Below are positions 1 through 47,654 of a stretch of DNA of 47,654 nucleotides, in pieces. The position numbers and the translations under genes are program-made. The stretch is from the IMG/VR virus record IMGVR_UViG_3300020156_000009, positions 1-47,654 of that record; one strand, written 5' to 3'. Each line of letters opens with the position of its first letter. Positions within the stretch are counted from its first letter, which is position 1. This stretch comes from a virus. A model generated the notes under the pieces. It was not told the origin of the DNA. It saw only the letters and a list, made by a program, of their open reading frames with translations, and did no database searches.

Positions 1-127
1 AGGTCACGAAACGACTGGCACCCGGCGCAGAACGCCGTGCCCTCGGGAGCCGCCGCCTGGATGGCCTTCGTCCGCTTAACGCGGAGATCGGGCGGGACCA
101 TCGCCAGGCGGCGGCGTGCCGCATCGA
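1..127. repeat. 127-bp exact terminal direct repeat (copy 1)
   Basis: Bases 1-127 are identical to 47528-47654, the last bases of the window. A repeat of exactly 127 bp matches the largest odd k-mer commonly used by de Bruijn assemblers, so it most likely marks a circularised contig and not a biological terminal repeat. The HNH endonuclease reading frame runs straight through the junction, which supports this. Confidence 0.95.
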
Positions 128-230
128 CCTGATCGCCGATCGGCAGGTGTCGCAGGAAGCACGTCGCGCAGCGGTGGCGACCCGGCATCTTCGGGCGTCG
201 CTCGCACTCCTTGCACTTCTGCGCGGCCAT
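1..230 (-). CDS. HNH endonuclease (endonuclease VII-like), 5' part across the junction
   Basis: This is the amino-terminal part of the protein that ends at 46960. The ATG is at 230-228, three bases after the stop of the upstream gene. The frame stays open to base 1 and continues at 47527, giving 265 aa on the circle. The first 43 residues exist only here and carry two CxxC pairs (C6/C9, C21/C24), an extra zinc ribbon ahead of the one at C68/C71 and C87/C90. An internal ATG at 101 would drop the first ribbon; the upstream start is preferred because it is tightly coupled to the preceding gene. Confidence 0.85.
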   Translation of the reverse strand, partial: MAAQKCKECERRPKMPGRHRCATCFLRHLPIGDQVDAARRRLAMVPPDLRVKRTKAIQAAAPEGTAFCAGCQSFRD

Positions 231-233
231 CGA

Positions 234-707
234 TCAGCGAACCTTGCCCGGCCCGTCGAGCTCGGCGATATAGCGGGGCAGATCGCGCTGCTGGCGCATC
301 GTCGTCTCCATCGCCACCTTCGTGGCATCCAGTGAGCCGTCTTCGCGGCGCATCGGTGAGCCGTCTTCGCGGCGCATCGGCTCGAATAGTTCCCGGATCG
401 CGCGAGCCTCGCGCATCTTCTCGGCATTGTGCGGGTCGGGGGTCTTCGTCGATCGACGAGGTGCCGAGCCGAACAGCTTCGCCCAGAGACGCCGGCGCGC
501 CGCGCGCCGAGCCTCACGCGCCAGGTAGCGCAGTTCGGCGCCGCTCATCTGGAGGATGGGCATCGACTCCTCGCCGTGCGGGTAGTGGCGGCAGACGGTC
601 ACGTCTCCGAAGGCGTCGATGCGCAGCACGCGGTGGGGCAGGGCGGTGCGGTCGCTCACAGAGTCCGCCCAGCCGTGTCCCACCATGTACCGGGTTTCGT
701 GCGTCAT
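234..707 (-). CDS. Hypothetical protein with a tandem 8-residue repeat
   Basis: 157 aa of unknown function. The ATG at 707 overlaps the TGA of the preceding gene by 4 nt, so translation is probably coupled. The middle is rich in Arg and Ala (a helical stretch around residues 60-75). Residues encoded at 332-379 contain an in-frame 24-bp tandem duplication giving MRREDGSP followed by MRREDGSL, probably a recent slippage event. The C-terminal half is helical and charged. It lies last but one in the leftward operon that begins at the clamp-like gene and ends with the HNH endonuclease. No family recognised. Confidence 0.75.
   Translation of the reverse strand: MTHETRYMVGHGWADSVSDRTALPHRVLRIDAFGDVTVCRHYPHGEESMPILQMSGAELRYLAREARRAARRRLWAKLFGSAPRRSTKTPDPHNAEKMREARAIRELFEPMRREDGSPMRREDGSLDATKVAMETTMRQQRDLPRYIAELDGPGKVR
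332..379. repeat. 24-bp perfect tandem duplication
   Basis: Two adjacent identical 24-bp units (332-355 and 356-379) inside the gene at 234-707. They duplicate eight codons and keep the frame. Confidence 0.95.
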
Positions 708-886
708 GACGAACGATCCTCCACCCAGGTGGCCTCGGCGCGCCATGAAGCGCCGTCCATCTGGTTGTCGGAACAGGTGACGACCACCTCGGCGTTCGAC
801 GGGAGGACGCTCAGCGTCTCGACGAGCAGGCCCGCGGTGGGCGTGCCCTGGAACGGGCCGAGCTGGGTCTTTAGGGTGATTTCCAT
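704..886 (-). CDS. Small hypothetical protein
   Basis: 60 aa, starting MEITLKTQLG. The start is supported by GAGGAGT a few bases upstream, and the stop overlaps the next start as ATGA. Strand-helix-strand character with hydrophobic stretches such as EVVVTCSD. There is no recognisable domain. It sits between the basic 188-aa protein at 966-1532 and the 157-aa protein at 234-707 in the leftward early operon. Confidence 0.75.
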   Translation of the reverse strand: MEITLKTQLGPFQGTPTAGLLVETLSVLPSNAEVVVTCSDNQMDGASWRAEATWVEDRSS

Positions 887-965
887 TGCTACTCCTCAGA
901 TAGAGGCGCGGCACCGACGACAGGGGGGGGGTGTCGCCGATGCCGCGCCAGTCGATGGCCGAAGT

Positions 966-1532
966 CTACTTCTTGGCCTTCTTCTTCCCCTTGCCGCTGT
1001 CGCCCTTCTTCGGAGCGTTCAGCGGGTCGTTGATGAATGTCACGTACTCGCGAGCGATCTTGGCGTCCGCCTCGGTGGCGTCCTCCAGAATCCACGGGTA
1101 GTTGCCGCGATCCTTCTTGTCACCCTTGGCGAGACGGCCCAGCACGCGCTTGCCCGTGCCGATGTAGCCCTTCAGCGACCCCTTCAGGAAGCCCTGGAAC
1201 ACCCAGGCACCCTCGTGAAGCTCGCTCTTGCCCGGCTTCTTCTCGTTCAGGTGGACGATGTCGGCGACCACGATCTCCTTCTTCTCGCCGGGGTGGAACG
1301 TGTCGTCGATCTCGTCGAGACGCAGCGGCGTGATGAGGAACAGGTCGCCGAGGTGGTCGTCGTCGGTGAACTTCCACCCGTCGCTCGTGGGAGCGGGCGC
1401 GTCGCTGGGACGGGCGAACTCGTCGCCGCCCTTCGACTTGCTCTTCTTCTCGACGGTCTCGGCGGGCTTCGACTTGCCCTTCTTCTCGACCTTCTCGTCG
1501 GCCTTCTTCTTGCCCTTGTCCTGCTTGGCCAT
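966..1532 (-). CDS. Lys-rich protein next to the nuclease, possible ssDNA-binding/OB-like protein
   Basis: 188 aa, with the ATG at 1532 after a purine-rich AGAAGAGAAAGG site; a longer in-frame extension upstream is rejected. Residues 1-36 and about 175-188 are almost all Lys, Gly, Ser and Glu, and the core (about 48-170) is a compact beta-rich domain. Residues 37-46 contain DEFARPSDAP, nearly identical to residues 231-240 of the Cas4-like nuclease at 2108-3859. Similar actinophage proteins lie next to recombination genes, so a DNA-binding role is inferred but not shown. Basic tails and the shared motif suggest the two proteins act together. Confidence 0.8.
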   Translation of the reverse strand: MAKQDKGKKKADEKVEKKGKSKPAETVEKKSKSKGGDEFARPSDAPAPTSDGWKFTDDDHLGDLFLITPLRLDEIDDTFHPGEKKEIVVADIVHLNEKKPGKSELHEGAWVFQGFLKGSLKGYIGTGKRVLGRLAKGDKKDRGNYPWILEDATEADAKIAREYVTFINDPLNAPKKGDSGKGKKKAKK

Positions 1533-1668
1533 GATCGGCCCTTTCTCTTCTGGTGATCCCCGCCGCGGACGCCGCGGGGTTTCGGATGCTGATCCGAAGG
1601 ATGAGGATCGCCGCCGCCACCTGGAGGGGTCAGCATCCGCACGGCGGCGATCCGGTCTATTGGGGTTG
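1533..1668 (-). promoter_or_regulatory. Intergenic leader with two hairpins
   Basis: 136 bp without a gene. It holds an 11-bp perfect stem (1606-1616 with 1642-1652) and a second GC-rich hairpin at about 1559-1580, next to the start of the Lys-rich protein gene. No convincing promoter hexamers were seen. It could attenuate or process the long leftward transcript between 1669 and 1532. Confidence 0.5.
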
Positions 1669-1809
1669 TCAGTGGAGCATGCGACGCTCACTGGCGGCCT
1701 TCGCCTTCGCGAGTTCGGTCATCGCACCCAGGTAGGAGATCAGCATGATGCTGGCCAAGCCCACCGAGACGGCGACGGTCCAGCAGAGGACGATGAGCGC
1801 GAGTTCCAT
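1669..1809 (-). CDS. Small single-pass membrane protein
   Basis: 46 aa, starting MELALIVLCW. The start forms a TGATG junction with the preceding stop at 1809. Residues about 3-27 form one hydrophobic transmembrane helix, followed by a short basic, Ala-rich tail expected on the cytoplasmic side. Longer in-frame extensions upstream would overlap the whole preceding gene and are rejected. Function unknown. Confidence 0.6.
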   Translation of the reverse strand: MELALIVLCWTVAVSVGLASIMLISYLGAMTELAKAKAASERRMLH

Positions 1810-2111
1810 CAGAGCACCGCCTCGATCACCAGGCCGAGTTCGATCGACTCGTGCGGCTGAATGTGGCCGCCGCGACGGGTGAACCACGCGTCGATCTCTT
1901 CGGCGATCTTCTCGGCGCGCTCCCTGCGATCGTCGGCGAAGTCGCTGAGCGGCGTCGTCGTGAACTGCACCTGGTAGCCGTCGCGGGAGAGACTGGCCGC
2001 CACGGACGAGAATTCGTCGATGACCATATCCGAGGCGGTCATCACGCTGAGCGTGACCATCCGGGGCGGAAGCGCCTCCACCAGTTCCTCGACCTGCTCG
2101 TCGTCGTTCAT
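1809..2111 (-). CDS. Hypothetical acidic protein
   Basis: 100 aa. The ATG at 2111 overlaps the stop of the Cas4-like gene by 4 nt (ATGA) and its own stop overlaps the next start. Alternating strands and helices (MVTLSVMTASDMV, QVQFTTTPL, then a charged helix) suggest a small alpha/beta fold. No family recognised. Tight coupling to the nuclease suggests they are made together. Confidence 0.75.
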   Translation of the reverse strand: MNDDEQVEELVEALPPRMVTLSVMTASDMVIDEFSSVAASLSRDGYQVQFTTTPLSDFADDRRERAEKIAEEIDAWFTRRGGHIQPHESIELGLVIEAVL

Positions 2112-3859
2112 GCTGCACTCTCCTCTGCGTTGTCAGTGTCGATGGTCAGGAGGTCGACGCGACCGTCGATCGCCCGCTTGCCGAGGTTGCGGAAGGCCCG
2201 CACCTCTCCGGCCAGCTTGTTGCCCACGCCACCGATCGCGAGATCGACGACGTGCACGGATGCCCTGCCCGACCCTGCGGGCAGGTGGAGCACCAGACCT
2301 GTCGTGCGGTTGGCGCCGTGGCTGCCGCGCTCGCCCGTGTTCAGGTCGTAGGTGTTGCTCTCGGCGTACAGACGAATCTGCTGGGCGATCTTGCCCTGCC
2401 CGTAATCGATCCGGCCCGTCTTGATGTCGAGCACGTAGCGACGGGCGCGAGCGTCGGCGGGGCGGGTGACCTCGCCCGTCTTCGGGTCGCGCAGTTCCGG
2501 CAGCTTGCCGAGCACGATCCGGTCGAGGCGGCCCGCGACCTTCAGGTCATCATTGACGACTGTCTGCTCGCTGGCGACGATCTTCAGGCCGAGCGCCTTC
2601 ACTGCGCGAGCATATGCCTCGACGTCGGCGAAATCCGCCGGCGTGATCTCTCCGGCGTCCAGCTTGTCCTGCACGGCGTCCATGCCTTCGGAGTCGTGCA
2701 GGTCGCAGAGCGCGTGGATATCGGTTCCCTTGGTCGCCGCCTCGCGACCGCCGCCGTACTCGAAGACCTCATCGGCCAGCTTGTTCAGCGACTTCTTGAA
2801 CTCAGACATCGCGCCGTTGACGTAGGTCGCCAGTTCGCCGAGCTGAAGCTTGCCCTTGCGGTCGAGTTTGCGCGCCCTGGCGATCGTGACGTCGCGAGTG
2901 TGAATCAGGTCGTTGACCTTGGCGACGACCGAGTGCGGGAGCGCGTCGCGATCCTTCAGCGCGTCGGTCTCAGCAGCGGCGACGCCTTCCATCAGGATGC
3001 GCATCTTCCACTCGGTGAGAGCCTTCGTGTCCTCCAGGCAGGCGATGTAGGTCGTCACGCGGGTGTAGCCGCGCTCCTTGCCCGTCTCGGGGTCGATGAT
3101 CTTGTACTGGTTCAGCCCGTTGGTCTCGAAGTCGTCGCGAGGTGCCTCGCTCGGCCTCGCGAACTCCTCGGCCTCCACCTCGGCGCGCACGGCGTCGCTC
3201 TGCATATCGTCGTCAGAGCCGCCGCCCGCGACGATGGTCGCATCGGCTTCGCGCTCGGCGGCCACCTCGGCCACCTGCTTCTTGGCCTTCTTCGTCGCCT
3301 TCACGGTGACCTTCTCGACGCCCTCGGGGATCGTGACCTCGCCGTCAATGACGGCATGCAGGGTGACGCCCTTGGTCGGGTCGGCCTTCGCCTGCATCTC
3401 AGCCAGGCGTTCGGGCGATCCCGGTTCCTCGGGGAGGATGCTCGACTCGCCAACGGCGACGCGCTCCTGGCGACGTGCGCTCTTCTCGGCCAGGCGCTTC
3501 TTGATCGCCTCGTCGATCTCGGCGGTGGTCTTCTCGCGCTCGGCGGCGCGCTCAGCGATCACCTCGGGGCGAGTCTTGCCCGTCTCGGGGGAGACCTTCT
3601 CGGCGCGCTTCTTCTCGGCGGAAGACTCGACGACCCCAGACTCGGTGGTGACCGCCGACTCGGTAGGGCGGTCGGCACCCTTCGACTTGCCCTTCTTGGT
3701 CGCCTTGGCCATCTCGGCGCGCTTCGCGTCGGCCTTGGCCTGCGCCTTCTTCTCGGCCTTCGCGGCGGCCTTCTTCGCCGCCTGGCGCTCGGCCTTCTCG
3801 GCCAGTTTGCGCAGTTCCTTCGCGCTCAGCTTGGGAGCCTTGTCCTTCTTCTTGCCCAT
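2108..3859 (-). CDS. Cas4/RecB-type PD-(D/E)XK nuclease with long basic N-terminal arm
   Basis: 583 aa. Residues 1-230 are a Lys/Ala/Glu-rich, largely helical arm followed by EEFARPSEAP (231-240). The nuclease domain occupies about 245-560. Its visible catalytic pattern is a His in KGTDIH (382), Glu431, Asp446 in AGRLDR, and Asp478-x-Lys480 in LDIKTG, typical of the RecB/Cas4 exonuclease superfamily. No four-cysteine Fe-S cluster of classical Cas4 is evident. Such proteins act in phage recombination or DNA end processing. The start chosen is the ATG at 3859 (MGKKKDK), because further upstream the frame overlaps the preceding gene. It lies two genes downstream of the clamp-like protein. Confidence 0.85.
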   Translation of the reverse strand: MGKKKDKAPKLSAKELRKLAEKAERQAAKKAAAKAEKKAQAKADAKRAEMAKATKKGKSKGADRPTESAVTTESGVVESSAEKKRAEKVSPETGKTRPEVIAERAAEREKTTAEIDEAIKKRLAEKSARRQERVAVGESSILPEEPGSPERLAEMQAKADPTKGVTLHAVIDGEVTIPEGVEKVTVKATKKAKKQVAEVAAEREADATIVAGGGSDDDMQSDAVRAEVEAEEFARPSEAPRDDFETNGLNQYKIIDPETGKERGYTRVTTYIACLEDTKALTEWKMRILMEGVAAAETDALKDRDALPHSVVAKVNDLIHTRDVTIARARKLDRKGKLQLGELATYVNGAMSEFKKSLNKLADEVFEYGGGREAATKGTDIHALCDLHDSEGMDAVQDKLDAGEITPADFADVEAYARAVKALGLKIVASEQTVVNDDLKVAGRLDRIVLGKLPELRDPKTGEVTRPADARARRYVLDIKTGRIDYGQGKIAQQIRLYAESNTYDLNTGERGSHGANRTTGLVLHLPAGSGRASVHVVDLAIGGVGNKLAGEVRAFRNLGKRAIDGRVDLLTIDTDNAEESAA

Positions 3860-3861
3860 GA

Positions 3862-4209
3862 TCAGTGCTGACCCTTCTCGGTGGTTGCGGGGTAGTGGAT
3901 GTCGACGACGGCCTGGAGGCGCTGGCTGTTGCGCGCGCGCCCCTCGGGAGAGTTGGAGTTCGCGCAGAACGAGTCCCACGCTGACACGTCGGAGGGGAGC
4001 GAGAGCCGCCCCGCGTCGATGTCGGCGGGGAGGCCGTCGTCCGCGACGCGGGCGGCCTCAGTGACGCTCTCGCGGGCGGCGGTCACCTGACGCAGGGTCG
4101 TGTGGTCGCCGTCGTTCTCGGCGTGGCGCGCCAGCAGGTCCAGGCCCATCTCGATGGCCTCCAGGGTGGGGGAGGTGGCCGCGATGAGGTACTCGGGTGC
4201 GGTGCTCAT
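3862..4209 (-). CDS. Hypothetical helical protein
   Basis: 115 aa, starting MSTAPEYL. The start overlaps the stop of the clamp-like gene (ATGA) and the stop is 2 bp from the nuclease start. N-terminal helices (residues about 10-55) are followed by a loop-rich region. It is encoded between the clamp-like protein and the Cas4-like nuclease, so a replication or recombination accessory role is possible, but no domain is recognised. Confidence 0.75.
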   Translation of the reverse strand: MSTAPEYLIAATSPTLEAIEMGLDLLARHAENDGDHTTLRQVTAARESVTEAARVADDGLPADIDAGRLSLPSDVSAWDSFCANSNSPEGRARNSQRLQAVVDIHYPATTEKGQH

Positions 4210-4865
4210 GCGCGGACCTTGATCGGCTGGATGAGGCCGTCCACGGGCGTGCCGTGGATGTCGAAGGCGACGGGCAACATCGTGTGCGCGTCGGGGCGCG
4301 TCTCGCTTGGGATGAGACGCACGGGGGTCTCCGCGCCGAACTGCTTCGCCACCTTGCCCAGGCGCTCCAGGAGCGGGGCGGAGAGGTGCGGCATGGGCGC
4401 GTTGTCGACGCGCACGTCGGGGAAGAGGCGCTCCACGGGCGGGAAGTTGCCCGTGAGCGCGTCGAAGACCTGAGAGCGCTCGGGCTTGTTGCCGATGACG
4501 ATGGAGACGGTCAGGTCGATGCCCTCCTGCTCGACCGTGAGCGTGTACGGGTCGTCGGCGTGGTCCGAGCGCTCGATGAACCTCGCCTGACGCGCGCCGA
4601 GGTTGCGGAGGGCGGCGCGCTTCGTCGCCACGATCCAGGCGATGGCCTCGGCGGGGATGACGATCTCCGCAGGCGGGCCGTCGTACGTCTTGATCAGGTC
4701 GGAGCGGTAGCGCGCGACCGTCTTACGATCGGAGGCGTACAGCGCGCCCGCGCTGACGCGGATTCCGCGCAGGATGGTGCTCGCCTCTTTCGCGTCGGCG
4801 GTGAACGGCGCCAGTGCAGCGAACGCCTCCGTGGCGAGCGCCAGAGGCATGATGTAGGCGGTCAT
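4206..4865 (-). CDS. Sliding-clamp-like protein (tentative)
   Basis: 219 aa, first gene of the leftward operon, with GAAGGAGT before the ATG at 4865. Features that recall beta-type processivity clamps are an early strand pair LRGIRVSAGALYASDRK (beta clamps place their 'tDgyrla' segment here), a segment with NFPPVERLFP like the clamp 'FPdy' motif, and a C-terminal strand TMLPVAFDI. At 219 aa it is shorter than bacterial DnaN (about 370), so at most two clamp domains are present. No phage polymerase is encoded, so if correct it would modify the host replicase. Identification rests on motif resemblance only. Confidence 0.5.
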   Translation of the reverse strand: MTAYIMPLALATEAFAALAPFTADAKEASTILRGIRVSAGALYASDRKTVARYRSDLIKTYDGPPAEIVIPAEAIAWIVATKRAALRNLGARQARFIERSDHADDPYTLTVEQEGIDLTVSIVIGNKPERSQVFDALTGNFPPVERLFPDVRVDNAPMPHLSAPLLERLGKVAKQFGAETPVRLIPSETRPDAHTMLPVAFDIHGTPVDGLIQPIKVRA

Positions 4866-4919
4866 GAGGTGACTCCTTCAGGTGTGCCGCGAGTGCGGCT
4901 GGCGGATGCTGACAGGATG

Positions 4920-4949
4920 AGCCTAGCGTCACCTATCAGGTGGTGTCAA
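4920..4949 (-). promoter_or_regulatory. Promoter P1 with 13-bp operator in its spacer
   Basis: Reading leftward: TTGACA (4949-4944), an 18-bp spacer containing CACCTGATAGGTG (4942-4930), then TAGGCT (4925-4920). The -35 overlaps the stop codon of the upstream gene. The predicted RNA starts near GTCAGCATCCGCC (4913-4901) and reaches the clamp-like gene. This is the closest match to a consensus promoter in the set. Confidence 0.8.
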
Positions 4950-5128
4950 GCACGATGCCAGGGTGGCTGGACATTCGTCGGCTCGCCCGTGCAGAGCGGT
5001 CGCTCGCCGTGCTCGACCTCCATCGCGACGAACTCATACAGGCCGCCGACGGCATGCAACGACGCGACGTGCTCGTCGAGCTCGGCGTGCGTGAACGTCC
5101 GGCCGGCGCGACCCCGCTCATCACTCAT
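4946..5128 (-). CDS. Small hypothetical protein
   Basis: 60 aa, starting MSDERGRAGR at 5128. The start overlaps the end of the upstream gene by 8 nt. A helical segment (HAELDEHVASLHAV) is followed by a short acidic strand and a Pro-rich tail. The stop codon overlaps the -35 of promoter P1. It is the last gene of the transcript coming from the methyltransferase side. Function unknown. Confidence 0.65.
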   Translation of the reverse strand: MSDERGRAGRTFTHAELDEHVASLHAVGGLYEFVAMEVEHGERPLCTGEPTNVQPPWHRA

Positions 5129-5321
5129 CGAGCACGGGAGGCGTGGGAGGCTCTTCCGCCCGGCGCATCGCCTCGATATGCCCCGGCGAGTCGTAAGCGA
5201 GCACGCCGTCCGCATCCTCCACCCAGCCGTTCACCAGCAGCGCCGCACCCTTCACGGCCTCGTCGAGAACATCATCGCCGCCGACCAGCTCGCCCTTGGC
5301 GTCGAAAATCTTGTACCCCAT
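5121..5321 (-). CDS. Small hypothetical protein
   Basis: 66 aa, starting MGYKIFDAKG, with GAAGGGAT about ten bases before the ATG inside the end of the preceding gene. The opening (KIFDAKGELVGGDDVLDEAVKGAALLV) looks like a beta-hairpin followed by a helix, a small alpha/beta fold. The C-terminus is Pro- and Glu-rich. Similar in style to other accessory phage proteins of unknown function. Confidence 0.7.
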   Translation of the reverse strand: MGYKIFDAKGELVGGDDVLDEAVKGAALLVNGWVEDADGVLAYDSPGHIEAMRRAEEPPTPPVLDE

Positions 5322-5326
5322 GATGA

Positions 5327-5875
5327 CTATCCCTTCTTCTTGCCCGTGGTCGGGCGCTTCTCAGTGTGCCAGTGGTTGACGTGCAGTGGCATGCCTTCCA
5401 GCGCCAGTGCGTGTTCACCCTCGTGGCCGCGCAGCATCACGGCCTCGTCGCCGTGCGCGACCTCGGGGATGCCACCGTGGAACAGGAGCAGGTGACTCGC
5501 GATCGTCGTCACGTCGGGCGGCGGAACGTACCATCCCGCCTCGGGGTCGGTCGCCTCGCCCACGAGACGCGCGCCGAGAATCTCGTCGAGCTTGCGCTCG
5601 ATGCGATCCTGCTGCGTCTCCCACGGGTCGCCCGTGGCCGGAGCGGGCGGCGCCGTCGGCTTGCTCTTCGCCTTCTTCTGCTTGGCGACGGGCGCGGCGG
5701 TAGCCATCTTCACCTTGTCGGCCAGCTTCACCTTCGACTCGGCGACGCGGGAGCCGTTGCGGATGGTGACCTTCGCGCCCTTGCCCTTCGTCTTGATCTT
5801 CTCGATGGTCCACGCGATGCCGCCCGCCTCGACGACATCACCGCGCCGGACCTTCGACCACTTGACCTTGCTCAC
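5327..5875 (-). CDS. Hypothetical protein with SH3/KOW-like N-terminus
   Basis: 182 aa from a GTG start at 5875 that overlaps the preceding TGA (GTGA). Residues 3-50 (KVRRGDVVEAGGIAWTIEKI, then KVTIRNG) resemble a small KOW/SH3-like beta-barrel. A Lys/Ala/Pro-rich linker follows (about 62-85), then a helix (QDRIERKLDEIL) and a His-rich C-terminal region ending in GKKKG. A longer in-frame start would overlap the previous gene entirely and is rejected. Function unknown; the basic linker may favour nucleic-acid contact. Confidence 0.7.
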   Translation of the reverse strand: MSKVKWSKVRRGDVVEAGGIAWTIEKIKTKGKGAKVTIRNGSRVAESKVKLADKVKMATAAPVAKQKKAKSKPTAPPAPATGDPWETQQDRIERKLDEILGARLVGEATDPEAGWYVPPPDVTTIASHLLLFHGGIPEVAHGDEAVMLRGHEGEHALALEGMPLHVNHWHTEKRPTTGKKKG

Positions 5876-6072
5876 GATGCGGCCTCCAGCTTCCGAAGTT
5901 CGGCGCGCAGGTGGCGCTCTCCCCGAGCAAAGGCGGTCGCCTGCGAGGGATACCCAGTTCCGGGATACCCTTCGCGCCCGCAGGAGCACGACCAGCCGAA
6001 GCCGCCGCTCGTGTCGAAGGTGGAGAGGCGATGCGTCAGGCGAAGCTTCGCGAGCGCCTCATGTCGGTTCAC
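5872..6072 (-). CDS. Small protein coupled to the methyltransferase
   Basis: 66 aa, ATGA-coupled to the methyltransferase stop at 6069 and GTGA-coupled to the next gene. The centre has a CSC pair with aromatic residues (FGWSCSCGREGYPG), and the C-terminal half is a charged helix. With only two Cys, a zinc site would need His residues or a dimer. Function unknown. Confidence 0.7.
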   Translation of the reverse strand: MNRHEALAKLRLTHRLSTFDTSGGFGWSCSCGREGYPGTGYPSQATAFARGERHLRAELRKLEAAS

Positions 6073-7517
6073 GAGAGCACCTCGCGAAGGATCGCCTCAG
6101 CGAGTCGAGGCGGAACAGCGTTCCCAACTTGCAAGAACTTGTTGGTCTTCGTGATCGGCTTCGTGCGGCCCGTCTTCGGGTCGACGAACTCGGCATCCCA
6201 GATGAAGTCGGCGGGGTAGCTCTGAAGCGCTGCCGCCTCCTCGACGCTGACGCGCGTCGCGCGCTCCATTTGCTTCTCGTGCGGCTCGCGCCAGCCACGT
6301 TCAGGGATGCGCGGATCACCCGCGACCGTCGGCGACGGCAGGTCGGGATCGATCGTCGTCTCGCGCGGGCCGTCGCCCACCATCTCCTCGATGACGGCGC
6401 GCCCATGGCGTCCGAACACCTCGGCGCCGCCCGTCGCCGCTCCCCCGCCCGTTACCGTCGGGCCGCCTGCCGAGTAGTTGCTGCGCATCGCGATGCCGAA
6501 GCCGGGCTGGGAGTTGCCTCCGTCGCCGCCGAGGACGGTAAAGGCGGGATCGAGCACGTCGCGGCCCGAGCGGTCACCATGGCGCTCGATCATGCCTTTG
6601 CCCATCCCAGTGCGCACCTGCTCCACCTCGCCGCGCTCGATCCACTCGCCGTGATTCTTCTCACGGTTGATGGCGGCTTTCGCGCCGGATCCGCCGACGC
6701 CCTCGGCGCGGCCTACGGCGTTGCCTGCCGTGATGAACGGACGCTCGGTCATGCCCCAGCCGAGCGCCTCGGCCATCGACACCCAGGGCGGAACGCCGTC
6801 ATCGAGCCGCTGCGGATCGCGTGAGTAGTAGCGGGAGTGCGTGGGCGTCGGAGCCTTCGCCTCCTTGCCGTCGGCGCGCGCGATGAGGATCGCCCGCTTG
6901 CGCGTCTGCGGGACGCCGTACATCTCGGCCTGAAGGTTGCCCGTCCAGACCGAGTACCCCCAGCGCCGCATCTCCTCGGCGCATCGCTCCCAGACTGGGA
7001 GGACGGGCGGCACCTGCTCGAAGACGACGTAGGTCGGCGTGTCCCTGGCGACGTGCGCCAGAGGGGTGAGCACGAGGGCGATACGGTCGTCGCCGTGGCC
7101 CGCGGCGAACTCGCGCAGGCGGTCGGCATCCAGGTAGGCGCGCGTCTCGATCGCCTCCAGCACGTCGTCGAGCGCCTTCCTGCCCGCACCCTTGCCCGCC
7201 ATCGAGAACGACTGGCACGGCGGCGACGCGATGAGCAGATCGTAGACCTCGGCGAACGTCCAGCCCTCGGCGAGCAGGCGAGCCGCCTCGGTCGCCTGAT
7301 GCTCCTCACGCTCGGCGAGCAGGGCGTCGACTTTCGCCGCATCCTCTGCGAGGCCATCCCACACGTCGGAGTAGATCGTCCGCATGCCATTCGCCGCGCG
7401 GATGGCGCGAGCCTCGGGCATGATCTCTACGCCGTACTCCTCGACGCCGAGGCGCTGGCAGGCGACGCCCCAGCCCGTGCCCGCGAACAGGTCCAGTGCG
7501 ACGATGCGCGGGGTCAT
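6069..7517 (-). CDS. DNA (cytosine-5) methyltransferase
   Basis: 482 aa C5-methyltransferase that transfers a methyl group from S-adenosylmethionine to cytosine. Motif I is ALDLFAGTGWG (residues 7-17). Motif IV is SPPCQSF with the catalytic Cys101, and FEQVP (166-170) stands for the usual ENV. QTRKRA (204-209) is motif VIII, and NAVPP near the C-terminus is motif X. About 200 residues of Gly-rich sequence lie between motifs VIII and IX and should hold the target recognition domain. No restriction enzyme lies beside it, so it is an orphan enzyme that probably protects phage DNA from host restriction. Target sequence unknown. Confidence 0.93.
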   Translation of the reverse strand: MTPRIVALDLFAGTGWGVACQRLGVEEYGVEIMPEARAIRAANGMRTIYSDVWDGLAEDAAKVDALLAEREEHQATEAARLLAEGWTFAEVYDLLIASPPCQSFSMAGKGAGRKALDDVLEAIETRAYLDADRLREFAAGHGDDRIALVLTPLAHVARDTPTYVVFEQVPPVLPVWERCAEEMRRWGYSVWTGNLQAEMYGVPQTRKRAILIARADGKEAKAPTPTHSRYYSRDPQRLDDGVPPWVSMAEALGWGMTERPFITAGNAVGRAEGVGGSGAKAAINREKNHGEWIERGEVEQVRTGMGKGMIERHGDRSGRDVLDPAFTVLGGDGGNSQPGFGIAMRSNYSAGGPTVTGGGAATGGAEVFGRHGRAVIEEMVGDGPRETTIDPDLPSPTVAGDPRIPERGWREPHEKQMERATRVSVEEAAALQSYPADFIWDAEFVDPKTGRTKPITKTNKFLQVGNAVPPRLAEAILREVLS

Positions 7518-7780
7518 TCGGTCTCCTCACCGAGCGAGCGGATGCGAGCGGCATGCGCGACGAGCGCCTGGCCGATGGCCTCCGCCTCCTCGGCAGTCAT
7601 GCTGATATACAGGCTCACGTCCTGGGGTCTCCTGTTCATGATGGCGTCATCCCGATCCGAGACCCCGAGGCCAATGCGGCTCGTGCCCGAGTTGACGCCG
7701 AGAGTGTAGACGCGGCCCCCGAGGCCGTAACCGCCCGCGACGGTCATCGTGACGGGCGCAGGCGTCTCGATGGCGGCCAT
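7514..7780 (-). CDS. Small hypothetical protein upstream of the methyltransferase
   Basis: 88 aa, starting MAAIETPAPV at 7780, two bases after the stop of the 7783 gene. The stop overlaps the methyltransferase start (ATGA). A beta-rich first half (VTMTVAGGYGLGGRVYTLGV) is followed by VSLYISMTAEEAEAIGQALVAHA, a strand-helix unit. No family recognised. Translational coupling suggests expression together with the methyltransferase. Confidence 0.7.
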   Translation of the reverse strand: MAAIETPAPVTMTVAGGYGLGGRVYTLGVNSGTSRIGLGVSDRDDAIMNRRPQDVSLYISMTAEEAEAIGQALVAHAARIRSLGEETE

Positions 7781-7782
7781 GA

Positions 7783-8052
7783 TCACACCTCGCCCAGGTA
7801 GGCGATGGCACCGTGACCGAGGAAGGCCGTCGGAGTGTGATAGTCGGTCTCGACCACGCGACCGTTGCACCAGAGCGACGTCTCGTTCAGGACGTCGACC
7901 GACTCGACGCGGAAGGTGTTGATGACGGGAATCTCATAGATGGCCCCGTCGCGAACCTGGGCGGCGGCGATGCGGACCTTCACGAGGTCGCCGATCTTCA
8001 CGTCGGTGCTCGGGTCGATGGTGCCGATCTCGATCTGCTCGGTGCTGTTCAT
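7783..8052 (-). CDS. First gene of the methyltransferase operon; hypothetical
   Basis: 89 aa, starting MNSTEQIEIG, with AGAAGGAG before the ATG at 8052. The sequence IGDLVKVRIAAAQVRDGAIYEIPVINTFRVESV looks like a small beta-barrel (SH3-like). Transcribed from promoter P2, whose leader is a 66-bp perfect copy of that of the gene at 10119-10421. Divergent from the RHH regulator, with which it shares a 121-bp intergenic region. Confidence 0.75.
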   Translation of the reverse strand: MNSTEQIEIGTIDPSTDVKIGDLVKVRIAAAQVRDGAIYEIPVINTFRVESVDVLNETSLWCNGRVVETDYHTPTAFLGHGAIAYLGEV

Positions 8053-8057
8053 GGTGG

Positions 8058-8123
8058 TGCTCCTTCTGGAGTGGCGGATGCTGACGTGACCGACTATACC
8101 CCACCTATTAGGTGACGTGCAAC
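8058..8123 (-). repeat. 66-bp duplicated promoter-leader cassette (copy A)
   Basis: Identical over 66 bp to 10427-10492. It contains the ribosome binding site region, the GTCAGCATCCGCC leader motif, the -10, the 13-bp operator and the -35. The coding sequences on either side do not match. Confidence 0.95.
8093..8122 (-). promoter_or_regulatory. Promoter P2 with perfect 13-bp palindromic operator
   Basis: Reading leftward: TTGCAC (8122-8117), an 18-bp spacer with CACCTAATAGGTG (8114-8102), then TATAGT (8098-8093). The operator arms CACCTA/TAGGTG are perfectly complementary around one central base. It drives the gene at 7783-8052 and the methyltransferase beyond. Confidence 0.8.
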
Positions 8124-8149
8124 TCCTCGTTTCGGATGGTCTACGTCGT

Positions 8150-8166
8150 CGCCTATCAGGTAAGGT
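8150..8166 (+). promoter_or_regulatory. Promoter P4 and operator of the RHH gene (leaderless)
   Basis: Operator-like CGCCTATCAGGTA (8150-8162) overlaps a -10 of the form TAAGGT (8161-8166), exactly 7 nt before the ATG at 8174. The -35 is poor. No ribosome binding site fits in the 7 nt, so a leaderless mRNA is expected. The operator overlapping the -10 fits autorepression. Confidence 0.6.
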
Positions 8167-8173
8167 GGTGGGC

Positions 8174-8380
8174 ATGACCGACCAGCCGAAGCGCAAGCCC
8201 GCCGGCGCTGCCGTGCCTGGCGCCGTCGACCGCCCCGTGAACTACCCCAAGACTCTCACGCTGATGGTGAGCCAGGGAACGTTCGACGCGATCGCCGAGG
8301 AGAAGTTGCGCACGGGTCGCTCGAAGGGTGAAATCGCTCGCGAGTGGCTGGAGTCCGGTCGCCCGAGCCAGGACGCATGA
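8174..8380 (+). CDS. Ribbon-helix-helix DNA-binding regulator
   Basis: 68 aa. Residues 1-25 form a basic, Pro-rich arm. Residues 27-62 match the CopG/Arc-type ribbon-helix-helix pattern: strand TLTLMVS, helix GTFDAIAEEKLRT, turn GRS, helix KGEIAREWLES. Such proteins dimerise, insert the paired strands in the major groove and bind short palindromes. It is the only recognisable RHH regulator seen and lies between two copies of the 13-bp operator (8102-8114 and 8150-8162), so it is the leading candidate to bind all sites of that family. The start is 8174, because the -10 lies 7 nt upstream; an in-frame ATG at 8117 would sit upstream of the promoter. Confidence 0.8.
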   Translation: MTDQPKRKPAGAAVPGAVDRPVNYPKTLTLMVSQGTFDAIAEEKLRTGRSKGEIAREWLESGRPSQDA

Positions 8381-8451
8381 CGCTTCTGCTCGTGCTCATC
8401 GCGTGCTTCGTCGTCGGTTTCGCCTGGGGCTACGTCCGCAACCTGCGCTAG
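8377..8451 (+). CDS. 24-codon membrane micro-ORF
   Basis: ATGA overlap with the stop of the RHH gene, then 24 codons and TAG at 8449. The peptide is almost entirely hydrophobic (LLLVLIACFVVGFAWGYV) with a basic end (RNLR), a plausible single transmembrane helix. Its stop codon interlocks with the stop of the convergent gene at 8448. Coupling to the regulator and clean hydrophobicity support expression, but no homology can be claimed at this length. Confidence 0.45.
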   Translation: MTLLLVLIACFVVGFAWGYVRNLR

Positions 8452-8702
8452 ATGCGTCGCCAGTTGTAGCTGATCGCGCCGATTTCGCGGTGCAGGATGC
8501 AGAGGACCGCCGAGCCGCCCACCCAGGCGGCGAGCTGGGACTGGTGCGAGTCGCAGGTGTAGATCGTGTCCCCGCACGAGAGCATCAGGAGCCAGCCCGC
8601 GGGGTCACCGCACTGATCGCCCGTCTGAAGCTTGTACTCGCACGACGGCGGCGTGAGGGCGGCCAGTAGTTGGTCGACCGCATCCGTGCTCGGCTTCTCC
8701 AT
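8448..8702 (-). CDS. Cys/His-containing small protein
   Basis: 84 aa, starting MEKPSTDAVD at 8702 in a TGATG junction with the upstream stop. It has Cys/His pairs in order (SCEYKL, DQCGDP, LSCGDT, YTCDSHQ, LCILH) that could bind one zinc ion. No catalytic motif is seen. It is the last gene of the P3 operon and ends against the convergent micro-ORF. A treble-clef or ribbon role is inferred from the residue pattern only. Confidence 0.7.
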   Translation of the reverse strand: MEKPSTDAVDQLLAALTPPSCEYKLQTGDQCGDPAGWLLMLSCGDTIYTCDSHQSQLAAWVGGSAVLCILHREIGAISYNWRRI

Positions 8703-8932
8703 CACGTCCACCTCTCGCCGCGTGCGCGCTGGAGACGCTCGCCGTCGGCCCGCTTCCACGCCTCCAGGGTATCGGCCAGGTCTTGGCGCTGGGCGCGAAG
8801 CACGCTCTTGCGCACCGCCTCGTAACCCCGGCCCAGCGCCAGCAGCGCGTCGTTGACATCGAAGCCGATCGCGAGAAGCCCGTCGAGCTCTTCGACCACC
8901 GTCTCGCGCGAGATGCGCGTCTGCATGGTCAT
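8702..8932 (-). CDS. Putative helix-turn-helix protein
   Basis: 76 aa from the ATG at 8932 (MTMQTRISRE), ATGA-coupled to the gene upstream. Residues about 10-45 (VVEELDGLLAIGFDVNDALL, then LGRGYEAVRKSV) resemble the short helix-turn-helix segments common in actinophage small proteins, where a hydrophobic helix, a Gly-containing turn and a basic recognition helix follow each other. The tail is a charged helix. DNA binding is an inference; an adaptor role is also possible. Confidence 0.6.
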   Translation of the reverse strand: MTMQTRISRETVVEELDGLLAIGFDVNDALLALGRGYEAVRKSVLRAQRQDLADTLEAWKRADGERLQRARGERWT

Positions 8933-9123
8933 GACTCGCGCCAGTAATCGGTATTGCCGAGCGGGTGCATTCCACGGGCCGCCCACTCCCGCATCTCGCG
9001 CTCACCCGCGACTAGATCGTCGCGCTCGTTGTCGATGTCGGGGAAGGCGGGCACACGCTGCCAGATCGCGAGCGCCGCCCAGGCCGCGCCGACGCCGGCG
9101 AGAAAGCCGAGTGCGAACTTCAT
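8929..9123 (-). CDS. Small membrane-anchored protein
   Basis: 64 aa, starting MKFALGFLAG at 9123, overlapping the upstream stop (ATGA). Residues 3-21 form a hydrophobic segment that could be a signal anchor. The rest is charged and soluble (ERDDLVAGEREMREWAARGM). Function unknown; one of three consecutive small membrane proteins in this operon. Confidence 0.7.
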   Translation of the reverse strand: MKFALGFLAGVGAAWAALAIWQRVPAFPDIDNERDDLVAGEREMREWAARGMHPLGNTDYWRES

Positions 9124-9533
9124 CGGTCCTCGCATCCGCAGGTCGGCGTGTGCAGATCGCCGTGCTTGCCGTCCGGCCCGAGCGGTCGCTGTCGATCGAT
9201 CTCGGCGATGATCCGGCCGATGCGGGCAACGCCTTCGATGGGGACGGCGTTCATCGAGAGCATGGCCGACTGCGCCACGCAAAGCGTCTCGCGGAGCATC
9301 TTCAGGGTGTCGCGAGGGTCGCGCAGGTAGAGCGCGCCGAACGGGTGCAGCGGCGCCCAGCCGAGCATCCCGAGAGCGGCGACGCGGCGCTCGGCCTCAC
9401 GCAGGTACGCATCGCGCCCCGCGGGATCGAGTGCATCCCACTCCGGCGTGCCGCTCTCGCGATGGTCGATGCGGTTCTCGAAGAGCGCCAGTTGCTCGAC
9501 AGCCCTCTGAAACTCGCTCCGAATCTCGGTCAT
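9120..9533 (-). CDS. Hypothetical helical protein
   Basis: 137 aa, starting MTEIRSEFQR at 9533, with overlapping start and stop junctions. It is mostly helical, with a Cys-containing C-terminus (HTPTCGCEDR). The central block (WDALDPAGRDAYLREAERRV) resembles the small helical tryptophan-containing segments seen in many phage proteins of unknown function. No catalytic motif. Confidence 0.75.
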   Translation of the reverse strand: MTEIRSEFQRAVEQLALFENRIDHRESGTPEWDALDPAGRDAYLREAERRVAALGMLGWAPLHPFGALYLRDPRDTLKMLRETLCVAQSAMLSMNAVPIEGVARIGRIIAEIDRQRPLGPDGKHGDLHTPTCGCEDR

Positions 9534-9775
9534 GACCCGCTCCTCTCGGCGGCGCTAGGGTGGCGGCTGGCGGACTGCTCGATGAGGCGCGCCTCATAGA
9601 AGCCACCGATTGCGCCGACGATCGTCATCAGCGCCACGAAGGCGAGCACGAGAGCGAGGCCGCCGTAGCCGAGCGCCCAGAAGGGCATGACGGGCGCAAG
9701 CAGTACGGCGGCGCACCCGAGCATGAAGAGGGCGGAGAGGCGCGCCTCGCGGGCGCGGCGGATGGTGGAGCGCAT
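9530..9775 (-). CDS. Two-helix membrane protein
   Basis: 81 aa. A basic N-terminus (RSTIRRAREAR) is followed by two hydrophobic segments at about 13-31 and 34-58, then a soluble Ser/Arg tail. The positive-inside rule puts both ends in the cytoplasm. It is encoded in the early operon and not with the lysis genes, so a holin role is unlikely. Possibly involved in early remodelling of the host membrane; function unknown. Confidence 0.7.
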   Translation of the reverse strand: MRSTIRRAREARLSALFMLGCAAVLLAPVMPFWALGYGGLALVLAFVALMTIVGAIGGFYEARLIEQSASRHPSAAERSGS

Positions 9776-10122
9776 CAGTCGTCACCCTTCAGTTCGATGG
9801 CCAGCGCGGCATCCGTCGGCGCGTCCTGGTCGTACAGGGTGGCGCGCGGCGGCGTGGGCATGACGTAGTGGGGAGGAACAGGCGCGAGCGCCTTCCGGTA
9901 GGGGTTGCGCAGTTCGCTGATGATGGCGCGAGCGTCGGGAGCACGTCGAGCGACGGCCCTCGCGGTGTCGGTCATGCCTCGATCCCATGCCGCCGCGCGC
10001 TCCTTCTGGAGGTCGGTCGATGCGGAGTAGAAGCCGATCGTTGCGCCGACCATGATCGCGATCGCCGCGACGATGATCAGGCAGGCCAGGAGCGCCCAGC
10101 CTTCGAGCATGAAGCCGTTCAC
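9775..10122 (-). CDS. Single-pass membrane protein
   Basis: 115 aa from a GTG at 10122 overlapping the upstream TGA (GTGA). Residues about 7-31 (WALLACLIIVAAIAIMVGAT) form a transmembrane helix. An Ala/Arg-rich soluble region and a Pro-rich segment (APVPPHYVMPTPP) follow. Longer in-frame extensions lack a ribosome binding site. Function unknown. Confidence 0.7.
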   Translation of the reverse strand: MNGFMLEGWALLACLIIVAAIAIMVGATIGFYSASTDLQKERAAAWDRGMTDTARAVARRAPDARAIISELRNPYRKALAPVPPHYVMPTPPRATLYDQDAPTDAALAIELKGDD

Positions 10123-10421
10123 AGGGCGACCTCGCACATCTCGTCGTAGGCGATCCCGAGGCGGTCGCACACTTCATCGGAGATCGACCACCAGACCAGC
10201 GGCGTGATGTCGGGCATCGCCTGCCAGTTCTCGACGAGGCGCTGGTTCTCCATCGCCCCCTGAATCGCGAGGTCGATCTCGGTCAAGGTGAACGGCTCGC
10301 CCGTCTCAGGGTTGACGACCGCGCGCTCGCGCAGGCAGTCGTAGGTCTTCTCGGTCTCGTCGCGCCAGAACAGGTACGCGATGGCTTCCTGTTCACAGGT
10401 GGCGGGGGTCTTGCTGGCCAT
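10119..10421 (-). CDS. First gene of the P3 operon; hypothetical
   Basis: 100 aa, starting MASKTPATCE at 10421, with AGAAGGAGC upstream. A helical, acidic protein with several Trp residues (PLVWWSISDEV). No domain recognised. It is transcribed from promoter P3, the exact copy of P2, so it and the gene at 7783 should be expressed at the same time. Confidence 0.8.
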   Translation of the reverse strand: MASKTPATCEQEAIAYLFWRDETEKTYDCLRERAVVNPETGEPFTLTEIDLAIQGAMENQRLVENWQAMPDITPLVWWSISDEVCDRLGIAYDEMCEVAL

Positions 10422-10426
10422 GAGGT

Positions 10427-10492
10427 TGCTCCTTCTGGAGTGGCGGATGCTGACGTGACCGACTATACCCCACCTATTAGGTGACGTGCAAC
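10427..10492 (-). repeat. 66-bp duplicated promoter-leader cassette (copy B)
   Basis: Exact copy of 8058-8123. A perfect 66-bp match between two regulatory regions whose coding flanks differ points to a recent duplication or gene conversion. Confidence 0.95.
10462..10491 (-). promoter_or_regulatory. Promoter P3 with perfect 13-bp palindromic operator
   Basis: TTGCAC (10491-10486), an 18-bp spacer with CACCTAATAGGTG (10483-10471), TATAGT (10467-10462), all identical to P2. It drives the operon 10421 to 8448, which holds the small membrane and helix-turn-helix proteins. Confidence 0.8.
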
Positions 10493-10507
10493 ACCTGGAT
10501 ACGAGAA

Positions 10508-10545
10508 GAGGTCGCCCCCGACTATTGCACGTCGAGAGCGACCTC
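10508..10545 (-). terminator. Hairpin after the helicase operon
   Basis: An 8-bp stem (GAGGTCGC 10508-10515 with GCGACCTC 10538-10545) with inner CGAC/GTCG pairing. On the minus strand it is followed by TTCTCGT. It lies about 60 bp past the stop of the RecD-like helicase and just before promoter P3, so it may end the upstream transcript. Confidence 0.5.
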
Positions 10546-10607
10546 TATGGAGCCGCATCCGCCAAGAAGGGTTCCGCTGATCAGTATGACAGGGAGACCC
10601 CGACAAC

Positions 10608-11963
10608 CTAGACGTCATGCACCGAGCGCACGATGTCGAGGCGATGGCGGGCGCGCGTCACCGCGGTATAGAGCCACTGGCGGCCCTGCTCCTCGGCGGC
10701 CAGCCTGCCGTCGCGGCGAGCGGTCATCGAGATGAGGTCGCTCGACTCGTCGATCAGCAGCACGCTGCCCCACTCCGACCCCTGCGACTTGTGCACGGTG
10801 ATGCCGAATCCCCATGCCCACGCCGGGTCGCTCGATCCCCAGGAGCGATCCAGGTACGCCTGCTCGGCTTTGTGCCCGGCCAGCGTGGCGATCGGCGACG
10901 ACACCTCGTGCTCGGCCCCGTCGTCATCCGCGACGACCAGCCGGAGCCACTCCTCGCTGACGGCATCCGCGCCGAGCACGGTCACCTGCTCGCCGTTCAT
11001 CCACTGGCGAACCTCAGGGTCGGGCGACTTCGTGTTCTTGATGCAGATCAGCCGGTCGCCGGGCGCGGGCATCATCGGGTCGCGGCGGCCGAGACGGCGA
11101 CGCACCTCGGCGTTCACCCGCTCGCGGGTCGCGTTGCGCCAGCAGAGCACCTGGTCGTACTCCTCCAGCGAGAGAAGGCGCTTCGGCTTCGTCAGCGGCG
11201 CCGACGGGAACGACGACTTCCTGATCTCGGTCGCGAGCGCCAGCACGGGCGAGCCGCCCGCCTGGCGGTGCACCTTCGTCAGCAGGTGGTGCGGATGCCC
11301 CATCGCCTGAAGCGAGCGCTGCGCCTTCACGGGCGGTAGCTGCGCAGGGTCGCCGACGAACACGAGACGCGAGCCGGTGCGCAGGAGGTCGGCGGCCACC
11401 TGCTCCGAGACCATCGACGCCTCATCGATCAGCAGCACCTGCACCGCGGGCCAGCCCGACTCCTCGTAGTGAGCGATCGCGCCGGCGGCATTGAACGCGA
11501 GTTCGTACCGCTTCGATGTGCGCAGAGCCTCGGCCCGCTCGGCGAACTTCTTCGGCAGCTTCTTGGCGAGCTCGGCCCAGTCGTCGTCGGTCGGCGTCTC
11601 CGGCGTCGCGATGTCGATCGCCACGAGCGCCGACAGCGCGCGCGGCTCGCGGTGCTCCACCTCCTCGAAGAAAGGTTCCCACTGCTCGCGCCACTTGGAG
11701 CGCTCCCGCTTTGACGGCGTGTAGAGGTAGGAGTGGATCGTCGCGGCGCCGTGCAGACCTTTCGCGCGCAGGACGCGCGCCGCCTTCCCGGTCGGGGCGA
11801 GCACCTGCACGCTGACGCCCTGACGCTCCATCGCGCGGATCGCCTCGGTGGCGACCACGCTGGTTTTCCCCGTGCCCGCGTAGCCGTGCAGGCGGGTGAC
11901 GGCCCGGTCGGTCGAGGCGATGTCGACGATCGCGTCGAGCTGCGCCTCGGTTGGCCGGATCAT
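10608..11963 (-). CDS. SF1 DNA helicase, RecD/Dda-like
   Basis: 451 aa superfamily 1 helicase that should unwind DNA 5' to 3' using ATP. Walker A is GYAGTGKTS (27-35). Walker B is LLIDEAS (177-183), followed by GDPAQLPPV (204-212) as motif III and VHRQ (231-234) as motif IV-like. TVHKSQGSEW and YTAVTRAR near the C-terminus are motifs V and VI. The protein is about the length of T4 Dda and lacks the N-terminal domain of bacterial RecD2. It is coupled to the small genes upstream of it and is probably part of the replication set with the primase-helicase. Confidence 0.93.
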   Translation of the reverse strand: MIRPTEAQLDAIVDIASTDRAVTRLHGYAGTGKTSVVATEAIRAMERQGVSVQVLAPTGKAARVLRAKGLHGAATIHSYLYTPSKRERSKWREQWEPFFEEVEHREPRALSALVAIDIATPETPTDDDWAELAKKLPKKFAERAEALRTSKRYELAFNAAGAIAHYEESGWPAVQVLLIDEASMVSEQVAADLLRTGSRLVFVGDPAQLPPVKAQRSLQAMGHPHHLLTKVHRQAGGSPVLALATEIRKSSFPSAPLTKPKRLLSLEEYDQVLCWRNATRERVNAEVRRRLGRRDPMMPAPGDRLICIKNTKSPDPEVRQWMNGEQVTVLGADAVSEEWLRLVVADDDGAEHEVSSPIATLAGHKAEQAYLDRSWGSSDPAWAWGFGITVHKSQGSEWGSVLLIDESSDLISMTARRDGRLAAEEQGRQWLYTAVTRARHRLDIVRSVHDV

Positions 11964-12235
11964 TCGCTGTCTTCCTCTGGTTCGACGGGGACGCCGAACA
12001 GCGCCTTCTGGGCGCGGGCCTCCAGTTCCTGGGTGCGCGAGATGACGGCATCTGGTACGCCGTCGAGAGCGGGGTCGATCGCCGCGAGAGCACGGGAGGC
12101 GATGCTCGCCTGCTCCAGCGCGCGCTCCAGCTTCGTCACGACGCTACGATGATCGGCGAGCGCCTGCGACAGCACGACATTGGCGTCATGCGCCACGTTG
12201 TGGATCGCGTTCCGTGCGTTCATGGTGTCCATCAC
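11960..12235 (-). CDS. Hypothetical helical protein
   Basis: 91 aa, starting MMDTMNARNA at 12235 and ATGA-coupled to the helicase gene. Almost entirely helical with possible coiled-coil (HRSVVTKLERALEQASIASRAL), ending in an acidic tail. The upstream junction repeats, almost base for base, the junction at about 12515. Function unknown. Confidence 0.75.
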   Translation of the reverse strand: MMDTMNARNAIHNVAHDANVVLSQALADHRSVVTKLERALEQASIASRALAAIDPALDGVPDAVISRTQELEARAQKALFGVPVEPEEDSE

Positions 12236-12519
12236 TGGGCCTCCCTGTAGTCGGCGAGCGCGGCGCCGTAGCCCTCGCCGAGCGCGGCGAAGGCATCCAT
12301 GAACTCCTCAGCGGCACGCACGGCCCAGGCGGCGGTCGTACCTATCGCCGAGCCGAGCGATCGCATGCCCGCGCGGAACTCCTCACGCCGCCGCTCGGCC
12401 TCCTCACGCTGGAGCGTGTCGGCGGGATACCCCAGCCGCTCCAGTGCCTCGCCGACAAGCTGATCGATGAGCGCCTGCACGCGGCGGTCAGCCTCGCGGA
12501 ACTCCTTGCCGACGTCCAT
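12232..12519 (-). CDS. Hypothetical helical protein
   Basis: 95 aa, starting MDVGKEFREA at 12519 in a TGATG junction. It is a charged amphipathic helix over the first 50 residues, then an Ala-rich helix. Ends ADYREAQ, close to the end of its upstream neighbour (ADCKEAQ); the DNA around both stop/start junctions is also shared. Longer in-frame starts would overlap the upstream gene and are rejected. Confidence 0.7.
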   Translation of the reverse strand: MDVGKEFREADRRVQALIDQLVGEALERLGYPADTLQREEAERRREEFRAGMRSLGSAIGTTAAWAVRAAEEFMDAFAALGEGYGAALADYREAQ

Positions 12520-12884
12520 CACTGGGCCTCCTTGCAGTCGGCGGGCGATGTGCACGCCGCGAGTGGAACGTAGCCCCTGCCGCCGTCGGCCTCGGTCCAG
12601 TTGCCGACGTAGAACAGCGCGCATGGCCAGACGTGGCCGAAGGTGCCGGTGACGCGAGCCTCTTCGGGCGTGGGCAGTCTGGGGGCGGTGATGTGTGCGT
12701 ACCCCTGATGCGGGGCGGGCGTCGGTCGCGGCGGGCGGTCCAGCGACTCGGTGATGGCGCAGAGCGCTGAGGCGACCGACATGTGCGCCCAGAACTCGGC
12801 GCGAGCCATGTCGCCGTCATTGTACGCGGTCGTGGCGTTGCGCTGGGCGTTCCGCGAGCGCACGAGGTGGCCAGGCTCAGGCAT
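12519..12884 (-). CDS. Hypothetical protein
   Basis: 121 aa, starting MPEPGHLVRS at 12884, overlapping the upstream gene by 8 nt. An N-terminal helix (NATTAYNDGDMARAEFWAHM) precedes a Pro/Thr-rich region and a beta-rich part with W and Y residues (WPCALFYVGNW). Two Cys near the C-terminus. No family recognised. Confidence 0.7.
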   Translation of the reverse strand: MPEPGHLVRSRNAQRNATTAYNDGDMARAEFWAHMSVASALCAITESLDRPPRPTPAPHQGYAHITAPRLPTPEEARVTGTFGHVWPCALFYVGNWTEADGGRGYVPLAACTSPADCKEAQ

Positions 12885-13341
12885 CGTCTTCTCCCTGGTC
12901 TGCGTTCACGGCGGCGGCCAGGTTGGCGATGCGCTCCCGGTAGCGCACCTCGTTGCGGGCGCGGCATTCGGCATGGACGCGCGCGAGGGTGCCGTAGCGG
13001 GTCGACCCGTCGACCTCGATCACCTGGGGCTTGCCTTCGCTGTCGCGTGAGCGCGGATCGACCAGGGCGGGGAAACTGCTCCCGCCGACGTCGAACGGCA
13101 CCCAGCGCAGGCGACGCAGGCGCTTCGCCTCCTCCAGCATCTGGAGCGCCCAGGCGCGGAGTTCCCGCTCGTTGCAGGCGACGGTCGTCGAGGTGCGATG
13201 ATTCAGGGGGATGCGAATCTCGATCCCTGGGGAGACACGTGTGTCACTAGGGGCGAACGTGATCGGGCGCACCTGGGTGCGCATCTTCTCGCGGATTTCT
13301 TCGAGCAGGTCATCGTCACTGCTGCTGGCGGATGCATTCAT
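12877..13341 (-). CDS. Hypothetical protein, first gene of the helicase operon
   Basis: 154 aa, starting MNASASSSDD at 13341. A -10 of the form TATGAT (13355-13350) lies 8 nt from the ATG, so the message is probably leaderless. An acidic N-terminus is followed by a beta-rich region and a C-terminal helix with several Arg (ARVHAECRARNEVRYRERI). No domain recognised. Divergent from the coiled-coil gene at 13405. Confidence 0.75.
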   Translation of the reverse strand: MNASASSSDDDLLEEIREKMRTQVRPITFAPSDTRVSPGIEIRIPLNHRTSTTVACNERELRAWALQMLEEAKRLRRLRWVPFDVGGSSFPALVDPRSRDSEGKPQVIEVDGSTRYGTLARVHAECRARNEVRYRERIANLAAAVNADQGEDDA

Positions 13342-13344
13342 AAT

Positions 13345-13366
13345 CCCTAATCATAGGTGATAGACT
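13345..13366. promoter_or_regulatory. Divergent promoter pair with variant operator
   Basis: A leftward -10 TATGAT (13355-13350) and a rightward -10 TAGACT (13361-13366) sit back to back over CCCTAATCATAGGTG (13345-13359). That sequence has the CCTA/TAGGTG arms of the 13-bp operator with a longer centre. It may be a weak or changed operator serving both genes. Confidence 0.5.
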
Positions 13367-13404
13367 CGTGCCCTGCAAGATCGTACCCCGAGAGGAATCC
13401 CCCC

Positions 13405-13611
13405 ATGTCGCTGCTCTCCAAGCTCCAGGCCGCCAACGTGAAGCTGGCGCGAACCGTGAAGGCGCGCGATGAGCAGGCCGAGGCCGAGGCCCGACGCGAT
13501 CAGGCGTATGCGAAGCTGGCCTATGCGATCGACCAGGCGCTCGACGGCGTGACCCTCACGAGCGACCAGCGCGCCGATCTCATCCGCATGATCAACGGCC
13601 AGCCGCTCTGA
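13405..13611 (+). CDS. Small coiled-coil protein
   Basis: 68 aa, starting MSLLSKLQAA, with GAGAGGAA before the ATG. Residues 5-50 are a continuous charged helix (ARTVKARDEQAEAEARRDQAYAK), likely a coiled-coil; the rest resembles a short helical hairpin. One of only three plus-strand genes within the leftward arm, convergent with the primase-helicase, whose stop is 1 bp away. Unknown function; a regulator or adaptor is possible. Confidence 0.7.
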   Translation: MSLLSKLQAANVKLARTVKARDEQAEAEARRDQAYAKLAYAIDQALDGVTLTSDQRADLIRMINGQPL

Positions 13612-13612
13612 G

Positions 13613-16093
13613 TCACATCGGCTGGACGATCTCATCCATGCCAGGCCAGAGGCGCTTCGCCTTCTGCGTGGGGGTCATCCCCGTCTTCAGCACGAGGCCG
13701 CGGTAGCGGAACGCGCCGCGCACGGTGTCGTCACCATCGACGCCCGCAGGGCGATGCTTCGCGAAGCCGAGCGCGGACATCTGGCGGTTGAACGCCGAGC
13801 GGTCGTCCTGCGTTCCGTGGCCCGCGGCGCACCATGCGATGTAGGCATCCCACACTTCGCCGATCGTCGAGCCGGGCTGATCGGGGTCGCGGATGCAGAG
13901 GTCGTCGACGAAGGCCGTGAGCGGAGCCGAGTTGGCGCGGAACTCTGCGCGGTCGATCGCGTCGGACTCGGGCACGGTGAAGCGGTCGCGGGCGTTCAGG
14001 CGGCGGTAGCCTTCCAGCGCCCAGAGCGCGATCCCGCCGAGCTCAGGGAGAAGGCGCGAGAGGAGATCGTGATCCTCCTTCCCGAGGAACGAGCGCGTCA
14101 TCCGCAGCATGAGAAAGCGCGTCGAGATGGCGTCGGCGTCGTCGTAGAGACGCGGCATCTCGTTGGAGCCGACCATCACCCGAGCCGACGGCCGGATGGC
14201 TGTCAGGTCTTTGAACTTGCGGTTGATGTTGATCGCGTCGCCACCGATGATCTCCAGTAGCGACTGCGCCGCCTGGGCCGCCTCGCGGCCGGAGCCGCGC
14301 AGGTCGCCGAGCACAACGAGCGCTGCGGACTCCAGACCCTGGAGGCCGAAGTCTTTCGAGAAGCTCGACATCGTGACAGGCAGCATCCCGCGGCCCTCGC
14401 CGCCGACCAGTGCGCCCGCCACGGTCATGATCGTTCCCTTGCCCGAGCGTGGCGGCCCGATCAGCAGCATCCCCTTGTGCCGTCGCACGTCGCCGCTGAT
14501 CACGTACCCGAACCACTCCTGAAGCAGGCGCTTCGATTTCTTGTCGCCCGGCCAGAGGGTGTCGAGGAAGCGGAGCCACTCGACAGGCTCGCTCGCGCCG
14601 GAGATGTCGGCGTCGAGGTGGTTCAGCGAGAAGAAGTGGCGGGAGCGCGGGAACGTGTCGCCCGTGCGCGGATCGAGCAGGCCGTCGCGCGCCGGCACGA
14701 GGTGCGCAGGCATCCCGTCGCCCTTGCCGCCCAGCCAGAGCGGGAGCGGCTGTGCGGCAATCGTCGCGGCGGCCTCCAGCATGCGCACCACGGCGGCAAC
14801 CTTCCCCGGCGTCGGCGACCACTCGATCTGCTTCATGCCCTTGGCCGTGCGCTGGTCGAAGGTCGCATCGCGCAGGCTCGCGGCCACGCGGTTGAACACC
14901 GCGGCTTCGCTCGTCGGTTGCCAGTGCGCGTCCTCGTACAGGTGCCAAGTGTCGCGGAAGAAGATCAGCGGCGGCAGCACTTTGCGATCGATGATGTCGT
15001 GCGCGACCAGCATCGGTTGCTCCGGCGGGAAGGTGTGCCCGACCGTGCCTCGCGGCGCGTACTCGTCATGCGCGGGCCTGTGCTTCTTCTTGGCCTTCGG
15101 CTTCTTCTTCGCGCTCTTCGCCTTCGGCTTCTTCTTCGCGCCCTTGCGCCGGCGCGGTGCGTCGTCGAACGGCGTCAGCGGCGGCGGCACGACGATCTCG
15201 TCGGCGACCTTGGCGATGACGCCGGGGACATCGTGCGTCCAGAACTTCTGCCGGTTGCCCGAAGGGTCAGGGTGCCCGTCGAACCACGCCGACTCGAAGG
15301 CTTCCAGGCTCGCGCGGCGTCCGCGGCCGGCGCGATGGGCGGCGCCGATGACGCGGAGCAGGTGCTCGCGCAGGGTGGCGTCGCCTTCGCCGTCGCGGGG
15401 GATCGCGTCGATGAGCGCCTCCACCTGCGGCGACATCTCGGCGTCGTGCTCGGCATCCATCCACGCCTCGGCCTCGTCGGCGGTGACGCGGGCGGTGGAG
15501 AGGCCGGAGTCTTCGGCATCCGCGCGCAGCGCCTCGATCCACGAGGCGGGCAGCGGGGCGATGTGACCCGCGGCGGGGATGCGCAGGCGGTCGCCGTCCT
15601 CGTCGTACCAGTGATAGCGCGAGCCGTCGGTGAGCTCGGACGGCCAGACCACGGCGAAGCGGTGGTGATGCTGGATGACGTCGACACCCTTCCCGCCGAA
15701 ACGAGCCTGGCTGAGGATGACGCCCTGGGGGATGGAGAACCAGCGGATGCGGGTCTCCGACTCGCCACCGTGGCGCGAGGAGTAGAGGGTCGCGGGAAGG
15801 TCGCCGTGCACCTGCTCGAAGGCGGCGAGCGTCTCGGGGCCGACGCTGCCCTCGCCGTGGTCGGTGCCATCGACGTCGAGGCCGACGAGCCAGGCGGGTA
15901 CGCGCAGGCCGACGTTGCCGCGGGGCTTGCGCCGGGCGTCCGCCTTCACGGTGGCGCGCGTCGTCTCGCCGTCGGCACCCGTCCGGCCCTTCGGCGGCGG
16001 ATTCTTCCGACCCTTCGGCAGGGGGAAGATGCTCCCCTCGAAGATCGATCCCTTGTACTCCTTGGCCGCTTTGCGGAACGTCTCGCGGGTCAT
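13613..16093 (-). CDS. Prim-Pol primase / P4-type helicase fusion
   Basis: 826 aa replication protein. The N-terminal part (about 50-200) is a primase-polymerase domain with metal-binding GLDVDG (D73, D75), SSRHGG (105-110) and a His cluster at 142-144. A Lys-rich linker (RRRKGAKKKPKAKSAKKKPK) follows. The C-terminal part is an SF3/D5-type helicase with Walker A GPPRSGKGT (546-554), an acidic VVLGDLRG and a sensor-like MVGSNEMPRL, as in P4 and similar phage/plasmid primases. It should open the origin, unwind and lay primers for the host polymerase. Start at 16093 overlaps the upstream stop (ATGA). Confidence 0.93.
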   Translation of the reverse strand: MTRETFRKAAKEYKGSIFEGSIFPLPKGRKNPPPKGRTGADGETTRATVKADARRKPRGNVGLRVPAWLVGLDVDGTDHGEGSVGPETLAAFEQVHGDLPATLYSSRHGGESETRIRWFSIPQGVILSQARFGGKGVDVIQHHHRFAVVWPSELTDGSRYHWYDEDGDRLRIPAAGHIAPLPASWIEALRADAEDSGLSTARVTADEAEAWMDAEHDAEMSPQVEALIDAIPRDGEGDATLREHLLRVIGAAHRAGRGRRASLEAFESAWFDGHPDPSGNRQKFWTHDVPGVIAKVADEIVVPPPLTPFDDAPRRRKGAKKKPKAKSAKKKPKAKKKHRPAHDEYAPRGTVGHTFPPEQPMLVAHDIIDRKVLPPLIFFRDTWHLYEDAHWQPTSEAAVFNRVAASLRDATFDQRTAKGMKQIEWSPTPGKVAAVVRMLEAAATIAAQPLPLWLGGKGDGMPAHLVPARDGLLDPRTGDTFPRSRHFFSLNHLDADISGASEPVEWLRFLDTLWPGDKKSKRLLQEWFGYVISGDVRRHKGMLLIGPPRSGKGTIMTVAGALVGGEGRGMLPVTMSSFSKDFGLQGLESAALVVLGDLRGSGREAAQAAQSLLEIIGGDAININRKFKDLTAIRPSARVMVGSNEMPRLYDDADAISTRFLMLRMTRSFLGKEDHDLLSRLLPELGGIALWALEGYRRLNARDRFTVPESDAIDRAEFRANSAPLTAFVDDLCIRDPDQPGSTIGEVWDAYIAWCAAGHGTQDDRSAFNRQMSALGFAKHRPAGVDGDDTVRGAFRYRGLVLKTGMTPTQKAKRLWPGMDEIVQPM

Positions 16094-16464
16094 CGGTCGG
16101 CGTCCGCGCCTGCATCGACGCCCATCTGGTAGACCGCGAGGAGGCCGTCACGCATGGTCGGCTCGCGCATGTAGGTGGCGGCGATCACGATGTCGAGAGC
16201 GGTCGTGGCGGCCTGGTCATCGTGGCCCCGCATCTGGGCGACCTGCGCCTGTATCTCGGGGAGATGGCCGACGCCGAGGGCGTGAGCGGTGCGCTCCAGC
16301 ATGCTGGCGTCGGTCTCGTCGGCTCGTTCCTGTCGCTGTTGCAGTTCGGCGATGGAGCGGTCGACGGCATCGAACATCGCCGTGAAGGCGTCGTCGGGGA
16401 GCGGAGACTCGATGGCGTCGTCGGGGAGGGGAGGCATCCCGTCGGGTGAGGTCGGATCGTACAT
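16090..16464 (-). CDS. Hypothetical protein coupled to the primase
   Basis: 124 aa, starting MYDPTSPDGM, with GAGGAGAAT before the ATG at 16464. The acidic N-terminus contains two similar PLPDDA segments (a short internal repeat), followed by a helical, Gln-rich coiled-coil and a compact helical end. It is coupled to the primase-helicase by ATGA. A loader or accessory role for the helicase is a guess from position only. Confidence 0.75.
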   Translation of the reverse strand: MYDPTSPDGMPPLPDDAIESPLPDDAFTAMFDAVDRSIAELQQRQERADETDASMLERTAHALGVGHLPEIQAQVAQMRGHDDQAATTALDIVIAATYMREPTMRDGLLAVYQMGVDAGADADR

Positions 16465-16532
16465 GGGGATTCTCCTCGGTCAGAGCGGACTGGTGCGGCG
16501 TGCGGATGACTCGTTGGCCCCGTGAGGGGAAT

Positions 16533-16583
16533 CCGCCCCGCCTCCTGCGCATCGGCCGGATGCGGTCAGGGGAGGCGGGGCGG
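16533..16583 (-). terminator. Long GC-rich hairpin terminator
   Basis: A 13-bp perfect stem (CCGCCCCGCCTCC 16533-16545 with GGAGGCGGGGCGG 16571-16583) enclosing a second stem GCATC/GATGC. There is no U-run, as is common in high-GC actinobacteria. It lies between the stop of the gene at 16658 and the start of the 16464 gene, so it probably ends the short transcript from 17056. Confidence 0.7.
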
Positions 16584-16657
16584 TGCGAGAGTTGTCCGCT
16601 CGTCCGCGCCTACATCGTGGCACGGGTCAGGCGTCGGGCGCAAGCCCGAGGAGGGGA

Positions 16658-17056
16658 TCAGTCGGTGCGCTTCTTCGCCTTCTTCTCGGCCTCGCGCTGG
16701 AGCATCTTCAGGCGGCGGCGGAGCGCCTTCACGATGAACTCGGGCGTGCCCGCGGGGCACTGCTTCGGGTGGAGCGTGCGATACACATCGACGAAAGGAA
16801 TCCCGTCATCGGGGTTCCACGGCTCGATCGGCACGCCCATGAAGATGACGTGCTGCACGCGGTTGATCCAGCGCACATCGAAAGCGCCGGCGGGACGGTA
16901 GGCGCGCATCCTCCCTGCGCGGATCGCGTTGCGGTTGAGCTCAGGGAAGCCCGGCGCGTCGTCGGTGTATGGGACGCCGGGATCGGAGACTGCGGCCTTC
17001 ACGAGCGGGTGGTGGTCGTAGATGTCAGTGACATTTTGCGGAGATGCTTTGATCAT
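16658..17056 (-). CDS. Hypothetical protein, leaderless
   Basis: 132 aa, starting MIKASPQNVT. A -10 TAAGAT (17069-17064) is exactly 7 nt from the ATG and there is no ribosome binding site, so a leaderless mRNA is expected. The core (IRAGRMRAYRPAGAFDVRWINRVQHVIFMGVPI) is beta-rich, and the C-terminus is very basic (KALRRRLKMLQREAEKKAKK). It is encoded alone beside the TGTCA-rich region; the 5' codons include ATGTCAGTGACAT, one of the palindromes of that region. A DNA-binding role is possible but unproven. Confidence 0.75.
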   Translation of the reverse strand: MIKASPQNVTDIYDHHPLVKAAVSDPGVPYTDDAPGFPELNRNAIRAGRMRAYRPAGAFDVRWINRVQHVIFMGVPIEPWNPDDGIPFVDVYRTLHPKQCPAGTPEFIVKALRRRLKMLQREAEKKAKKRTD

Positions 17057-17300
17057 GCGACAGATCTTACATGAGTGGACGAGTTGACTGAAGGGGACGG
17101 CTTGACGTTGTCAAATGACAGGGTGGTGACATTTTGCCGAAACCGCTGAAACCCTACTCTTTACTAGTAAGTGACATCTTCTTCTAGTGACATCTAGGGT
17201 AAGTCTCACTGGAGAAAGGATAGTGTCAAGGCGTTCCTTGACACGCTGAAACTATGCATTCTAGAGCCAACTCCGGTGACACGGGTGTCAGTGTCACACG
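17026..17300. promoter_or_regulatory. TGTCA/TGACA-rich region between the two arms (possible origin or switch)
   Basis: Non-coding from 17057, AT-richer than the rest of the genome. It contains a perfect 13-bp palindrome ATGTCAGTGACAT just inside the left gene, two AGTGACATCT repeats 19 bp apart, a 9-bp inverted repeat GTGTCAAGG-CGTT-CCTTGACAC, TTGTCAAATGACAG, a TTACTAGTAA palindrome and GTGACACGGGTGTCAGTGTCAC. In all I count more than ten TGTCA or TGACA half-sites. This looks like a binding array for a replication or control protein. Confidence 0.6.
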
Positions 17301-17323
17301 TCACCTATCAGGTGGTGTAGGGT
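17294..17323 (+). promoter_or_regulatory. Promoter P5 with 13-bp operator (leaderless)
   Basis: Weak -35 TCACAC (17294-17299), operator CACCTATCAGGTG (17302-17314), -10 TAGGGT (17318-17323), GTG start 6 nt later at 17330. A second operator copy, CACCTATCAGTTC (17335-17347), lies inside the first codons, 33 bp from the first, about three helical turns. Confidence 0.7.
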
Positions 17324-17329
17324 GGAGCG

Positions 17330-17908
17330 GTGACCACCTATCAGTTCGCGCATGAGTTCCTCCGGCCCGTGCCCTATCACGCTCTTCTGCCCGAGTCGCT
17401 GGCGGCTGTCGAGGCGATGCAGAGCGTCGTCGCATCCAGCCGCATCGATCGGCTGATGGCGTCGATCGTGACCGACCACGGAAACCCCCGCGTCGTGCCG
17501 TTCGATGGCGACGTCGTGGCGCCGACGGCCCGCCTGATGCTCGCGAAGGCGGAGCATGCGGGTTTCACCGCCCAGCTGCTGGAGTTGCCCCGCGGATGCG
17601 TCGTGGAAGGCTACCGGCGACGGGACGACGGGATGCCCGTCTGCTTCCGCGCTCGCTGGCGCATCCATGTCGCGGGGTCAGGAGCGGTCAGCCGCCCCGC
17701 CGACGGGGCTTCATGGCATGAGCCGTGGCGCTACGAGATGGGCCGTGATGATCGCCCTGTCGGGATCAACAAGCAGGATCGCGTGGCGCTCGCAGGAAAG
17801 CGCGGTGCGGGGCTTGCAGCGGCGCACATGCGCCTCGTGGCGTCACCCTGGGGGATGCCCATCGATCACACCGAACTGAAACGGCGGATCGCGCAGTACG
17901 ATACCTGA
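17330..17908 (+). CDS. Hypothetical protein opening the late arm
   Basis: 192 aa from the GTG at 17330, 6 nt after the -10 TAGGGT. No ribosome binding site is visible, as expected for a leaderless message. The first part is helical and the second half is beta-rich and basic (LELPRGCVVEGYRRRDD, CFRARWRIHV). A Gly-rich stretch (AGKRGAGLAAAHMRL) is near the end. No recognised domain. It carries a second operator copy in its first codons. Precedes the small terminase; may be a packaging or late regulatory protein, but that is inference. Confidence 0.75.
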   Translation: MTTYQFAHEFLRPVPYHALLPESLAAVEAMQSVVASSRIDRLMASIVTDHGNPRVVPFDGDVVAPTARLMLAKAEHAGFTAQLLELPRGCVVEGYRRRDDGMPVCFRARWRIHVAGSGAVSRPADGASWHEPWRYEMGRDDRPVGINKQDRVALAGKRGAGLAAAHMRLVASPWGMPIDHTELKRRIAQYDT

Positions 17909-17953
17909 GAGGCGACGTGACCTCATGACCACCAGATGAGCAGGGAGCACCTC

Positions 17954-18358
17954 ATGAGCAGATCACTGACCGAGAAGCGTCAATGCTCCAGCACCTCCAA
18001 GCGCACGGGTCAGCAGTGCGGGCAGTACGTCGCCCCTGGCTTCACGGTCTGCAAGTGGCACGGCGCGAAGGCTCCTCAGGTGCAGAAGACGGCGCGGCAG
18101 CGTCTCGCCGAGGAGGTCATGCCCGCGATCGCACGACTGGCGACCGAGCGCGACAACGAGGAGGCGACGCCCTCTGAGCGCATCCGCGCCTCGACCGCGA
18201 TTCTGGACCGCTCCGGCTACGGCCCCAGCGTGAATGTCCAGCTCGACGATGCGCGGCAGTCGCTGGTGGAGAAGCTTCGCGCGATCCGCTCCGCCGTCCC
18301 CGATGCCGCCGGCGAGCTCGAAGTGCTGGATGCCGAGATCGTCGATGACGACGATTGA
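17954..18358 (+). CDS. terS: Terminase small subunit (zinc-binding type)
   Basis: 134 aa. Residues 11-36 have the Cys/His pattern C11, C22, C33, H36 in CSSTSKRTG...QCGQ...FTVCKWHG. This is the zinc-binding, Lys/Arg-rich motif typical of small terminase subunits in many actinophages. A helix for DNA binding and oligomer contacts follows, with an acidic tail (EIVDDDD). It would recognise packaging sites and present DNA to the large subunit. The start is the ATG at 17954 with CAGGGAGC upstream, not the in-frame ATG at 17936, which lacks a good site. It is separated from terL by six small genes and about 2.1 kb, which is unusual. Confidence 0.75.
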   Translation: MSRSLTEKRQCSSTSKRTGQQCGQYVAPGFTVCKWHGAKAPQVQKTARQRLAEEVMPAIARLATERDNEEATPSERIRASTAILDRSGYGPSVNVQLDDARQSLVEKLRAIRSAVPDAAGELEVLDAEIVDDDD

Positions 18359-18383
18359 CGTCACCTAATAGCTAGCGTAGAGT
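18355..18383 (+). promoter_or_regulatory. Promoter P6 with 13-bp operator
   Basis: TTGACG (18355-18360) overlapping the terS stop codon, a 17-bp spacer with CACCTAATAGCTA (18362-18374), TAGAGT (18378-18383). The leader starts near GTCTGCATCCGCC (18390-18402) and has GAAGGAG before the ATG at 18422, the same layout as P1-P3 and P9. Confidence 0.8.
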
Positions 18384-18421
18384 CGAAGAGTCTGCATCCG
18401 CCGCTCACGAAGGAGCACCCC

Positions 18422-18706
18422 ATGACTGACCGACCGCACCCCGGTGCGCTGAAGGTGCCAGCGAGATATGTCGTGCACCATAACGTGCGCGGCAACGGGC
18501 GCTGGGAAGTGCACCCGAAGGATTCTCCCTACTGCGAGTTGAGGCATCCTGGGTGGAATCCCCTCGTCTCTGGTGGCGGCTGCCTGGGTCTCTCGATTCC
18601 TCGTGGTCGCTGGTCCGACGCTGTGACGATCGCGCACCGGCGCTCATCCGAGGCGCGTCTCGCGTTCCGTGATCAGCTTCAGGCACGAGGGAGGGATTTC
18701 CAGTGA
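18422..18706 (+). CDS. Hypothetical protein
   Basis: 94 aa, starting MTDRPHPGAL, with GAAGGAG upstream. Beta-rich with aromatic residues (ARYVVHHNVRGNGRWEV), two Cys, and a C-terminal helix. The stop overlaps the next start as GTGA. First gene of a six-gene block of unknown function between the terminase subunits. Confidence 0.75.
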   Translation: MTDRPHPGALKVPARYVVHHNVRGNGRWEVHPKDSPYCELRHPGWNPLVSGGGCLGLSIPRGRWSDAVTIAHRRSSEARLAFRDQLQARGRDFQ

Positions 18707-19464
18707 CCGACGAGAAGCTGATCGAGGAAGCCGTGAATGCGGTGAGCGTGGCGAAGGAAGCCATCTGGCGCACCTCGCCCGACTTTGATGGGGAGGCGCA
18801 CCTGGTCGGCATGCTCGACACAATGCTCGCCGTGTTCGAGAAGGCGCACGCCGTCACTGAACGTCACTCGATGTCAGTGACGAACAGTGAGGCGCACACC
18901 CCAACCGACGCCGCCGCCGAGCGCGAGGAAATCGCTCGTATCATCGGTGGCCATATCGACGTGCCCGTATCGAGCCGCCTGGCTATCGCGCGATCGATCC
19001 AAGGGAACGGATTCGCTCGCCGCCCCACCCCGACCGACGACGAGCGGGAAGCGCTGAGCGAGTTCCTGTTCACGATCTACGAGCACGGCTCTCAGCCGAA
19101 CGCACTGCGCGAGGCTGAAGCGATCCTGGCGTTCCTCCGCACCCGTCGTTCGGAGGTAGTACCGGAGCCGAGCGCCGCAGGGCAACGCGAAGCGCTCGGC
19201 CTCCTGATCCGCGACATCTACCGGAAGCACGGCTACTACGCCGCCGATCAAATCGTCGCCGATGAGATCGCGGCGTCGGACCTCTGGCGCCGCCGCACCG
19301 AGGTATCGGAGCCGAGCGCCGGTGTGTTCGATGAACTCGCCAAGGACGTCGAACGATTCCGCGACCCAGAGGAGCCGGAGCCGAGCGCCGAGCGGCGTGA
19401 CACGCCGCGTCCACGGGACATCATGCGCGCCGCTCTGCGTGCTGCTGCCGAGGTGACGCGATGA
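18703..19464 (+). CDS. Hypothetical protein with three EPSA segments
   Basis: 253 aa from a GTG at 18703 overlapping the previous TGA. An N-terminal helix is followed by loosely repeated blocks, each about 45 residues, separated by E-P-S-A (around residues 155, 203 and 226). The middle contains a helical unit (AEREEIARIIGGHIDVPVSSRL), and LRTRRSEVVPEPSA, RRRTEVSEPSA and RDPEEPEPSA mark the spacers. An inverted repeat in the DNA lies at 18854-18890. No family recognised. Confidence 0.75.
   Translation: MTDEKLIEEAVNAVSVAKEAIWRTSPDFDGEAHLVGMLDTMLAVFEKAHAVTERHSMSVTNSEAHTPTDAAAEREEIARIIGGHIDVPVSSRLAIARSIQGNGFARRPTPTDDEREALSEFLFTIYEHGSQPNALREAEAILAFLRTRRSEVVPEPSAAGQREALGLLIRDIYRKHGYYAADQIVADEIAASDLWRRRTEVSEPSAGVFDELAKDVERFRDPEEPEPSAERRDTPRPRDIMRAALRAAAEVTR
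18854..18890. repeat. Imperfect inverted repeat inside a gene
   Basis: TCACTGAACGTCACT (18854-18868) pairs at 13 of 15 positions with AGTGACGAACAGTGA (18876-18890), around ATGTCAGTGA. The half-sites resemble those of the 17026-17300 region. Confidence 0.6.
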
Positions 19465-19754
19465 GCACCCTCACCGAGAGAGCCGAGGAGATCGAGAAGA
19501 GCGCGGCTCGCGGCTCGTACTGGGAGCGACGCCTCCTGGCCCTCGCGCACGGCGACGCCTACTCTGCCGCCCGACTCGACCTGATCATCGATGGCAACCC
19601 CTGGTGGTCCGACCTCCGGCGCCGCCCGTTCGCCGGCAACCCCGAGCTGCGTCGCCTCTTCCGGGCGGCGCGCGATGCGCAGAACGAACTGCGTGGCCAT
19701 CTGCTCAGCATCGTCTGGCAGCAGCAGATCGAGATCGAGGAGCCGGAGCGATGA
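19461..19754 (+). CDS. Hypothetical helical protein
   Basis: 97 aa, starting MSTLTERAEE, ATGA-coupled. Mainly helical and charged, with a W-rich centre (NPWWSDLRRRPF). The stop overlaps the next start. Unknown function, second coupled gene in the block between the terminase subunits. Confidence 0.75.
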   Translation: MSTLTERAEEIEKSAARGSYWERRLLALAHGDAYSAARLDLIIDGNPWWSDLRRRPFAGNPELRRLFRAARDAQNELRGHLLSIVWQQQIEIEEPER

Positions 19755-20032
19755 AGTATTCGCACATCGCGACCGGCCCGCACATGACTGGCCGCGACGC
19801 CAGGTTCAGGATCAACACCGCGCCGGGGGTCATGGAGCCGACGCATGGCGTGAATGAGGCTCACGGCTCGTTCCTCCAGCGTGACAAGGTGGTCGAGCTA
19901 CGCGACGAACTCGTCGCCTGGCTGAAGGAGAACCCCAGCACCGAGGAGCGGGTGCGCCAGATCGTCGGCGGCAACATCGACGAGACGACCATCGCTGCTC
20001 TCCTCGCGCTGATCGAGAGGGAGAAGCGGTGA
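19751..20032 (+). CDS. Hypothetical protein
   Basis: 93 aa, starting MKYSHIATGP at 19751 (ATGA junction). The first 40 residues are loop-rich. The rest forms two helices (QRDKVVELRDELVAWLKENP and ETTIAALLALIEREKR), a possible dimerisation unit. The end is ATGA/GTGA-coupled to the next gene. Longer upstream frames overlap the previous gene and are rejected. Function unknown. Confidence 0.75.
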   Translation: MKYSHIATGPHMTGRDARFRINTAPGVMEPTHGVNEAHGSFLQRDKVVELRDELVAWLKENPSTEERVRQIVGGNIDETTIAALLALIEREKR

Positions 20033-20244
20033 CCGCTCATCGCGTGACCAATCGGCTCGGCGCCCGCTTCGCCGTGTCGAGCAACTGGCTGTTCGACGAC
20101 CACGACTCGATCCCCGCCCCCGGCGACGTCGGCGGCACCTTTCGCGCGACGCTGATCGCGGTCTCCGCTGAGCAGGCGATCTCTGGCGCAGCGGCGATGA
20201 TGCACTCCGATGTCATCGTGACCGCCGTGGAGATCGCCGGATGA
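20029..20244 (+). CDS. Small hypothetical protein
   Basis: 71 aa from a GTG start at 20029 overlapping the TGA. Beta-alpha-beta character (RFAVSSNWLF, FRATLIAVSAEQAISGAAAMM, VIVTAVEIAG), a compact single fold. ATGA-coupled to the following gene. Function unknown. Confidence 0.7.
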   Translation: MTAHRVTNRLGARFAVSSNWLFDDHDSIPAPGDVGGTFRATLIAVSAEQAISGAAAMMHSDVIVTAVEIAG

Positions 20245-20480
20245 CCGCCGACTCGATCCCGCCCAGCATCCGTGCTGAGCTCGACGTGACGCCGGCGTGG
20301 TGGGATGAGCAGTTCCGCGCGCTCGTGCGGAAGCAGATACCGCGCGACGCGGCCAGTCACGCCGGGCACGACGTCGACCGCGACGAGTACATGTTGCGAT
20401 CGTCCAACGGCGAGATGATCTACTACGCCACACGCTCATGGTGCGCCACCTGCGGCGTCGAGATCACCGACGTCACCTGA
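20241..20480 (+). CDS. Small protein with a CxxC pair
   Basis: 79 aa, starting MTADSIPPSI. An N-terminal helical part (WWDEQFRALVRKQI) is followed by a beta-rich end with CATCG. The single CxxC would need other ligands (His residues in SHAGHD) to bind zinc. The stop codon lies inside the operator of terL. Unknown function. Confidence 0.7.
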   Translation: MTADSIPPSIRAELDVTPAWWDEQFRALVRKQIPRDAASHAGHDVDRDEYMLRSSNGEMIYYATRSWCATCGVEITDVT

Positions 20481-20486
20481 TAGCCT
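20474..20486 (+). promoter_or_regulatory. Promoter P7 and operator upstream of terL (leaderless)
   Basis: Operator CACCTGATAGCCT (20474-20486) has TAGCCT (20481-20486) as its end, and TAGCCT is a -10 placed exactly 7 nt before the ATG at 20494. No ribosome binding site is present. The operator overlaps the -10, so binding should block terL transcription directly. Confidence 0.65.
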
Positions 20487-20493
20487 GGGCGGC

Positions 20494-22152
20494 ATGATGG
20501 ACCCCGCCGACGCTGAGCTCATCGAGCTGATCCGCACGACGCCCGATGAGCTGCTCGACCGCGTGGTCGCGTCGCTGTCGGATGCCGAGGTGGCGCTGCT
20601 GGAACAGCACTGGGCGTCGATGGGCCGCGAGCAGAAGGCGATCCCCGCATCGCCCGCGGAGCAGGCGCAGGAACTCTCATCCGAGTACCGCATCGTGCCA
20701 CATCTCGCCTACCTGTCGGAGCGCCTGGCCGCCGCGGTGAACGACGTCGAGCGCGGCATCGAGCGGAAGCTTCTCGTGTCGATGCCGCCGCGCCACGGGA
20801 AGACCGAGATGACGTCGGTCTATCTGCCGGTGTGGCTCCTGCGCCGCAACCCGCAGACGAAGATCGGCATCATCTCGCACTCGCCTACCCTGGCGACGAT
20901 GTGGGGTCGTCGCGTGCGCCGCATGGTCGAGCGCTACGGCGACAGCATCGGGCTGTCGATCGCGCCGGATGCGGGGGCGGTTGGCGAGTGGGAGACCCCC
21001 GAGGGCGGCAGCGTGATGAGCCGCTCCATCGGCCAGGCTCTCGCCGGCGTCGGCTTTAACGTGCTGATCATCGACGACCCTACGCGCGACTTCGCGGCGG
21101 CCCACTCGAAGGATCAGCGGCAGAGCGTCTGGTCGTGGTGGACGGCGAACGCGATCACCCGACTGGAGCCGCCCTCCCTCGTGATCGTCATCCAGACGCG
21201 CTGGCACGAGGACGATCTGACGGGCCGCCTCCTCTCCACCGAGCACGAGGGCGACCCCACCGAGTGGGAGCAGATCATCATCCCGGCGATCGCCAGTCAC
21301 GACCCGAAGAAGGGCGAGACGGACGTGCTGGGCCGTGAACCCGGCGAGCCGCTGCTGAGTCCGCTCGTGCCGAACGAGACGCCGGAGCAGGCGCTCACCC
21401 GGTTCGACAAGCTACGCCGCTCGGTCGGCTCCTACGCCTGGGCCGCGCTCTACCAGCAGTCGCCGTCACCGGCCAAGGGCGCGATCTTCTCCACCGAGTG
21501 GTGGCGCTTCTGGTCGACCGACCCGGCGCACGTCGCCGGCGACGGGAAGACGATCCTGCTCGACCGCGACCGGCTGCGCGATGGCCGCCTCATCGACTCC
21601 TGGGATGCGACGTTCAAGGGCACCGACTCCAGCGACTATGTGGTCGGGCAGCGCTGGGCGAGATGCGCCGCCGACTTCTTCCTGCTGGAGCAGTCGCGTG
21701 CGCGCCGGTCGTTCACCGAGACGCTGGAGGAGCAGCGCGCATTCTTCGGTCGCGGCATCGGCGCCGAGCTGACCAGGCAGCATCTGGTGGAGGACAAAGC
21801 GAACGGCCCCGCCATCATGGACGTGCTGCGCCGCGAGGTGCCCGGCCTGAAGCCGGTCGAGCCGCGAGGGACGAAAGAGGCACGCGCCCGCGCCATCACG
21901 CCGCCGATCGAGTCGGGCAACGTCTTCCTGCCCGACCCTCGGATGCCCGGCTTCGAATGGGTGCGCGAACTGATGGACGAGGCGCGCACCTTCCCGAACG
22001 GCGAGCATGACGACCAGGTGGATGCAATGAGCCAGGCGCTCGATCACCTCCTCGAAGCGTCGCCCGTCGTCGTGCACATGCCGAACGCCGTCGCTGCCGC
22101 GCAGGCGCGTCGCGGCCCCGCCTCCTTCCGCGCTGCTCTCGGCGGGCGCTGA
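20494..22152 (+). CDS. terL: Terminase large subunit
   Basis: 552 aa packaging motor. The ATPase domain has Walker A PPRHGKT (98-104) and Walker B NVLIIDDP (189-196). The RNase H-like nuclease domain begins near residue 365 with DSWDATFKGTDSSD (D368, D371) and ends with an acidic GEHDDQVDA near 506-514. It drives DNA into the procapsid and cuts concatemers. The start is the ATG at 20494; the message is leaderless, with the operator-bearing promoter P7 immediately ahead. Confidence 0.97.
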   Translation: MMDPADAELIELIRTTPDELLDRVVASLSDAEVALLEQHWASMGREQKAIPASPAEQAQELSSEYRIVPHLAYLSERLAAAVNDVERGIERKLLVSMPPRHGKTEMTSVYLPVWLLRRNPQTKIGIISHSPTLATMWGRRVRRMVERYGDSIGLSIAPDAGAVGEWETPEGGSVMSRSIGQALAGVGFNVLIIDDPTRDFAAAHSKDQRQSVWSWWTANAITRLEPPSLVIVIQTRWHEDDLTGRLLSTEHEGDPTEWEQIIIPAIASHDPKKGETDVLGREPGEPLLSPLVPNETPEQALTRFDKLRRSVGSYAWAALYQQSPSPAKGAIFSTEWWRFWSTDPAHVAGDGKTILLDRDRLRDGRLIDSWDATFKGTDSSDYVVGQRWARCAADFFLLEQSRARRSFTETLEEQRAFFGRGIGAELTRQHLVEDKANGPAIMDVLRREVPGLKPVEPRGTKEARARAITPPIESGNVFLPDPRMPGFEWVRELMDEARTFPNGEHDDQVDAMSQALDHLLEASPVVVHMPNAVAAAQARRGPASFRAALGGR

Positions 22153-22157
22153 CCTGC

Positions 22158-22163
22158 TATCCT
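22158..22163 (+). promoter_or_regulatory. Leaderless promoter of the portal gene
   Basis: TATCCT exactly 7 nt before the ATG at 22171. Upstream GACCTGCTATCCT is only loosely like the 13-bp operator. No -35 is recognisable. Overlaps the region after the terL stop. Confidence 0.5.
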
Positions 22164-22170
22164 GCTCCTC

Positions 22171-23961
22171 ATGGTGAAGCCTGAAGACGTGAGACCCTCC
22201 TCCGATCAGATACGAGCGTGGGGCTTCTACGGTCTCCCCCGCAGTGCCGCTCAGGCCGTGGGGACGAAGGCTCCGCCGCAGGCGGTCGGCGAGGTGCGAT
22301 ACGTCGTCGGCTGGATGGCCGATCAGATGGTGCGCATGGGCTGGCGCATCACCCTCGACGGCAACGAGTCCTGGCGCATCACGACCCCCGACGGGACGAC
22401 CGTCGTCTCGGATGCCGACGCCGAGGATGCCGACGAGGAGACGCACCCTGTCAACGCCTCGCGTCGCCTCCTCGAATCGGTCGGCTGGAACGACGCCACC
22501 GTGCGCCAGGTGACAACGAACCTGTTCGTCGCGGGCGAGCTGCACTACCTGTTCGAAGACGACCGCTGGCAGGTGGCGAGCGTCATCGACCCGAAGATCG
22601 ACAAGCGCATCAACGGTTCCACGCTCTGGATACGCGGCATCTGGCCGCATCCCGCCGATCCCGAATCCCCTGACGCGCCGCTGTTCGCCGTGCTCGGCGT
22701 GCTCGACGACATGCTCTGGCTGACCCGCCTCTCCCGCTCCCAGTCCGCGAACCGCGTCGCGATGCGCGGCATCATCGGGATCAGCGATCAGATGACGATG
22801 GCGGGCGGCGGCACCGCCGAGCAGTTCTGGAGCGACTTCCAGGCGTCGCTGTCTCGCGCGATGGACGACCCCGACGACGTGGCCCCGGTCGGCCTGCGCG
22901 GCCCGGCGACCGCCGTCGAGCCAAAGGGGGCGGGCATGGCCGGGCTGTCATGGCTCATCCCGAACTTCCCCTACGACGAGCGCATCGACTCGCGCATGGA
23001 GAAGATGATCCAGCGTCTGGCCTACGGCCTGCCGATCCCGCCCGAGATTCTGCTCGGCATGCAGGCCCAGTCACGAGCGACCGCGTTCCAGGTCGAGGCG
23101 AACAGCTACCGCGCCCACGTCGAACCGGCAGCGTGGACCGTTGCCCAGGTGCCCGAGGATGCGCTCTCCGTCTTCCTCCCCGACGGCCTCGGCACGGTGC
23201 GCGTCATCCCCGACCCCGCCGCCATCCTCGCGCGGAAGGCCACCGTAGAGGACACGTTCAACGCCTTCGATCGCGGCGCGATCACGTTCGGCTACCTGCG
23301 CGACGTGCTCGGCATCCCCGAGTCCGCCGAGCCGAGCGACGAGGAGCTGGAGCAGATTCTCACCATCCTCGGCAAGAAGGTGACCGTGGACGGCACGAGC
23401 ACCGACCCGGCCAGCGTCGCCGCCGGCGAAGGCATCACCGCCGCCGCGTCGATGCCGCCCGAGGAGATCGCCGCACCGCCCGCGCGCGACGCATCCGACG
23501 ACGACGAGTGGCTGGCGACGAAGCTCGCGGCGATCGACGAGCAGCTGCTGTTCGAACTCAGCGGCGCGAGCGAGCAGGCCGTCGTGAAGGCGCGCGAGCG
23601 CATCGGCGCCGCCATCCGCAGCGACGCCAAGATGCGCGGCCAGGTGCCGAGCAACATCACGAACGACGAGCTGGCCGTCCAGGTCGGCCCCGGCGCACTC
23701 GCCGACCTCGGCATCGACGCGGCGAAGATCATCCCCGCCGCGCTCGCCGCGACCCTGCGCTGGTGGCGCACCCGGCTGGCCCGCGCGCAGAGCGACATCG
23801 TGGAGATGCTCGCCGGCGGCGACGTCACGCTGGAGTTCTCCCCGAACAGCGCCACCCAGGCGGAGAGCGAGCTGGACCGCGTGCTCACCGCTGCGGTCTT
23901 CGACGACAACGCGCTGAACGCCGACGCACTGCGCGGCGTGCTCGCGATCGCAGGAGGCTGA
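22171..23961 (+). CDS. Portal protein
   Basis: 596 aa, right after terL, as expected for the dodecameric portal through which DNA passes. The N-terminal part has GWMADQMVRMGWR and a beta-rich part. The central part contains the conserved portal-like segment GLPIPPEILLGM followed by ATAFQVEANSYR. The C-terminus (about 400-596) is helical and Ala-rich, as in barrel or crown regions. It appears to contain no Cys, in contrast to the neighbouring capsid and neck proteins. Confidence 0.9.
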   Translation: MVKPEDVRPSSDQIRAWGFYGLPRSAAQAVGTKAPPQAVGEVRYVVGWMADQMVRMGWRITLDGNESWRITTPDGTTVVSDADAEDADEETHPVNASRRLLESVGWNDATVRQVTTNLFVAGELHYLFEDDRWQVASVIDPKIDKRINGSTLWIRGIWPHPADPESPDAPLFAVLGVLDDMLWLTRLSRSQSANRVAMRGIIGISDQMTMAGGGTAEQFWSDFQASLSRAMDDPDDVAPVGLRGPATAVEPKGAGMAGLSWLIPNFPYDERIDSRMEKMIQRLAYGLPIPPEILLGMQAQSRATAFQVEANSYRAHVEPAAWTVAQVPEDALSVFLPDGLGTVRVIPDPAAILARKATVEDTFNAFDRGAITFGYLRDVLGIPESAEPSDEELEQILTILGKKVTVDGTSTDPASVAAGEGITAAASMPPEEIAAPPARDASDDDEWLATKLAAIDEQLLFELSGASEQAVVKARERIGAAIRSDAKMRGQVPSNITNDELAVQVGPGALADLGIDAAKIIPAALAATLRWWRTRLARAQSDIVEMLAGGDVTLEFSPNSATQAESELDRVLTAAVFDDNALNADALRGVLAIAGG

Positions 23962-23965
23962 CGTC

Positions 23966-24280
23966 ATGGCCGGTCTCGCTCAGGGGACGCTCGTTCAGCA
24001 GGCGCTGGCCGCCGAGGGAATCCGCCTCGCAGGCTGGCGCTGGCAGTGGCACCCAGGAGCCAAGGGCCAGTCGTTCGAACCGCACCTGGCGCGCGACGGC
24101 GTGAACGTCTGGAACCCCGACGGCTTCGTCGGCGACAACCCCGGCGAGTGGGGAGCGCTGCCCTGGGACGGGCGTAGCGTGAACTCCAAGTACTGCTTCT
24201 GCTCCGCACGCATGCTGTTGCGCGGAGCCGACGGGCGCTTCCTGCCCACCCTCACAGTAGATCGAGAAGGAGAAGTCTGA
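23966..24280 (+). CDS. Hypothetical protein after the portal
   Basis: 104 aa, starting MAGLAQGTLV, with AGGAGG 8 nt upstream inside the portal end. The middle has W-rich, beta-type sequence (AGWRWQWHPG), and YCFCSARMLLRGADGRF lies near the end. Position suggests a minor head or assembly protein, but no family is recognised. Cys at positions separated by one residue could pair. Confidence 0.75.
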   Translation: MAGLAQGTLVQQALAAEGIRLAGWRWQWHPGAKGQSFEPHLARDGVNVWNPDGFVGDNPGEWGALPWDGRSVNSKYCFCSARMLLRGADGRFLPTLTVDREGEV

Positions 24281-24281
24281 G

Positions 24282-24545
24282 ATGGCAGAAACAGACGTGG
24301 CCGTGCGCTACGACTCGAAGACAATGCGGCTGGTCACCAGCGGCGAGAAGGCCGGCCTGTTCGACAAGAGCGGTCTCGTGAAGACCCTGAGCGTCGTCGT
24401 CGAGGCGACCGCGCCAGGCCGCATGCCCACATTGGAGGACGAGAACGGCGCCGTCGTCACGCTCGGCCTCACGGGCAAGCCCTGCTCCTGCACCGGCGCA
24501 CCCTGGAACCTCGGCGGCAACGACCTGCGAACCAAGCTCGCCTGA
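24282..24545 (+). CDS. Hypothetical protein
   Basis: 87 aa, starting MAETDVAVRY, with GAAGGAG upstream. Beta-rich, with a C-terminal CSCTGAPWNLGG. Linked to the next gene by TGATG. The compact beta-sheet pattern may be a small head protein, but there is no direct evidence. Confidence 0.75.
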   Translation: MAETDVAVRYDSKTMRLVTSGEKAGLFDKSGLVKTLSVVVEATAPGRMPTLEDENGAVVTLGLTGKPCSCTGAPWNLGGNDLRTKLA

Positions 24546-24847
24546 TGCTGTTCGACGTCCTCCTGATCGCGTTCGCCGTGCTCTACGCGTGGGCACTCGC
24601 CGCGTTCCTGCATACGCCGGTCATCCGCCCGGTTCAGCGCTGGCTTCGTCGAGGCTGGCGGCGCGCGCTGGTCGGCTGCCCGTGGTGCTTCGGCTTCTGG
24701 GTATCGCTCGTGTTCACGATCGCGCTGCACGCCACCCAGCACCGCCTCGACTGGGTGGCGACGCCGCTCACCGTCCTGGCCGCCGCCGCGCTCGCTGCGC
24801 TCGCCGGGTCGTTCACGCAGGGGATCGAAGACGAGGACGCGGCATGA
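24545..24847 (+). CDS. Membrane protein with GCPWCFGFW motif (DUF1360-like)
   Basis: 100 aa. A first transmembrane helix (about 5-25), a basic loop (RRGWRR), then GCPWCFGFW (44-52) leading into a second helix, and a third hydrophobic segment at about 72-92. The W-C-x-G-x-W type motif is the hallmark of DUF1360, found in Bacillus spore membrane proteins and in many actinophages at this place. Function unknown. Starts in a TGATG junction. Confidence 0.75.
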   Translation: MLFDVLLIAFAVLYAWALAAFLHTPVIRPVQRWLRRGWRRALVGCPWCFGFWVSLVFTIALHATQHRLDWVATPLTVLAAAALAALAGSFTQGIEDEDAA

Positions 24848-25026
24848 GAGAGCCACGACCTGCACCCAGCCCGCAGGCGGTCATCGCCGAGCAGCGCGGG
24901 CGCATCGCCGAGATCAACCGGATGCTGCGAACCGACATCGGCGACCAGGCCGCGGCGGGCCTGCGCGAATCGCGTGGCGACGCCGAGAAGATCATCGCCG
25001 ACACCGAGGAGGCGATGCGGCGCTGA
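24844..25026 (+). CDS. Small helical protein
   Basis: 60 aa, ATGA-coupled to the previous gene. Sequence after the Pro-rich start (REPRPAPSPQ) is one long helix (AEQRGRIAEINRMLRTDIG and ESRGDAEKIIADTEEAM), likely a coiled-coil. Located immediately before the tRNA gene. Unknown function. Confidence 0.65.
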   Translation: MREPRPAPSPQAVIAEQRGRIAEINRMLRTDIGDQAAAGLRESRGDAEKIIADTEEAMRR

Positions 25027-25035
25027 TGCGCCAGC

Positions 25036-25107
25036 GGGGGTATGCCCGAGCGGCTTAGGGGCCGGCCTGCAAAGCCGGTTAGGCGGGTTCAACTCCCGCT
25101 ACCCCCT
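25036..25107 (+). tRNA. tRNA-Cys (GCA)
   Basis: 72-nt cloverleaf: acceptor GGGGGTA pairs with TACCCCC, a 3-bp D stem (CCC/GGG), anticodon stem CCGGC/GCCGG with loop CTGCAAA giving anticodon GCA, and T arm GCGGG/CCCGC with loop TTCAACT. The discriminator base is T (U73), as required by cysteinyl-tRNA synthetase. The CCA end is not encoded. It lies between structural genes whose products are unusually rich in Cys. Confidence 0.95.
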
Positions 25108-25132
25108 CGTGATCCGAGAAGACCTGCGTGAC

Positions 25133-25285
25133 ATGTCGGCCTACGACGGCGAGCACTCGCCCTACGAGGTCGAGGTCGTCGTGGAAGAGCAGGACGACGA
25201 CGGGAACGCCGTCGCGGTCTACTCGGAGCGCCAGCTTCGGTGCGGGTGCACGCACTCGCTGGAGCACGACTGGCCGCACAAGTGA
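25133..25285 (+). CDS. Small protein after the tRNA
   Basis: 50 aa, starting MSAYDGEHSP, with GAGAAG upstream; an in-frame GTG at 25109 is possible but lacks a ribosome site. Highly acidic in the middle (YEVEVVVEEQDDDGN) and ends with CGCTHSLEHDWPHK, a possible metal-binding tail. Its existence rests on the open frame and codon style. Confidence 0.5.
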   Translation: MSAYDGEHSPYEVEVVVEEQDDDGNAVAVYSERQLRCGCTHSLEHDWPHK

Positions 25286-25315
25286 TTGCAGTTGCAACGA
25301 CTCTGCAACTACAAT
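25286..25315 (+). promoter_or_regulatory. Promoter of the protease gene with a distinct inverted-repeat operator
   Basis: TTGCAG (25286-25291), 18-bp spacer, TACAAT (25310-25315), then 7 nt to the ATG at 25323 (leaderless). The spacer is filled by an inverted repeat, GTTGCA (25291-25296) and TGCAAC (25304-25309), different from the 13-bp operator. The gene it controls starts with a helix-turn-helix domain, so autoregulation is possible. Confidence 0.75.
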
Positions 25316-25322
25316 CGCGACC

Positions 25323-27131
25323 ATGATCACTGCAAAGAGTCTCCTCGCCGCGATCGACGCCAAGCGCGCCGACGCCGGCCTCACCTACAAGGACGTTGCC
25401 GAGTCCATCGGCTTCCACTCCGCTCTCTTCACCCGGCTGAAGGGCGACCTCCTCCCCTCCCAGACGAACATCGACGCGCTGGTCGAGTGGCTCGGCGACG
25501 ACTACTCGGCCAACTGCTCCGCCTGCGACGAGGCCGCCGCCCTGGCCGCCGACGGCGAGAAGACCCTCTGGCCCTTCGAGGTCGGCGACCGTGTGCGAGA
25601 CGCGAGTGGGCGTGTCGGCGCCGTCACGAAGGCAACCTACACGCATAGCACGGACGCCTACACCATGACGGTGAAGCTGGACGACGGCACGGTCGAGACC
25701 TTCGCCGAGCAGGACATCGAGCACGACGACATCAACATCGCCGCCGAGGCGACCAACGAGGCACCCGCGGGTGCGCCGGTCTTCGCGATCAACGCCGTGC
25801 GCGCGCACCTCTCCGAGACCGAAGACCCCGAGACGAAGGCCGCCGTGTCACGGGTGCGCGAACTGCTCGCCGAGGGCGCTGTCGGCGTCTCGGTGCTGCT
25901 GGATATCCACCCCGACGACGCCGCGATCATCGGGAAGGCCGAGGAGAACTGGGCCGCCCAGCAGGGCGAGGACATGAAGCCGATCCAGGAGTTCCTGCCG
26001 ACGCTCGACTGGAAGCCGCGCCAGCGTGTGCGGCACACCGCGATCGTCGACACGCCCGCCTTCTCTGACGCTCGCCTGGCGATCGGCGAGGATGGCTCGC
26101 TCACGGGCGCGGTCACCTTCGAGGGTATCTACACGGGCGATGTGCGCTACAGTGCCGACCCCGAGATGATCGACCTCGCGGCCTCGCGCGTGCCGTCGCC
26201 GATCATCTGGGACCGCGCCGACGGCGACCACTCGGGCATGACCGTGGGATACATCGAGGAATTCGCCCGCGTGCCCGTCGAGGGTGAAGTCGCGGGCCGT
26301 CCCATCCTCGACGACGAGGCGATCACCGCATCGCTCGCGCCACTGTCGATGCCCGCCGACTACTTCGCCACGTCGATGCCGACCGGCCCCGAGCCGCTGC
26401 GTATCAGCCAGCCGGACGAGAAGGGATTCCGCACCATCCGCGGCCTGGCGGCGTCCAAGGGCGTCTGCCACCGTTCCGCGATGGCGTGCTTCACGTTCCC
26501 CGACGACCCCGACCCGAAGCTCAGCCACTTCCACACCGGCACCCTGCTGCGTCTCGACAACGGGAAGGATATCCGCGTCGGCGCCGTGACGTTCGGCGGC
26601 CACCACCTCGACCCCGCGCTGGCCAAGGAGGGCGTGAAGATCGACCAGGCGAACAACTACCGCGACAACGCCTCGACGGTGTTCGCGCTGGTGCGCGCCT
26701 GGCCGACCCGCTTCGGCCTGATGATCGCCGGAGTGGTGCCGCCCGACGTGAGCGAGGCGCAGGTAACGCGTGCTCTGGCCTGCGCTCCGAGCGTCGAGCT
26801 CTGGCCGCGCAACGGCGACGGGAAGCGCACGCTGATGGGGATTCACATCGTGCCGCGTCCGGCGTGGCCGGTGATGGCATCCGTCGGCAGCACCACCGTG
26901 GCCGTCAGCGACGAGGCGATCACGCTCGAAGCGGAGATCGAGGAGGAGACGGGCGAGCCGAACGACGGCATGCCCGTGCTGGAGGCGTTCGACCTGAGCG
27001 AGATCACCGACGCGATCGCCCTGCTGAGCGCGAAGCTCGACGCGCTCAGCGAGACCGCATCGACCATCCTCGCGCTGACGCCGATTCCCGACGACATCGA
27101 CGACCTTCTCGCGGAAGACGATCCGGCGTGA
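25323..27131 (+). CDS. Capsid maturation protease fused to an N-terminal DNA-binding domain
   Basis: 602 aa in three parts. Residues 5-58 look like an XRE/Cro-type helix-turn-helix (LLAAIDAKRADAGLTYKDVA, SIGFHSALFTRLKGD). Residues about 85-137 are an SH3/KOW-like barrel (GDRVRDASGRVGAVTKA, then DDGTVETF). From about 230 comes a phage prohead-protease fold with strands GAVTFEGIYTGD and the segment DGDHSGMTVGYI, whose His303 is the likely catalytic His as in HK97/U35-type proteases. A Glu/Asp-rich C-terminal helical part could act as scaffold. The start (MITAKS) is placed 7 nt after TACAAT. It lies just before the major capsid gene. Confidence 0.8.
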   Translation: MITAKSLLAAIDAKRADAGLTYKDVAESIGFHSALFTRLKGDLLPSQTNIDALVEWLGDDYSANCSACDEAAALAADGEKTLWPFEVGDRVRDASGRVGAVTKATYTHSTDAYTMTVKLDDGTVETFAEQDIEHDDINIAAEATNEAPAGAPVFAINAVRAHLSETEDPETKAAVSRVRELLAEGAVGVSVLLDIHPDDAAIIGKAEENWAAQQGEDMKPIQEFLPTLDWKPRQRVRHTAIVDTPAFSDARLAIGEDGSLTGAVTFEGIYTGDVRYSADPEMIDLAASRVPSPIIWDRADGDHSGMTVGYIEEFARVPVEGEVAGRPILDDEAITASLAPLSMPADYFATSMPTGPEPLRISQPDEKGFRTIRGLAASKGVCHRSAMACFTFPDDPDPKLSHFHTGTLLRLDNGKDIRVGAVTFGGHHLDPALAKEGVKIDQANNYRDNASTVFALVRAWPTRFGLMIAGVVPPDVSEAQVTRALACAPSVELWPRNGDGKRTLMGIHIVPRPAWPVMASVGSTTVAVSDEAITLEAEIEEETGEPNDGMPVLEAFDLSEITDAIALLSAKLDALSETASTILALTPIPDDIDDLLAEDDPA

Positions 27132-27165
27132 TAACCTTTCCGTGATTTGGGCCGACCGCCCAGAT

Positions 27166-27203
27166 AGCCCCGGTGAAGCCGAACAGCTTCGCCGGGGCTT
27201 TTC
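27166..27203 (+). terminator. Strong hairpin with U-run upstream of the capsid gene
   Basis: A 14-bp stem, AGCCCCGGTGAAGC (27166-27179) with GCTTCGCCGGGGCT (27186-27199), loop of 6, then TTTT. It is a textbook intrinsic terminator, yet only 24 bp separate it from the MCP start, too little for a new promoter. So it more likely attenuates read-through or, if transcription starts nearby (TAACCT at about 27132), caps the 5' leader of the capsid mRNA. Confidence 0.75.
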
Positions 27204-27227
27204 CGTTTTCTCCCAGGAGGAAGTCAC

Positions 27228-28802
27228 ATGTTCACCATTGAGGACGCCCAGGCGGCCCTGGCGGCGGTCGGCACCGAGTCGGCCCCGACCGTCGAAGTGC
27301 TGGAGCAGGCGCGGGACGCCTTCGTCAGCGCTGCACGCACCGCGAAGGACGCCGGCGACAAGCAGGCTCTCGCATCCATGCTGGAGGCCATCAAGGTCAC
27401 CCGCTCCGCCATCGACGAGGCGCAGGCCAAGCTGGCCGCCGAGCGCGAGGAGCTCGAAGCGCTCACCGCCGACATTCCCGAGCTGCGCGACGAGGCACCC
27501 GCCGCCGACGCTGCCGCTGCCGTGGTCGACGACCCGGCCCCCGCCATGCTCTCGGTCTCCGAGGCCGTGGCCCGCCTGGGCCTGGCGACGCCGGGCAAGA
27601 AGCGCGAGGAGGTCGCCGTGGTGACCGAGCCGCGTCAGAAGCTCGTGCTCGCCGGTCAGGAGCGTTCCGACGCTTCCTGGGCGGACCTGGGCAACGCCTT
27701 CTCCAAGCAGACCTCCTCGATGATGCGCGACGGTCGCACGGTTCTGATGAGCGTGCAGACCGATTTCGCGAATCGTCTTACCGGTCGCACCGGCGAGAAC
27801 ACGCGACTCCTCGACGACCTCGCTCGCCGCGCGGGTGAGGAAGCAGTCGTCGCCGCCGGCGGTTGCTGCACGATCGCCGAGCCGATCCGCGACATTCCGA
27901 TGCTCGCGTCCACGGCCCGCCCGATCGCGGACGCGCTGCCCACCGTCGGCGCCTCGGCTGGCGCGGTCACCTTCTACCCGCCCGTGTGTCTCCCCCAGGG
28001 TGGCATCGCGACGTGGACCTGCGTGCAGGATGCCGCGGTCGACCCCGCGAACCCCGCCACCTGGAAGCAGTGCGAGCACATCGAGTGCGCCGAGCCGCTC
28101 ACCGAGACGGTCGAGGCGATCTACAAGTGCCTCACCATCGGGAACTTCCAGCAGAAGTTCTCGCCAGAGCGCTGGGACGCCATCCTCGCGGCCACGTCGG
28201 CAGCGCAGGCTCGCCTGGCCGAGCAGACGCTGTTCAACAAGATTGCGAACAGCGCCAACGTCACCGACCACACGGTCACCGACACCGGCTCGGTCTACGC
28301 GACCACGCTGCGCTCGCTCCTGCTGGCATGGGCGACCATCCGGCAGAACCAGCGCTACGAGGGTCGCCGCGCCCGTACCATCCTCCCCTCCTGGGTGGAG
28401 GATGCCGCCGCAATGGACATGATCACCCGCGCTGCCGAGCGAGGCCGTCAGGCCGAGCAGGACTCGCTGGAGACCCGCCTCGCGGCTGCCGGGATCGACG
28501 TCATCTGGTCGCCGGACATCAACCCGATCGAGCCTGCCGGTCAGGTCAACGGCCCGCTGACGAACTTCCCCGCGACGTTCGACGCCGTGCTGTTCGTCGA
28601 CGGTGGCGTCTTCCGTCTCGACGGCGGCGAGCTCAACATGGGAACGGATATCCGTGACCACGACCTCAACCGCCAGAACAACGTCGCGGCCTTCGCCGAG
28701 ACGTTCGAGACCGCGGTCGTTCGCTCCTGCGACTCGAAGCACCTCACCATCCCGGTGAGCATCTGCGGCGTGAACAGCTGCCCGACCGTTCCCGCACCGT
28801 AA
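27228..28802 (+). CDS. Major capsid protein with N-terminal scaffold-like helix
   Basis: 524 aa, HK97-type capsid protein by position and composition. CAGGAGGA precedes the ATG. Residues about 1-90 form a long charged helix (delta/scaffold domain, e.g. AQAKLAAEREELEAL), with a linker to about 145. The rest has beta-rich capsid sequence, including TILPSWVEDAAAMDMI and RDHDLNRQNNVAAFAETFE near the end. It contains ten Cys (GGCC, PPVCLP, KQCEHIECAEP, SICGVNSC), very high for such a protein. Cleavage by the upstream protease near the linker is expected. Confidence 0.9.
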   Translation: MFTIEDAQAALAAVGTESAPTVEVLEQARDAFVSAARTAKDAGDKQALASMLEAIKVTRSAIDEAQAKLAAEREELEALTADIPELRDEAPAADAAAAVVDDPAPAMLSVSEAVARLGLATPGKKREEVAVVTEPRQKLVLAGQERSDASWADLGNAFSKQTSSMMRDGRTVLMSVQTDFANRLTGRTGENTRLLDDLARRAGEEAVVAAGGCCTIAEPIRDIPMLASTARPIADALPTVGASAGAVTFYPPVCLPQGGIATWTCVQDAAVDPANPATWKQCEHIECAEPLTETVEAIYKCLTIGNFQQKFSPERWDAILAATSAAQARLAEQTLFNKIANSANVTDHTVTDTGSVYATTLRSLLLAWATIRQNQRYEGRRARTILPSWVEDAAAMDMITRAAERGRQAEQDSLETRLAAAGIDVIWSPDINPIEPAGQVNGPLTNFPATFDAVLFVDGGVFRLDGGELNMGTDIRDHDLNRQNNVAAFAETFETAVVRSCDSKHLTIPVSICGVNSCPTVPAP

Positions 28803-28829
28803 GCCCGAGACGCGAGAGGAGACCCGCTG

Positions 28830-29600
28830 ATGGTCGTCAACACCCAGCCTGAAACCGCTGTGATCCCCAGCGGGTCTCCCGTGCGCCCGCGCGGCATCCT
28901 GGCGCTTGCCCAGCCTGCACCCGATGGGTGGGAACTGGGCGGCATCACGGTGCAGGTGCAGTGCCCCTCCCCGATCATCCGGGACAAGTGCATCATCATC
29001 GCCGCCCCCGGCGATGTGCCCGGCCGCCCCACCTCGGCCACCTTCCCGCCCTTCCTCGTCGAGCAGGGGTCGGGATGCTCGACGATCTCGGGCGGTAGCC
29101 GGGAGGACCAGGCGCGCGACGCTCTGAGCCAGTCCACCGACTACGCTCTCGGCCTCACACTGCGCACCGGCGAAGCGAACGGCGGCGACGCTCCGGCGCT
29201 CAACGACGCGACCAGCCTCGGCCAGTTCGCGAACGCGGTCGCTGCTGTGGCGGCGCTCGAATGCGCAGCGGCAGCGGCAGGCAAGGGACAGGAGTACGTG
29301 CTCCATGCATCCGTCGGCGCCGCCGCCTACCTCGTCGATGCTGGCCTGATCGACAGCGCGGGACGCTCGCCGTCCGGCGCGATCTGGATCATCTCGGCGG
29401 GCTACGAATGCGACGACGACACGACGCATCGCCGCATCTGGGCGACCGGTCGCGTCTGGGCAGGCGCCGGCGCGATCGAGGTTCACGAGTCGGTCGCCCG
29501 TCGACTGAACAACCGCGAGGCGTGGGCCGTGCGCCCGCTCATCGTCGGATTCAACCCCTGCATCAATCTCACCGCTGAGTTCGCGGTCACCGCGGCCTGA
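28830..29600 (+). CDS. Conserved virion protein downstream of the capsid
   Basis: 256 aa, starting MVVNTQPETA, with GAGAGGAGAC upstream. The first 60 residues are loop-rich and Pro-rich. The rest is alpha/beta with helix DATSLGQFANAVAAVAALE and strands EYVLHASVGAAAYLV and GAIWIISAGYE. The final part (REAWAVRPLIVGFNPC) resembles C-termini of capsid-associated proteins in related phages. It has six Cys. Head decoration or a second capsid-like role is inferred from position between MCP and major tail protein. Confidence 0.75.
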   Translation: MVVNTQPETAVIPSGSPVRPRGILALAQPAPDGWELGGITVQVQCPSPIIRDKCIIIAAPGDVPGRPTSATFPPFLVEQGSGCSTISGGSREDQARDALSQSTDYALGLTLRTGEANGGDAPALNDATSLGQFANAVAAVAALECAAAAAGKGQEYVLHASVGAAAYLVDAGLIDSAGRSPSGAIWIISAGYECDDDTTHRRIWATGRVWAGAGAIEVHESVARRLNNREAWAVRPLIVGFNPCINLTAEFAVTAA

Positions 29601-29616
29601 ATCTAGGAGAACAATC

Positions 29617-30504
29617 ATGTCCTGTGTTCCCATCCTCGGGCGGCTGAAGACTGCCGCCATCTTCCCTCTCGACGACTGCATGCGTCCGGTCTACGGGACG
29701 GGCGTCGGCTATGTCGATGACTGCTTCGCGGCCTTCTCGACCAGCGACAACATGGACGATGGCGAGTCGTTCACCCGTCGCTGCGCCGACGGGACGATCC
29801 TCTACCAGGAGGAGGGCGAGCAGTCGCTGACCAGCGTCGAGGTGAACCTCGACCTCAACGCCGAGCCGGCGGAAGAGTGGATGGCGCAAGTCGGCCTGGT
29901 CACCCCCGTTCTCAACGGCACCGAGACGATCGGTTGGACGCGCTGCACGAAGTCGAGCGCGAACCTCCTCGTCGTCGTCTGGCAGGAAGTGCTGGGCGCG
30001 GACGCCTGCGAGGAAGGAAGCACGGCCGGCGCCTGGCGTCTGCACATGTTCCCGCTGCGGAAGGCTCGCCTGACGCTGGAGGGCGACATCGGCGCCGAGG
30101 ACGGCTACATTCGCATCACGGGCAACACCGCGCCCGAGGTGAACGTCGGTCGCGGCCCCATCCCGCTGCTGACCGGGACGCTCCCCGCAGACCCTGCGGT
30201 GTTCCCGTCCAACGACATGCTGGTATGCCATCACACGGCCCTCACGCACGGCGTTGCGGCACCGCCCGACGACTGCGGCGTGATCACTACGCAGGCACCG
30301 CTGGCGCAGGGTGCGACGGCAGGCGAGCCGGGAACGTTCACTCCGGCAGGCTTCCGCGCTCCGGCCTCGCTGACCGAGCTCCAGAATGCCACTCCCGCGA
30401 TCGTCGCATCGCCGACCACCGCATGGACCGCCACGCAGTACGTCGTGCTGGGTGACGCCTCGCAGGCGAGCTGGAACGGCACGGCCTGGGTGGCTTTCCC
30501 GTAG
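29617..30504 (+). CDS. Major tail protein
   Basis: 295 aa. An N-terminal tube domain has VEVNLDLNAEPAEEW and ends in the pattern WRLHMFPLRKARLTLEGD, then ITGNTAP, which fits the tail-tube proteins of siphoviruses. A C-terminal extension (about 240-295; TPAIVASPTTAWTATQYVVL) is like an added surface domain with a WNGTAW ending. Eight Cys are present. It sits before the head-tail connector genes, not after them as is more usual. Start with TAGGAGAA upstream. Confidence 0.7.
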   Translation: MSCVPILGRLKTAAIFPLDDCMRPVYGTGVGYVDDCFAAFSTSDNMDDGESFTRRCADGTILYQEEGEQSLTSVEVNLDLNAEPAEEWMAQVGLVTPVLNGTETIGWTRCTKSSANLLVVVWQEVLGADACEEGSTAGAWRLHMFPLRKARLTLEGDIGAEDGYIRITGNTAPEVNVGRGPIPLLTGTLPADPAVFPSNDMLVCHHTALTHGVAAPPDDCGVITTQAPLAQGATAGEPGTFTPAGFRAPASLTELQNATPAIVASPTTAWTATQYVVLGDASQASWNGTAWVAFP

Positions 30505-30595
30505 CCCCGACCGAAGGGGGTTTCGGCGCGGGGCCGTTCGGTCATGGAACCTTCGGACACGGCCCCGCCTGAACCCTCATCGGTCAGGCGGGGCT
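30504..30595 (+). terminator. Tandem hairpins after the major tail gene
   Basis: First hairpin: 30504-30515 with 30521-30534 (GCCCCG...CGGGGC, one bulge). Second: GGCCCCGCCTGA (30561-30572) with TCAGGCGGGGCT (30584-30595), 12 bp including one G-U, loop of 11. There is no U-run. Together they probably end or reduce transcription past the abundant major tail gene. Confidence 0.65.
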
Positions 30596-30624
30596 GATCC
30601 ATATCCCAGACAGGAGAACCTGCG

Positions 30625-31101
30625 ATGCCGTTCAACGACAACCTTCCCGCGGAGAACACGAACCCGTGGTACGCGCCGATCACGACGGCGTGGGCCAACC
30701 TGAAGACGTTCGTAAACAGCCTGGAGACCGCGCTCGGGCTGAAGGCCGACACCTCCGACCTCGGCAGCGCCGCCTTCACGAGCGCCTCCTCCTTCGTGCC
30801 TGTCACTCGCACGGTGGCAGGCAAGACGCTGAGCGCCGACGTCACTCTCGCGAAGGCCGACGTGGGCCTCGGCGACGTCGACAACACGAGCGATGCGAAC
30901 AAGCCCGTCTCCAGCTTCCAGCAGACCGCTCTCGACGGGAAGGTCCCGACGTCGCGCACGGTGGCGGGCTACGCGCTCACGGCTGACGTGCCGCGGGCAG
31001 GGCTGAACACCCGCGGCGTCGGTGAGGCGCTGTTCATTCCCACGGGCGCGACCGTGCCCGGCGATACGCCGGTGTACACGATCATCATCGAAGCGGTCTG
31101 A
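30625..31101 (+). CDS. Tail-fibre-like protein
   Basis: 158 aa, starting MPFNDNLPAE, with CAGGAGAA upstream. It contains the typical fibre repeat VGLGDVDNTSDANKPVS and two further RTVAG segments (RTVAGKTLSADVTLAK, then RTVAGYALTADV). The N-terminus (NPWYAPITTAWANLKTFV) should connect to the tail or head. Trimeric beta-structure is expected. Its place between the major tail and connector genes, and not near the tail tip, is odd; a head or collar fibre is also possible. Confidence 0.75.
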   Translation: MPFNDNLPAENTNPWYAPITTAWANLKTFVNSLETALGLKADTSDLGSAAFTSASSFVPVTRTVAGKTLSADVTLAKADVGLGDVDNTSDANKPVSSFQQTALDGKVPTSRTVAGYALTADVPRAGLNTRGVGEALFIPTGATVPGDTPVYTIIIEAV

Positions 31102-31104
31102 CGC

Positions 31105-32694
31105 ATGGCCGCGCCCACGCTTGTCACCCTGGCCAACGTGCCCGGCCAGGGTGATTCGTTCATCATCGATCCCGTCGCACTGGGACTCGGCCTGCAGAAC
31201 GGCGACGTGCTGTTCTTCGCTGCCCGCTCGCAGGGTACGGCCGCCGCGGACATCACGCCGCCGACCGGCTTCCAGCGCGCGGGCACCACGGGCGCGTTCT
31301 CTCTCGGCGACCGGATGCTCGGCATCTGGTACAAGCCGATCCCCACCGCCTCCTCGGAACCCGCCACCTACACCGTCACCGGCATTTCTGGCGGCGGCAA
31401 CTCGCGGATCATGGTCGAGGTGGGCGTGCTCCGTGGTGCGGACCTCGCCCACCTGAACGACGCGGGCGTGAAGTACATCGGCGTGACGACAGAGCCGATC
31501 CCTGGCGTCACGGCTACCGATGTTCCGTACACGGTGCTCGCCTTCTGGGGCGCAGAGTTCACCGCGGGCGTCTCGGTCGTCCCGTCGGCCACACCGTCCG
31601 GCTACACCGTGGAGCGCATCGCGCAGACCGCGGGCGGCACGACCCCGGCTGTCGTCGACAACTCGGTCACCACTGGCTCGCGCACGGGCGTCGTACTCGT
31701 CTCGAAGAAGGTCGAGTCAGGCTCCACGACCGTCCCCGACCTGCTCACCACCTGGGCGGGCACTCCGACGGCTATCCGCGGCGCCTCCTGGGTCGTCCGC
31801 GGCCTCACCGCGGCCCCGCCCATCGGCGTTCCCGTGAAGCTCGGCGACGGCACCGCAGCGCGCCTCTCATACCTGGATGGCGCCGGCGTCCGTCAAGCTC
31901 CCCTCCGGGCATCCATCTGGCTCCCCGGCTTCGCCGACGTCGCCGCGCTGCTCGCGAAGCCCGGCGCGACGATGGCGCACCGTGGCGGCTCGCTGAACTG
32001 GCCCGAGATGAGCCAGGCCGCCTATGATCGCTCGGTGTTCCGCGGGTACGGCATGCTCGAGTTCTCGTGCGGCTGGACGAGCGACCTCGTGCCCTTCGGC
32101 ATGGGCGACCAGTACCTCGACCGGTACGCCGGCGTCACCGGCAGCGTCGATTCGACGACGATGACGTGGGCGACGCTCGCCTCGACCTACCAGAACGTGC
32201 TGCGACCCCTGGCACCAGGGGTCTACCAGCCGTTCTACCGGCTCGACGACTTCCTCGACAAGTACACGCCGCACCACGTCGTATCCGTCGATCCGAAGTA
32301 CGGATGGGCGAACATTCCGAAGATCACCGCGATGCTCGACATCTGCGATGCACACGGCGGCCCCGACAAGATCGTGATCAAGTTCGACTCGCCCGTCACC
32401 GGCTTCGACCTGGTGAACGCGGCGAAGGCGCGCGGCTACACGACGATGAACTACTGGGGCACCGAGGGCGACAAGCTCACCACCGCCTACGGCACCGACA
32501 AGTGGGATTTGATCGGCGTCCGCTACGACGCCGATCAGACGACGGTCTACGACGTCGCGACCGCCATCGGCAAGCCGGTGTGGGCGGCGGTCATCCCTGA
32601 CCAGGCGGGCTACGCCACGGCGGCGGCGCGCGGTGCCGACCTGATGATGTGCTCCAATGTGGCGGGCATCTCCCCCGTCGGCGCCGTCGGCTGA
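31105..32694 (+). CDS. Virion protein with inactive-looking GDPD-like domain
   Basis: 529 aa. The first about 230 residues are two beta-sandwich-like units. Residues about 285-529 look like a glycerophosphodiester phosphodiesterase barrel: AHRGG (His292), GMLEFS (319-321) and VPFGMGD up to LDR. In active enzymes these read HRG, E-x-D and VxxHD. Here Asp becomes Ser321 and the second catalytic His becomes Gly334, so it probably binds glycerophosphate polymers (such as wall teichoic acids) without cutting. It is likely a receptor-binding protein, paired with the fibre-like gene 3 bp upstream. Confidence 0.7.
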   Translation: MAAPTLVTLANVPGQGDSFIIDPVALGLGLQNGDVLFFAARSQGTAAADITPPTGFQRAGTTGAFSLGDRMLGIWYKPIPTASSEPATYTVTGISGGGNSRIMVEVGVLRGADLAHLNDAGVKYIGVTTEPIPGVTATDVPYTVLAFWGAEFTAGVSVVPSATPSGYTVERIAQTAGGTTPAVVDNSVTTGSRTGVVLVSKKVESGSTTVPDLLTTWAGTPTAIRGASWVVRGLTAAPPIGVPVKLGDGTAARLSYLDGAGVRQAPLRASIWLPGFADVAALLAKPGATMAHRGGSLNWPEMSQAAYDRSVFRGYGMLEFSCGWTSDLVPFGMGDQYLDRYAGVTGSVDSTTMTWATLASTYQNVLRPLAPGVYQPFYRLDDFLDKYTPHHVVSVDPKYGWANIPKITAMLDICDAHGGPDKIVIKFDSPVTGFDLVNAAKARGYTTMNYWGTEGDKLTTAYGTDKWDLIGVRYDADQTTVYDVATAIGKPVWAAVIPDQAGYATAAARGADLMMCSNVAGISPVGAVG

Positions 32695-32728
32695 GCGGTA
32701 TCCTCGGAGAGACGAAGGGACGACGCTC

Positions 32729-33409
32729 ATGGCAATCTGCATCTGGCCGATCGACATCACCGAGTGCTGCGAGCAGGTGAACATCGACCCCGCCGACCCT
32801 CGTATCGCCGCGACGATCGCGCAGGCGTCGGAGATGATGACGCGCTGGTCGGGCTACGCCTACGGCGGATGCCGCACGGTGCGCCCACTGTCGCCGTGCG
32901 GCGAGTGTCGCTCGGGATGCTGCTCGAACGGCGACTGCATCGTTCTCCATGACGCCGCCGCGGTGACCGCCGTCCGCATGAGCGGCACCATCGTGCCGCC
33001 GGCGGACTACTACTACGACGCCGCGCGTGGCACGCTCTGCCATGTCACGCCCAGTCGGTGGCCGACCGCCGACCCCCGGCAGGAGGACGTCGGGACGTTG
33101 GAGGTCGATACGCTGATCGGCTCGCCGCCCGACGCCTGGGCGCTGAGCGTGGCGACGGCGCTCGCCTGCGAGATGCTGCGCTCGTGCATGGGCGATGACC
33201 AGTGCCGTCTTCCGGCGAACGCCACACAGGTCACGAACGCCGGGATCACGATCACGCTCAGCGACGACGAGATTCTGCACGCGCTCCCCGAGGTATCGCG
33301 CTGGGCGCTCACCATCAACCCGGCCCGCGCCACGATGCCAGGCCGCATCTTCTCACCCGAGGCGAACCGCGCTCGCGTCGTCGGCTCGGCGCGTCGGTGG
33401 CGAGCATGA
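32729..33409 (+). CDS. Head-to-tail connector, Cys-rich
   Basis: 226 aa, starting MAICIWPIDI, with AAGGGA upstream. The pattern of an N-terminal helix bundle (IAATIAQASEMMTRWSG) and VRPLSPCG matches actinophage head-tail adaptor proteins. Thirteen Cys, including ECRSGCCSNGDC, form a knot-like cluster. It is ATGA-coupled to the next connector. The role is to join portal and tail. Longer in-frame starts lack a ribosome site. Confidence 0.75.
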   Translation: MAICIWPIDITECCEQVNIDPADPRIAATIAQASEMMTRWSGYAYGGCRTVRPLSPCGECRSGCCSNGDCIVLHDAAAVTAVRMSGTIVPPADYYYDAARGTLCHVTPSRWPTADPRQEDVGTLEVDTLIGSPPDAWALSVATALACEMLRSCMGDDQCRLPANATQVTNAGITITLSDDEILHALPEVSRWALTINPARATMPGRIFSPEANRARVVGSARRWRA

Positions 33410-33933
33410 CCGCGCTCGGGATCGATGAGACGCTCCAGACGCTGCTCTCGTGCGTCTGCGCGAAGCTGACCGAACTCGGCGTGCCCGCCTGCTCCTGCTT
33501 CGCCACCGTCGGCAACCCCACCGAGTCGATCGGCCTCTGCTGCTCGTGCCCTTCGGGGACCGGCGAACTCCGCGCCTCGCTCACCCGCGTCTATCGCGGC
33601 GATCGCACGAACGGCGCCGACTCCTCGGTCGCCGCGAAGCCCTGCGCTCCGGTGAACTGGGTGGCCCAGTACTCTGTCGTGCTCAGTCGCTGCTTCCCCA
33701 AGCTGTCGACCAGCGGCAACCTGCCGACCGGCGAGAAGACGCAGGAGGCCGCCGCGGGCCTGCACGCCGACGTCGCGGCGATGATGCGCGCCATCCATTG
33801 CTGCGTGCTCGATGAGCCGGCCTACGTCGAGCAGGTGGCGATCGAGCAAGACCCGCAGGGCGGATGCTCGTACATCACGCTGAGCGTGCGCGCGCCCATC
33901 ACCATCAAGGGCGCGAGCAACCTGCACCCGTGA
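33406..33933 (+). CDS. Second head-tail connector, Cys-rich
   Basis: 175 aa, starting MTALGIDETL at 33406. Twelve Cys, with SCVCAKL, ACSCF, LCCSCP and HCC clusters. The C-terminal part is beta-rich (CSYITLSVRAPITI), as in tail-completion proteins. The first ORF-wide extension upstream overlaps the previous gene and is rejected. Likely a neck or tail terminator protein from position. Confidence 0.65.
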   Translation: MTALGIDETLQTLLSCVCAKLTELGVPACSCFATVGNPTESIGLCCSCPSGTGELRASLTRVYRGDRTNGADSSVAAKPCAPVNWVAQYSVVLSRCFPKLSTSGNLPTGEKTQEAAAGLHADVAAMMRAIHCCVLDEPAYVEQVAIEQDPQGGCSYITLSVRAPITIKGASNLHP

Positions 33934-33959
33934 CCGACGTCGCCTGATAGGCGTATGAT
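33931..33959 (+). promoter_or_regulatory. Promoter P8 with 13-bp operator (leaderless)
   Basis: Weak -35 TGACCG (33931-33936), 17-bp spacer with CGCCTGATAGGCG (33941-33953), -10 TATGAT (33954-33959), then 7 nt to the ATG at 33967. It overlaps the previous stop codon. Confidence 0.7.
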
Positions 33960-33966
33960 CTTGCTC

Positions 33967-34380
33967 ATGACCGACGCCACGAAGACCCCCGCCAAGCCCG
34001 CCGACCGCCAGCCGAAGAAGCCCAGCGCCGCCCAGCTCAAGAAGCAGCAGGAGGCGATGGCCAACTTCCTGGCCGCGGGTCTCGACTTCACGCCGTTCAC
34101 GATCGACGCGGGCGACGGCATCGAGTGGAAGTTCAAAGCCGACACGATGCCTTCTGACCTCGCTCGCCTGCGGAACGCGCTCGTGGCGATGGAGGATGCC
34201 GGGAGCGACGTCGACCTGCTGGCCGCCGCCTTCGACGCCGCCATCGAGGCGATCCACTCGCTGATGCTCGACAAGAAGCAGGTGCCCGAGTTCCCCCAGC
34301 CGACCTACGGAACTCAGGCCGTGATCTGGTTCCTGATGAACCTCATCTCAGGCAAGAACGGTTTTCCTACCGAAGCCTGA
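33967..34380 (+). CDS. Tail assembly chaperone, short form
   Basis: 137 aa. A Lys/Pro-rich N-terminus (TKTPAKPADRQPKKP) is followed by a helical domain that ends at the TGA at 34378. It is the unshifted product of the usual two-product chaperone pair that folds the tape measure protein. The start is 7 nt after the -10 TATGAT, a leaderless message. Confidence 0.85.
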   Translation: MTDATKTPAKPADRQPKKPSAAQLKKQQEAMANFLAAGLDFTPFTIDAGDGIEWKFKADTMPSDLARLRNALVAMEDAGSDVDLLAAAFDAAIEAIHSLMLDKKQVPEFPQPTYGTQAVIWFLMNLISGKNGFPTEA

Positions 34381-34628
34381 TCTCCCTCTGGGAATCGATC
34401 GTTGCCAACTGGGGCAATCACGTATCGAAGTGGAATCAGGCGGGCCTGCGGTGGCGAGAATGGACCGCAGGCGAACTCCTCTGGGTGGTGCACCGCGAGA
34501 GCATCGCCTACCTGGCAGAGCACAATCCCCGCGGCATGCGGCGCTATCTCACCGACATGTGCGACTTCGCGACGCTCATCGAGTGGGATAAGCGCCAGAT
34601 GCGAGACGGTGCATCTCGGAGCAGTTAG
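33967..34628 (+). CDS. Tail assembly chaperone, frameshifted long form
   Basis: Likely -1 frameshift on GGTTTTC (34360-34366), joining 33967-34365 to 34365-34628, about 220 aa. The -1 frame is open through YRSLISLWESIVANWG, WREWTAGELLWVVHRESI and RRYLTDMCDFATLIEW to the TAG at 34626. That sequence is the typical helical C-terminal extension of tail chaperones and has no start of its own with a ribosome site. Programmed frameshifting here is known across siphoviruses; the exact slip codon is inferred. Confidence 0.75.
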
Positions 34629-34631
34629 GCG

Positions 34632-34637
34632 TATCCT
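34632..34637 (+). promoter_or_regulatory. Leaderless promoter of the gene at 34645
   Basis: TATCCT exactly 7 nt before the ATG at 34645, without a ribosome binding site. The upstream region includes the chaperone stop codon. Confidence 0.5.
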
Positions 34638-34644
34638 GGGGCGC

Positions 34645-34887
34645 ATGGGCTACCGGATCATGAATGCAGAAGGCCGCCACCTCACGACGGTGGCCGTGGT
34701 GAATCGCGTCGTCGAGCACTATGTGCCCGAGGGCGGCTACATCGAGGAGGAGGGCACCGGAAAGGTGACCTTCCGACACGGCCCCGCGGTGCCCGCGCCC
34801 GCCGAGCCGGAGACCGTCGTCGATGCGCCGAAGGCCGCCGAGGCTCCGAAGGCGAAGACAGCACCGCGCAAGCGCAAGAAGAAGTAG
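34645..34887 (+). CDS. Small protein with basic tail
   Basis: 80 aa, starting MGYRIMNAEG. A small beta-rich N-terminal part (HLTTVAVVNRVVEHYV) is followed by a Pro/Ala/Glu-rich linker and a basic end (TAPRKRKKK). Located between the chaperones and the gp10-like protein. Function unknown; the tail suggests nucleic acid or membrane contact. Confidence 0.7.
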   Translation: MGYRIMNAEGRHLTTVAVVNRVVEHYVPEGGYIEEEGTGKVTFRHGPAVPAPAEPETVVDAPKAAEAPKAKTAPRKRKKK

Positions 34888-34890
34888 CCC

Positions 34891-35310
34891 GTGGCCAAGG
34901 GGAAATTCGTCGTCAAGATGTACCCCTCGGGGCGCGTCGCCGCGGTGATCCGTCCCCAGGTCGAGCGGCGCGGACTCCTGCCGCGCGTGCGCGCCGTCGA
35001 GAGTGCAGCGAGGACGCTCGCGCCGAAGCGCACGGGCAGACTGGCGCGTTCCATCCGCACCCGAGCGCGTGGCGCGGGCGGTCGGTTCACGACGCTGGGC
35101 GGGACGACGATCGCCAGCTACGAGATCGTGGTCGCCGTCCCCTATGCGGCCTACGTCTCGGGCGGCACGAAGCCGCACATCATCCGCGTGCGCAACGCCC
35201 GCGTGCTGACTGACGGCGTGCGCTTCTTCGGCACGAGCGTGCGCCATCCCGGCACCCGCCCCAACAACTACCTGGAACGCGCGCTCAGGGTTGGTTTCCT
35301 TCGCGGCTGA
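34891..35310 (+). CDS. HK97 gp10-like neck/tail-completion protein
   Basis: 139 aa from the GTG at 34891. The visible family pattern is RTLAPKRTGRLARSI, then VPYAAYVSGGTKPHII and PNNYLERALR at the end, typical of the gp10-like (head-tail joining or tail terminator) family. It is normally encoded next to the connector genes; here it is between the chaperones and the tape measure. Strongly basic. Confidence 0.75.
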   Translation: MAKGKFVVKMYPSGRVAAVIRPQVERRGLLPRVRAVESAARTLAPKRTGRLARSIRTRARGAGGRFTTLGGTTIASYEIVVAVPYAAYVSGGTKPHIIRVRNARVLTDGVRFFGTSVRHPGTRPNNYLERALRVGFLRG

Positions 35311-35323
35311 CCAGCCTCTGCGG

Positions 35324-35329
35324 TAGACT
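35324..35329 (+). promoter_or_regulatory. Possible -10 (TAGACT) before the tape-measure leader hairpin
   Basis: TAGACT 7 nt before the start of the hairpin region. No clear -35. If used, the mRNA would begin just before the AGCCCCGGTGAAC hairpin. Confidence 0.35.
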
Positions 35330-35336
35330 CCCCGTT

Positions 35337-35388
35337 AGCCCCGGTGAACCCGACGCGATACCTTCGAATCGCGCAGTTCACCGGGGCT
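35337..35388 (+). terminator. Hairpin upstream of the tape measure gene
   Basis: A 13-bp stem AGCCCCGGTGAAC (35337-35349) with GTTCACCGGGGCT (35376-35388) enclosing CGCGAT/ATCGCG. It is followed by TTCC and, 26 nt on, the GTG start. Its outer sequence is nearly identical to the hairpin before the capsid gene. Confidence 0.7.
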
Positions 35389-35413
35389 TTCCAATGGCTC
35401 AGGAGGTGACCAG

Positions 35414-37912
35414 GTGGCCGCAAACGTCGTCGGCGAAGGCGTGCTTCAGGTCGCTGCCGAACTCGACAACGGCGAGCTGAGCCGTCTCGGTGCCGAAAGC
35501 GGGAAGGCTGGATCGAAGGCCGGCGGCCTGTTCGGCTCCTCCTTCGCCAAGGGCGTGACCGGTATCGGCATCGGCGCCGCGCTCGGCACGGTCTTCTCGA
35601 AGGCGATGGGTGCGATCTCCTCGTCGATCGGCGCTGCCGTGTCGCGCGTCGACACGCTGAACAACTTCCCGAAGGTGATGAGCAACCTCGGCTTCAGTGC
35701 CGAGGAGGCGGCAGCGTCCGTCCAGACGATGAGCTCGCGGCTATCCGGCCTGCCGACCGCCCTCGACACGATGACCAGCGCCACGCAGCGCCTGGCGGCG
35801 TCGCCGATGGTCGGCTCGCTCTCCGAGGCGACCGAGATCGCCCTCGCGATGAACAATGCCCTCCTGGCCGGTGGCGCGCCTCTCGACAACCAGGCCGCCG
35901 CGATGGAGCAGTACAGTCAGGCCGTCTCGCGCGGCACCTTCGAGCTGGAAGAGTGGCGCTCGCTGACCACCGCGATGCCAGGGCAGCTGAAGCAGGTGGC
36001 CTCCGCCATGCTCGGCGCGGGTGCATCCAGCACGGACCTCTACGACGCCCTGAAGTCGGGCGAGATCAGCATCCAGGATTTCAACGCTGCGCTGATCGAC
36101 CTCGACAAGAACGGCACGGCAGGCTTCGCCTCGTTCTCGCAGCAGGCACTGAACGCGACGGGCGGAATCGGGACCGCGATCGCCAACATGAACACCGCGG
36201 TCACTCGCGGACTGGCGAACATCATCGCCCCGCTGGCCCCGCTGATCACGGGCGCGCTCGGCCTCATCACGCAGGGGATCAACGGCATCTCCGGCGCGAT
36301 CGCGAGCGGCCTCGGCTCCCTCGACATCGCGGGGATCATCGCTCGCGGCATGGAATCCGGCTTCTCGCCGGCATCCATCGGCCTGAACATCATCACCGCG
36401 ATAGCCGACGGCATCTCGACCGGCGCGCCCATGCTGGCCGCCGCGATCCCGAACGTCATCGCCGGGCTGATCGGCGCGCTGAATGCCGCCATTCCCGCCG
36501 TCGTGCACGCGGCTGTCGTGCTCGTGGGCGCGATCGTCACCGCCCTGCCGACGATCATCCCCGCGATCATCGAGGGCGCGCTCGCGCTCGTGCAGGCGAT
36601 CTCGACGACCGTCATCACCGCGGTGCCGCAGTTGGTCTCGGCGATCACGTCGATGATCCCTGTCCTGATCACGACCCTGCTGGCGGCCATCCCGCAGCTG
36701 CTCACTGCCGGGCTTCAGCTTTTCCAGGCGCTGGTCACCGCGGCGCTGACCGCGCTCCCACAGATCATCCAGGCCGTCGTCACACTCCTGCCCCAACTCG
36801 CCACCGCGCTGATCACGTTCCTGCCGCAGATCGTACAGGCCGGCCTTCAGTTGTTCATGGGCCTGGTGCAGGGTGTGCTGACCGCGCTCCCGATCATCAT
36901 CCAGGCACTGCTCGAACTGCTTCCCCAGCTCGTGACATCGCTGCTCAGCATGCTGCCGACCATCCTGGAATCCGCGCTTCAGCTCTTCCTCGGCATCATG
37001 TCCGGCCTGCTCGAAGCGATCCCGCAGATTCTCACGACGCTACTGGAGATGCTGCCCCAGCTACTGGAGACGCTGCTCGGGATGATCCCGACGCTGATCG
37101 ATACGGCGCTGACGATGTTCCTCTCCCTCGTGACCGCGTTCACCGAGGCGCTGCCGAAGATTCTCACGACCGTGGTCGAGATGCTGCCCAAGCTTGTGAC
37201 CACGCTCGTGAACATGATCCCGCAGTTGATCTCGACGGGAATCGACCTGTTCCTCTCGATCGTGACCGCGCTCCTGAAGGCGATCCCGCAGATTCTCTCG
37301 GCGCTGCTCGGCATGCTCCCCCAGCTTCTGTCGACGCTGCTCGGGATGATCCCGACGCTGATCGGTGCCGCCATCCAACTGTTTATCGGCATCGTGACCG
37401 GCCTCGGCCAGGCCGTGCCGCAGATCGTGCAGGCGCTTGTGCAGCTTGCGCCCGTCATGGTCAACGCCCTGATGCAGATCGTTCCGCAGCTCGTGAACGC
37501 CGGCGTGAACCTCATCGGCGGCCTGCTCGACGGCATCTGGCGAGCGGCATCGAAGGTGGGCGCGGCGCTGCTACGGATCGCCCAGAACGCCGTCGGCGAC
37601 TTCCTGAGCTTCTTCGGCATCGCCTCCCCGTCGCGCCTCATGCGCGGCTTCGGCCAGAACATCGGCCAGGGACTGGCGCTCGGCATCCTCGACGAGCGCG
37701 CAGGTGTGGATGCCGCGATGGGCAACCTCGTGCCCGACCTGCGCTCGATCCCCGGCCTGAACGGCGGCTTCGGCGCGGCTCCGCTCGCGGGCCTGGGTGG
37801 CCAGACTGCGGCGGTGGGGCCGTCGATCTCGGCGAGCTTCGCGCTGTCGGGATCGGACCCGCGCCGGGTGGCGACCGAGGTCTACGACAAGCTGGCGGAG
37901 ATGGTGGGCTGA
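35414..37912 (+). CDS. Tape measure protein
   Basis: 832 aa from the GTG at 35414 with CAGGAGGTG upstream. The first 200 residues hold the usual tape-measure N-terminal fold (NNFPKVMSNLGFSAEEAAAS). Residues 425-688 consist of six back-to-back 44-residue hydrophobic repeats of the form [AMF]-x-P-x-[LI]...LF..[LI]V..L..[AV][LIV]P.I...[LV][LV].[ML][LA]P. SFFGIASPSRLM (about 734-745) is the conserved C-terminal signature, followed by a helical end. It sets tail length and ejects with DNA. It appears to contain no Cys. Alternatives: none likely. Confidence 0.93.
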   Translation: MAANVVGEGVLQVAAELDNGELSRLGAESGKAGSKAGGLFGSSFAKGVTGIGIGAALGTVFSKAMGAISSSIGAAVSRVDTLNNFPKVMSNLGFSAEEAAASVQTMSSRLSGLPTALDTMTSATQRLAASPMVGSLSEATEIALAMNNALLAGGAPLDNQAAAMEQYSQAVSRGTFELEEWRSLTTAMPGQLKQVASAMLGAGASSTDLYDALKSGEISIQDFNAALIDLDKNGTAGFASFSQQALNATGGIGTAIANMNTAVTRGLANIIAPLAPLITGALGLITQGINGISGAIASGLGSLDIAGIIARGMESGFSPASIGLNIITAIADGISTGAPMLAAAIPNVIAGLIGALNAAIPAVVHAAVVLVGAIVTALPTIIPAIIEGALALVQAISTTVITAVPQLVSAITSMIPVLITTLLAAIPQLLTAGLQLFQALVTAALTALPQIIQAVVTLLPQLATALITFLPQIVQAGLQLFMGLVQGVLTALPIIIQALLELLPQLVTSLLSMLPTILESALQLFLGIMSGLLEAIPQILTTLLEMLPQLLETLLGMIPTLIDTALTMFLSLVTAFTEALPKILTTVVEMLPKLVTTLVNMIPQLISTGIDLFLSIVTALLKAIPQILSALLGMLPQLLSTLLGMIPTLIGAAIQLFIGIVTGLGQAVPQIVQALVQLAPVMVNALMQIVPQLVNAGVNLIGGLLDGIWRAASKVGAALLRIAQNAVGDFLSFFGIASPSRLMRGFGQNIGQGLALGILDERAGVDAAMGNLVPDLRSIPGLNGGFGAAPLAGLGGQTAAVGPSISASFALSGSDPRRVATEVYDKLAEMVG
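36686..37477 (+). repeat. Six 132-bp units encoding 44-residue repeats
   Basis: Six consecutive 44-codon units with strongly conserved hydrophobic and Pro positions. Forty-four is four times 11, which fits a hendecad helix. The DNA is diverged, so the repeats are old. The edges carry partial units. Confidence 0.85.
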
Positions 37913-37913
37913 C

Positions 37914-39785
37914 ATGTTCCAGGGACGACTGCTCGTGGGCGGCCAGGTGCTGGTCGACAACGCGCTCACGTATGAGCGGATGGAGAAGAGCGGATGCCCG
38001 GCGGGCCTCTTCCGTCAGCCGGAGTGCCCGACCGCGATCGACCTCTCCGGCCAGGTCGCGCCGTGGAACGACCCCGCCAACCCTGACCTGTCGGAGCGCT
38101 TTCACGGCTTCTACGTGTGGGATATCCGCGGGCTGAGCGACACCTTCCGATCCACCCAGATGATCGAAGGCGTGACCGACGGCGCCGATATCGGACGCAC
38201 CCGACGCACCGCTCGGACGGTGCGCGTCACCGGCTCCCTGTTCGCGCAGGGCCGCGACGCTCTCGACTACGGCAATGCCTGGCTGAGTGCCGTGCTCGAC
38301 GGCGACCGCTGCGGGCAGCACGGCGCGCGCTGCGGCGTGACCGATTTCGAGTACCTCACCGAATGCCCGCCGGCGCGCGGGACCGTCGGCGAGTACACCG
38401 ACTGGGCCGAGTCTGGCCGGAACTACGTGAAGACGCCGCGCATGACAACGGCGACGAACTGGGTCACGACCCCCCTCGCTAATACGCCGGGACCGAGCGG
38501 CATCCGTCTTGATCGCGCCGCCGGTGCAGAGAACGCGACAGATATCCAGGCGCTCACCTTCACCTCGCATCAGCGGGCGGCGAACACGCCCTACTTCGGG
38601 CAGATCGTCGTACAGGTGCCGACCGGGTACCCCGCACAGCTGGCGAAGATCGAACTCGCGGCTGATTCCATCATCTATGAATCGGTGCCCGTACTCGTCA
38701 ATCCCGGCGAGTCGCGGACGCTCACCGCATACATGCCACCTGGTGTCGGGGGGACCAACATCCTTCTGCTGGCGACCGTCATCTCTCCGACCCCCGCCGA
38801 CACGACGAAAGCTCGGCGGGTCATTCTGCGAAACGCTATCGTGCAGAAGGCCGAGTCGGGCTACTTCGACGGCAGTATGCCCGCGACCGACCTCGCGCGC
38901 TACTCGTGGGCCGGGACTGCCGACAACTCCGAGTCGATCCGCGAGACGCGCGCGATCGTCAATCGCCCGCGCACGGATGCCGAGTACGCCGAGCTGATCC
39001 AGCCGCTGCGCCGCTTCCTGCACGACGTCGCGTGCACCTCTGGCCCGATCCAGACCGAGAAGCCGAGCGAGCGCGACGGCTGGTGGCGCATGGACCTGGA
39101 GTTCACCCTCACCGCTGGCGTGCCCTGGGTGTTCTCTGTGACGCGCGTCGTCGAACTCCCCATCACGCCGACGACCGTCATCCAGGACACGCCCTACAAC
39201 CTCGCACCGTACCCGTCCGCCGAGCGCTCGACAGGGACCGTCGTCGTGGCGACCAACTACTCGACGAACCCCTCAGTGGAGACGAACGCGACAGGGTGGG
39301 GAGCGGGCACGGGCGGAACCTCGTGGACCTCAGCCAACATCACCCAGGGCCGCGTCACGGGCGAACTCGCCGCCGTCGGAACCTCCTCGTTCCGCTCGGT
39401 TCTCACTGTCCCCACGACCGGAACCGCGCCGACCAACACGGCGCTGCTCTACAACCAGCAGGAGATCGATCTCAGTGCACGGCCCGCGAACTCCCGCGTC
39501 TCGATCAACATGTGGTCGGCGAGCCTTCTCGCCGCAGGCGCGCCGACACGCGAGCCGCTGCGCTTCTATGCCTTCTGGCGGGCCACGGCGGGCGGCGCTG
39601 TCATCGGCGGCGCGGTCTTCCTCGGCACCGTGCCCGTGGATGGTGGCGCGCTGTCGGTCAGCGGCCTGGTGCCGCCAGCCGGGGCGAACTTCGTCCTCGT
39701 CCGCGCTCAGGTGCCGCTAACGTCGTTCACCGCGGGCGACGTCGTGCGCCTGTACTCTGATGCTCTGGCCGTCACGGTTCCCTAG
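37914..39785 (+). CDS. Minor tail protein (distal tail type)
   Basis: 623 aa, starting MFQGRLLVGG, one base after the tape-measure stop. The N-terminal half matches actinophage minor tail proteins in place and style (WDIRGLSDTFRSTQMIEGV), with several Cys (ERMEKSGCP, QPECP, CGQHGARC). Residues about 317-340 have the motif YFDGSMP, found twice more in the next gene. The last 150 residues are beta-rich carbohydrate-binding-like sequence (NYSTNPSVETNATGW). Confidence 0.8.
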   Translation: MFQGRLLVGGQVLVDNALTYERMEKSGCPAGLFRQPECPTAIDLSGQVAPWNDPANPDLSERFHGFYVWDIRGLSDTFRSTQMIEGVTDGADIGRTRRTARTVRVTGSLFAQGRDALDYGNAWLSAVLDGDRCGQHGARCGVTDFEYLTECPPARGTVGEYTDWAESGRNYVKTPRMTTATNWVTTPLANTPGPSGIRLDRAAGAENATDIQALTFTSHQRAANTPYFGQIVVQVPTGYPAQLAKIELAADSIIYESVPVLVNPGESRTLTAYMPPGVGGTNILLLATVISPTPADTTKARRVILRNAIVQKAESGYFDGSMPATDLARYSWAGTADNSESIRETRAIVNRPRTDAEYAELIQPLRRFLHDVACTSGPIQTEKPSERDGWWRMDLEFTLTAGVPWVFSVTRVVELPITPTTVIQDTPYNLAPYPSAERSTGTVVVATNYSTNPSVETNATGWGAGTGGTSWTSANITQGRVTGELAAVGTSSFRSVLTVPTTGTAPTNTALLYNQQEIDLSARPANSRVSINMWSASLLAAGAPTREPLRFYAFWRATAGGAVIGGAVFLGTVPVDGGALSVSGLVPPAGANFVLVRAQVPLTSFTAGDVVRLYSDALAVTVP

Positions 39786-39799
39786 GAGGAGATGATCTC

Positions 39800-42556
39800 A
39801 TGAGCTACGACTTCTCCATCGCCGGGCAGTACTCCGGTCGACCCGCATACGATCTGTACTTCTACATTCGTCGCGACCAGACCGACGTCACGAACAACCG
39901 TTCCTCCTACGCCTGGGAACTGCGCGCCCGCAACCCTTCGGGGTCGAGCGCCACCTTCGCGCTCGACTGCTATAGCTGGGCCGTGAACGTCGGCGGCCAG
40001 GTCACGGGCGGATGCCACAACCTCGACTTCCGCGGTGGTCAGGCGTACATCGTGCTGGGCAGCGGGACCACGGGATGGTACGGTCACGCCGCCGACGGCA
40101 CGCTGAACCTGCTCGTCGGAGCGAACCACGGCCCCGCTGGCGTCTTCGGCACCGCGCACCCGGCCGACCAGTACTTCCCGACCGACCGCATCCCGAAGCC
40201 GCCGGGCACACCCGCCACCCCCACGCTCGACAGCCGCACCACCACGTCGGTCTCCTGGAACTTCACCGGCGTGTCCGACACGGGCGGCTCGCCGATCACG
40301 AAGTACACGCATCAGATCGCGTCCGACTCCGGCTTCTCGTCGGTCATCGCCACCTTCGACGACAACAACCCGCCGGCGACGCGGACGGGCCTCGCGGGCG
40401 GTACGCCGTACTGGGTGCGCTATCGGGCAGAGAACGCGATGGGCGTCGGCCCGTGGTCTGCCGCGCTCCAGATCACCACGCTGAGCGGCCTCCCTGCTGC
40501 GCCCGTGATGTCGGCGCCGAGCAGCATCCTGTCGACGAGCATCAGCACTTCGTGGTCGGCACCCGACGACAACGGCTCACCCCTGGCGGAGTACCAGACC
40601 GAGCGCGCGACCAACTCCACCTTCACGACTGGCGTGGTCACCGTTTCGCGGAGTGTGCTCAACCGGTCCTACTCATGGACGGGCCTCACGAAGGCGACGC
40701 GCTACTACTTCCGCACACGCGCCCGTAACGGCAACGGCTGGGGGCCGTGGTCAAACGTCGTCAACGCGACCACCCTGGCGACGGTGCCGAGCACGCCGCC
40801 CAACCTCACGCTAGTCAGTCGCACCACGACATCGATCACCATCCGGCGCGGCACGCCTGCCGATGACGGCGGCTCGGCGATCACCTCCTACGAGTTCCAG
40901 CGCGCGACCAACACGGCCTTCACCACGGGGCTGAGCACCTGGTCGTCGTCGGCGACCGACCAGACCGCCTCGGGCCTCACGCCCGCGACGTCGTACTACT
41001 TCCGCTACCGCGCCGTGAATGCGGTCGGATCGTCGGCGTGGTCGGCGACCTTCACGGCGGACACGCTGCCCGCGACGCCGCCGGGGATGACCGTCACGCC
41101 GTCGATCGACGGTACCAGCGCGACGGTCACGCTCTCTCCGCCCGACGGCTCCTCGTCGGTCACCTCGTACCGCGTCGAGCGTCGCGTCGCCGGCACGACT
41201 ACGCCCGTCACAACGCACAACACCACCACGTCTCCGCTGGTCGTCCAGCCGATGACGCCGGGCACGGTGTGGGAGTGGCGAGCCTCGGCGTTCATCGGCA
41301 GCTATCAGACGCCGTGGACCGCCTGGGTGACCCGCGCCCAGCCGAAGCCGAACACCTCGCCCGGCGACTACTTCGACGGCTCGACGCCGGCGCGTACCGA
41401 TGTCAGCTTCGCCTGGCTCGGGACGGTCAACAACTCGGTGTCGGAGACTCGCGGCGTCGGTGTCGAGGGATGGCTTGCTGCCGGCGGTTCCGCCGCTGCA
41501 CGTCCTCGACTTCAGCGCATCACTGGCGCGCGGTTCGGCACCTACGCCGCGCGAGCGATCGCGATCGCTGACACGACCGTCGACAACGGAATCACGCTCG
41601 GGATGGGTGATACGGCCCCGTATCGCGCCGCGGTGGCTGAAGGCGGTAACTACGTCGGATCGATGTATGTTCGCCCTTCGCGTCCGCAGCGGCTCATCGC
41701 CCAAATGTTCTGGTACGACGTCGGCGGGACCAATCTCGGCGGCGTCAGTGGGACGGCGATGCTCGTTTCGAGCACCACCTCGTGGACCCGCCTTACTGCT
41801 ACAGGCGTAGCCCCAGTAGGTGCCGCCAGTGTACGCGTGCAGGTGCGCGATCTGACGGGAACAGGCTTCTCCCCCTGGCTGACGGGTGAATACCTCGACG
41901 GCGACGCGGTGATGGTCACGATCGGCAATCGCGAGTACTTCGACGGGTCGACGCCTGACGACGCCAACTGGGACTACTCCTGGCTCGGCACGCCGAACGC
42001 CAGCGTCTCGAAGGCAACCGCGCAAGACCCGGCAGCATTCGATCCCCTCGCAGACCCGAACTGCCCGCCGCCGCCTGCGCCGCCGCGCCCGCCGGCGATC
42101 GTCGACCCCTGCATCGCGGCTGGCGACCTCTGGCGCCGGTACTGGGCGATCATCCCCGACGAGGAGATTCCGACCTACCTCGACGCGGTGATCAGCTTCA
42201 CCCTGACGACAGCGGAGTTCCCTGCCGAGCAGGTGCGCATCCGCGTGTGGGAGAACCCCGAGAACCTTCCGCCCGAAGAGTTCGCTGGGACGACGCCGCT
42301 CTCGGAGCAGATCATCTCCTACATGCCCGCCCACACCACGCTCACGATCGACGGCGTGGCGCAGCGAGTGACGGCATCCGTCGATGGCCAGGGCGAGATT
42401 CCCGCCGACCGACTTCTCTACGGTGCGAACGGTCTCCCCGCCTCGTGGCCGGTGCTCTCGTGCGGAGAGGATTACCTCGTCAGCTTCGACGTGCCTCTCG
42501 ATGCACCCGACGGTAACCTGAGCATCGGAACCAGCCTGACTGAGAGGACGCTCTGA
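39800..42556 (+). CDS. Minor tail protein with fibronectin type III repeats
   Basis: 918 aa with TAGGAGGAG before the ATG. A beta-rich N-terminal domain (about 1-130) is followed by four fibronectin type III units (about 134-515), recognisable by P..P, W..P.D, Y.....R..N..G.G.WS and ..T patterns. Two YFDGSTP domains follow at about 523 and 713, each with a Trp-containing strand (FAWLGT, YSWLGT). The final part after a Pro-rich hinge is another beta domain. Fn3 and carbohydrate-binding units fit contact with the host surface. Confidence 0.9.
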   Translation: MSYDFSIAGQYSGRPAYDLYFYIRRDQTDVTNNRSSYAWELRARNPSGSSATFALDCYSWAVNVGGQVTGGCHNLDFRGGQAYIVLGSGTTGWYGHAADGTLNLLVGANHGPAGVFGTAHPADQYFPTDRIPKPPGTPATPTLDSRTTTSVSWNFTGVSDTGGSPITKYTHQIASDSGFSSVIATFDDNNPPATRTGLAGGTPYWVRYRAENAMGVGPWSAALQITTLSGLPAAPVMSAPSSILSTSISTSWSAPDDNGSPLAEYQTERATNSTFTTGVVTVSRSVLNRSYSWTGLTKATRYYFRTRARNGNGWGPWSNVVNATTLATVPSTPPNLTLVSRTTTSITIRRGTPADDGGSAITSYEFQRATNTAFTTGLSTWSSSATDQTASGLTPATSYYFRYRAVNAVGSSAWSATFTADTLPATPPGMTVTPSIDGTSATVTLSPPDGSSSVTSYRVERRVAGTTTPVTTHNTTTSPLVVQPMTPGTVWEWRASAFIGSYQTPWTAWVTRAQPKPNTSPGDYFDGSTPARTDVSFAWLGTVNNSVSETRGVGVEGWLAAGGSAAARPRLQRITGARFGTYAARAIAIADTTVDNGITLGMGDTAPYRAAVAEGGNYVGSMYVRPSRPQRLIAQMFWYDVGGTNLGGVSGTAMLVSSTTSWTRLTATGVAPVGAASVRVQVRDLTGTGFSPWLTGEYLDGDAVMVTIGNREYFDGSTPDDANWDYSWLGTPNASVSKATAQDPAAFDPLADPNCPPPPAPPRPPAIVDPCIAAGDLWRRYWAIIPDEEIPTYLDAVISFTLTTAEFPAEQVRIRVWENPENLPPEEFAGTTPLSEQIISYMPAHTTLTIDGVAQRVTASVDGQGEIPADRLLYGANGLPASWPVLSCGEDYLVSFDVPLDAPDGNLSIGTSLTERTL

Positions 42557-42557
42557 G

Positions 42558-43730
42558 ATGGTCGACGAGACCGACTGCGTGACCGTGCACACGATCGCGA
42601 TTCACGATCGCGGCGGAAAGCAGCGCGTGGCATCCCTCGTGAAGCTGGCGAGCATCCAGTGGTCACGGCAGCGGTCGGAGTTCACGCAGGCGACGGTCAC
42701 CATCAGCGCCGCCAACTGCGAGAGCCAGGTATCCGAGCTCGACGCCATCGAGGCGGATCGGCACGAGCTCGTCGTCTTTCGCGGGAGCAACCGCGTCTGG
42801 GAAGGGCCGATCCGCGAGGTGCGCTGGCTGTCGAACCGCGTGGAGATCGTCGCCGACGACATCGGCGCCTACATCGACAACAGCATCTGCTCGAAGGCGT
42901 GGCCCGGCCCCGAGGGGGGCGGCCAGCCGTACATGACCGAGCGCGCCCGCGAGATCATCACCTACGAGCTTACGACGTCGTACCAGATGGACGTCGGCCT
43001 CACCGTGCCCCAGATGGTCACCGCCACCCGGTGGGAGCAGCAGACGCCGCCCGCGAACGTGCTTCCCTATCTCGACGTGCGCGCCTCGACGGGCGTCGGC
43101 GGCCTGCTCACCACCGCCGAGGTTGAGCCGTTCCAGATGATGGTCGGCGAGCACCTGCGCAACCTCGCGCGCGGCGGCCTCGACTTCACCGTCGTGGGCC
43201 GCTCTCTCGTGGTGTGGGACTCGGCGACGCCGCTCGGACAGGTGCGACCGCTGACCGAAGCGGACTTCGTGGGGGAGATCGCTGTCGTCGCGTCTGGCCG
43301 CGACCTGGCCGCGATCGCGCACATCGTCGCGCCCGCGGGCGGCGGCGAAGAGGACGCGCCTCCCGTCGTCGGCAACGCCGGAGCGCCGGATGCCTACTAT
43401 GGCCCGTGGACTCGCCTTCTCACCCGCGAGGATGAGGGAGAGTCGGAGCATGAGCCTGACATTCGCGTGCTCAACACGCAGGCGCGACGCATGCTGGCGG
43501 GCCGCCTCCCCGTGCCCGTCGAAATCCGCGCCGACACGGGCCTGCGTCTCTCCTCTGACCTGACGATCGACGACCTGGTGCCAGGCGTCATCCTGCCCGT
43601 GCGCGCCGTTCTCAACACTCGCCCCGTCGCGCAGGATCAGGTGCTCGACAAGGTGACCGTGAACGAAACCGCCGACGGCGAGACGATCACCGTCGAGCTG
43701 TCCCCCGTCGGAACCGTGAGGGCGCTCTGA
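42558..43730 (+). CDS. Minor tail protein (hub or baseplate)
   Basis: 390 aa, starting MVDETDCVTV. The pattern VKLASIQWSRQRSEFTQATV, RHELVVFRGSNRVWEGPI, then IVADDIGAYIDN resembles tail-associated hub proteins that follow the distal tail protein in siphoviruses. A helical centre follows, and the end (VLNTRPVAQDQVLDKVTV) is beta-rich. No catalytic motif. Start with GAGAGGACGC upstream. Confidence 0.75.
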   Translation: MVDETDCVTVHTIAIHDRGGKQRVASLVKLASIQWSRQRSEFTQATVTISAANCESQVSELDAIEADRHELVVFRGSNRVWEGPIREVRWLSNRVEIVADDIGAYIDNSICSKAWPGPEGGGQPYMTERAREIITYELTTSYQMDVGLTVPQMVTATRWEQQTPPANVLPYLDVRASTGVGGLLTTAEVEPFQMMVGEHLRNLARGGLDFTVVGRSLVVWDSATPLGQVRPLTEADFVGEIAVVASGRDLAAIAHIVAPAGGGEEDAPPVVGNAGAPDAYYGPWTRLLTREDEGESEHEPDIRVLNTQARRMLAGRLPVPVEIRADTGLRLSSDLTIDDLVPGVILPVRAVLNTRPVAQDQVLDKVTVNETADGETITVELSPVGTVRAL

Positions 43731-44092
43731 TGGCCGTTCGCGACATGCAGACCTGGATGAAGGCCGTTCGCGCCGACATCGCCTCGATCCGGCGTTCGCT
43801 CGTGCGCCTCTCCCCGCTGCCCAACCGCCTCACGGGCACCGGCCAGCGCGTCACCGACCTGAACGAAGCGAAGGATGCGGGCTTCTACCACTTCGGGACG
43901 GGTGCCGCGAATGCGCCCATCGCAACGGGTATCGGCTCGGTCATCGTCTACACGGGAGGTGCGGGCGGCGGCGCCCGCCGTCAGGAAGCGCGACGCCTGC
44001 TCACCGACGGCACCACGCGCGACCTGCGCGTATGGTCTCGCGACTCGCTCGACGCCGGCGCGACCTGGAACGCCTGGGTGCTGGAGACATGA
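43730..44092 (+). CDS. Tail-tip protein with pyocin-knob-like domain
   Basis: 120 aa, starting MAVRDMQTWM. The N-terminal helix is followed by a knob-like domain, LNEAKDAGFYHFGTGAANAP, IGSVIVYT and a closing GATWNAWV. This resembles the knob domain of phage and pyocin tail fibres that bind glycans. The overlap TGATG with the previous stop suggests coupling. Confidence 0.8.
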   Translation: MAVRDMQTWMKAVRADIASIRRSLVRLSPLPNRLTGTGQRVTDLNEAKDAGFYHFGTGAANAPIATGIGSVIVYTGGAGGGARRQEARRLLTDGTTRDLRVWSRDSLDAGATWNAWVLET

Positions 44093-44688
44093 GCGCCAAC
44101 GCGCCTCGGCGTACCGTCCGAAACGCCACGCTCTGGACGCTGGCGGGGTCGTTCGCGCTGATCGGGGTCATCATCGTCGTGAGCGCCTGGGGGCAGACTC
44201 CGAGGGGAGAGAGCATTATCGAGAACCCCGGCGCCCTCATCGGCGGCGTCATCGCTGGTCTCGGAACCTTGATGGGGGTCATCATGCCTGCGGTGCTGCG
44301 CGCCGAGCGCAACTCCGAGGAGCTGAAGGAGCAGGTGAAGAATGACCACAAGAAGGAGGACGGGACCCCCTTGCTGCTACGCGACGACCTGGATGACAAG
44401 CACGAGCAAGTGCTGCATCAGATCGCCCTCGTGACGCACACGCTGAAGACCGTCGAAGGTGGTCTAGCGCTGGCGATCGAGCTCAGTCGGGCGAACGCCG
44501 CCGATGTGCGCGGCATCCGTCACGACATTGGCCGACTCAACGACGACGTGCGCGAGAACACCCGTGAGACGCGCACCGTCTCCAGAGTGGCGACCGGTCT
44601 CGTGCAGACCGTCGGTACTCTGGAAGGAGAGGTCGCCAAGGTGAAAGCCACTATCGATAAGCATCATCCGAAGGAGTCGAACTCATGA
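44089..44688 (+). CDS. DUF2746-like membrane/coiled-coil protein
   Basis: 199 aa, ATGA-coupled. Two transmembrane helices (about 13-33 and 47-68) lead to VKNDHKKEDGTPL...LRDDLDDKHEQ, the DUF2746-type motif of many actinophages, and a long coiled-coil (about 140-199). Close to the lysis genes; may help the holin or link the virion tail to membrane. Function unknown. Confidence 0.75.
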   Translation: MSANAPRRTVRNATLWTLAGSFALIGVIIVVSAWGQTPRGESIIENPGALIGGVIAGLGTLMGVIMPAVLRAERNSEELKEQVKNDHKKEDGTPLLLRDDLDDKHEQVLHQIALVTHTLKTVEGGLALAIELSRANAADVRGIRHDIGRLNDDVRENTRETRTVSRVATGLVQTVGTLEGEVAKVKATIDKHHPKESNS

Positions 44689-45071
44689 CCACTCCCGCGA
44701 ACGGCCACGCCGTTCCTGACATCTGGTACAAGGGGCAGCGTGTTCTGCGCTCCATCGTCGCCGCGCTCGTCGTGCTGCTGCCGATCCTCAACTCCGCCGC
44801 GATGGTGCTCGCCAGCTACCTGCACGAGCAGACGCACGTCACCCTGCCGCCCGTTGTATTCATCTGGCTGAACGGCATCGTCGCGGTGACGGCGGTGATC
44901 ATCGGCGCCGCCAGTCGGGTGATGGCGATTCCCGCGGTGAATGCCTGGCTGACTCGCTGGCTGAACCTCGGATCGGTGCCGAAGGATGCCATCGCGGTCG
45001 AAGAGGACGTGAGCACGGGCACGGTCGCCACCTACGTGCTCCCCGATCCGAAGGCGGCGAACGATGGCTGA
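44685..45071 (+). CDS. Putative holin
   Basis: 128 aa, two transmembrane helices (about 20-46, 55-80), a charged N-terminus and an acidic soluble tail. It lies just before the endolysin, separated from it by a small gene. Size and topology fit class II holins; identification rests on position and topology. ATGA-coupled to the gene before. Confidence 0.65.
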   Translation: MTTPANGHAVPDIWYKGQRVLRSIVAALVVLLPILNSAAMVLASYLHEQTHVTLPPVVFIWLNGIVAVTAVIIGAASRVMAIPAVNAWLTRWLNLGSVPKDAIAVEEDVSTGTVATYVLPDPKAANDG

Positions 45072-45315
45072 CGCGACGCTCACCGATGACGACCGCGCCA
45101 TTATCCGCGAGGCGCTGCTCGCAGAGCGCGACGAGGGCGTGCTCATCCCGCTGATCCCGATGGACGTCGACCTCGACGGTGACGGGATCGTCGATGCGTT
45201 CGGCCTCGACGAGGACGACCAGGTGATCATCGTCTCCGGCGTCTCGCTGGAACACACGGTCTACGTCTCCGAGGGCGACGACGCGATCGCGCACGAAGGG
45301 CGCACCGATGGCTGA
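45064..45315 (+). CDS. Small acidic protein with calcium-loop-like motif
   Basis: 83 aa, starting MADATLTDDD. A central loop, DVDLDGDGIVDAFGLD, has the alternating Asp/Gly spacing of EF-hand or dockerin calcium loops. It lies between the holin-like and endolysin genes and overlaps both by the same 8 bp (ATGGCTGA). A calcium-dependent role in lysis or cell-wall contact is a guess. Confidence 0.7.
   Translation: MADATLTDDDRAIIREALLAERDEGVLIPLIPMDVDLDGDGIVDAFGLDEDDQVIIVSGVSLEHTVYVSEGDDAIAHEGRTDG

Positions 45316-47654: not shown

Follow-up and report, generated by a model that had tools for sequence, protein, structure and literature searches.

Which signals start the genes of a phage when a -10-like hexamer stands a few nucleotides before the start codon, and what controls them? 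The question arises at nine genes of the 47,654-nt stretch analysed here (positions 1 to 47,654 of IMG/VR record IMGVR_UViG_3300020156_000009, below called the window), which comes from a Microbacterium phage that looks lytic and stands near Fuzzbustervirus (Hodgkinviridae). No integrase was seen among its annotated proteins. Very little work has been done on gene regulation in Microbacterium phages, and a search of the literature turned up none on leaderless genes in them.

All nine hexamers given in the preliminary description are present at the spacings it claimed, 7 nt with two exceptions (8 nt at 13341 and 6 nt at 17330), with 13341 and 17056 on the minus strand. The candidate leaderless promoters are as follows.

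8161 to 8173, plus strand: g14; -10 TAAGGT, 7 nt, ATG 8174
13342 to 13355, minus strand: g26; -10 TATGAT (13350-13355), 8 nt, ATG 13341
17057 to 17069, minus strand: g30; -10 TAAGAT (17064-17069), 7 nt, ATG 17056
17302 to 17329, plus strand: g31; putative operator 17302-17314, -10 TAGGGT (17318-17323), 6 nt, GTG 17330
20474 to 20493, plus strand: terL; degenerate putative operator CACCTGATAGCCT overlapping -10 TAGCCT (20481-20486), 7 nt, ATG 20494
22158 to 22170, plus strand: portal protein gene; -10 TATCCT, 7 nt, ATG 22171
25310 to 25322, plus strand: capsid maturation protease orthologue; -10 TACAAT, 7 nt, ATG 25323
33941 to 33966, plus strand: 137-aa gene; putative operator CGCCTGATAGGCG, -10 TATGAT (33954-33959), 7 nt, ATG 33967
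34632 to 34644, plus strand: 80-aa gene between the head-tail genes and the tape measure; -10 TATCCT, 7 nt, ATG 34645

The late-block members sit in 13-37-nt gaps of a rightward operon. The earlier assignment of six of the nine to the late arm requires 17330 to be included; from terL onward there are five.

Gene starts were taken from an independent gene caller blind to promoters (68 called starts in the window) and scored for TANNNT 6-8 nt before the start codon. Such a hexamer preceded eight of the 68 starts, against 0.24 expected (binomial p 1.7e-10); the comparison with random ATGs that had been proposed as a check gave 0.36% of 2,785 other ATG or GTG codons. The eight are the nine listed above minus 33967, for which the caller took an alternative in-frame ATG at 33955, within the -10, so that the ninth site hinges on the choice of start. 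The same enrichment was found in FuzzBuster (p 2e-8) and SM23 (p 6e-7), and GenBank-annotated starts in four phages gave the same outcome, with four leaderless genes in Cinna. When the window, FuzzBuster and SM23 were pooled, the hexamer lay 6 nt from the start twelve times, 7 nt six times and 8 nt once, and at no other distance within 17 nt of a start.

Shine-Dalgarno motifs were found at 49 genes, and only one of these 49 (8174) also carries the hexamer, as against seven of the ten uncoupled genes that have no such motif. The accompanying claim that all nine sites are free of a ribosome binding site stands for eight, where the motif is clearly absent; 8174 has AAGG, inside its -10 TAAGGT. 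The counterpart in both FuzzBuster and SM23 is TATGGT, 7 nt before the ATG, which is not a Shine-Dalgarno motif.

The layout recurs in relatives. It is present at terL and g14 in three genomes (window, FuzzBuster and SM23) and at g26 in two, the FuzzBuster orthologue having TACGAT 6 nt before its ATG; the N-termini of all three proteins are conserved from the called ATG, and the upstream DNA of the orthologues has diverged while the promoter arrangement has been kept. The capsid maturation protease gene has the leaderless layout in all 12 phages examined from the Hodgkinviridae circle, window phage included. In FuzzBuster g31 does not share the layout, which was also not seen at the portal genes of relatives, and no orthologue of g30 was found. 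In the two Gordonia relatives checked (Bakery and GTE6) the protease promoter is not leaderless and purine-rich leaders are present; in the Mycobacterium phage checked the protease gene is joined to MuF directly after the portal gene, and in Hendrix the protease is part of a 3.7-kb gene. Two annotations are probably in error: that of SM23 has no g14 gene, and that of FuzzBuster puts the start of gp72 within the -10, too early by 12 nt.

Because of the enrichment, the sharp 6-8-nt spacing, the exclusion of Shine-Dalgarno motifs and the conservation of N-termini and orthologous promoters, the nine sites are best read, with high confidence for a reading made from sequence, as sigma-70-type leaderless promoters. 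The proposed regulon described next and the depth of conservation are new here; leaderless initiation itself is not.

Leaderless starts appear to be one layer of control only. The preliminary description overlooked a 13-bp palindrome, CACCTRATAGGTG, at eight intergenic promoter sites in the window, three of them leaderless, with the degenerate extra copy at terL; at five of the nine leaderless promoters no operator can be made out clearly. There are 15 strand-matches to the palindrome against 0.6 expected, and intergenic DNA makes up 6.5% of the window. Beyond the copies at g31 and the 137-aa gene, the sites are as follows.

4920 to 4949, minus strand: leadered promoter of g8 (RusA-like resolvase); TTGACA, operator 4930-4942, TAGGCT
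8093 to 8122, minus strand: leadered promoter of g13; -35 TTGCAC (8117-8122), operator 8102-8114, -10 TATAGT (8093-8098)
8150 to 8162, plus strand: g14 operator CGCCTATCAGGTA, overlapping the -10 of g14 itself and suggesting autoregulation
10462 to 10491, minus strand: leadered promoter of g21; operator 10471-10483
18355 to 18422, plus strand: leadered promoter of the gene with ATG 18422; TTGACG, operator 18362-18374, TAGAGT, leader with GCATCCGCC and GAAGGAG
46923 to 46952, minus strand: leadered promoter of g67; TTGCGC, operator 46932-46944, TAGACT

In conserved leadered promoters, which have good hexamers (TTGACA/TTGCRC) and spacers of 17-18 nt, the palindrome lies between -35 and -10 and fills the spacer. 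The g13 promoter has equivalents in FuzzBuster and SM23, and the g21 promoter module is a near-identical 92-bp duplicate of it. At one extreme operator and -10 overlap by 6 nt, at the other they are 4 nt apart, a variability that fits a repressor site and not a fixed promoter element.

The candidate regulator is the product of the first leaderless gene.

8174 to 8380, plus strand: g14, 68 aa, putative CopG-like ribbon-helix-helix DNA-binding protein, putative repressor

Besides the window, only FuzzBuster and SM23 gave a g14 in database searches, and no further relatives turned up in IMG/VR or GTDB genomes. The operator is likewise present in these three g14-carrying genomes and absent from Cinna, Kozie, Merry and Megan; the palindrome at g14's own promoter is conserved in the relatives. 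A search of IMG/VR for the operator returned 67 contigs with no more than one separate site apiece, two of them having a single palindromic site matched on both strands; these matches were judged to be about the number expected by chance for a pattern of that length. A palindrome scan of OscarSo gave GC-rich coding repeats only. As to fold, the SM23 orthologue matched PF01402 at E 0.01 and 16.2 bits, under the 20.5 cut-off, and window g14 matched no family model; hhalign gave 95% to OscarSo gp47, annotated as ribbon-helix-helix, and the similarity to CopG is gapless. The single-sequence AlphaFold monomer model was poor (pLDDT 66), with helices at 34-46 and 51-61 and the strand not formed; neither Foldseek with this low-confidence model nor PDB sequence searches gave a match. 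Since the operator occurs only in g14-carrying genomes and g14's own promoter has a site, g14 is probably a repressor acting at the palindrome.

The palindrome might instead be bound by an activator or a host regulator, the promoters being leaderless all the same and the late ones, which have no -35, needing a phage activator. The leaderless promoters indeed show no -35 above background, so that some may need an activator. A CTAACC element standing 5 nt ahead of the -10 is a mark of the leaderless promoters in Kozie, Cinna and Merry, among them the promoter of a small HTH/sigma-like gene. However, the operator fills the spacer of good promoters, where a bound protein would block polymerase, and its variable offset from the -10 misfits an activator with fixed geometry. 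We consider this alternative unlikely and infer repression.

In the proposed mechanism, a TANNNT hexamer 6-8 nt before the start would cause transcription to begin at or next to the A or G of the ATG or GTG, and an mRNA starting with its start codon would be translated without a leader, as is common in Actinobacteria. For TerL, portal, capsid protease and two small genes of the head-tail region, expression from their own starts could thus proceed whether or not read-through occurs. The g14 protein, itself made from a leaderless promoter, would bind the palindrome, either between -35 and -10 or overlying the -10, and block polymerase at early leftward operons, its own gene and some late genes. 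Taken whole, leaderless promoters with a g14 operator layer are the likely explanation. A broader proposal is more tentative and falls somewhat short of even chances: in a lytic phage family, leaderless promoters would serve as fixed internal late-operon entry points, most strictly at the protease, and in the Fuzzbuster-like branch a tiny ribbon-helix-helix repressor, leaderless itself, would use a single palindrome to time early and late promoters. Structural genes without Shine-Dalgarno motifs would then each depend for translation on their own transcript. The outcome is single-base predictions for many transcript ends, a candidate regulator with a putative binding site, and a hypothesis, open to testing, for how virion protein doses could be set within a phage operon.

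Real promoters could also give transcripts starting a few nucleotides off, with very short leaders or with true starts further downstream. Sequence cannot fix the transcription start to the base; some genes have a spacing of 6 nt and one of 8 nt, and the gene at 33967 has its alternative ATG. Against this, 6-7 nt is the usual distance from a -10 to the transcription start, and the N-termini of g14, TerL and g26 are conserved from the called ATG, which makes displaced starts improbable. Least probable is that the hexamers are chance or compositional and that the genes rely on translational coupling or on longer transcripts. So short a hexamer and the narrow gaps that separate the late sites from preceding genes able to couple translation speak for it, but the control counts rejected a chance origin (p ~1e-10), the spacing is confined to 6-8 nt, the arrangement is kept in orthologues despite diverged upstream DNA, and no co-directional neighbour lies immediately ahead of 13341, 17056, 17330 or 8174.

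TA-led leaderless genes account for ~20% of actinobacterial genes and, in mycobacteria, for about a quarter of the transcripts (Zheng et al. 2011, PMC3160421; Shell et al. 2015, PMC4633059). Against that ~20%, the window's nine of ~68 genes (13%) is not high. The window sites resemble TA-led genes in having TANNNT ~12 bp before the start, no Shine-Dalgarno motif and a high-GC setting; they differ in belonging to a phage, where they serve virion structural genes within an operon; the layout has been kept across a phage family, and a putative phage operator overlaps part of the set.

Small CopG/Arc-type ribbon-helix-helix repressors of plasmids and phages carry a site at their own promoter, and their palindromic operators overlap promoter elements. 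Like them, g14 is small, with a putative strand and two putative helices, and a candidate site lies at its own promoter; unlike them, its putative operators span early and late promoters in a phage without a detected integrase, and no solved relative was matched.

Lytic Microbacterium phages of clusters EC, EF and EG carry repeats upstream of starts in short intergenic regions, with no regulator assigned (PMC7302621); the window palindrome is another sequence and is absent from the relatives tested. The EC motif, TAGaCTCTaGGTgTaAgC, starts with TAGACT, resembling a -10, and then has a leader. The stoperators of cluster A mycobacteriophages are asymmetric, are bound by an immunity repressor of a different kind and also stop elongation (PMC9283540). 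As with stoperators, many copies of a short repressor-type site are scattered over an actinobacteriophage genome; unlike them, the window site is palindromic and lies in promoter spacers.

The contig is circular, with a 127-bp direct repeat common to both ends, giving a genome of ~47.5 kb with 68% G+C. Its closest relatives are the Microbacterium phages SM23 and FuzzBuster, the latter assigned by ICTV to its own genus within Hodgkinviridae (PMC12451628). In the left part, transcription is mostly leftward and the genes serve DNA metabolism (exonuclease, RusA-like resolvase, methyltransferase, Dda-like helicase, primase/polymerase); virion genes form a rightward block in the right part (TerL, portal, protease/portal-like, major head protein, tail proteins). 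No integrase was found among the annotated window proteins. A tRNA-Cys (GCA) gene (25036-25108, +) lies in the late block 5' of the protease gene; in Cinna, tRNA-Cys directly precedes the portal gene.

The preliminary description had proposed that nine genes lacking ribosome binding sites are transcribed from a -10 hexamer 6-8 nt before the start codon, and all nine hexamers (9/9) are present at those distances. Starts were called with a gene caller built on codon usage and Shine-Dalgarno motifs, and blind to promoters. Of the 68 called starts, 8 had TANNNT 6-8 nt upstream, as did 0.36% of the remaining ATG/GTG codons, a rate at which 0.24 starts would be expected (p 1.7e-10); at the ninth site, 33967, the caller chose the in-frame ATG at 33955. 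No further such sites were found among the 68 starts. The same test was positive in FuzzBuster (6 genes, p 2e-8) and SM23 (5 genes, p 6e-7), and GenBank-annotated starts (FuzzBuster, Cinna, Kozie, Megan) left the picture unchanged. Pooled over the window, FuzzBuster and SM23, the hexamer lay 6 nt (12 cases), 7 nt (6) or 8 nt (1) before the start and at no other distance within 0-17 nt; leadered promoters account for a further cluster, 36-40 nt from the start. No -35 element rose above background at the leaderless promoters. Shine-Dalgarno motifs are mostly absent from hexamer genes, and the hexamer is absent from motif genes; 8174 is only an apparent exception because AAGG sits within its -10.

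With the last T of the -10 6-7 nt before the start codon, transcription would begin at the start codon itself. The same signal was used by Zheng et al. to call leaderless genes, about 20% in Actinobacteria (PMC3160421), and Shell et al. showed that in mycobacteria a 5'-end ATG or GTG suffices for leaderless translation, while leadered initiation requires a Shine-Dalgarno site (PMC4633059). In the late block, leaderless genes follow the preceding gene by 13-37 nt; translation coupled from the upstream stop codon is an alternative there. On the leaderless reading, read-through RNA would be translated poorly and each gene would have its own supply. As a sequence-based prediction, leaderless expression of the nine genes is well supported. 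Their regular use at structural genes had been called striking: the sites are real, but 9 of ~68 genes is a host-like frequency.

The arrangement is conserved at several genes. The promoter of g14, a candidate regulator gene, reads TAAGGT-7-ATG in the window and TATGGT-7-ATG in FuzzBuster and SM23; terL has TAGCCT-7 in the window and TAGCCT-6 and TAATCT-6 in the two relatives, and g26 (start 13341, -) has TATGAT-8 in the window and TACGAT-6 in FuzzBuster. The capsid maturation protease gene is leaderless by the TANNNT criterion in 12/12 phages examined (window, FuzzBuster, SM23, Cinna, Kozie, Merry, Megan, Quhwah, Tyrumbra, Jayden, Ariadne, MO526), some closely related to each other and so representing fewer than 12 independent lineages. 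The window protease shares 30-34% identity with those of the relatives over aligned parts, and between distant pairs the upstream DNA is random or nearly so in identity, TANNNT excepted. In FuzzBuster, SM23, Kozie, Merry, Megan and Cinna, a small gene immediately 5' of the tape measure gene is leaderless; no window protein matched it, yet window genes 33967 and 34645, in the same region, are leaderless too despite their dissimilarity. The arrangement is not universal: the FuzzBuster orthologue of g31 (start 17330) has an AAGGAGG leader, portal genes of the relatives are not leaderless, and the protease of two Gordonia phages has a purine-rich leader. In the window an inverted repeat, GTTGCA-N7-TGCAAC (25291-25309, +), directly precedes the protease -10; in FuzzBuster and SM23, GGGTATCCTACCC overlaps the corresponding -10. 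Both are possible further operators.

The window has 11 copies of the 13-bp palindrome CACCTRATAGGTG (≤2 mismatches). Eight lie between genes, although intergenic DNA makes up 6.5% of the sequence; strand-matches number 15 versus 0.6 expected. In leadered promoters, patterned TTGCACGT-CACCTAATAGGTG-GGG-TATAGT, the full form of the palindrome occupies the spacer; next comes a conserved leader that contains GTCAGCATCCGCCA and a Shine-Dalgarno site of the GAAGGAG type. We mark it as a putative operator because of its dyad symmetry, its position between -35 and -10 and its variable offset. Intergenic sites number 10 in FuzzBuster and 7 in SM23; none above chance were found in Cinna, Kozie, Merry or Megan.

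17302, operator just before the -10 of a leaderless gene
33941, operator just before the -10 of a leaderless gene
8150, operator over the -10 of a leaderless gene
20474, degenerate operator copy over the -10 of terL
8051-8090 (-), conserved ~30-nt leader (GTCAGCATCCGCCA...GAAGGAG) shared by leadered operator promoters
10420-10460 (-), the same
4866-4915 (-), the same
18384-18421 (+), the same
8174-8380, g14, divergent from g13

This leader also occurs in FuzzBuster and SM23 and is possibly a translation or stability element; Peppino and similar phages have a weak partial match. GCATCCGCC is over-represented (9 versus 2 expected), and the g26 coding sequence also begins with it. A 92-bp promoter-plus-leader module is duplicated with 90% identity before g13 (8043-8134) and g21 (10412-10503). 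A 94-aa ORF (18422-18706, +), without a family match, has an operator promoter, leader and Shine-Dalgarno site and was missed by the promoter-blind caller.

The 121-bp g13-g14 gap holds two operators, one over g14's own -10, and g14 probably encodes a ribbon-helix-helix repressor. Its profile matched gp47 of Microbacterium phage OscarSo, an annotated ribbon-helix-helix protein, with 95% probability; a TACGAT also precedes the gp47 ATG by 7 nt and, like g14, gp47 is a lone rightward gene among leftward ones. A match of the SM23 orthologue to Pfam RHH_1 (E 0.01) fell short of the curated cut-off. The C-terminal half of g14 aligned without gaps to CopG, with as good a score in 0.2% of shuffles, which is a lead only. 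A single-sequence AlphaFold model was weak and supported the fold call neither way. Database searches found close g14 relatives only in the three operator-carrying genomes (window, FuzzBuster, SM23). The FuzzBuster orthologue (gp72, L083 42514-42738) is annotated from an ATG within the -10, and the SM23 orthologue (L085 20629-20829) is absent from the annotation.

Mementomorivirus-type relatives carry a different motif, CTAACC, 5 nt before the TAGGAT-like -10 of leaderless promoters, among them the promoter of a small gene for an HTH protein or 'sigma factor':

Kozie (L157), 4920, 19523 and 49382
Cinna (L087), 3842, 19234 and 49555
Merry (L158), 48837

These promoters may form a parallel regulon with a different site. 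Merry also has 12 annotated repeats (e.g., 3434-3466), similar to a published cluster EC motif, which look like promoters: a CTAACC...GATTAGACA block comes first, followed by the -10-like TAGACT and then by ATAGGTGTAAGC together with a leader that bears a purine-rich Shine-Dalgarno site.

Leaderless initiation itself is already known and is not unusually frequent in the window. The literature searched held nothing on leaderless genes in Microbacterium phages, and other repeats in these phages have been published without a function given (PMC7302621). What is new is a leaderless layout kept family-wide at a virion gene and a putative operator regulon, absent from the literature searched, with its probable ribbon-helix-helix repressor.

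Follow-up and report, generated by a model that had tools for sequence, protein, structure and literature searches.

Arc of phage P22 is a small, phage-made ribbon-helix-helix (RHH) repressor that regulates a phage promoter as well as its own expression; it works mainly at one promoter, through a longer operator. In archaeal viruses, SvtR (SIRV1) and F55 (SSV1) each bind a number of viral promoters, their own among them (PMC5569661). The Cluster O mycobacteriophages (Corndog) carry a conserved 17-bp palindrome repeated through the genome, together with predicted leaderless genes (PMC4351075), and in the Cluster A mycobacteriophages one repressor serves many stoperator sites across the genome (PMC9283540). 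The start-associated sequences of Cluster K are a 13-bp motif found just ahead of gene starts (PMC3203893). For Microbacterium phages, a full-text search of the open literature found no paper on promoter, operator and repressor together, and their transcription control appears to be little described.

The DNA analysed here (the window), 47,654 bases long and 67.9% GC, is a virus record that represents a phage genome; its two termini carry identical copies of a 127-bp repeat. The nearest annotated relatives that we found are the Microbacterium phages SM23 and FuzzBuster, the latter a member of the Hodgkinviridae, which are described as lytic Microbacterium siphoviruses (PMC12451628), and helicase searches in IMG/VR yielded no further relatives. 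Pfam identified a cytosine methylase and a primase-polymerase among the window proteins, and PHROGs an exonuclease. All evidence for a regulon described below is drawn from these three related genomes.

The 68-residue product of the ORF at 8174-8380 has homologues in the same place and orientation in both relatives: an unannotated ORF in SM23 (20629-20829; 83% identity in alignment) and FuzzBuster gp72 (42514-42738; 79%). Residues 7-29 are invariant across the three phages. Synonymous changes prevail among the codon differences from the relatives (19 to 8 and 20 to 10), so that, judged by its sequence, the ORF is very probably a real gene. The annotated start of gp72 precedes the start shared by the three phages by 12 nt and falls within the proposed -10 element. 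As the sequence-only reading had noticed, the gene runs against its surroundings: in the window it lies on the plus strand, and the recognisable genes of the block around it, a methylase (6069-7517) and a helicase (10608-11963), lie on the minus strand. Its stop codon is overlapped by a hydrophobic 24-codon ORF (8377-8451) that is absent from SM23 and FuzzBuster. Searches of 50,697 phage records and of IMG/VR returned no homologues beyond those in SM23 and FuzzBuster; one genome match was discarded as chance, the matched stretch reading like part of a larger enzyme with no RHH-like sequence around it.

The product is probably a CopG-type RHH protein, an assignment that we hold with moderate confidence from several individually weak but convergent lines. 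PF01402 (RHH_1) is the sole Pfam family matched by the SM23 homologue (E 0.01, 16.2 bits; 18.1 bits for the core alone), at scores below the curated cut-off of 20.5, and this homologue is the only RHH_1 match in the SM23 genome (E 8.7e-4); the window protein itself matched nothing in Pfam, PHROG or NCBIfam. A profile of the three sequences aligned with CopG over residues 26-61 with no gap (hhalign P 4e-4), scoring above all 300 CopG shuffles and 166 decoy ORFs; Arc, a true RHH protein, failed to align to this profile. The AlphaFold single-chain model of the window protein places helices at residues 34-46 and 51-61, preceded by a strand-like stretch, at low confidence (pLDDT 66, pTM 0.34) and with no strand called. 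Foldseek with this model gave no RHH match, returning only a UBA domain (E 7), and the best structural match in VIA-align, Rv0298 (Z 2.6), was too weak to count. We make the assignment because the sub-threshold RHH_1 match, the ungapped CopG alignment and two predicted helices in the right places agree with one another.

The candidate operator is the 13-bp palindrome CACCTRWYAGGTG, which occurs in perfect form four times in the window, six times in SM23 and six times in FuzzBuster, where about none would be expected, with imperfect copies besides. The form CACCTATTAGGTG / CACCTAATAGGTG occupies 8102-8114 and 10471-10483, and variants of it lie at 4930-4942 and 17302-17314. Within two mismatches, and counting both strands, the window holds 10 matches against 0.06 expected from dinucleotide-preserving shuffles. 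As a rule, RHH dimers occupy subsites shorter than this and work two at a time, and a palindrome of 13 bp would more naturally hold two of them; on these general grounds the first description, which gave palindromes of 6-13 bp as typical sites of RHH dimers, is corrected.

When promoters were predicted from sequence and ranked blind to the palindrome, the operator was found in most of the top-ranked ones: six of eight in the window, six of seven in SM23 and all six in FuzzBuster (hypergeometric 1e-6, 6e-8 and 3e-7, respectively). It sits mostly in the -35/-10 spacer, starting 16-17 bases before the -10 in nearly all top-ranked operator promoters, and its presence in several predicted promoters is what would be expected of a phage repressor acting on many promoters. 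One further promoter in SM23 (26811) and FuzzBuster (49230) has a near-perfect site overlapping its -10 (SM23 26806-26811, FuzzBuster 49225-49230), near a gene for an RNA-binding protein; the SM23 promoter sits immediately upstream of a tRNA gene. At the counterparts of the 46932-46944 promoter in both relatives, the operator is perfect. The gene at 17330-17908 is probably leaderless. In each of the three phages, most operator promoters are in addition followed by the leader motif GTCAGCATCCGCC, exact or in variant form; besides the copy listed in Table 1, it stands in the window at 10442-10454, 4901-4913 and 18390-18402. A 92-bp promoter module comprising operator, -10, leader motif and ribosome site is duplicated at 8043-8134 and 10412-10503, with 90% identity between the copies.

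Table 1. Features of the candidate regulator gene and of the operator-bearing promoters; positions are those of the window.
Feature	Position	Strand	Context
RHH-like protein (P0001), 68 aa	8174..8380	+	ORF from ATG 8174 to TGA 8380
Proposed -10, TAAGGT (TATGGT in both relatives)	8161..8166	+	spacing to the ATG exactly 7 nt in each of the three phages
Degenerate operator CGCCTATCAGGTA, 11/13	8150..8162	+	own promoter of the RHH gene; conserved in three phages
Perfect operator	8102..8114	-	spacer of leftward promoter, -35 TTGCAC 8117-8122, -10 TATAGT 8093-8098
Leader motif GTCAGCATCCGCC	8073..8085	-	just downstream of operator promoter
Perfect operator	10471..10483	-	spacer of leftward promoter almost identical to that at 8102
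Perfect operator	4930..4942	-	spacer of leftward TTGACA-18-TAGGCT, ahead of block with exonuclease gene
Perfect operator	17302..17314	+	just before -10 TAGGGT 17318-17323, then GTG 17330
Imperfect operator CACCTATCAGTTC	17335..17347	+	just inside gene 17330-17908
Imperfect operator CACCTAATAGCTA	18362..18374	+	spacer of TTGACG-17-TAGAGT
Imperfect operator CGCCTGATAGGCG	33941..33953	+	abuts -10 TATGAT, 7 nt before ATG 33967
Operator CAGCTATCAGGTG (minus strand)	46932..46944	-	spacer of TTGCGC-18-TAGACT
Promoter region without operator	13336..13361	.	best candidates TTGCAG-17-TATGAT (minus) and TTCATA-18-TAGACT (plus)

At the RHH gene itself, all three phages have a perfect operator in the leftward promoter upstream of the gene and a degenerate copy 48-49 bp away, at the gene's own promoter. 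The gene had been placed between two operator copies; this is correct for those at 8102 and 10471, but on the upstream side this imperfect site lies nearer. The degenerate copy ends AGGTA in all three phages, touching the TAAGGT or TATGGT box, and in the window it overlaps the proposed -10 by 2 bp. An operator at the regulator's own promoter, here a degenerate one, is what would be expected of a multi-promoter repressor, and the site fits weak autorepression, much as first suggested from its overlap with the -10. Because the -10 lies so close to the ATG in all three phages, the mRNA is probably leaderless, with a start site deduced from the promoter sequence.

Not every promoter carries the operator. 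The divergent region at 13.34-13.36 kb, which has good promoter candidates, is free of it, as are its counterparts in SM23 (27972-28033) and FuzzBuster (50553-50621), and among the structural genes the majority of promoter candidates likewise have none. Regulation by the RHH protein would therefore extend no further than most early promoters. The original claim of a single master regulator is too strong for this reason, and also because conserved proteins without a recognised domain could be regulators that Pfam and PHROGs miss. One of these may be the true reader of the operator, a protein of unknown fold, with the RHH-like protein regulating only its own neighbourhood or doing something else. 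Several conserved proteins lack a recognised domain, including the product of the plus-strand ORF 13357-13611, but a scan of about 40 window proteins against Pfam, ten of them also against PHROGs, gave no credible DNA-binding regulator domain, the HTH_3 family had no match, and the RHH gene is the one that adjoins the conserved operator pair; we regard this alternative as unlikely. The ORF 13357-13611 lies within the leftward block, is 66-69% identical in both relatives and matches no credible family. What stands of the sequence-only reading is an RHH-like protein, conserved operators linked to promoters and a site at the protein's own promoter, with binding of the protein to the operator putative and the protein tied to the site by its position.

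The perfect operator is absent from the first 50 kb of each of three distant Hodgkinviridae, MO526, Nicole72 and Pulchra, and an RHH_1 match is absent from their full records; this joint absence weakly supports the pairing of protein and operator. It also bears on the idea that a host transcription factor binds the site and is exploited or evaded by the phage. The sites do lie in host-type sigma-70 promoters, but the lack of perfect sites in those 50-kb stretches of related phages and the conservation of the own-gene site beside a phage RHH gene make a host factor quite improbable. Outside these genomes, the combination of operator and leader motif was found nowhere in IMG/VR. Forty IMG/VR contigs with the operator in promoter frame were rejected as further examples, each having one site in the same kind of conserved context and no RHH homologue. 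The conserved stretch, with its single CACCTAATAGGTG in many freshwater phage contigs, resembles a gene junction and is unrelated to the system described here.

In our view the RHH protein is likely to repress most of the early promoters and, to a lesser degree, its own, with early shut-off and not lysogeny as the outcome. Such a shut-off is a better fit than a master switch of the lysogeny type because the Hodgkinviridae are described as lytic (PMC12451628) and no integrase was found: the integration functions expected alongside a temperate-phage lysogeny repressor gave no match in the window to PF00589 or PF00239, the Pfam families for tyrosine and serine integrases. On this model, the operator promoters would fire with the host sigma factor after infection, and the small CopG-type repressor would be made from its own promoter, probably on a leaderless mRNA. 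Its dimers, probably two per site, would bind CACCTRWYAGGTG, which in most strong promoters lies within or beside the -35/-10 spacer, and keep host RNA polymerase off, so that the accumulating protein shuts the early promoters; the weaker operator touching its own -10 would cap the repressor level last.

Activation of the same promoters by the RHH protein is conceivable, given that certain RHH proteins work both ways, AmrZ for example being an activator as well as a repressor (PMC3325190). The operator promoters, however, already have good -35 and -10 elements with mostly 17-18-bp spacers, and the site is placed where polymerase would be blocked, which leaves activation highly improbable. Least credible of all is an antitoxin role. 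In its favour, antitoxins are common among RHH proteins, Rv0298, the weak structural match, being one, and the ORF at 8377-8451 overlaps the RHH stop codon. We set this reading aside since that ORF is missing from SM23 and FuzzBuster, and an antitoxin would leave the operators at promoters across the genome unexplained.

Repression by the RHH protein, if true, gives a function to a hypothetical protein that is unannotated in SM23, makes its regulon readable from sequence, and provides a lytic phage family with a testable model of early shut-off. The fuller proposal is that, in a lytic actinophage lineage, one very small RHH repressor shuts nearly all early promoters in graded order through a promoter cassette of 13-bp palindrome and leader motif, its own leaderless gene bearing a weak site; this we advance tentatively, at slightly less than an even chance.

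Like P22 Arc, the protein described here would be a small phage RHH repressor acting on phage promoters and on its own expression; it differs in that its site lies in many promoters, whereas Arc has a longer operator and does not align to the profile. SvtR, AvtR and F55 of archaeal viruses are likewise virus-encoded RHH proteins, but they act at archaeal promoters with imperfect or tandem repeats, and F55 keeps lysogeny (PMC5569661), whereas here one short palindrome lies in -35/-10 spacers. The Cluster O palindromes number more than 30, most of them not near promoters and with no regulator assigned (PMC4351075), in contrast to the 4 to 6 perfect copies found here, in promoters and with a candidate regulator. 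The Cluster A system has a monomeric repressor and asymmetric sites that also stop elongation, and serves temperate-phage immunity (PMC9283540). The Cluster K motif resembles our leader motif in position but differs in sequence, and is not described as joined to a palindromic operator in a promoter spacer (PMC3203893). As far as the papers found tell, none of these systems pairs a regulator of the RHH type with a single short palindrome in most strong-promoter spacers of a lytic phage. Arc and the SvtR, AvtR and F55 proteins are the closest in kind, and the Cluster O palindromes and Cluster A stoperators are the closest in layout among actinophages.
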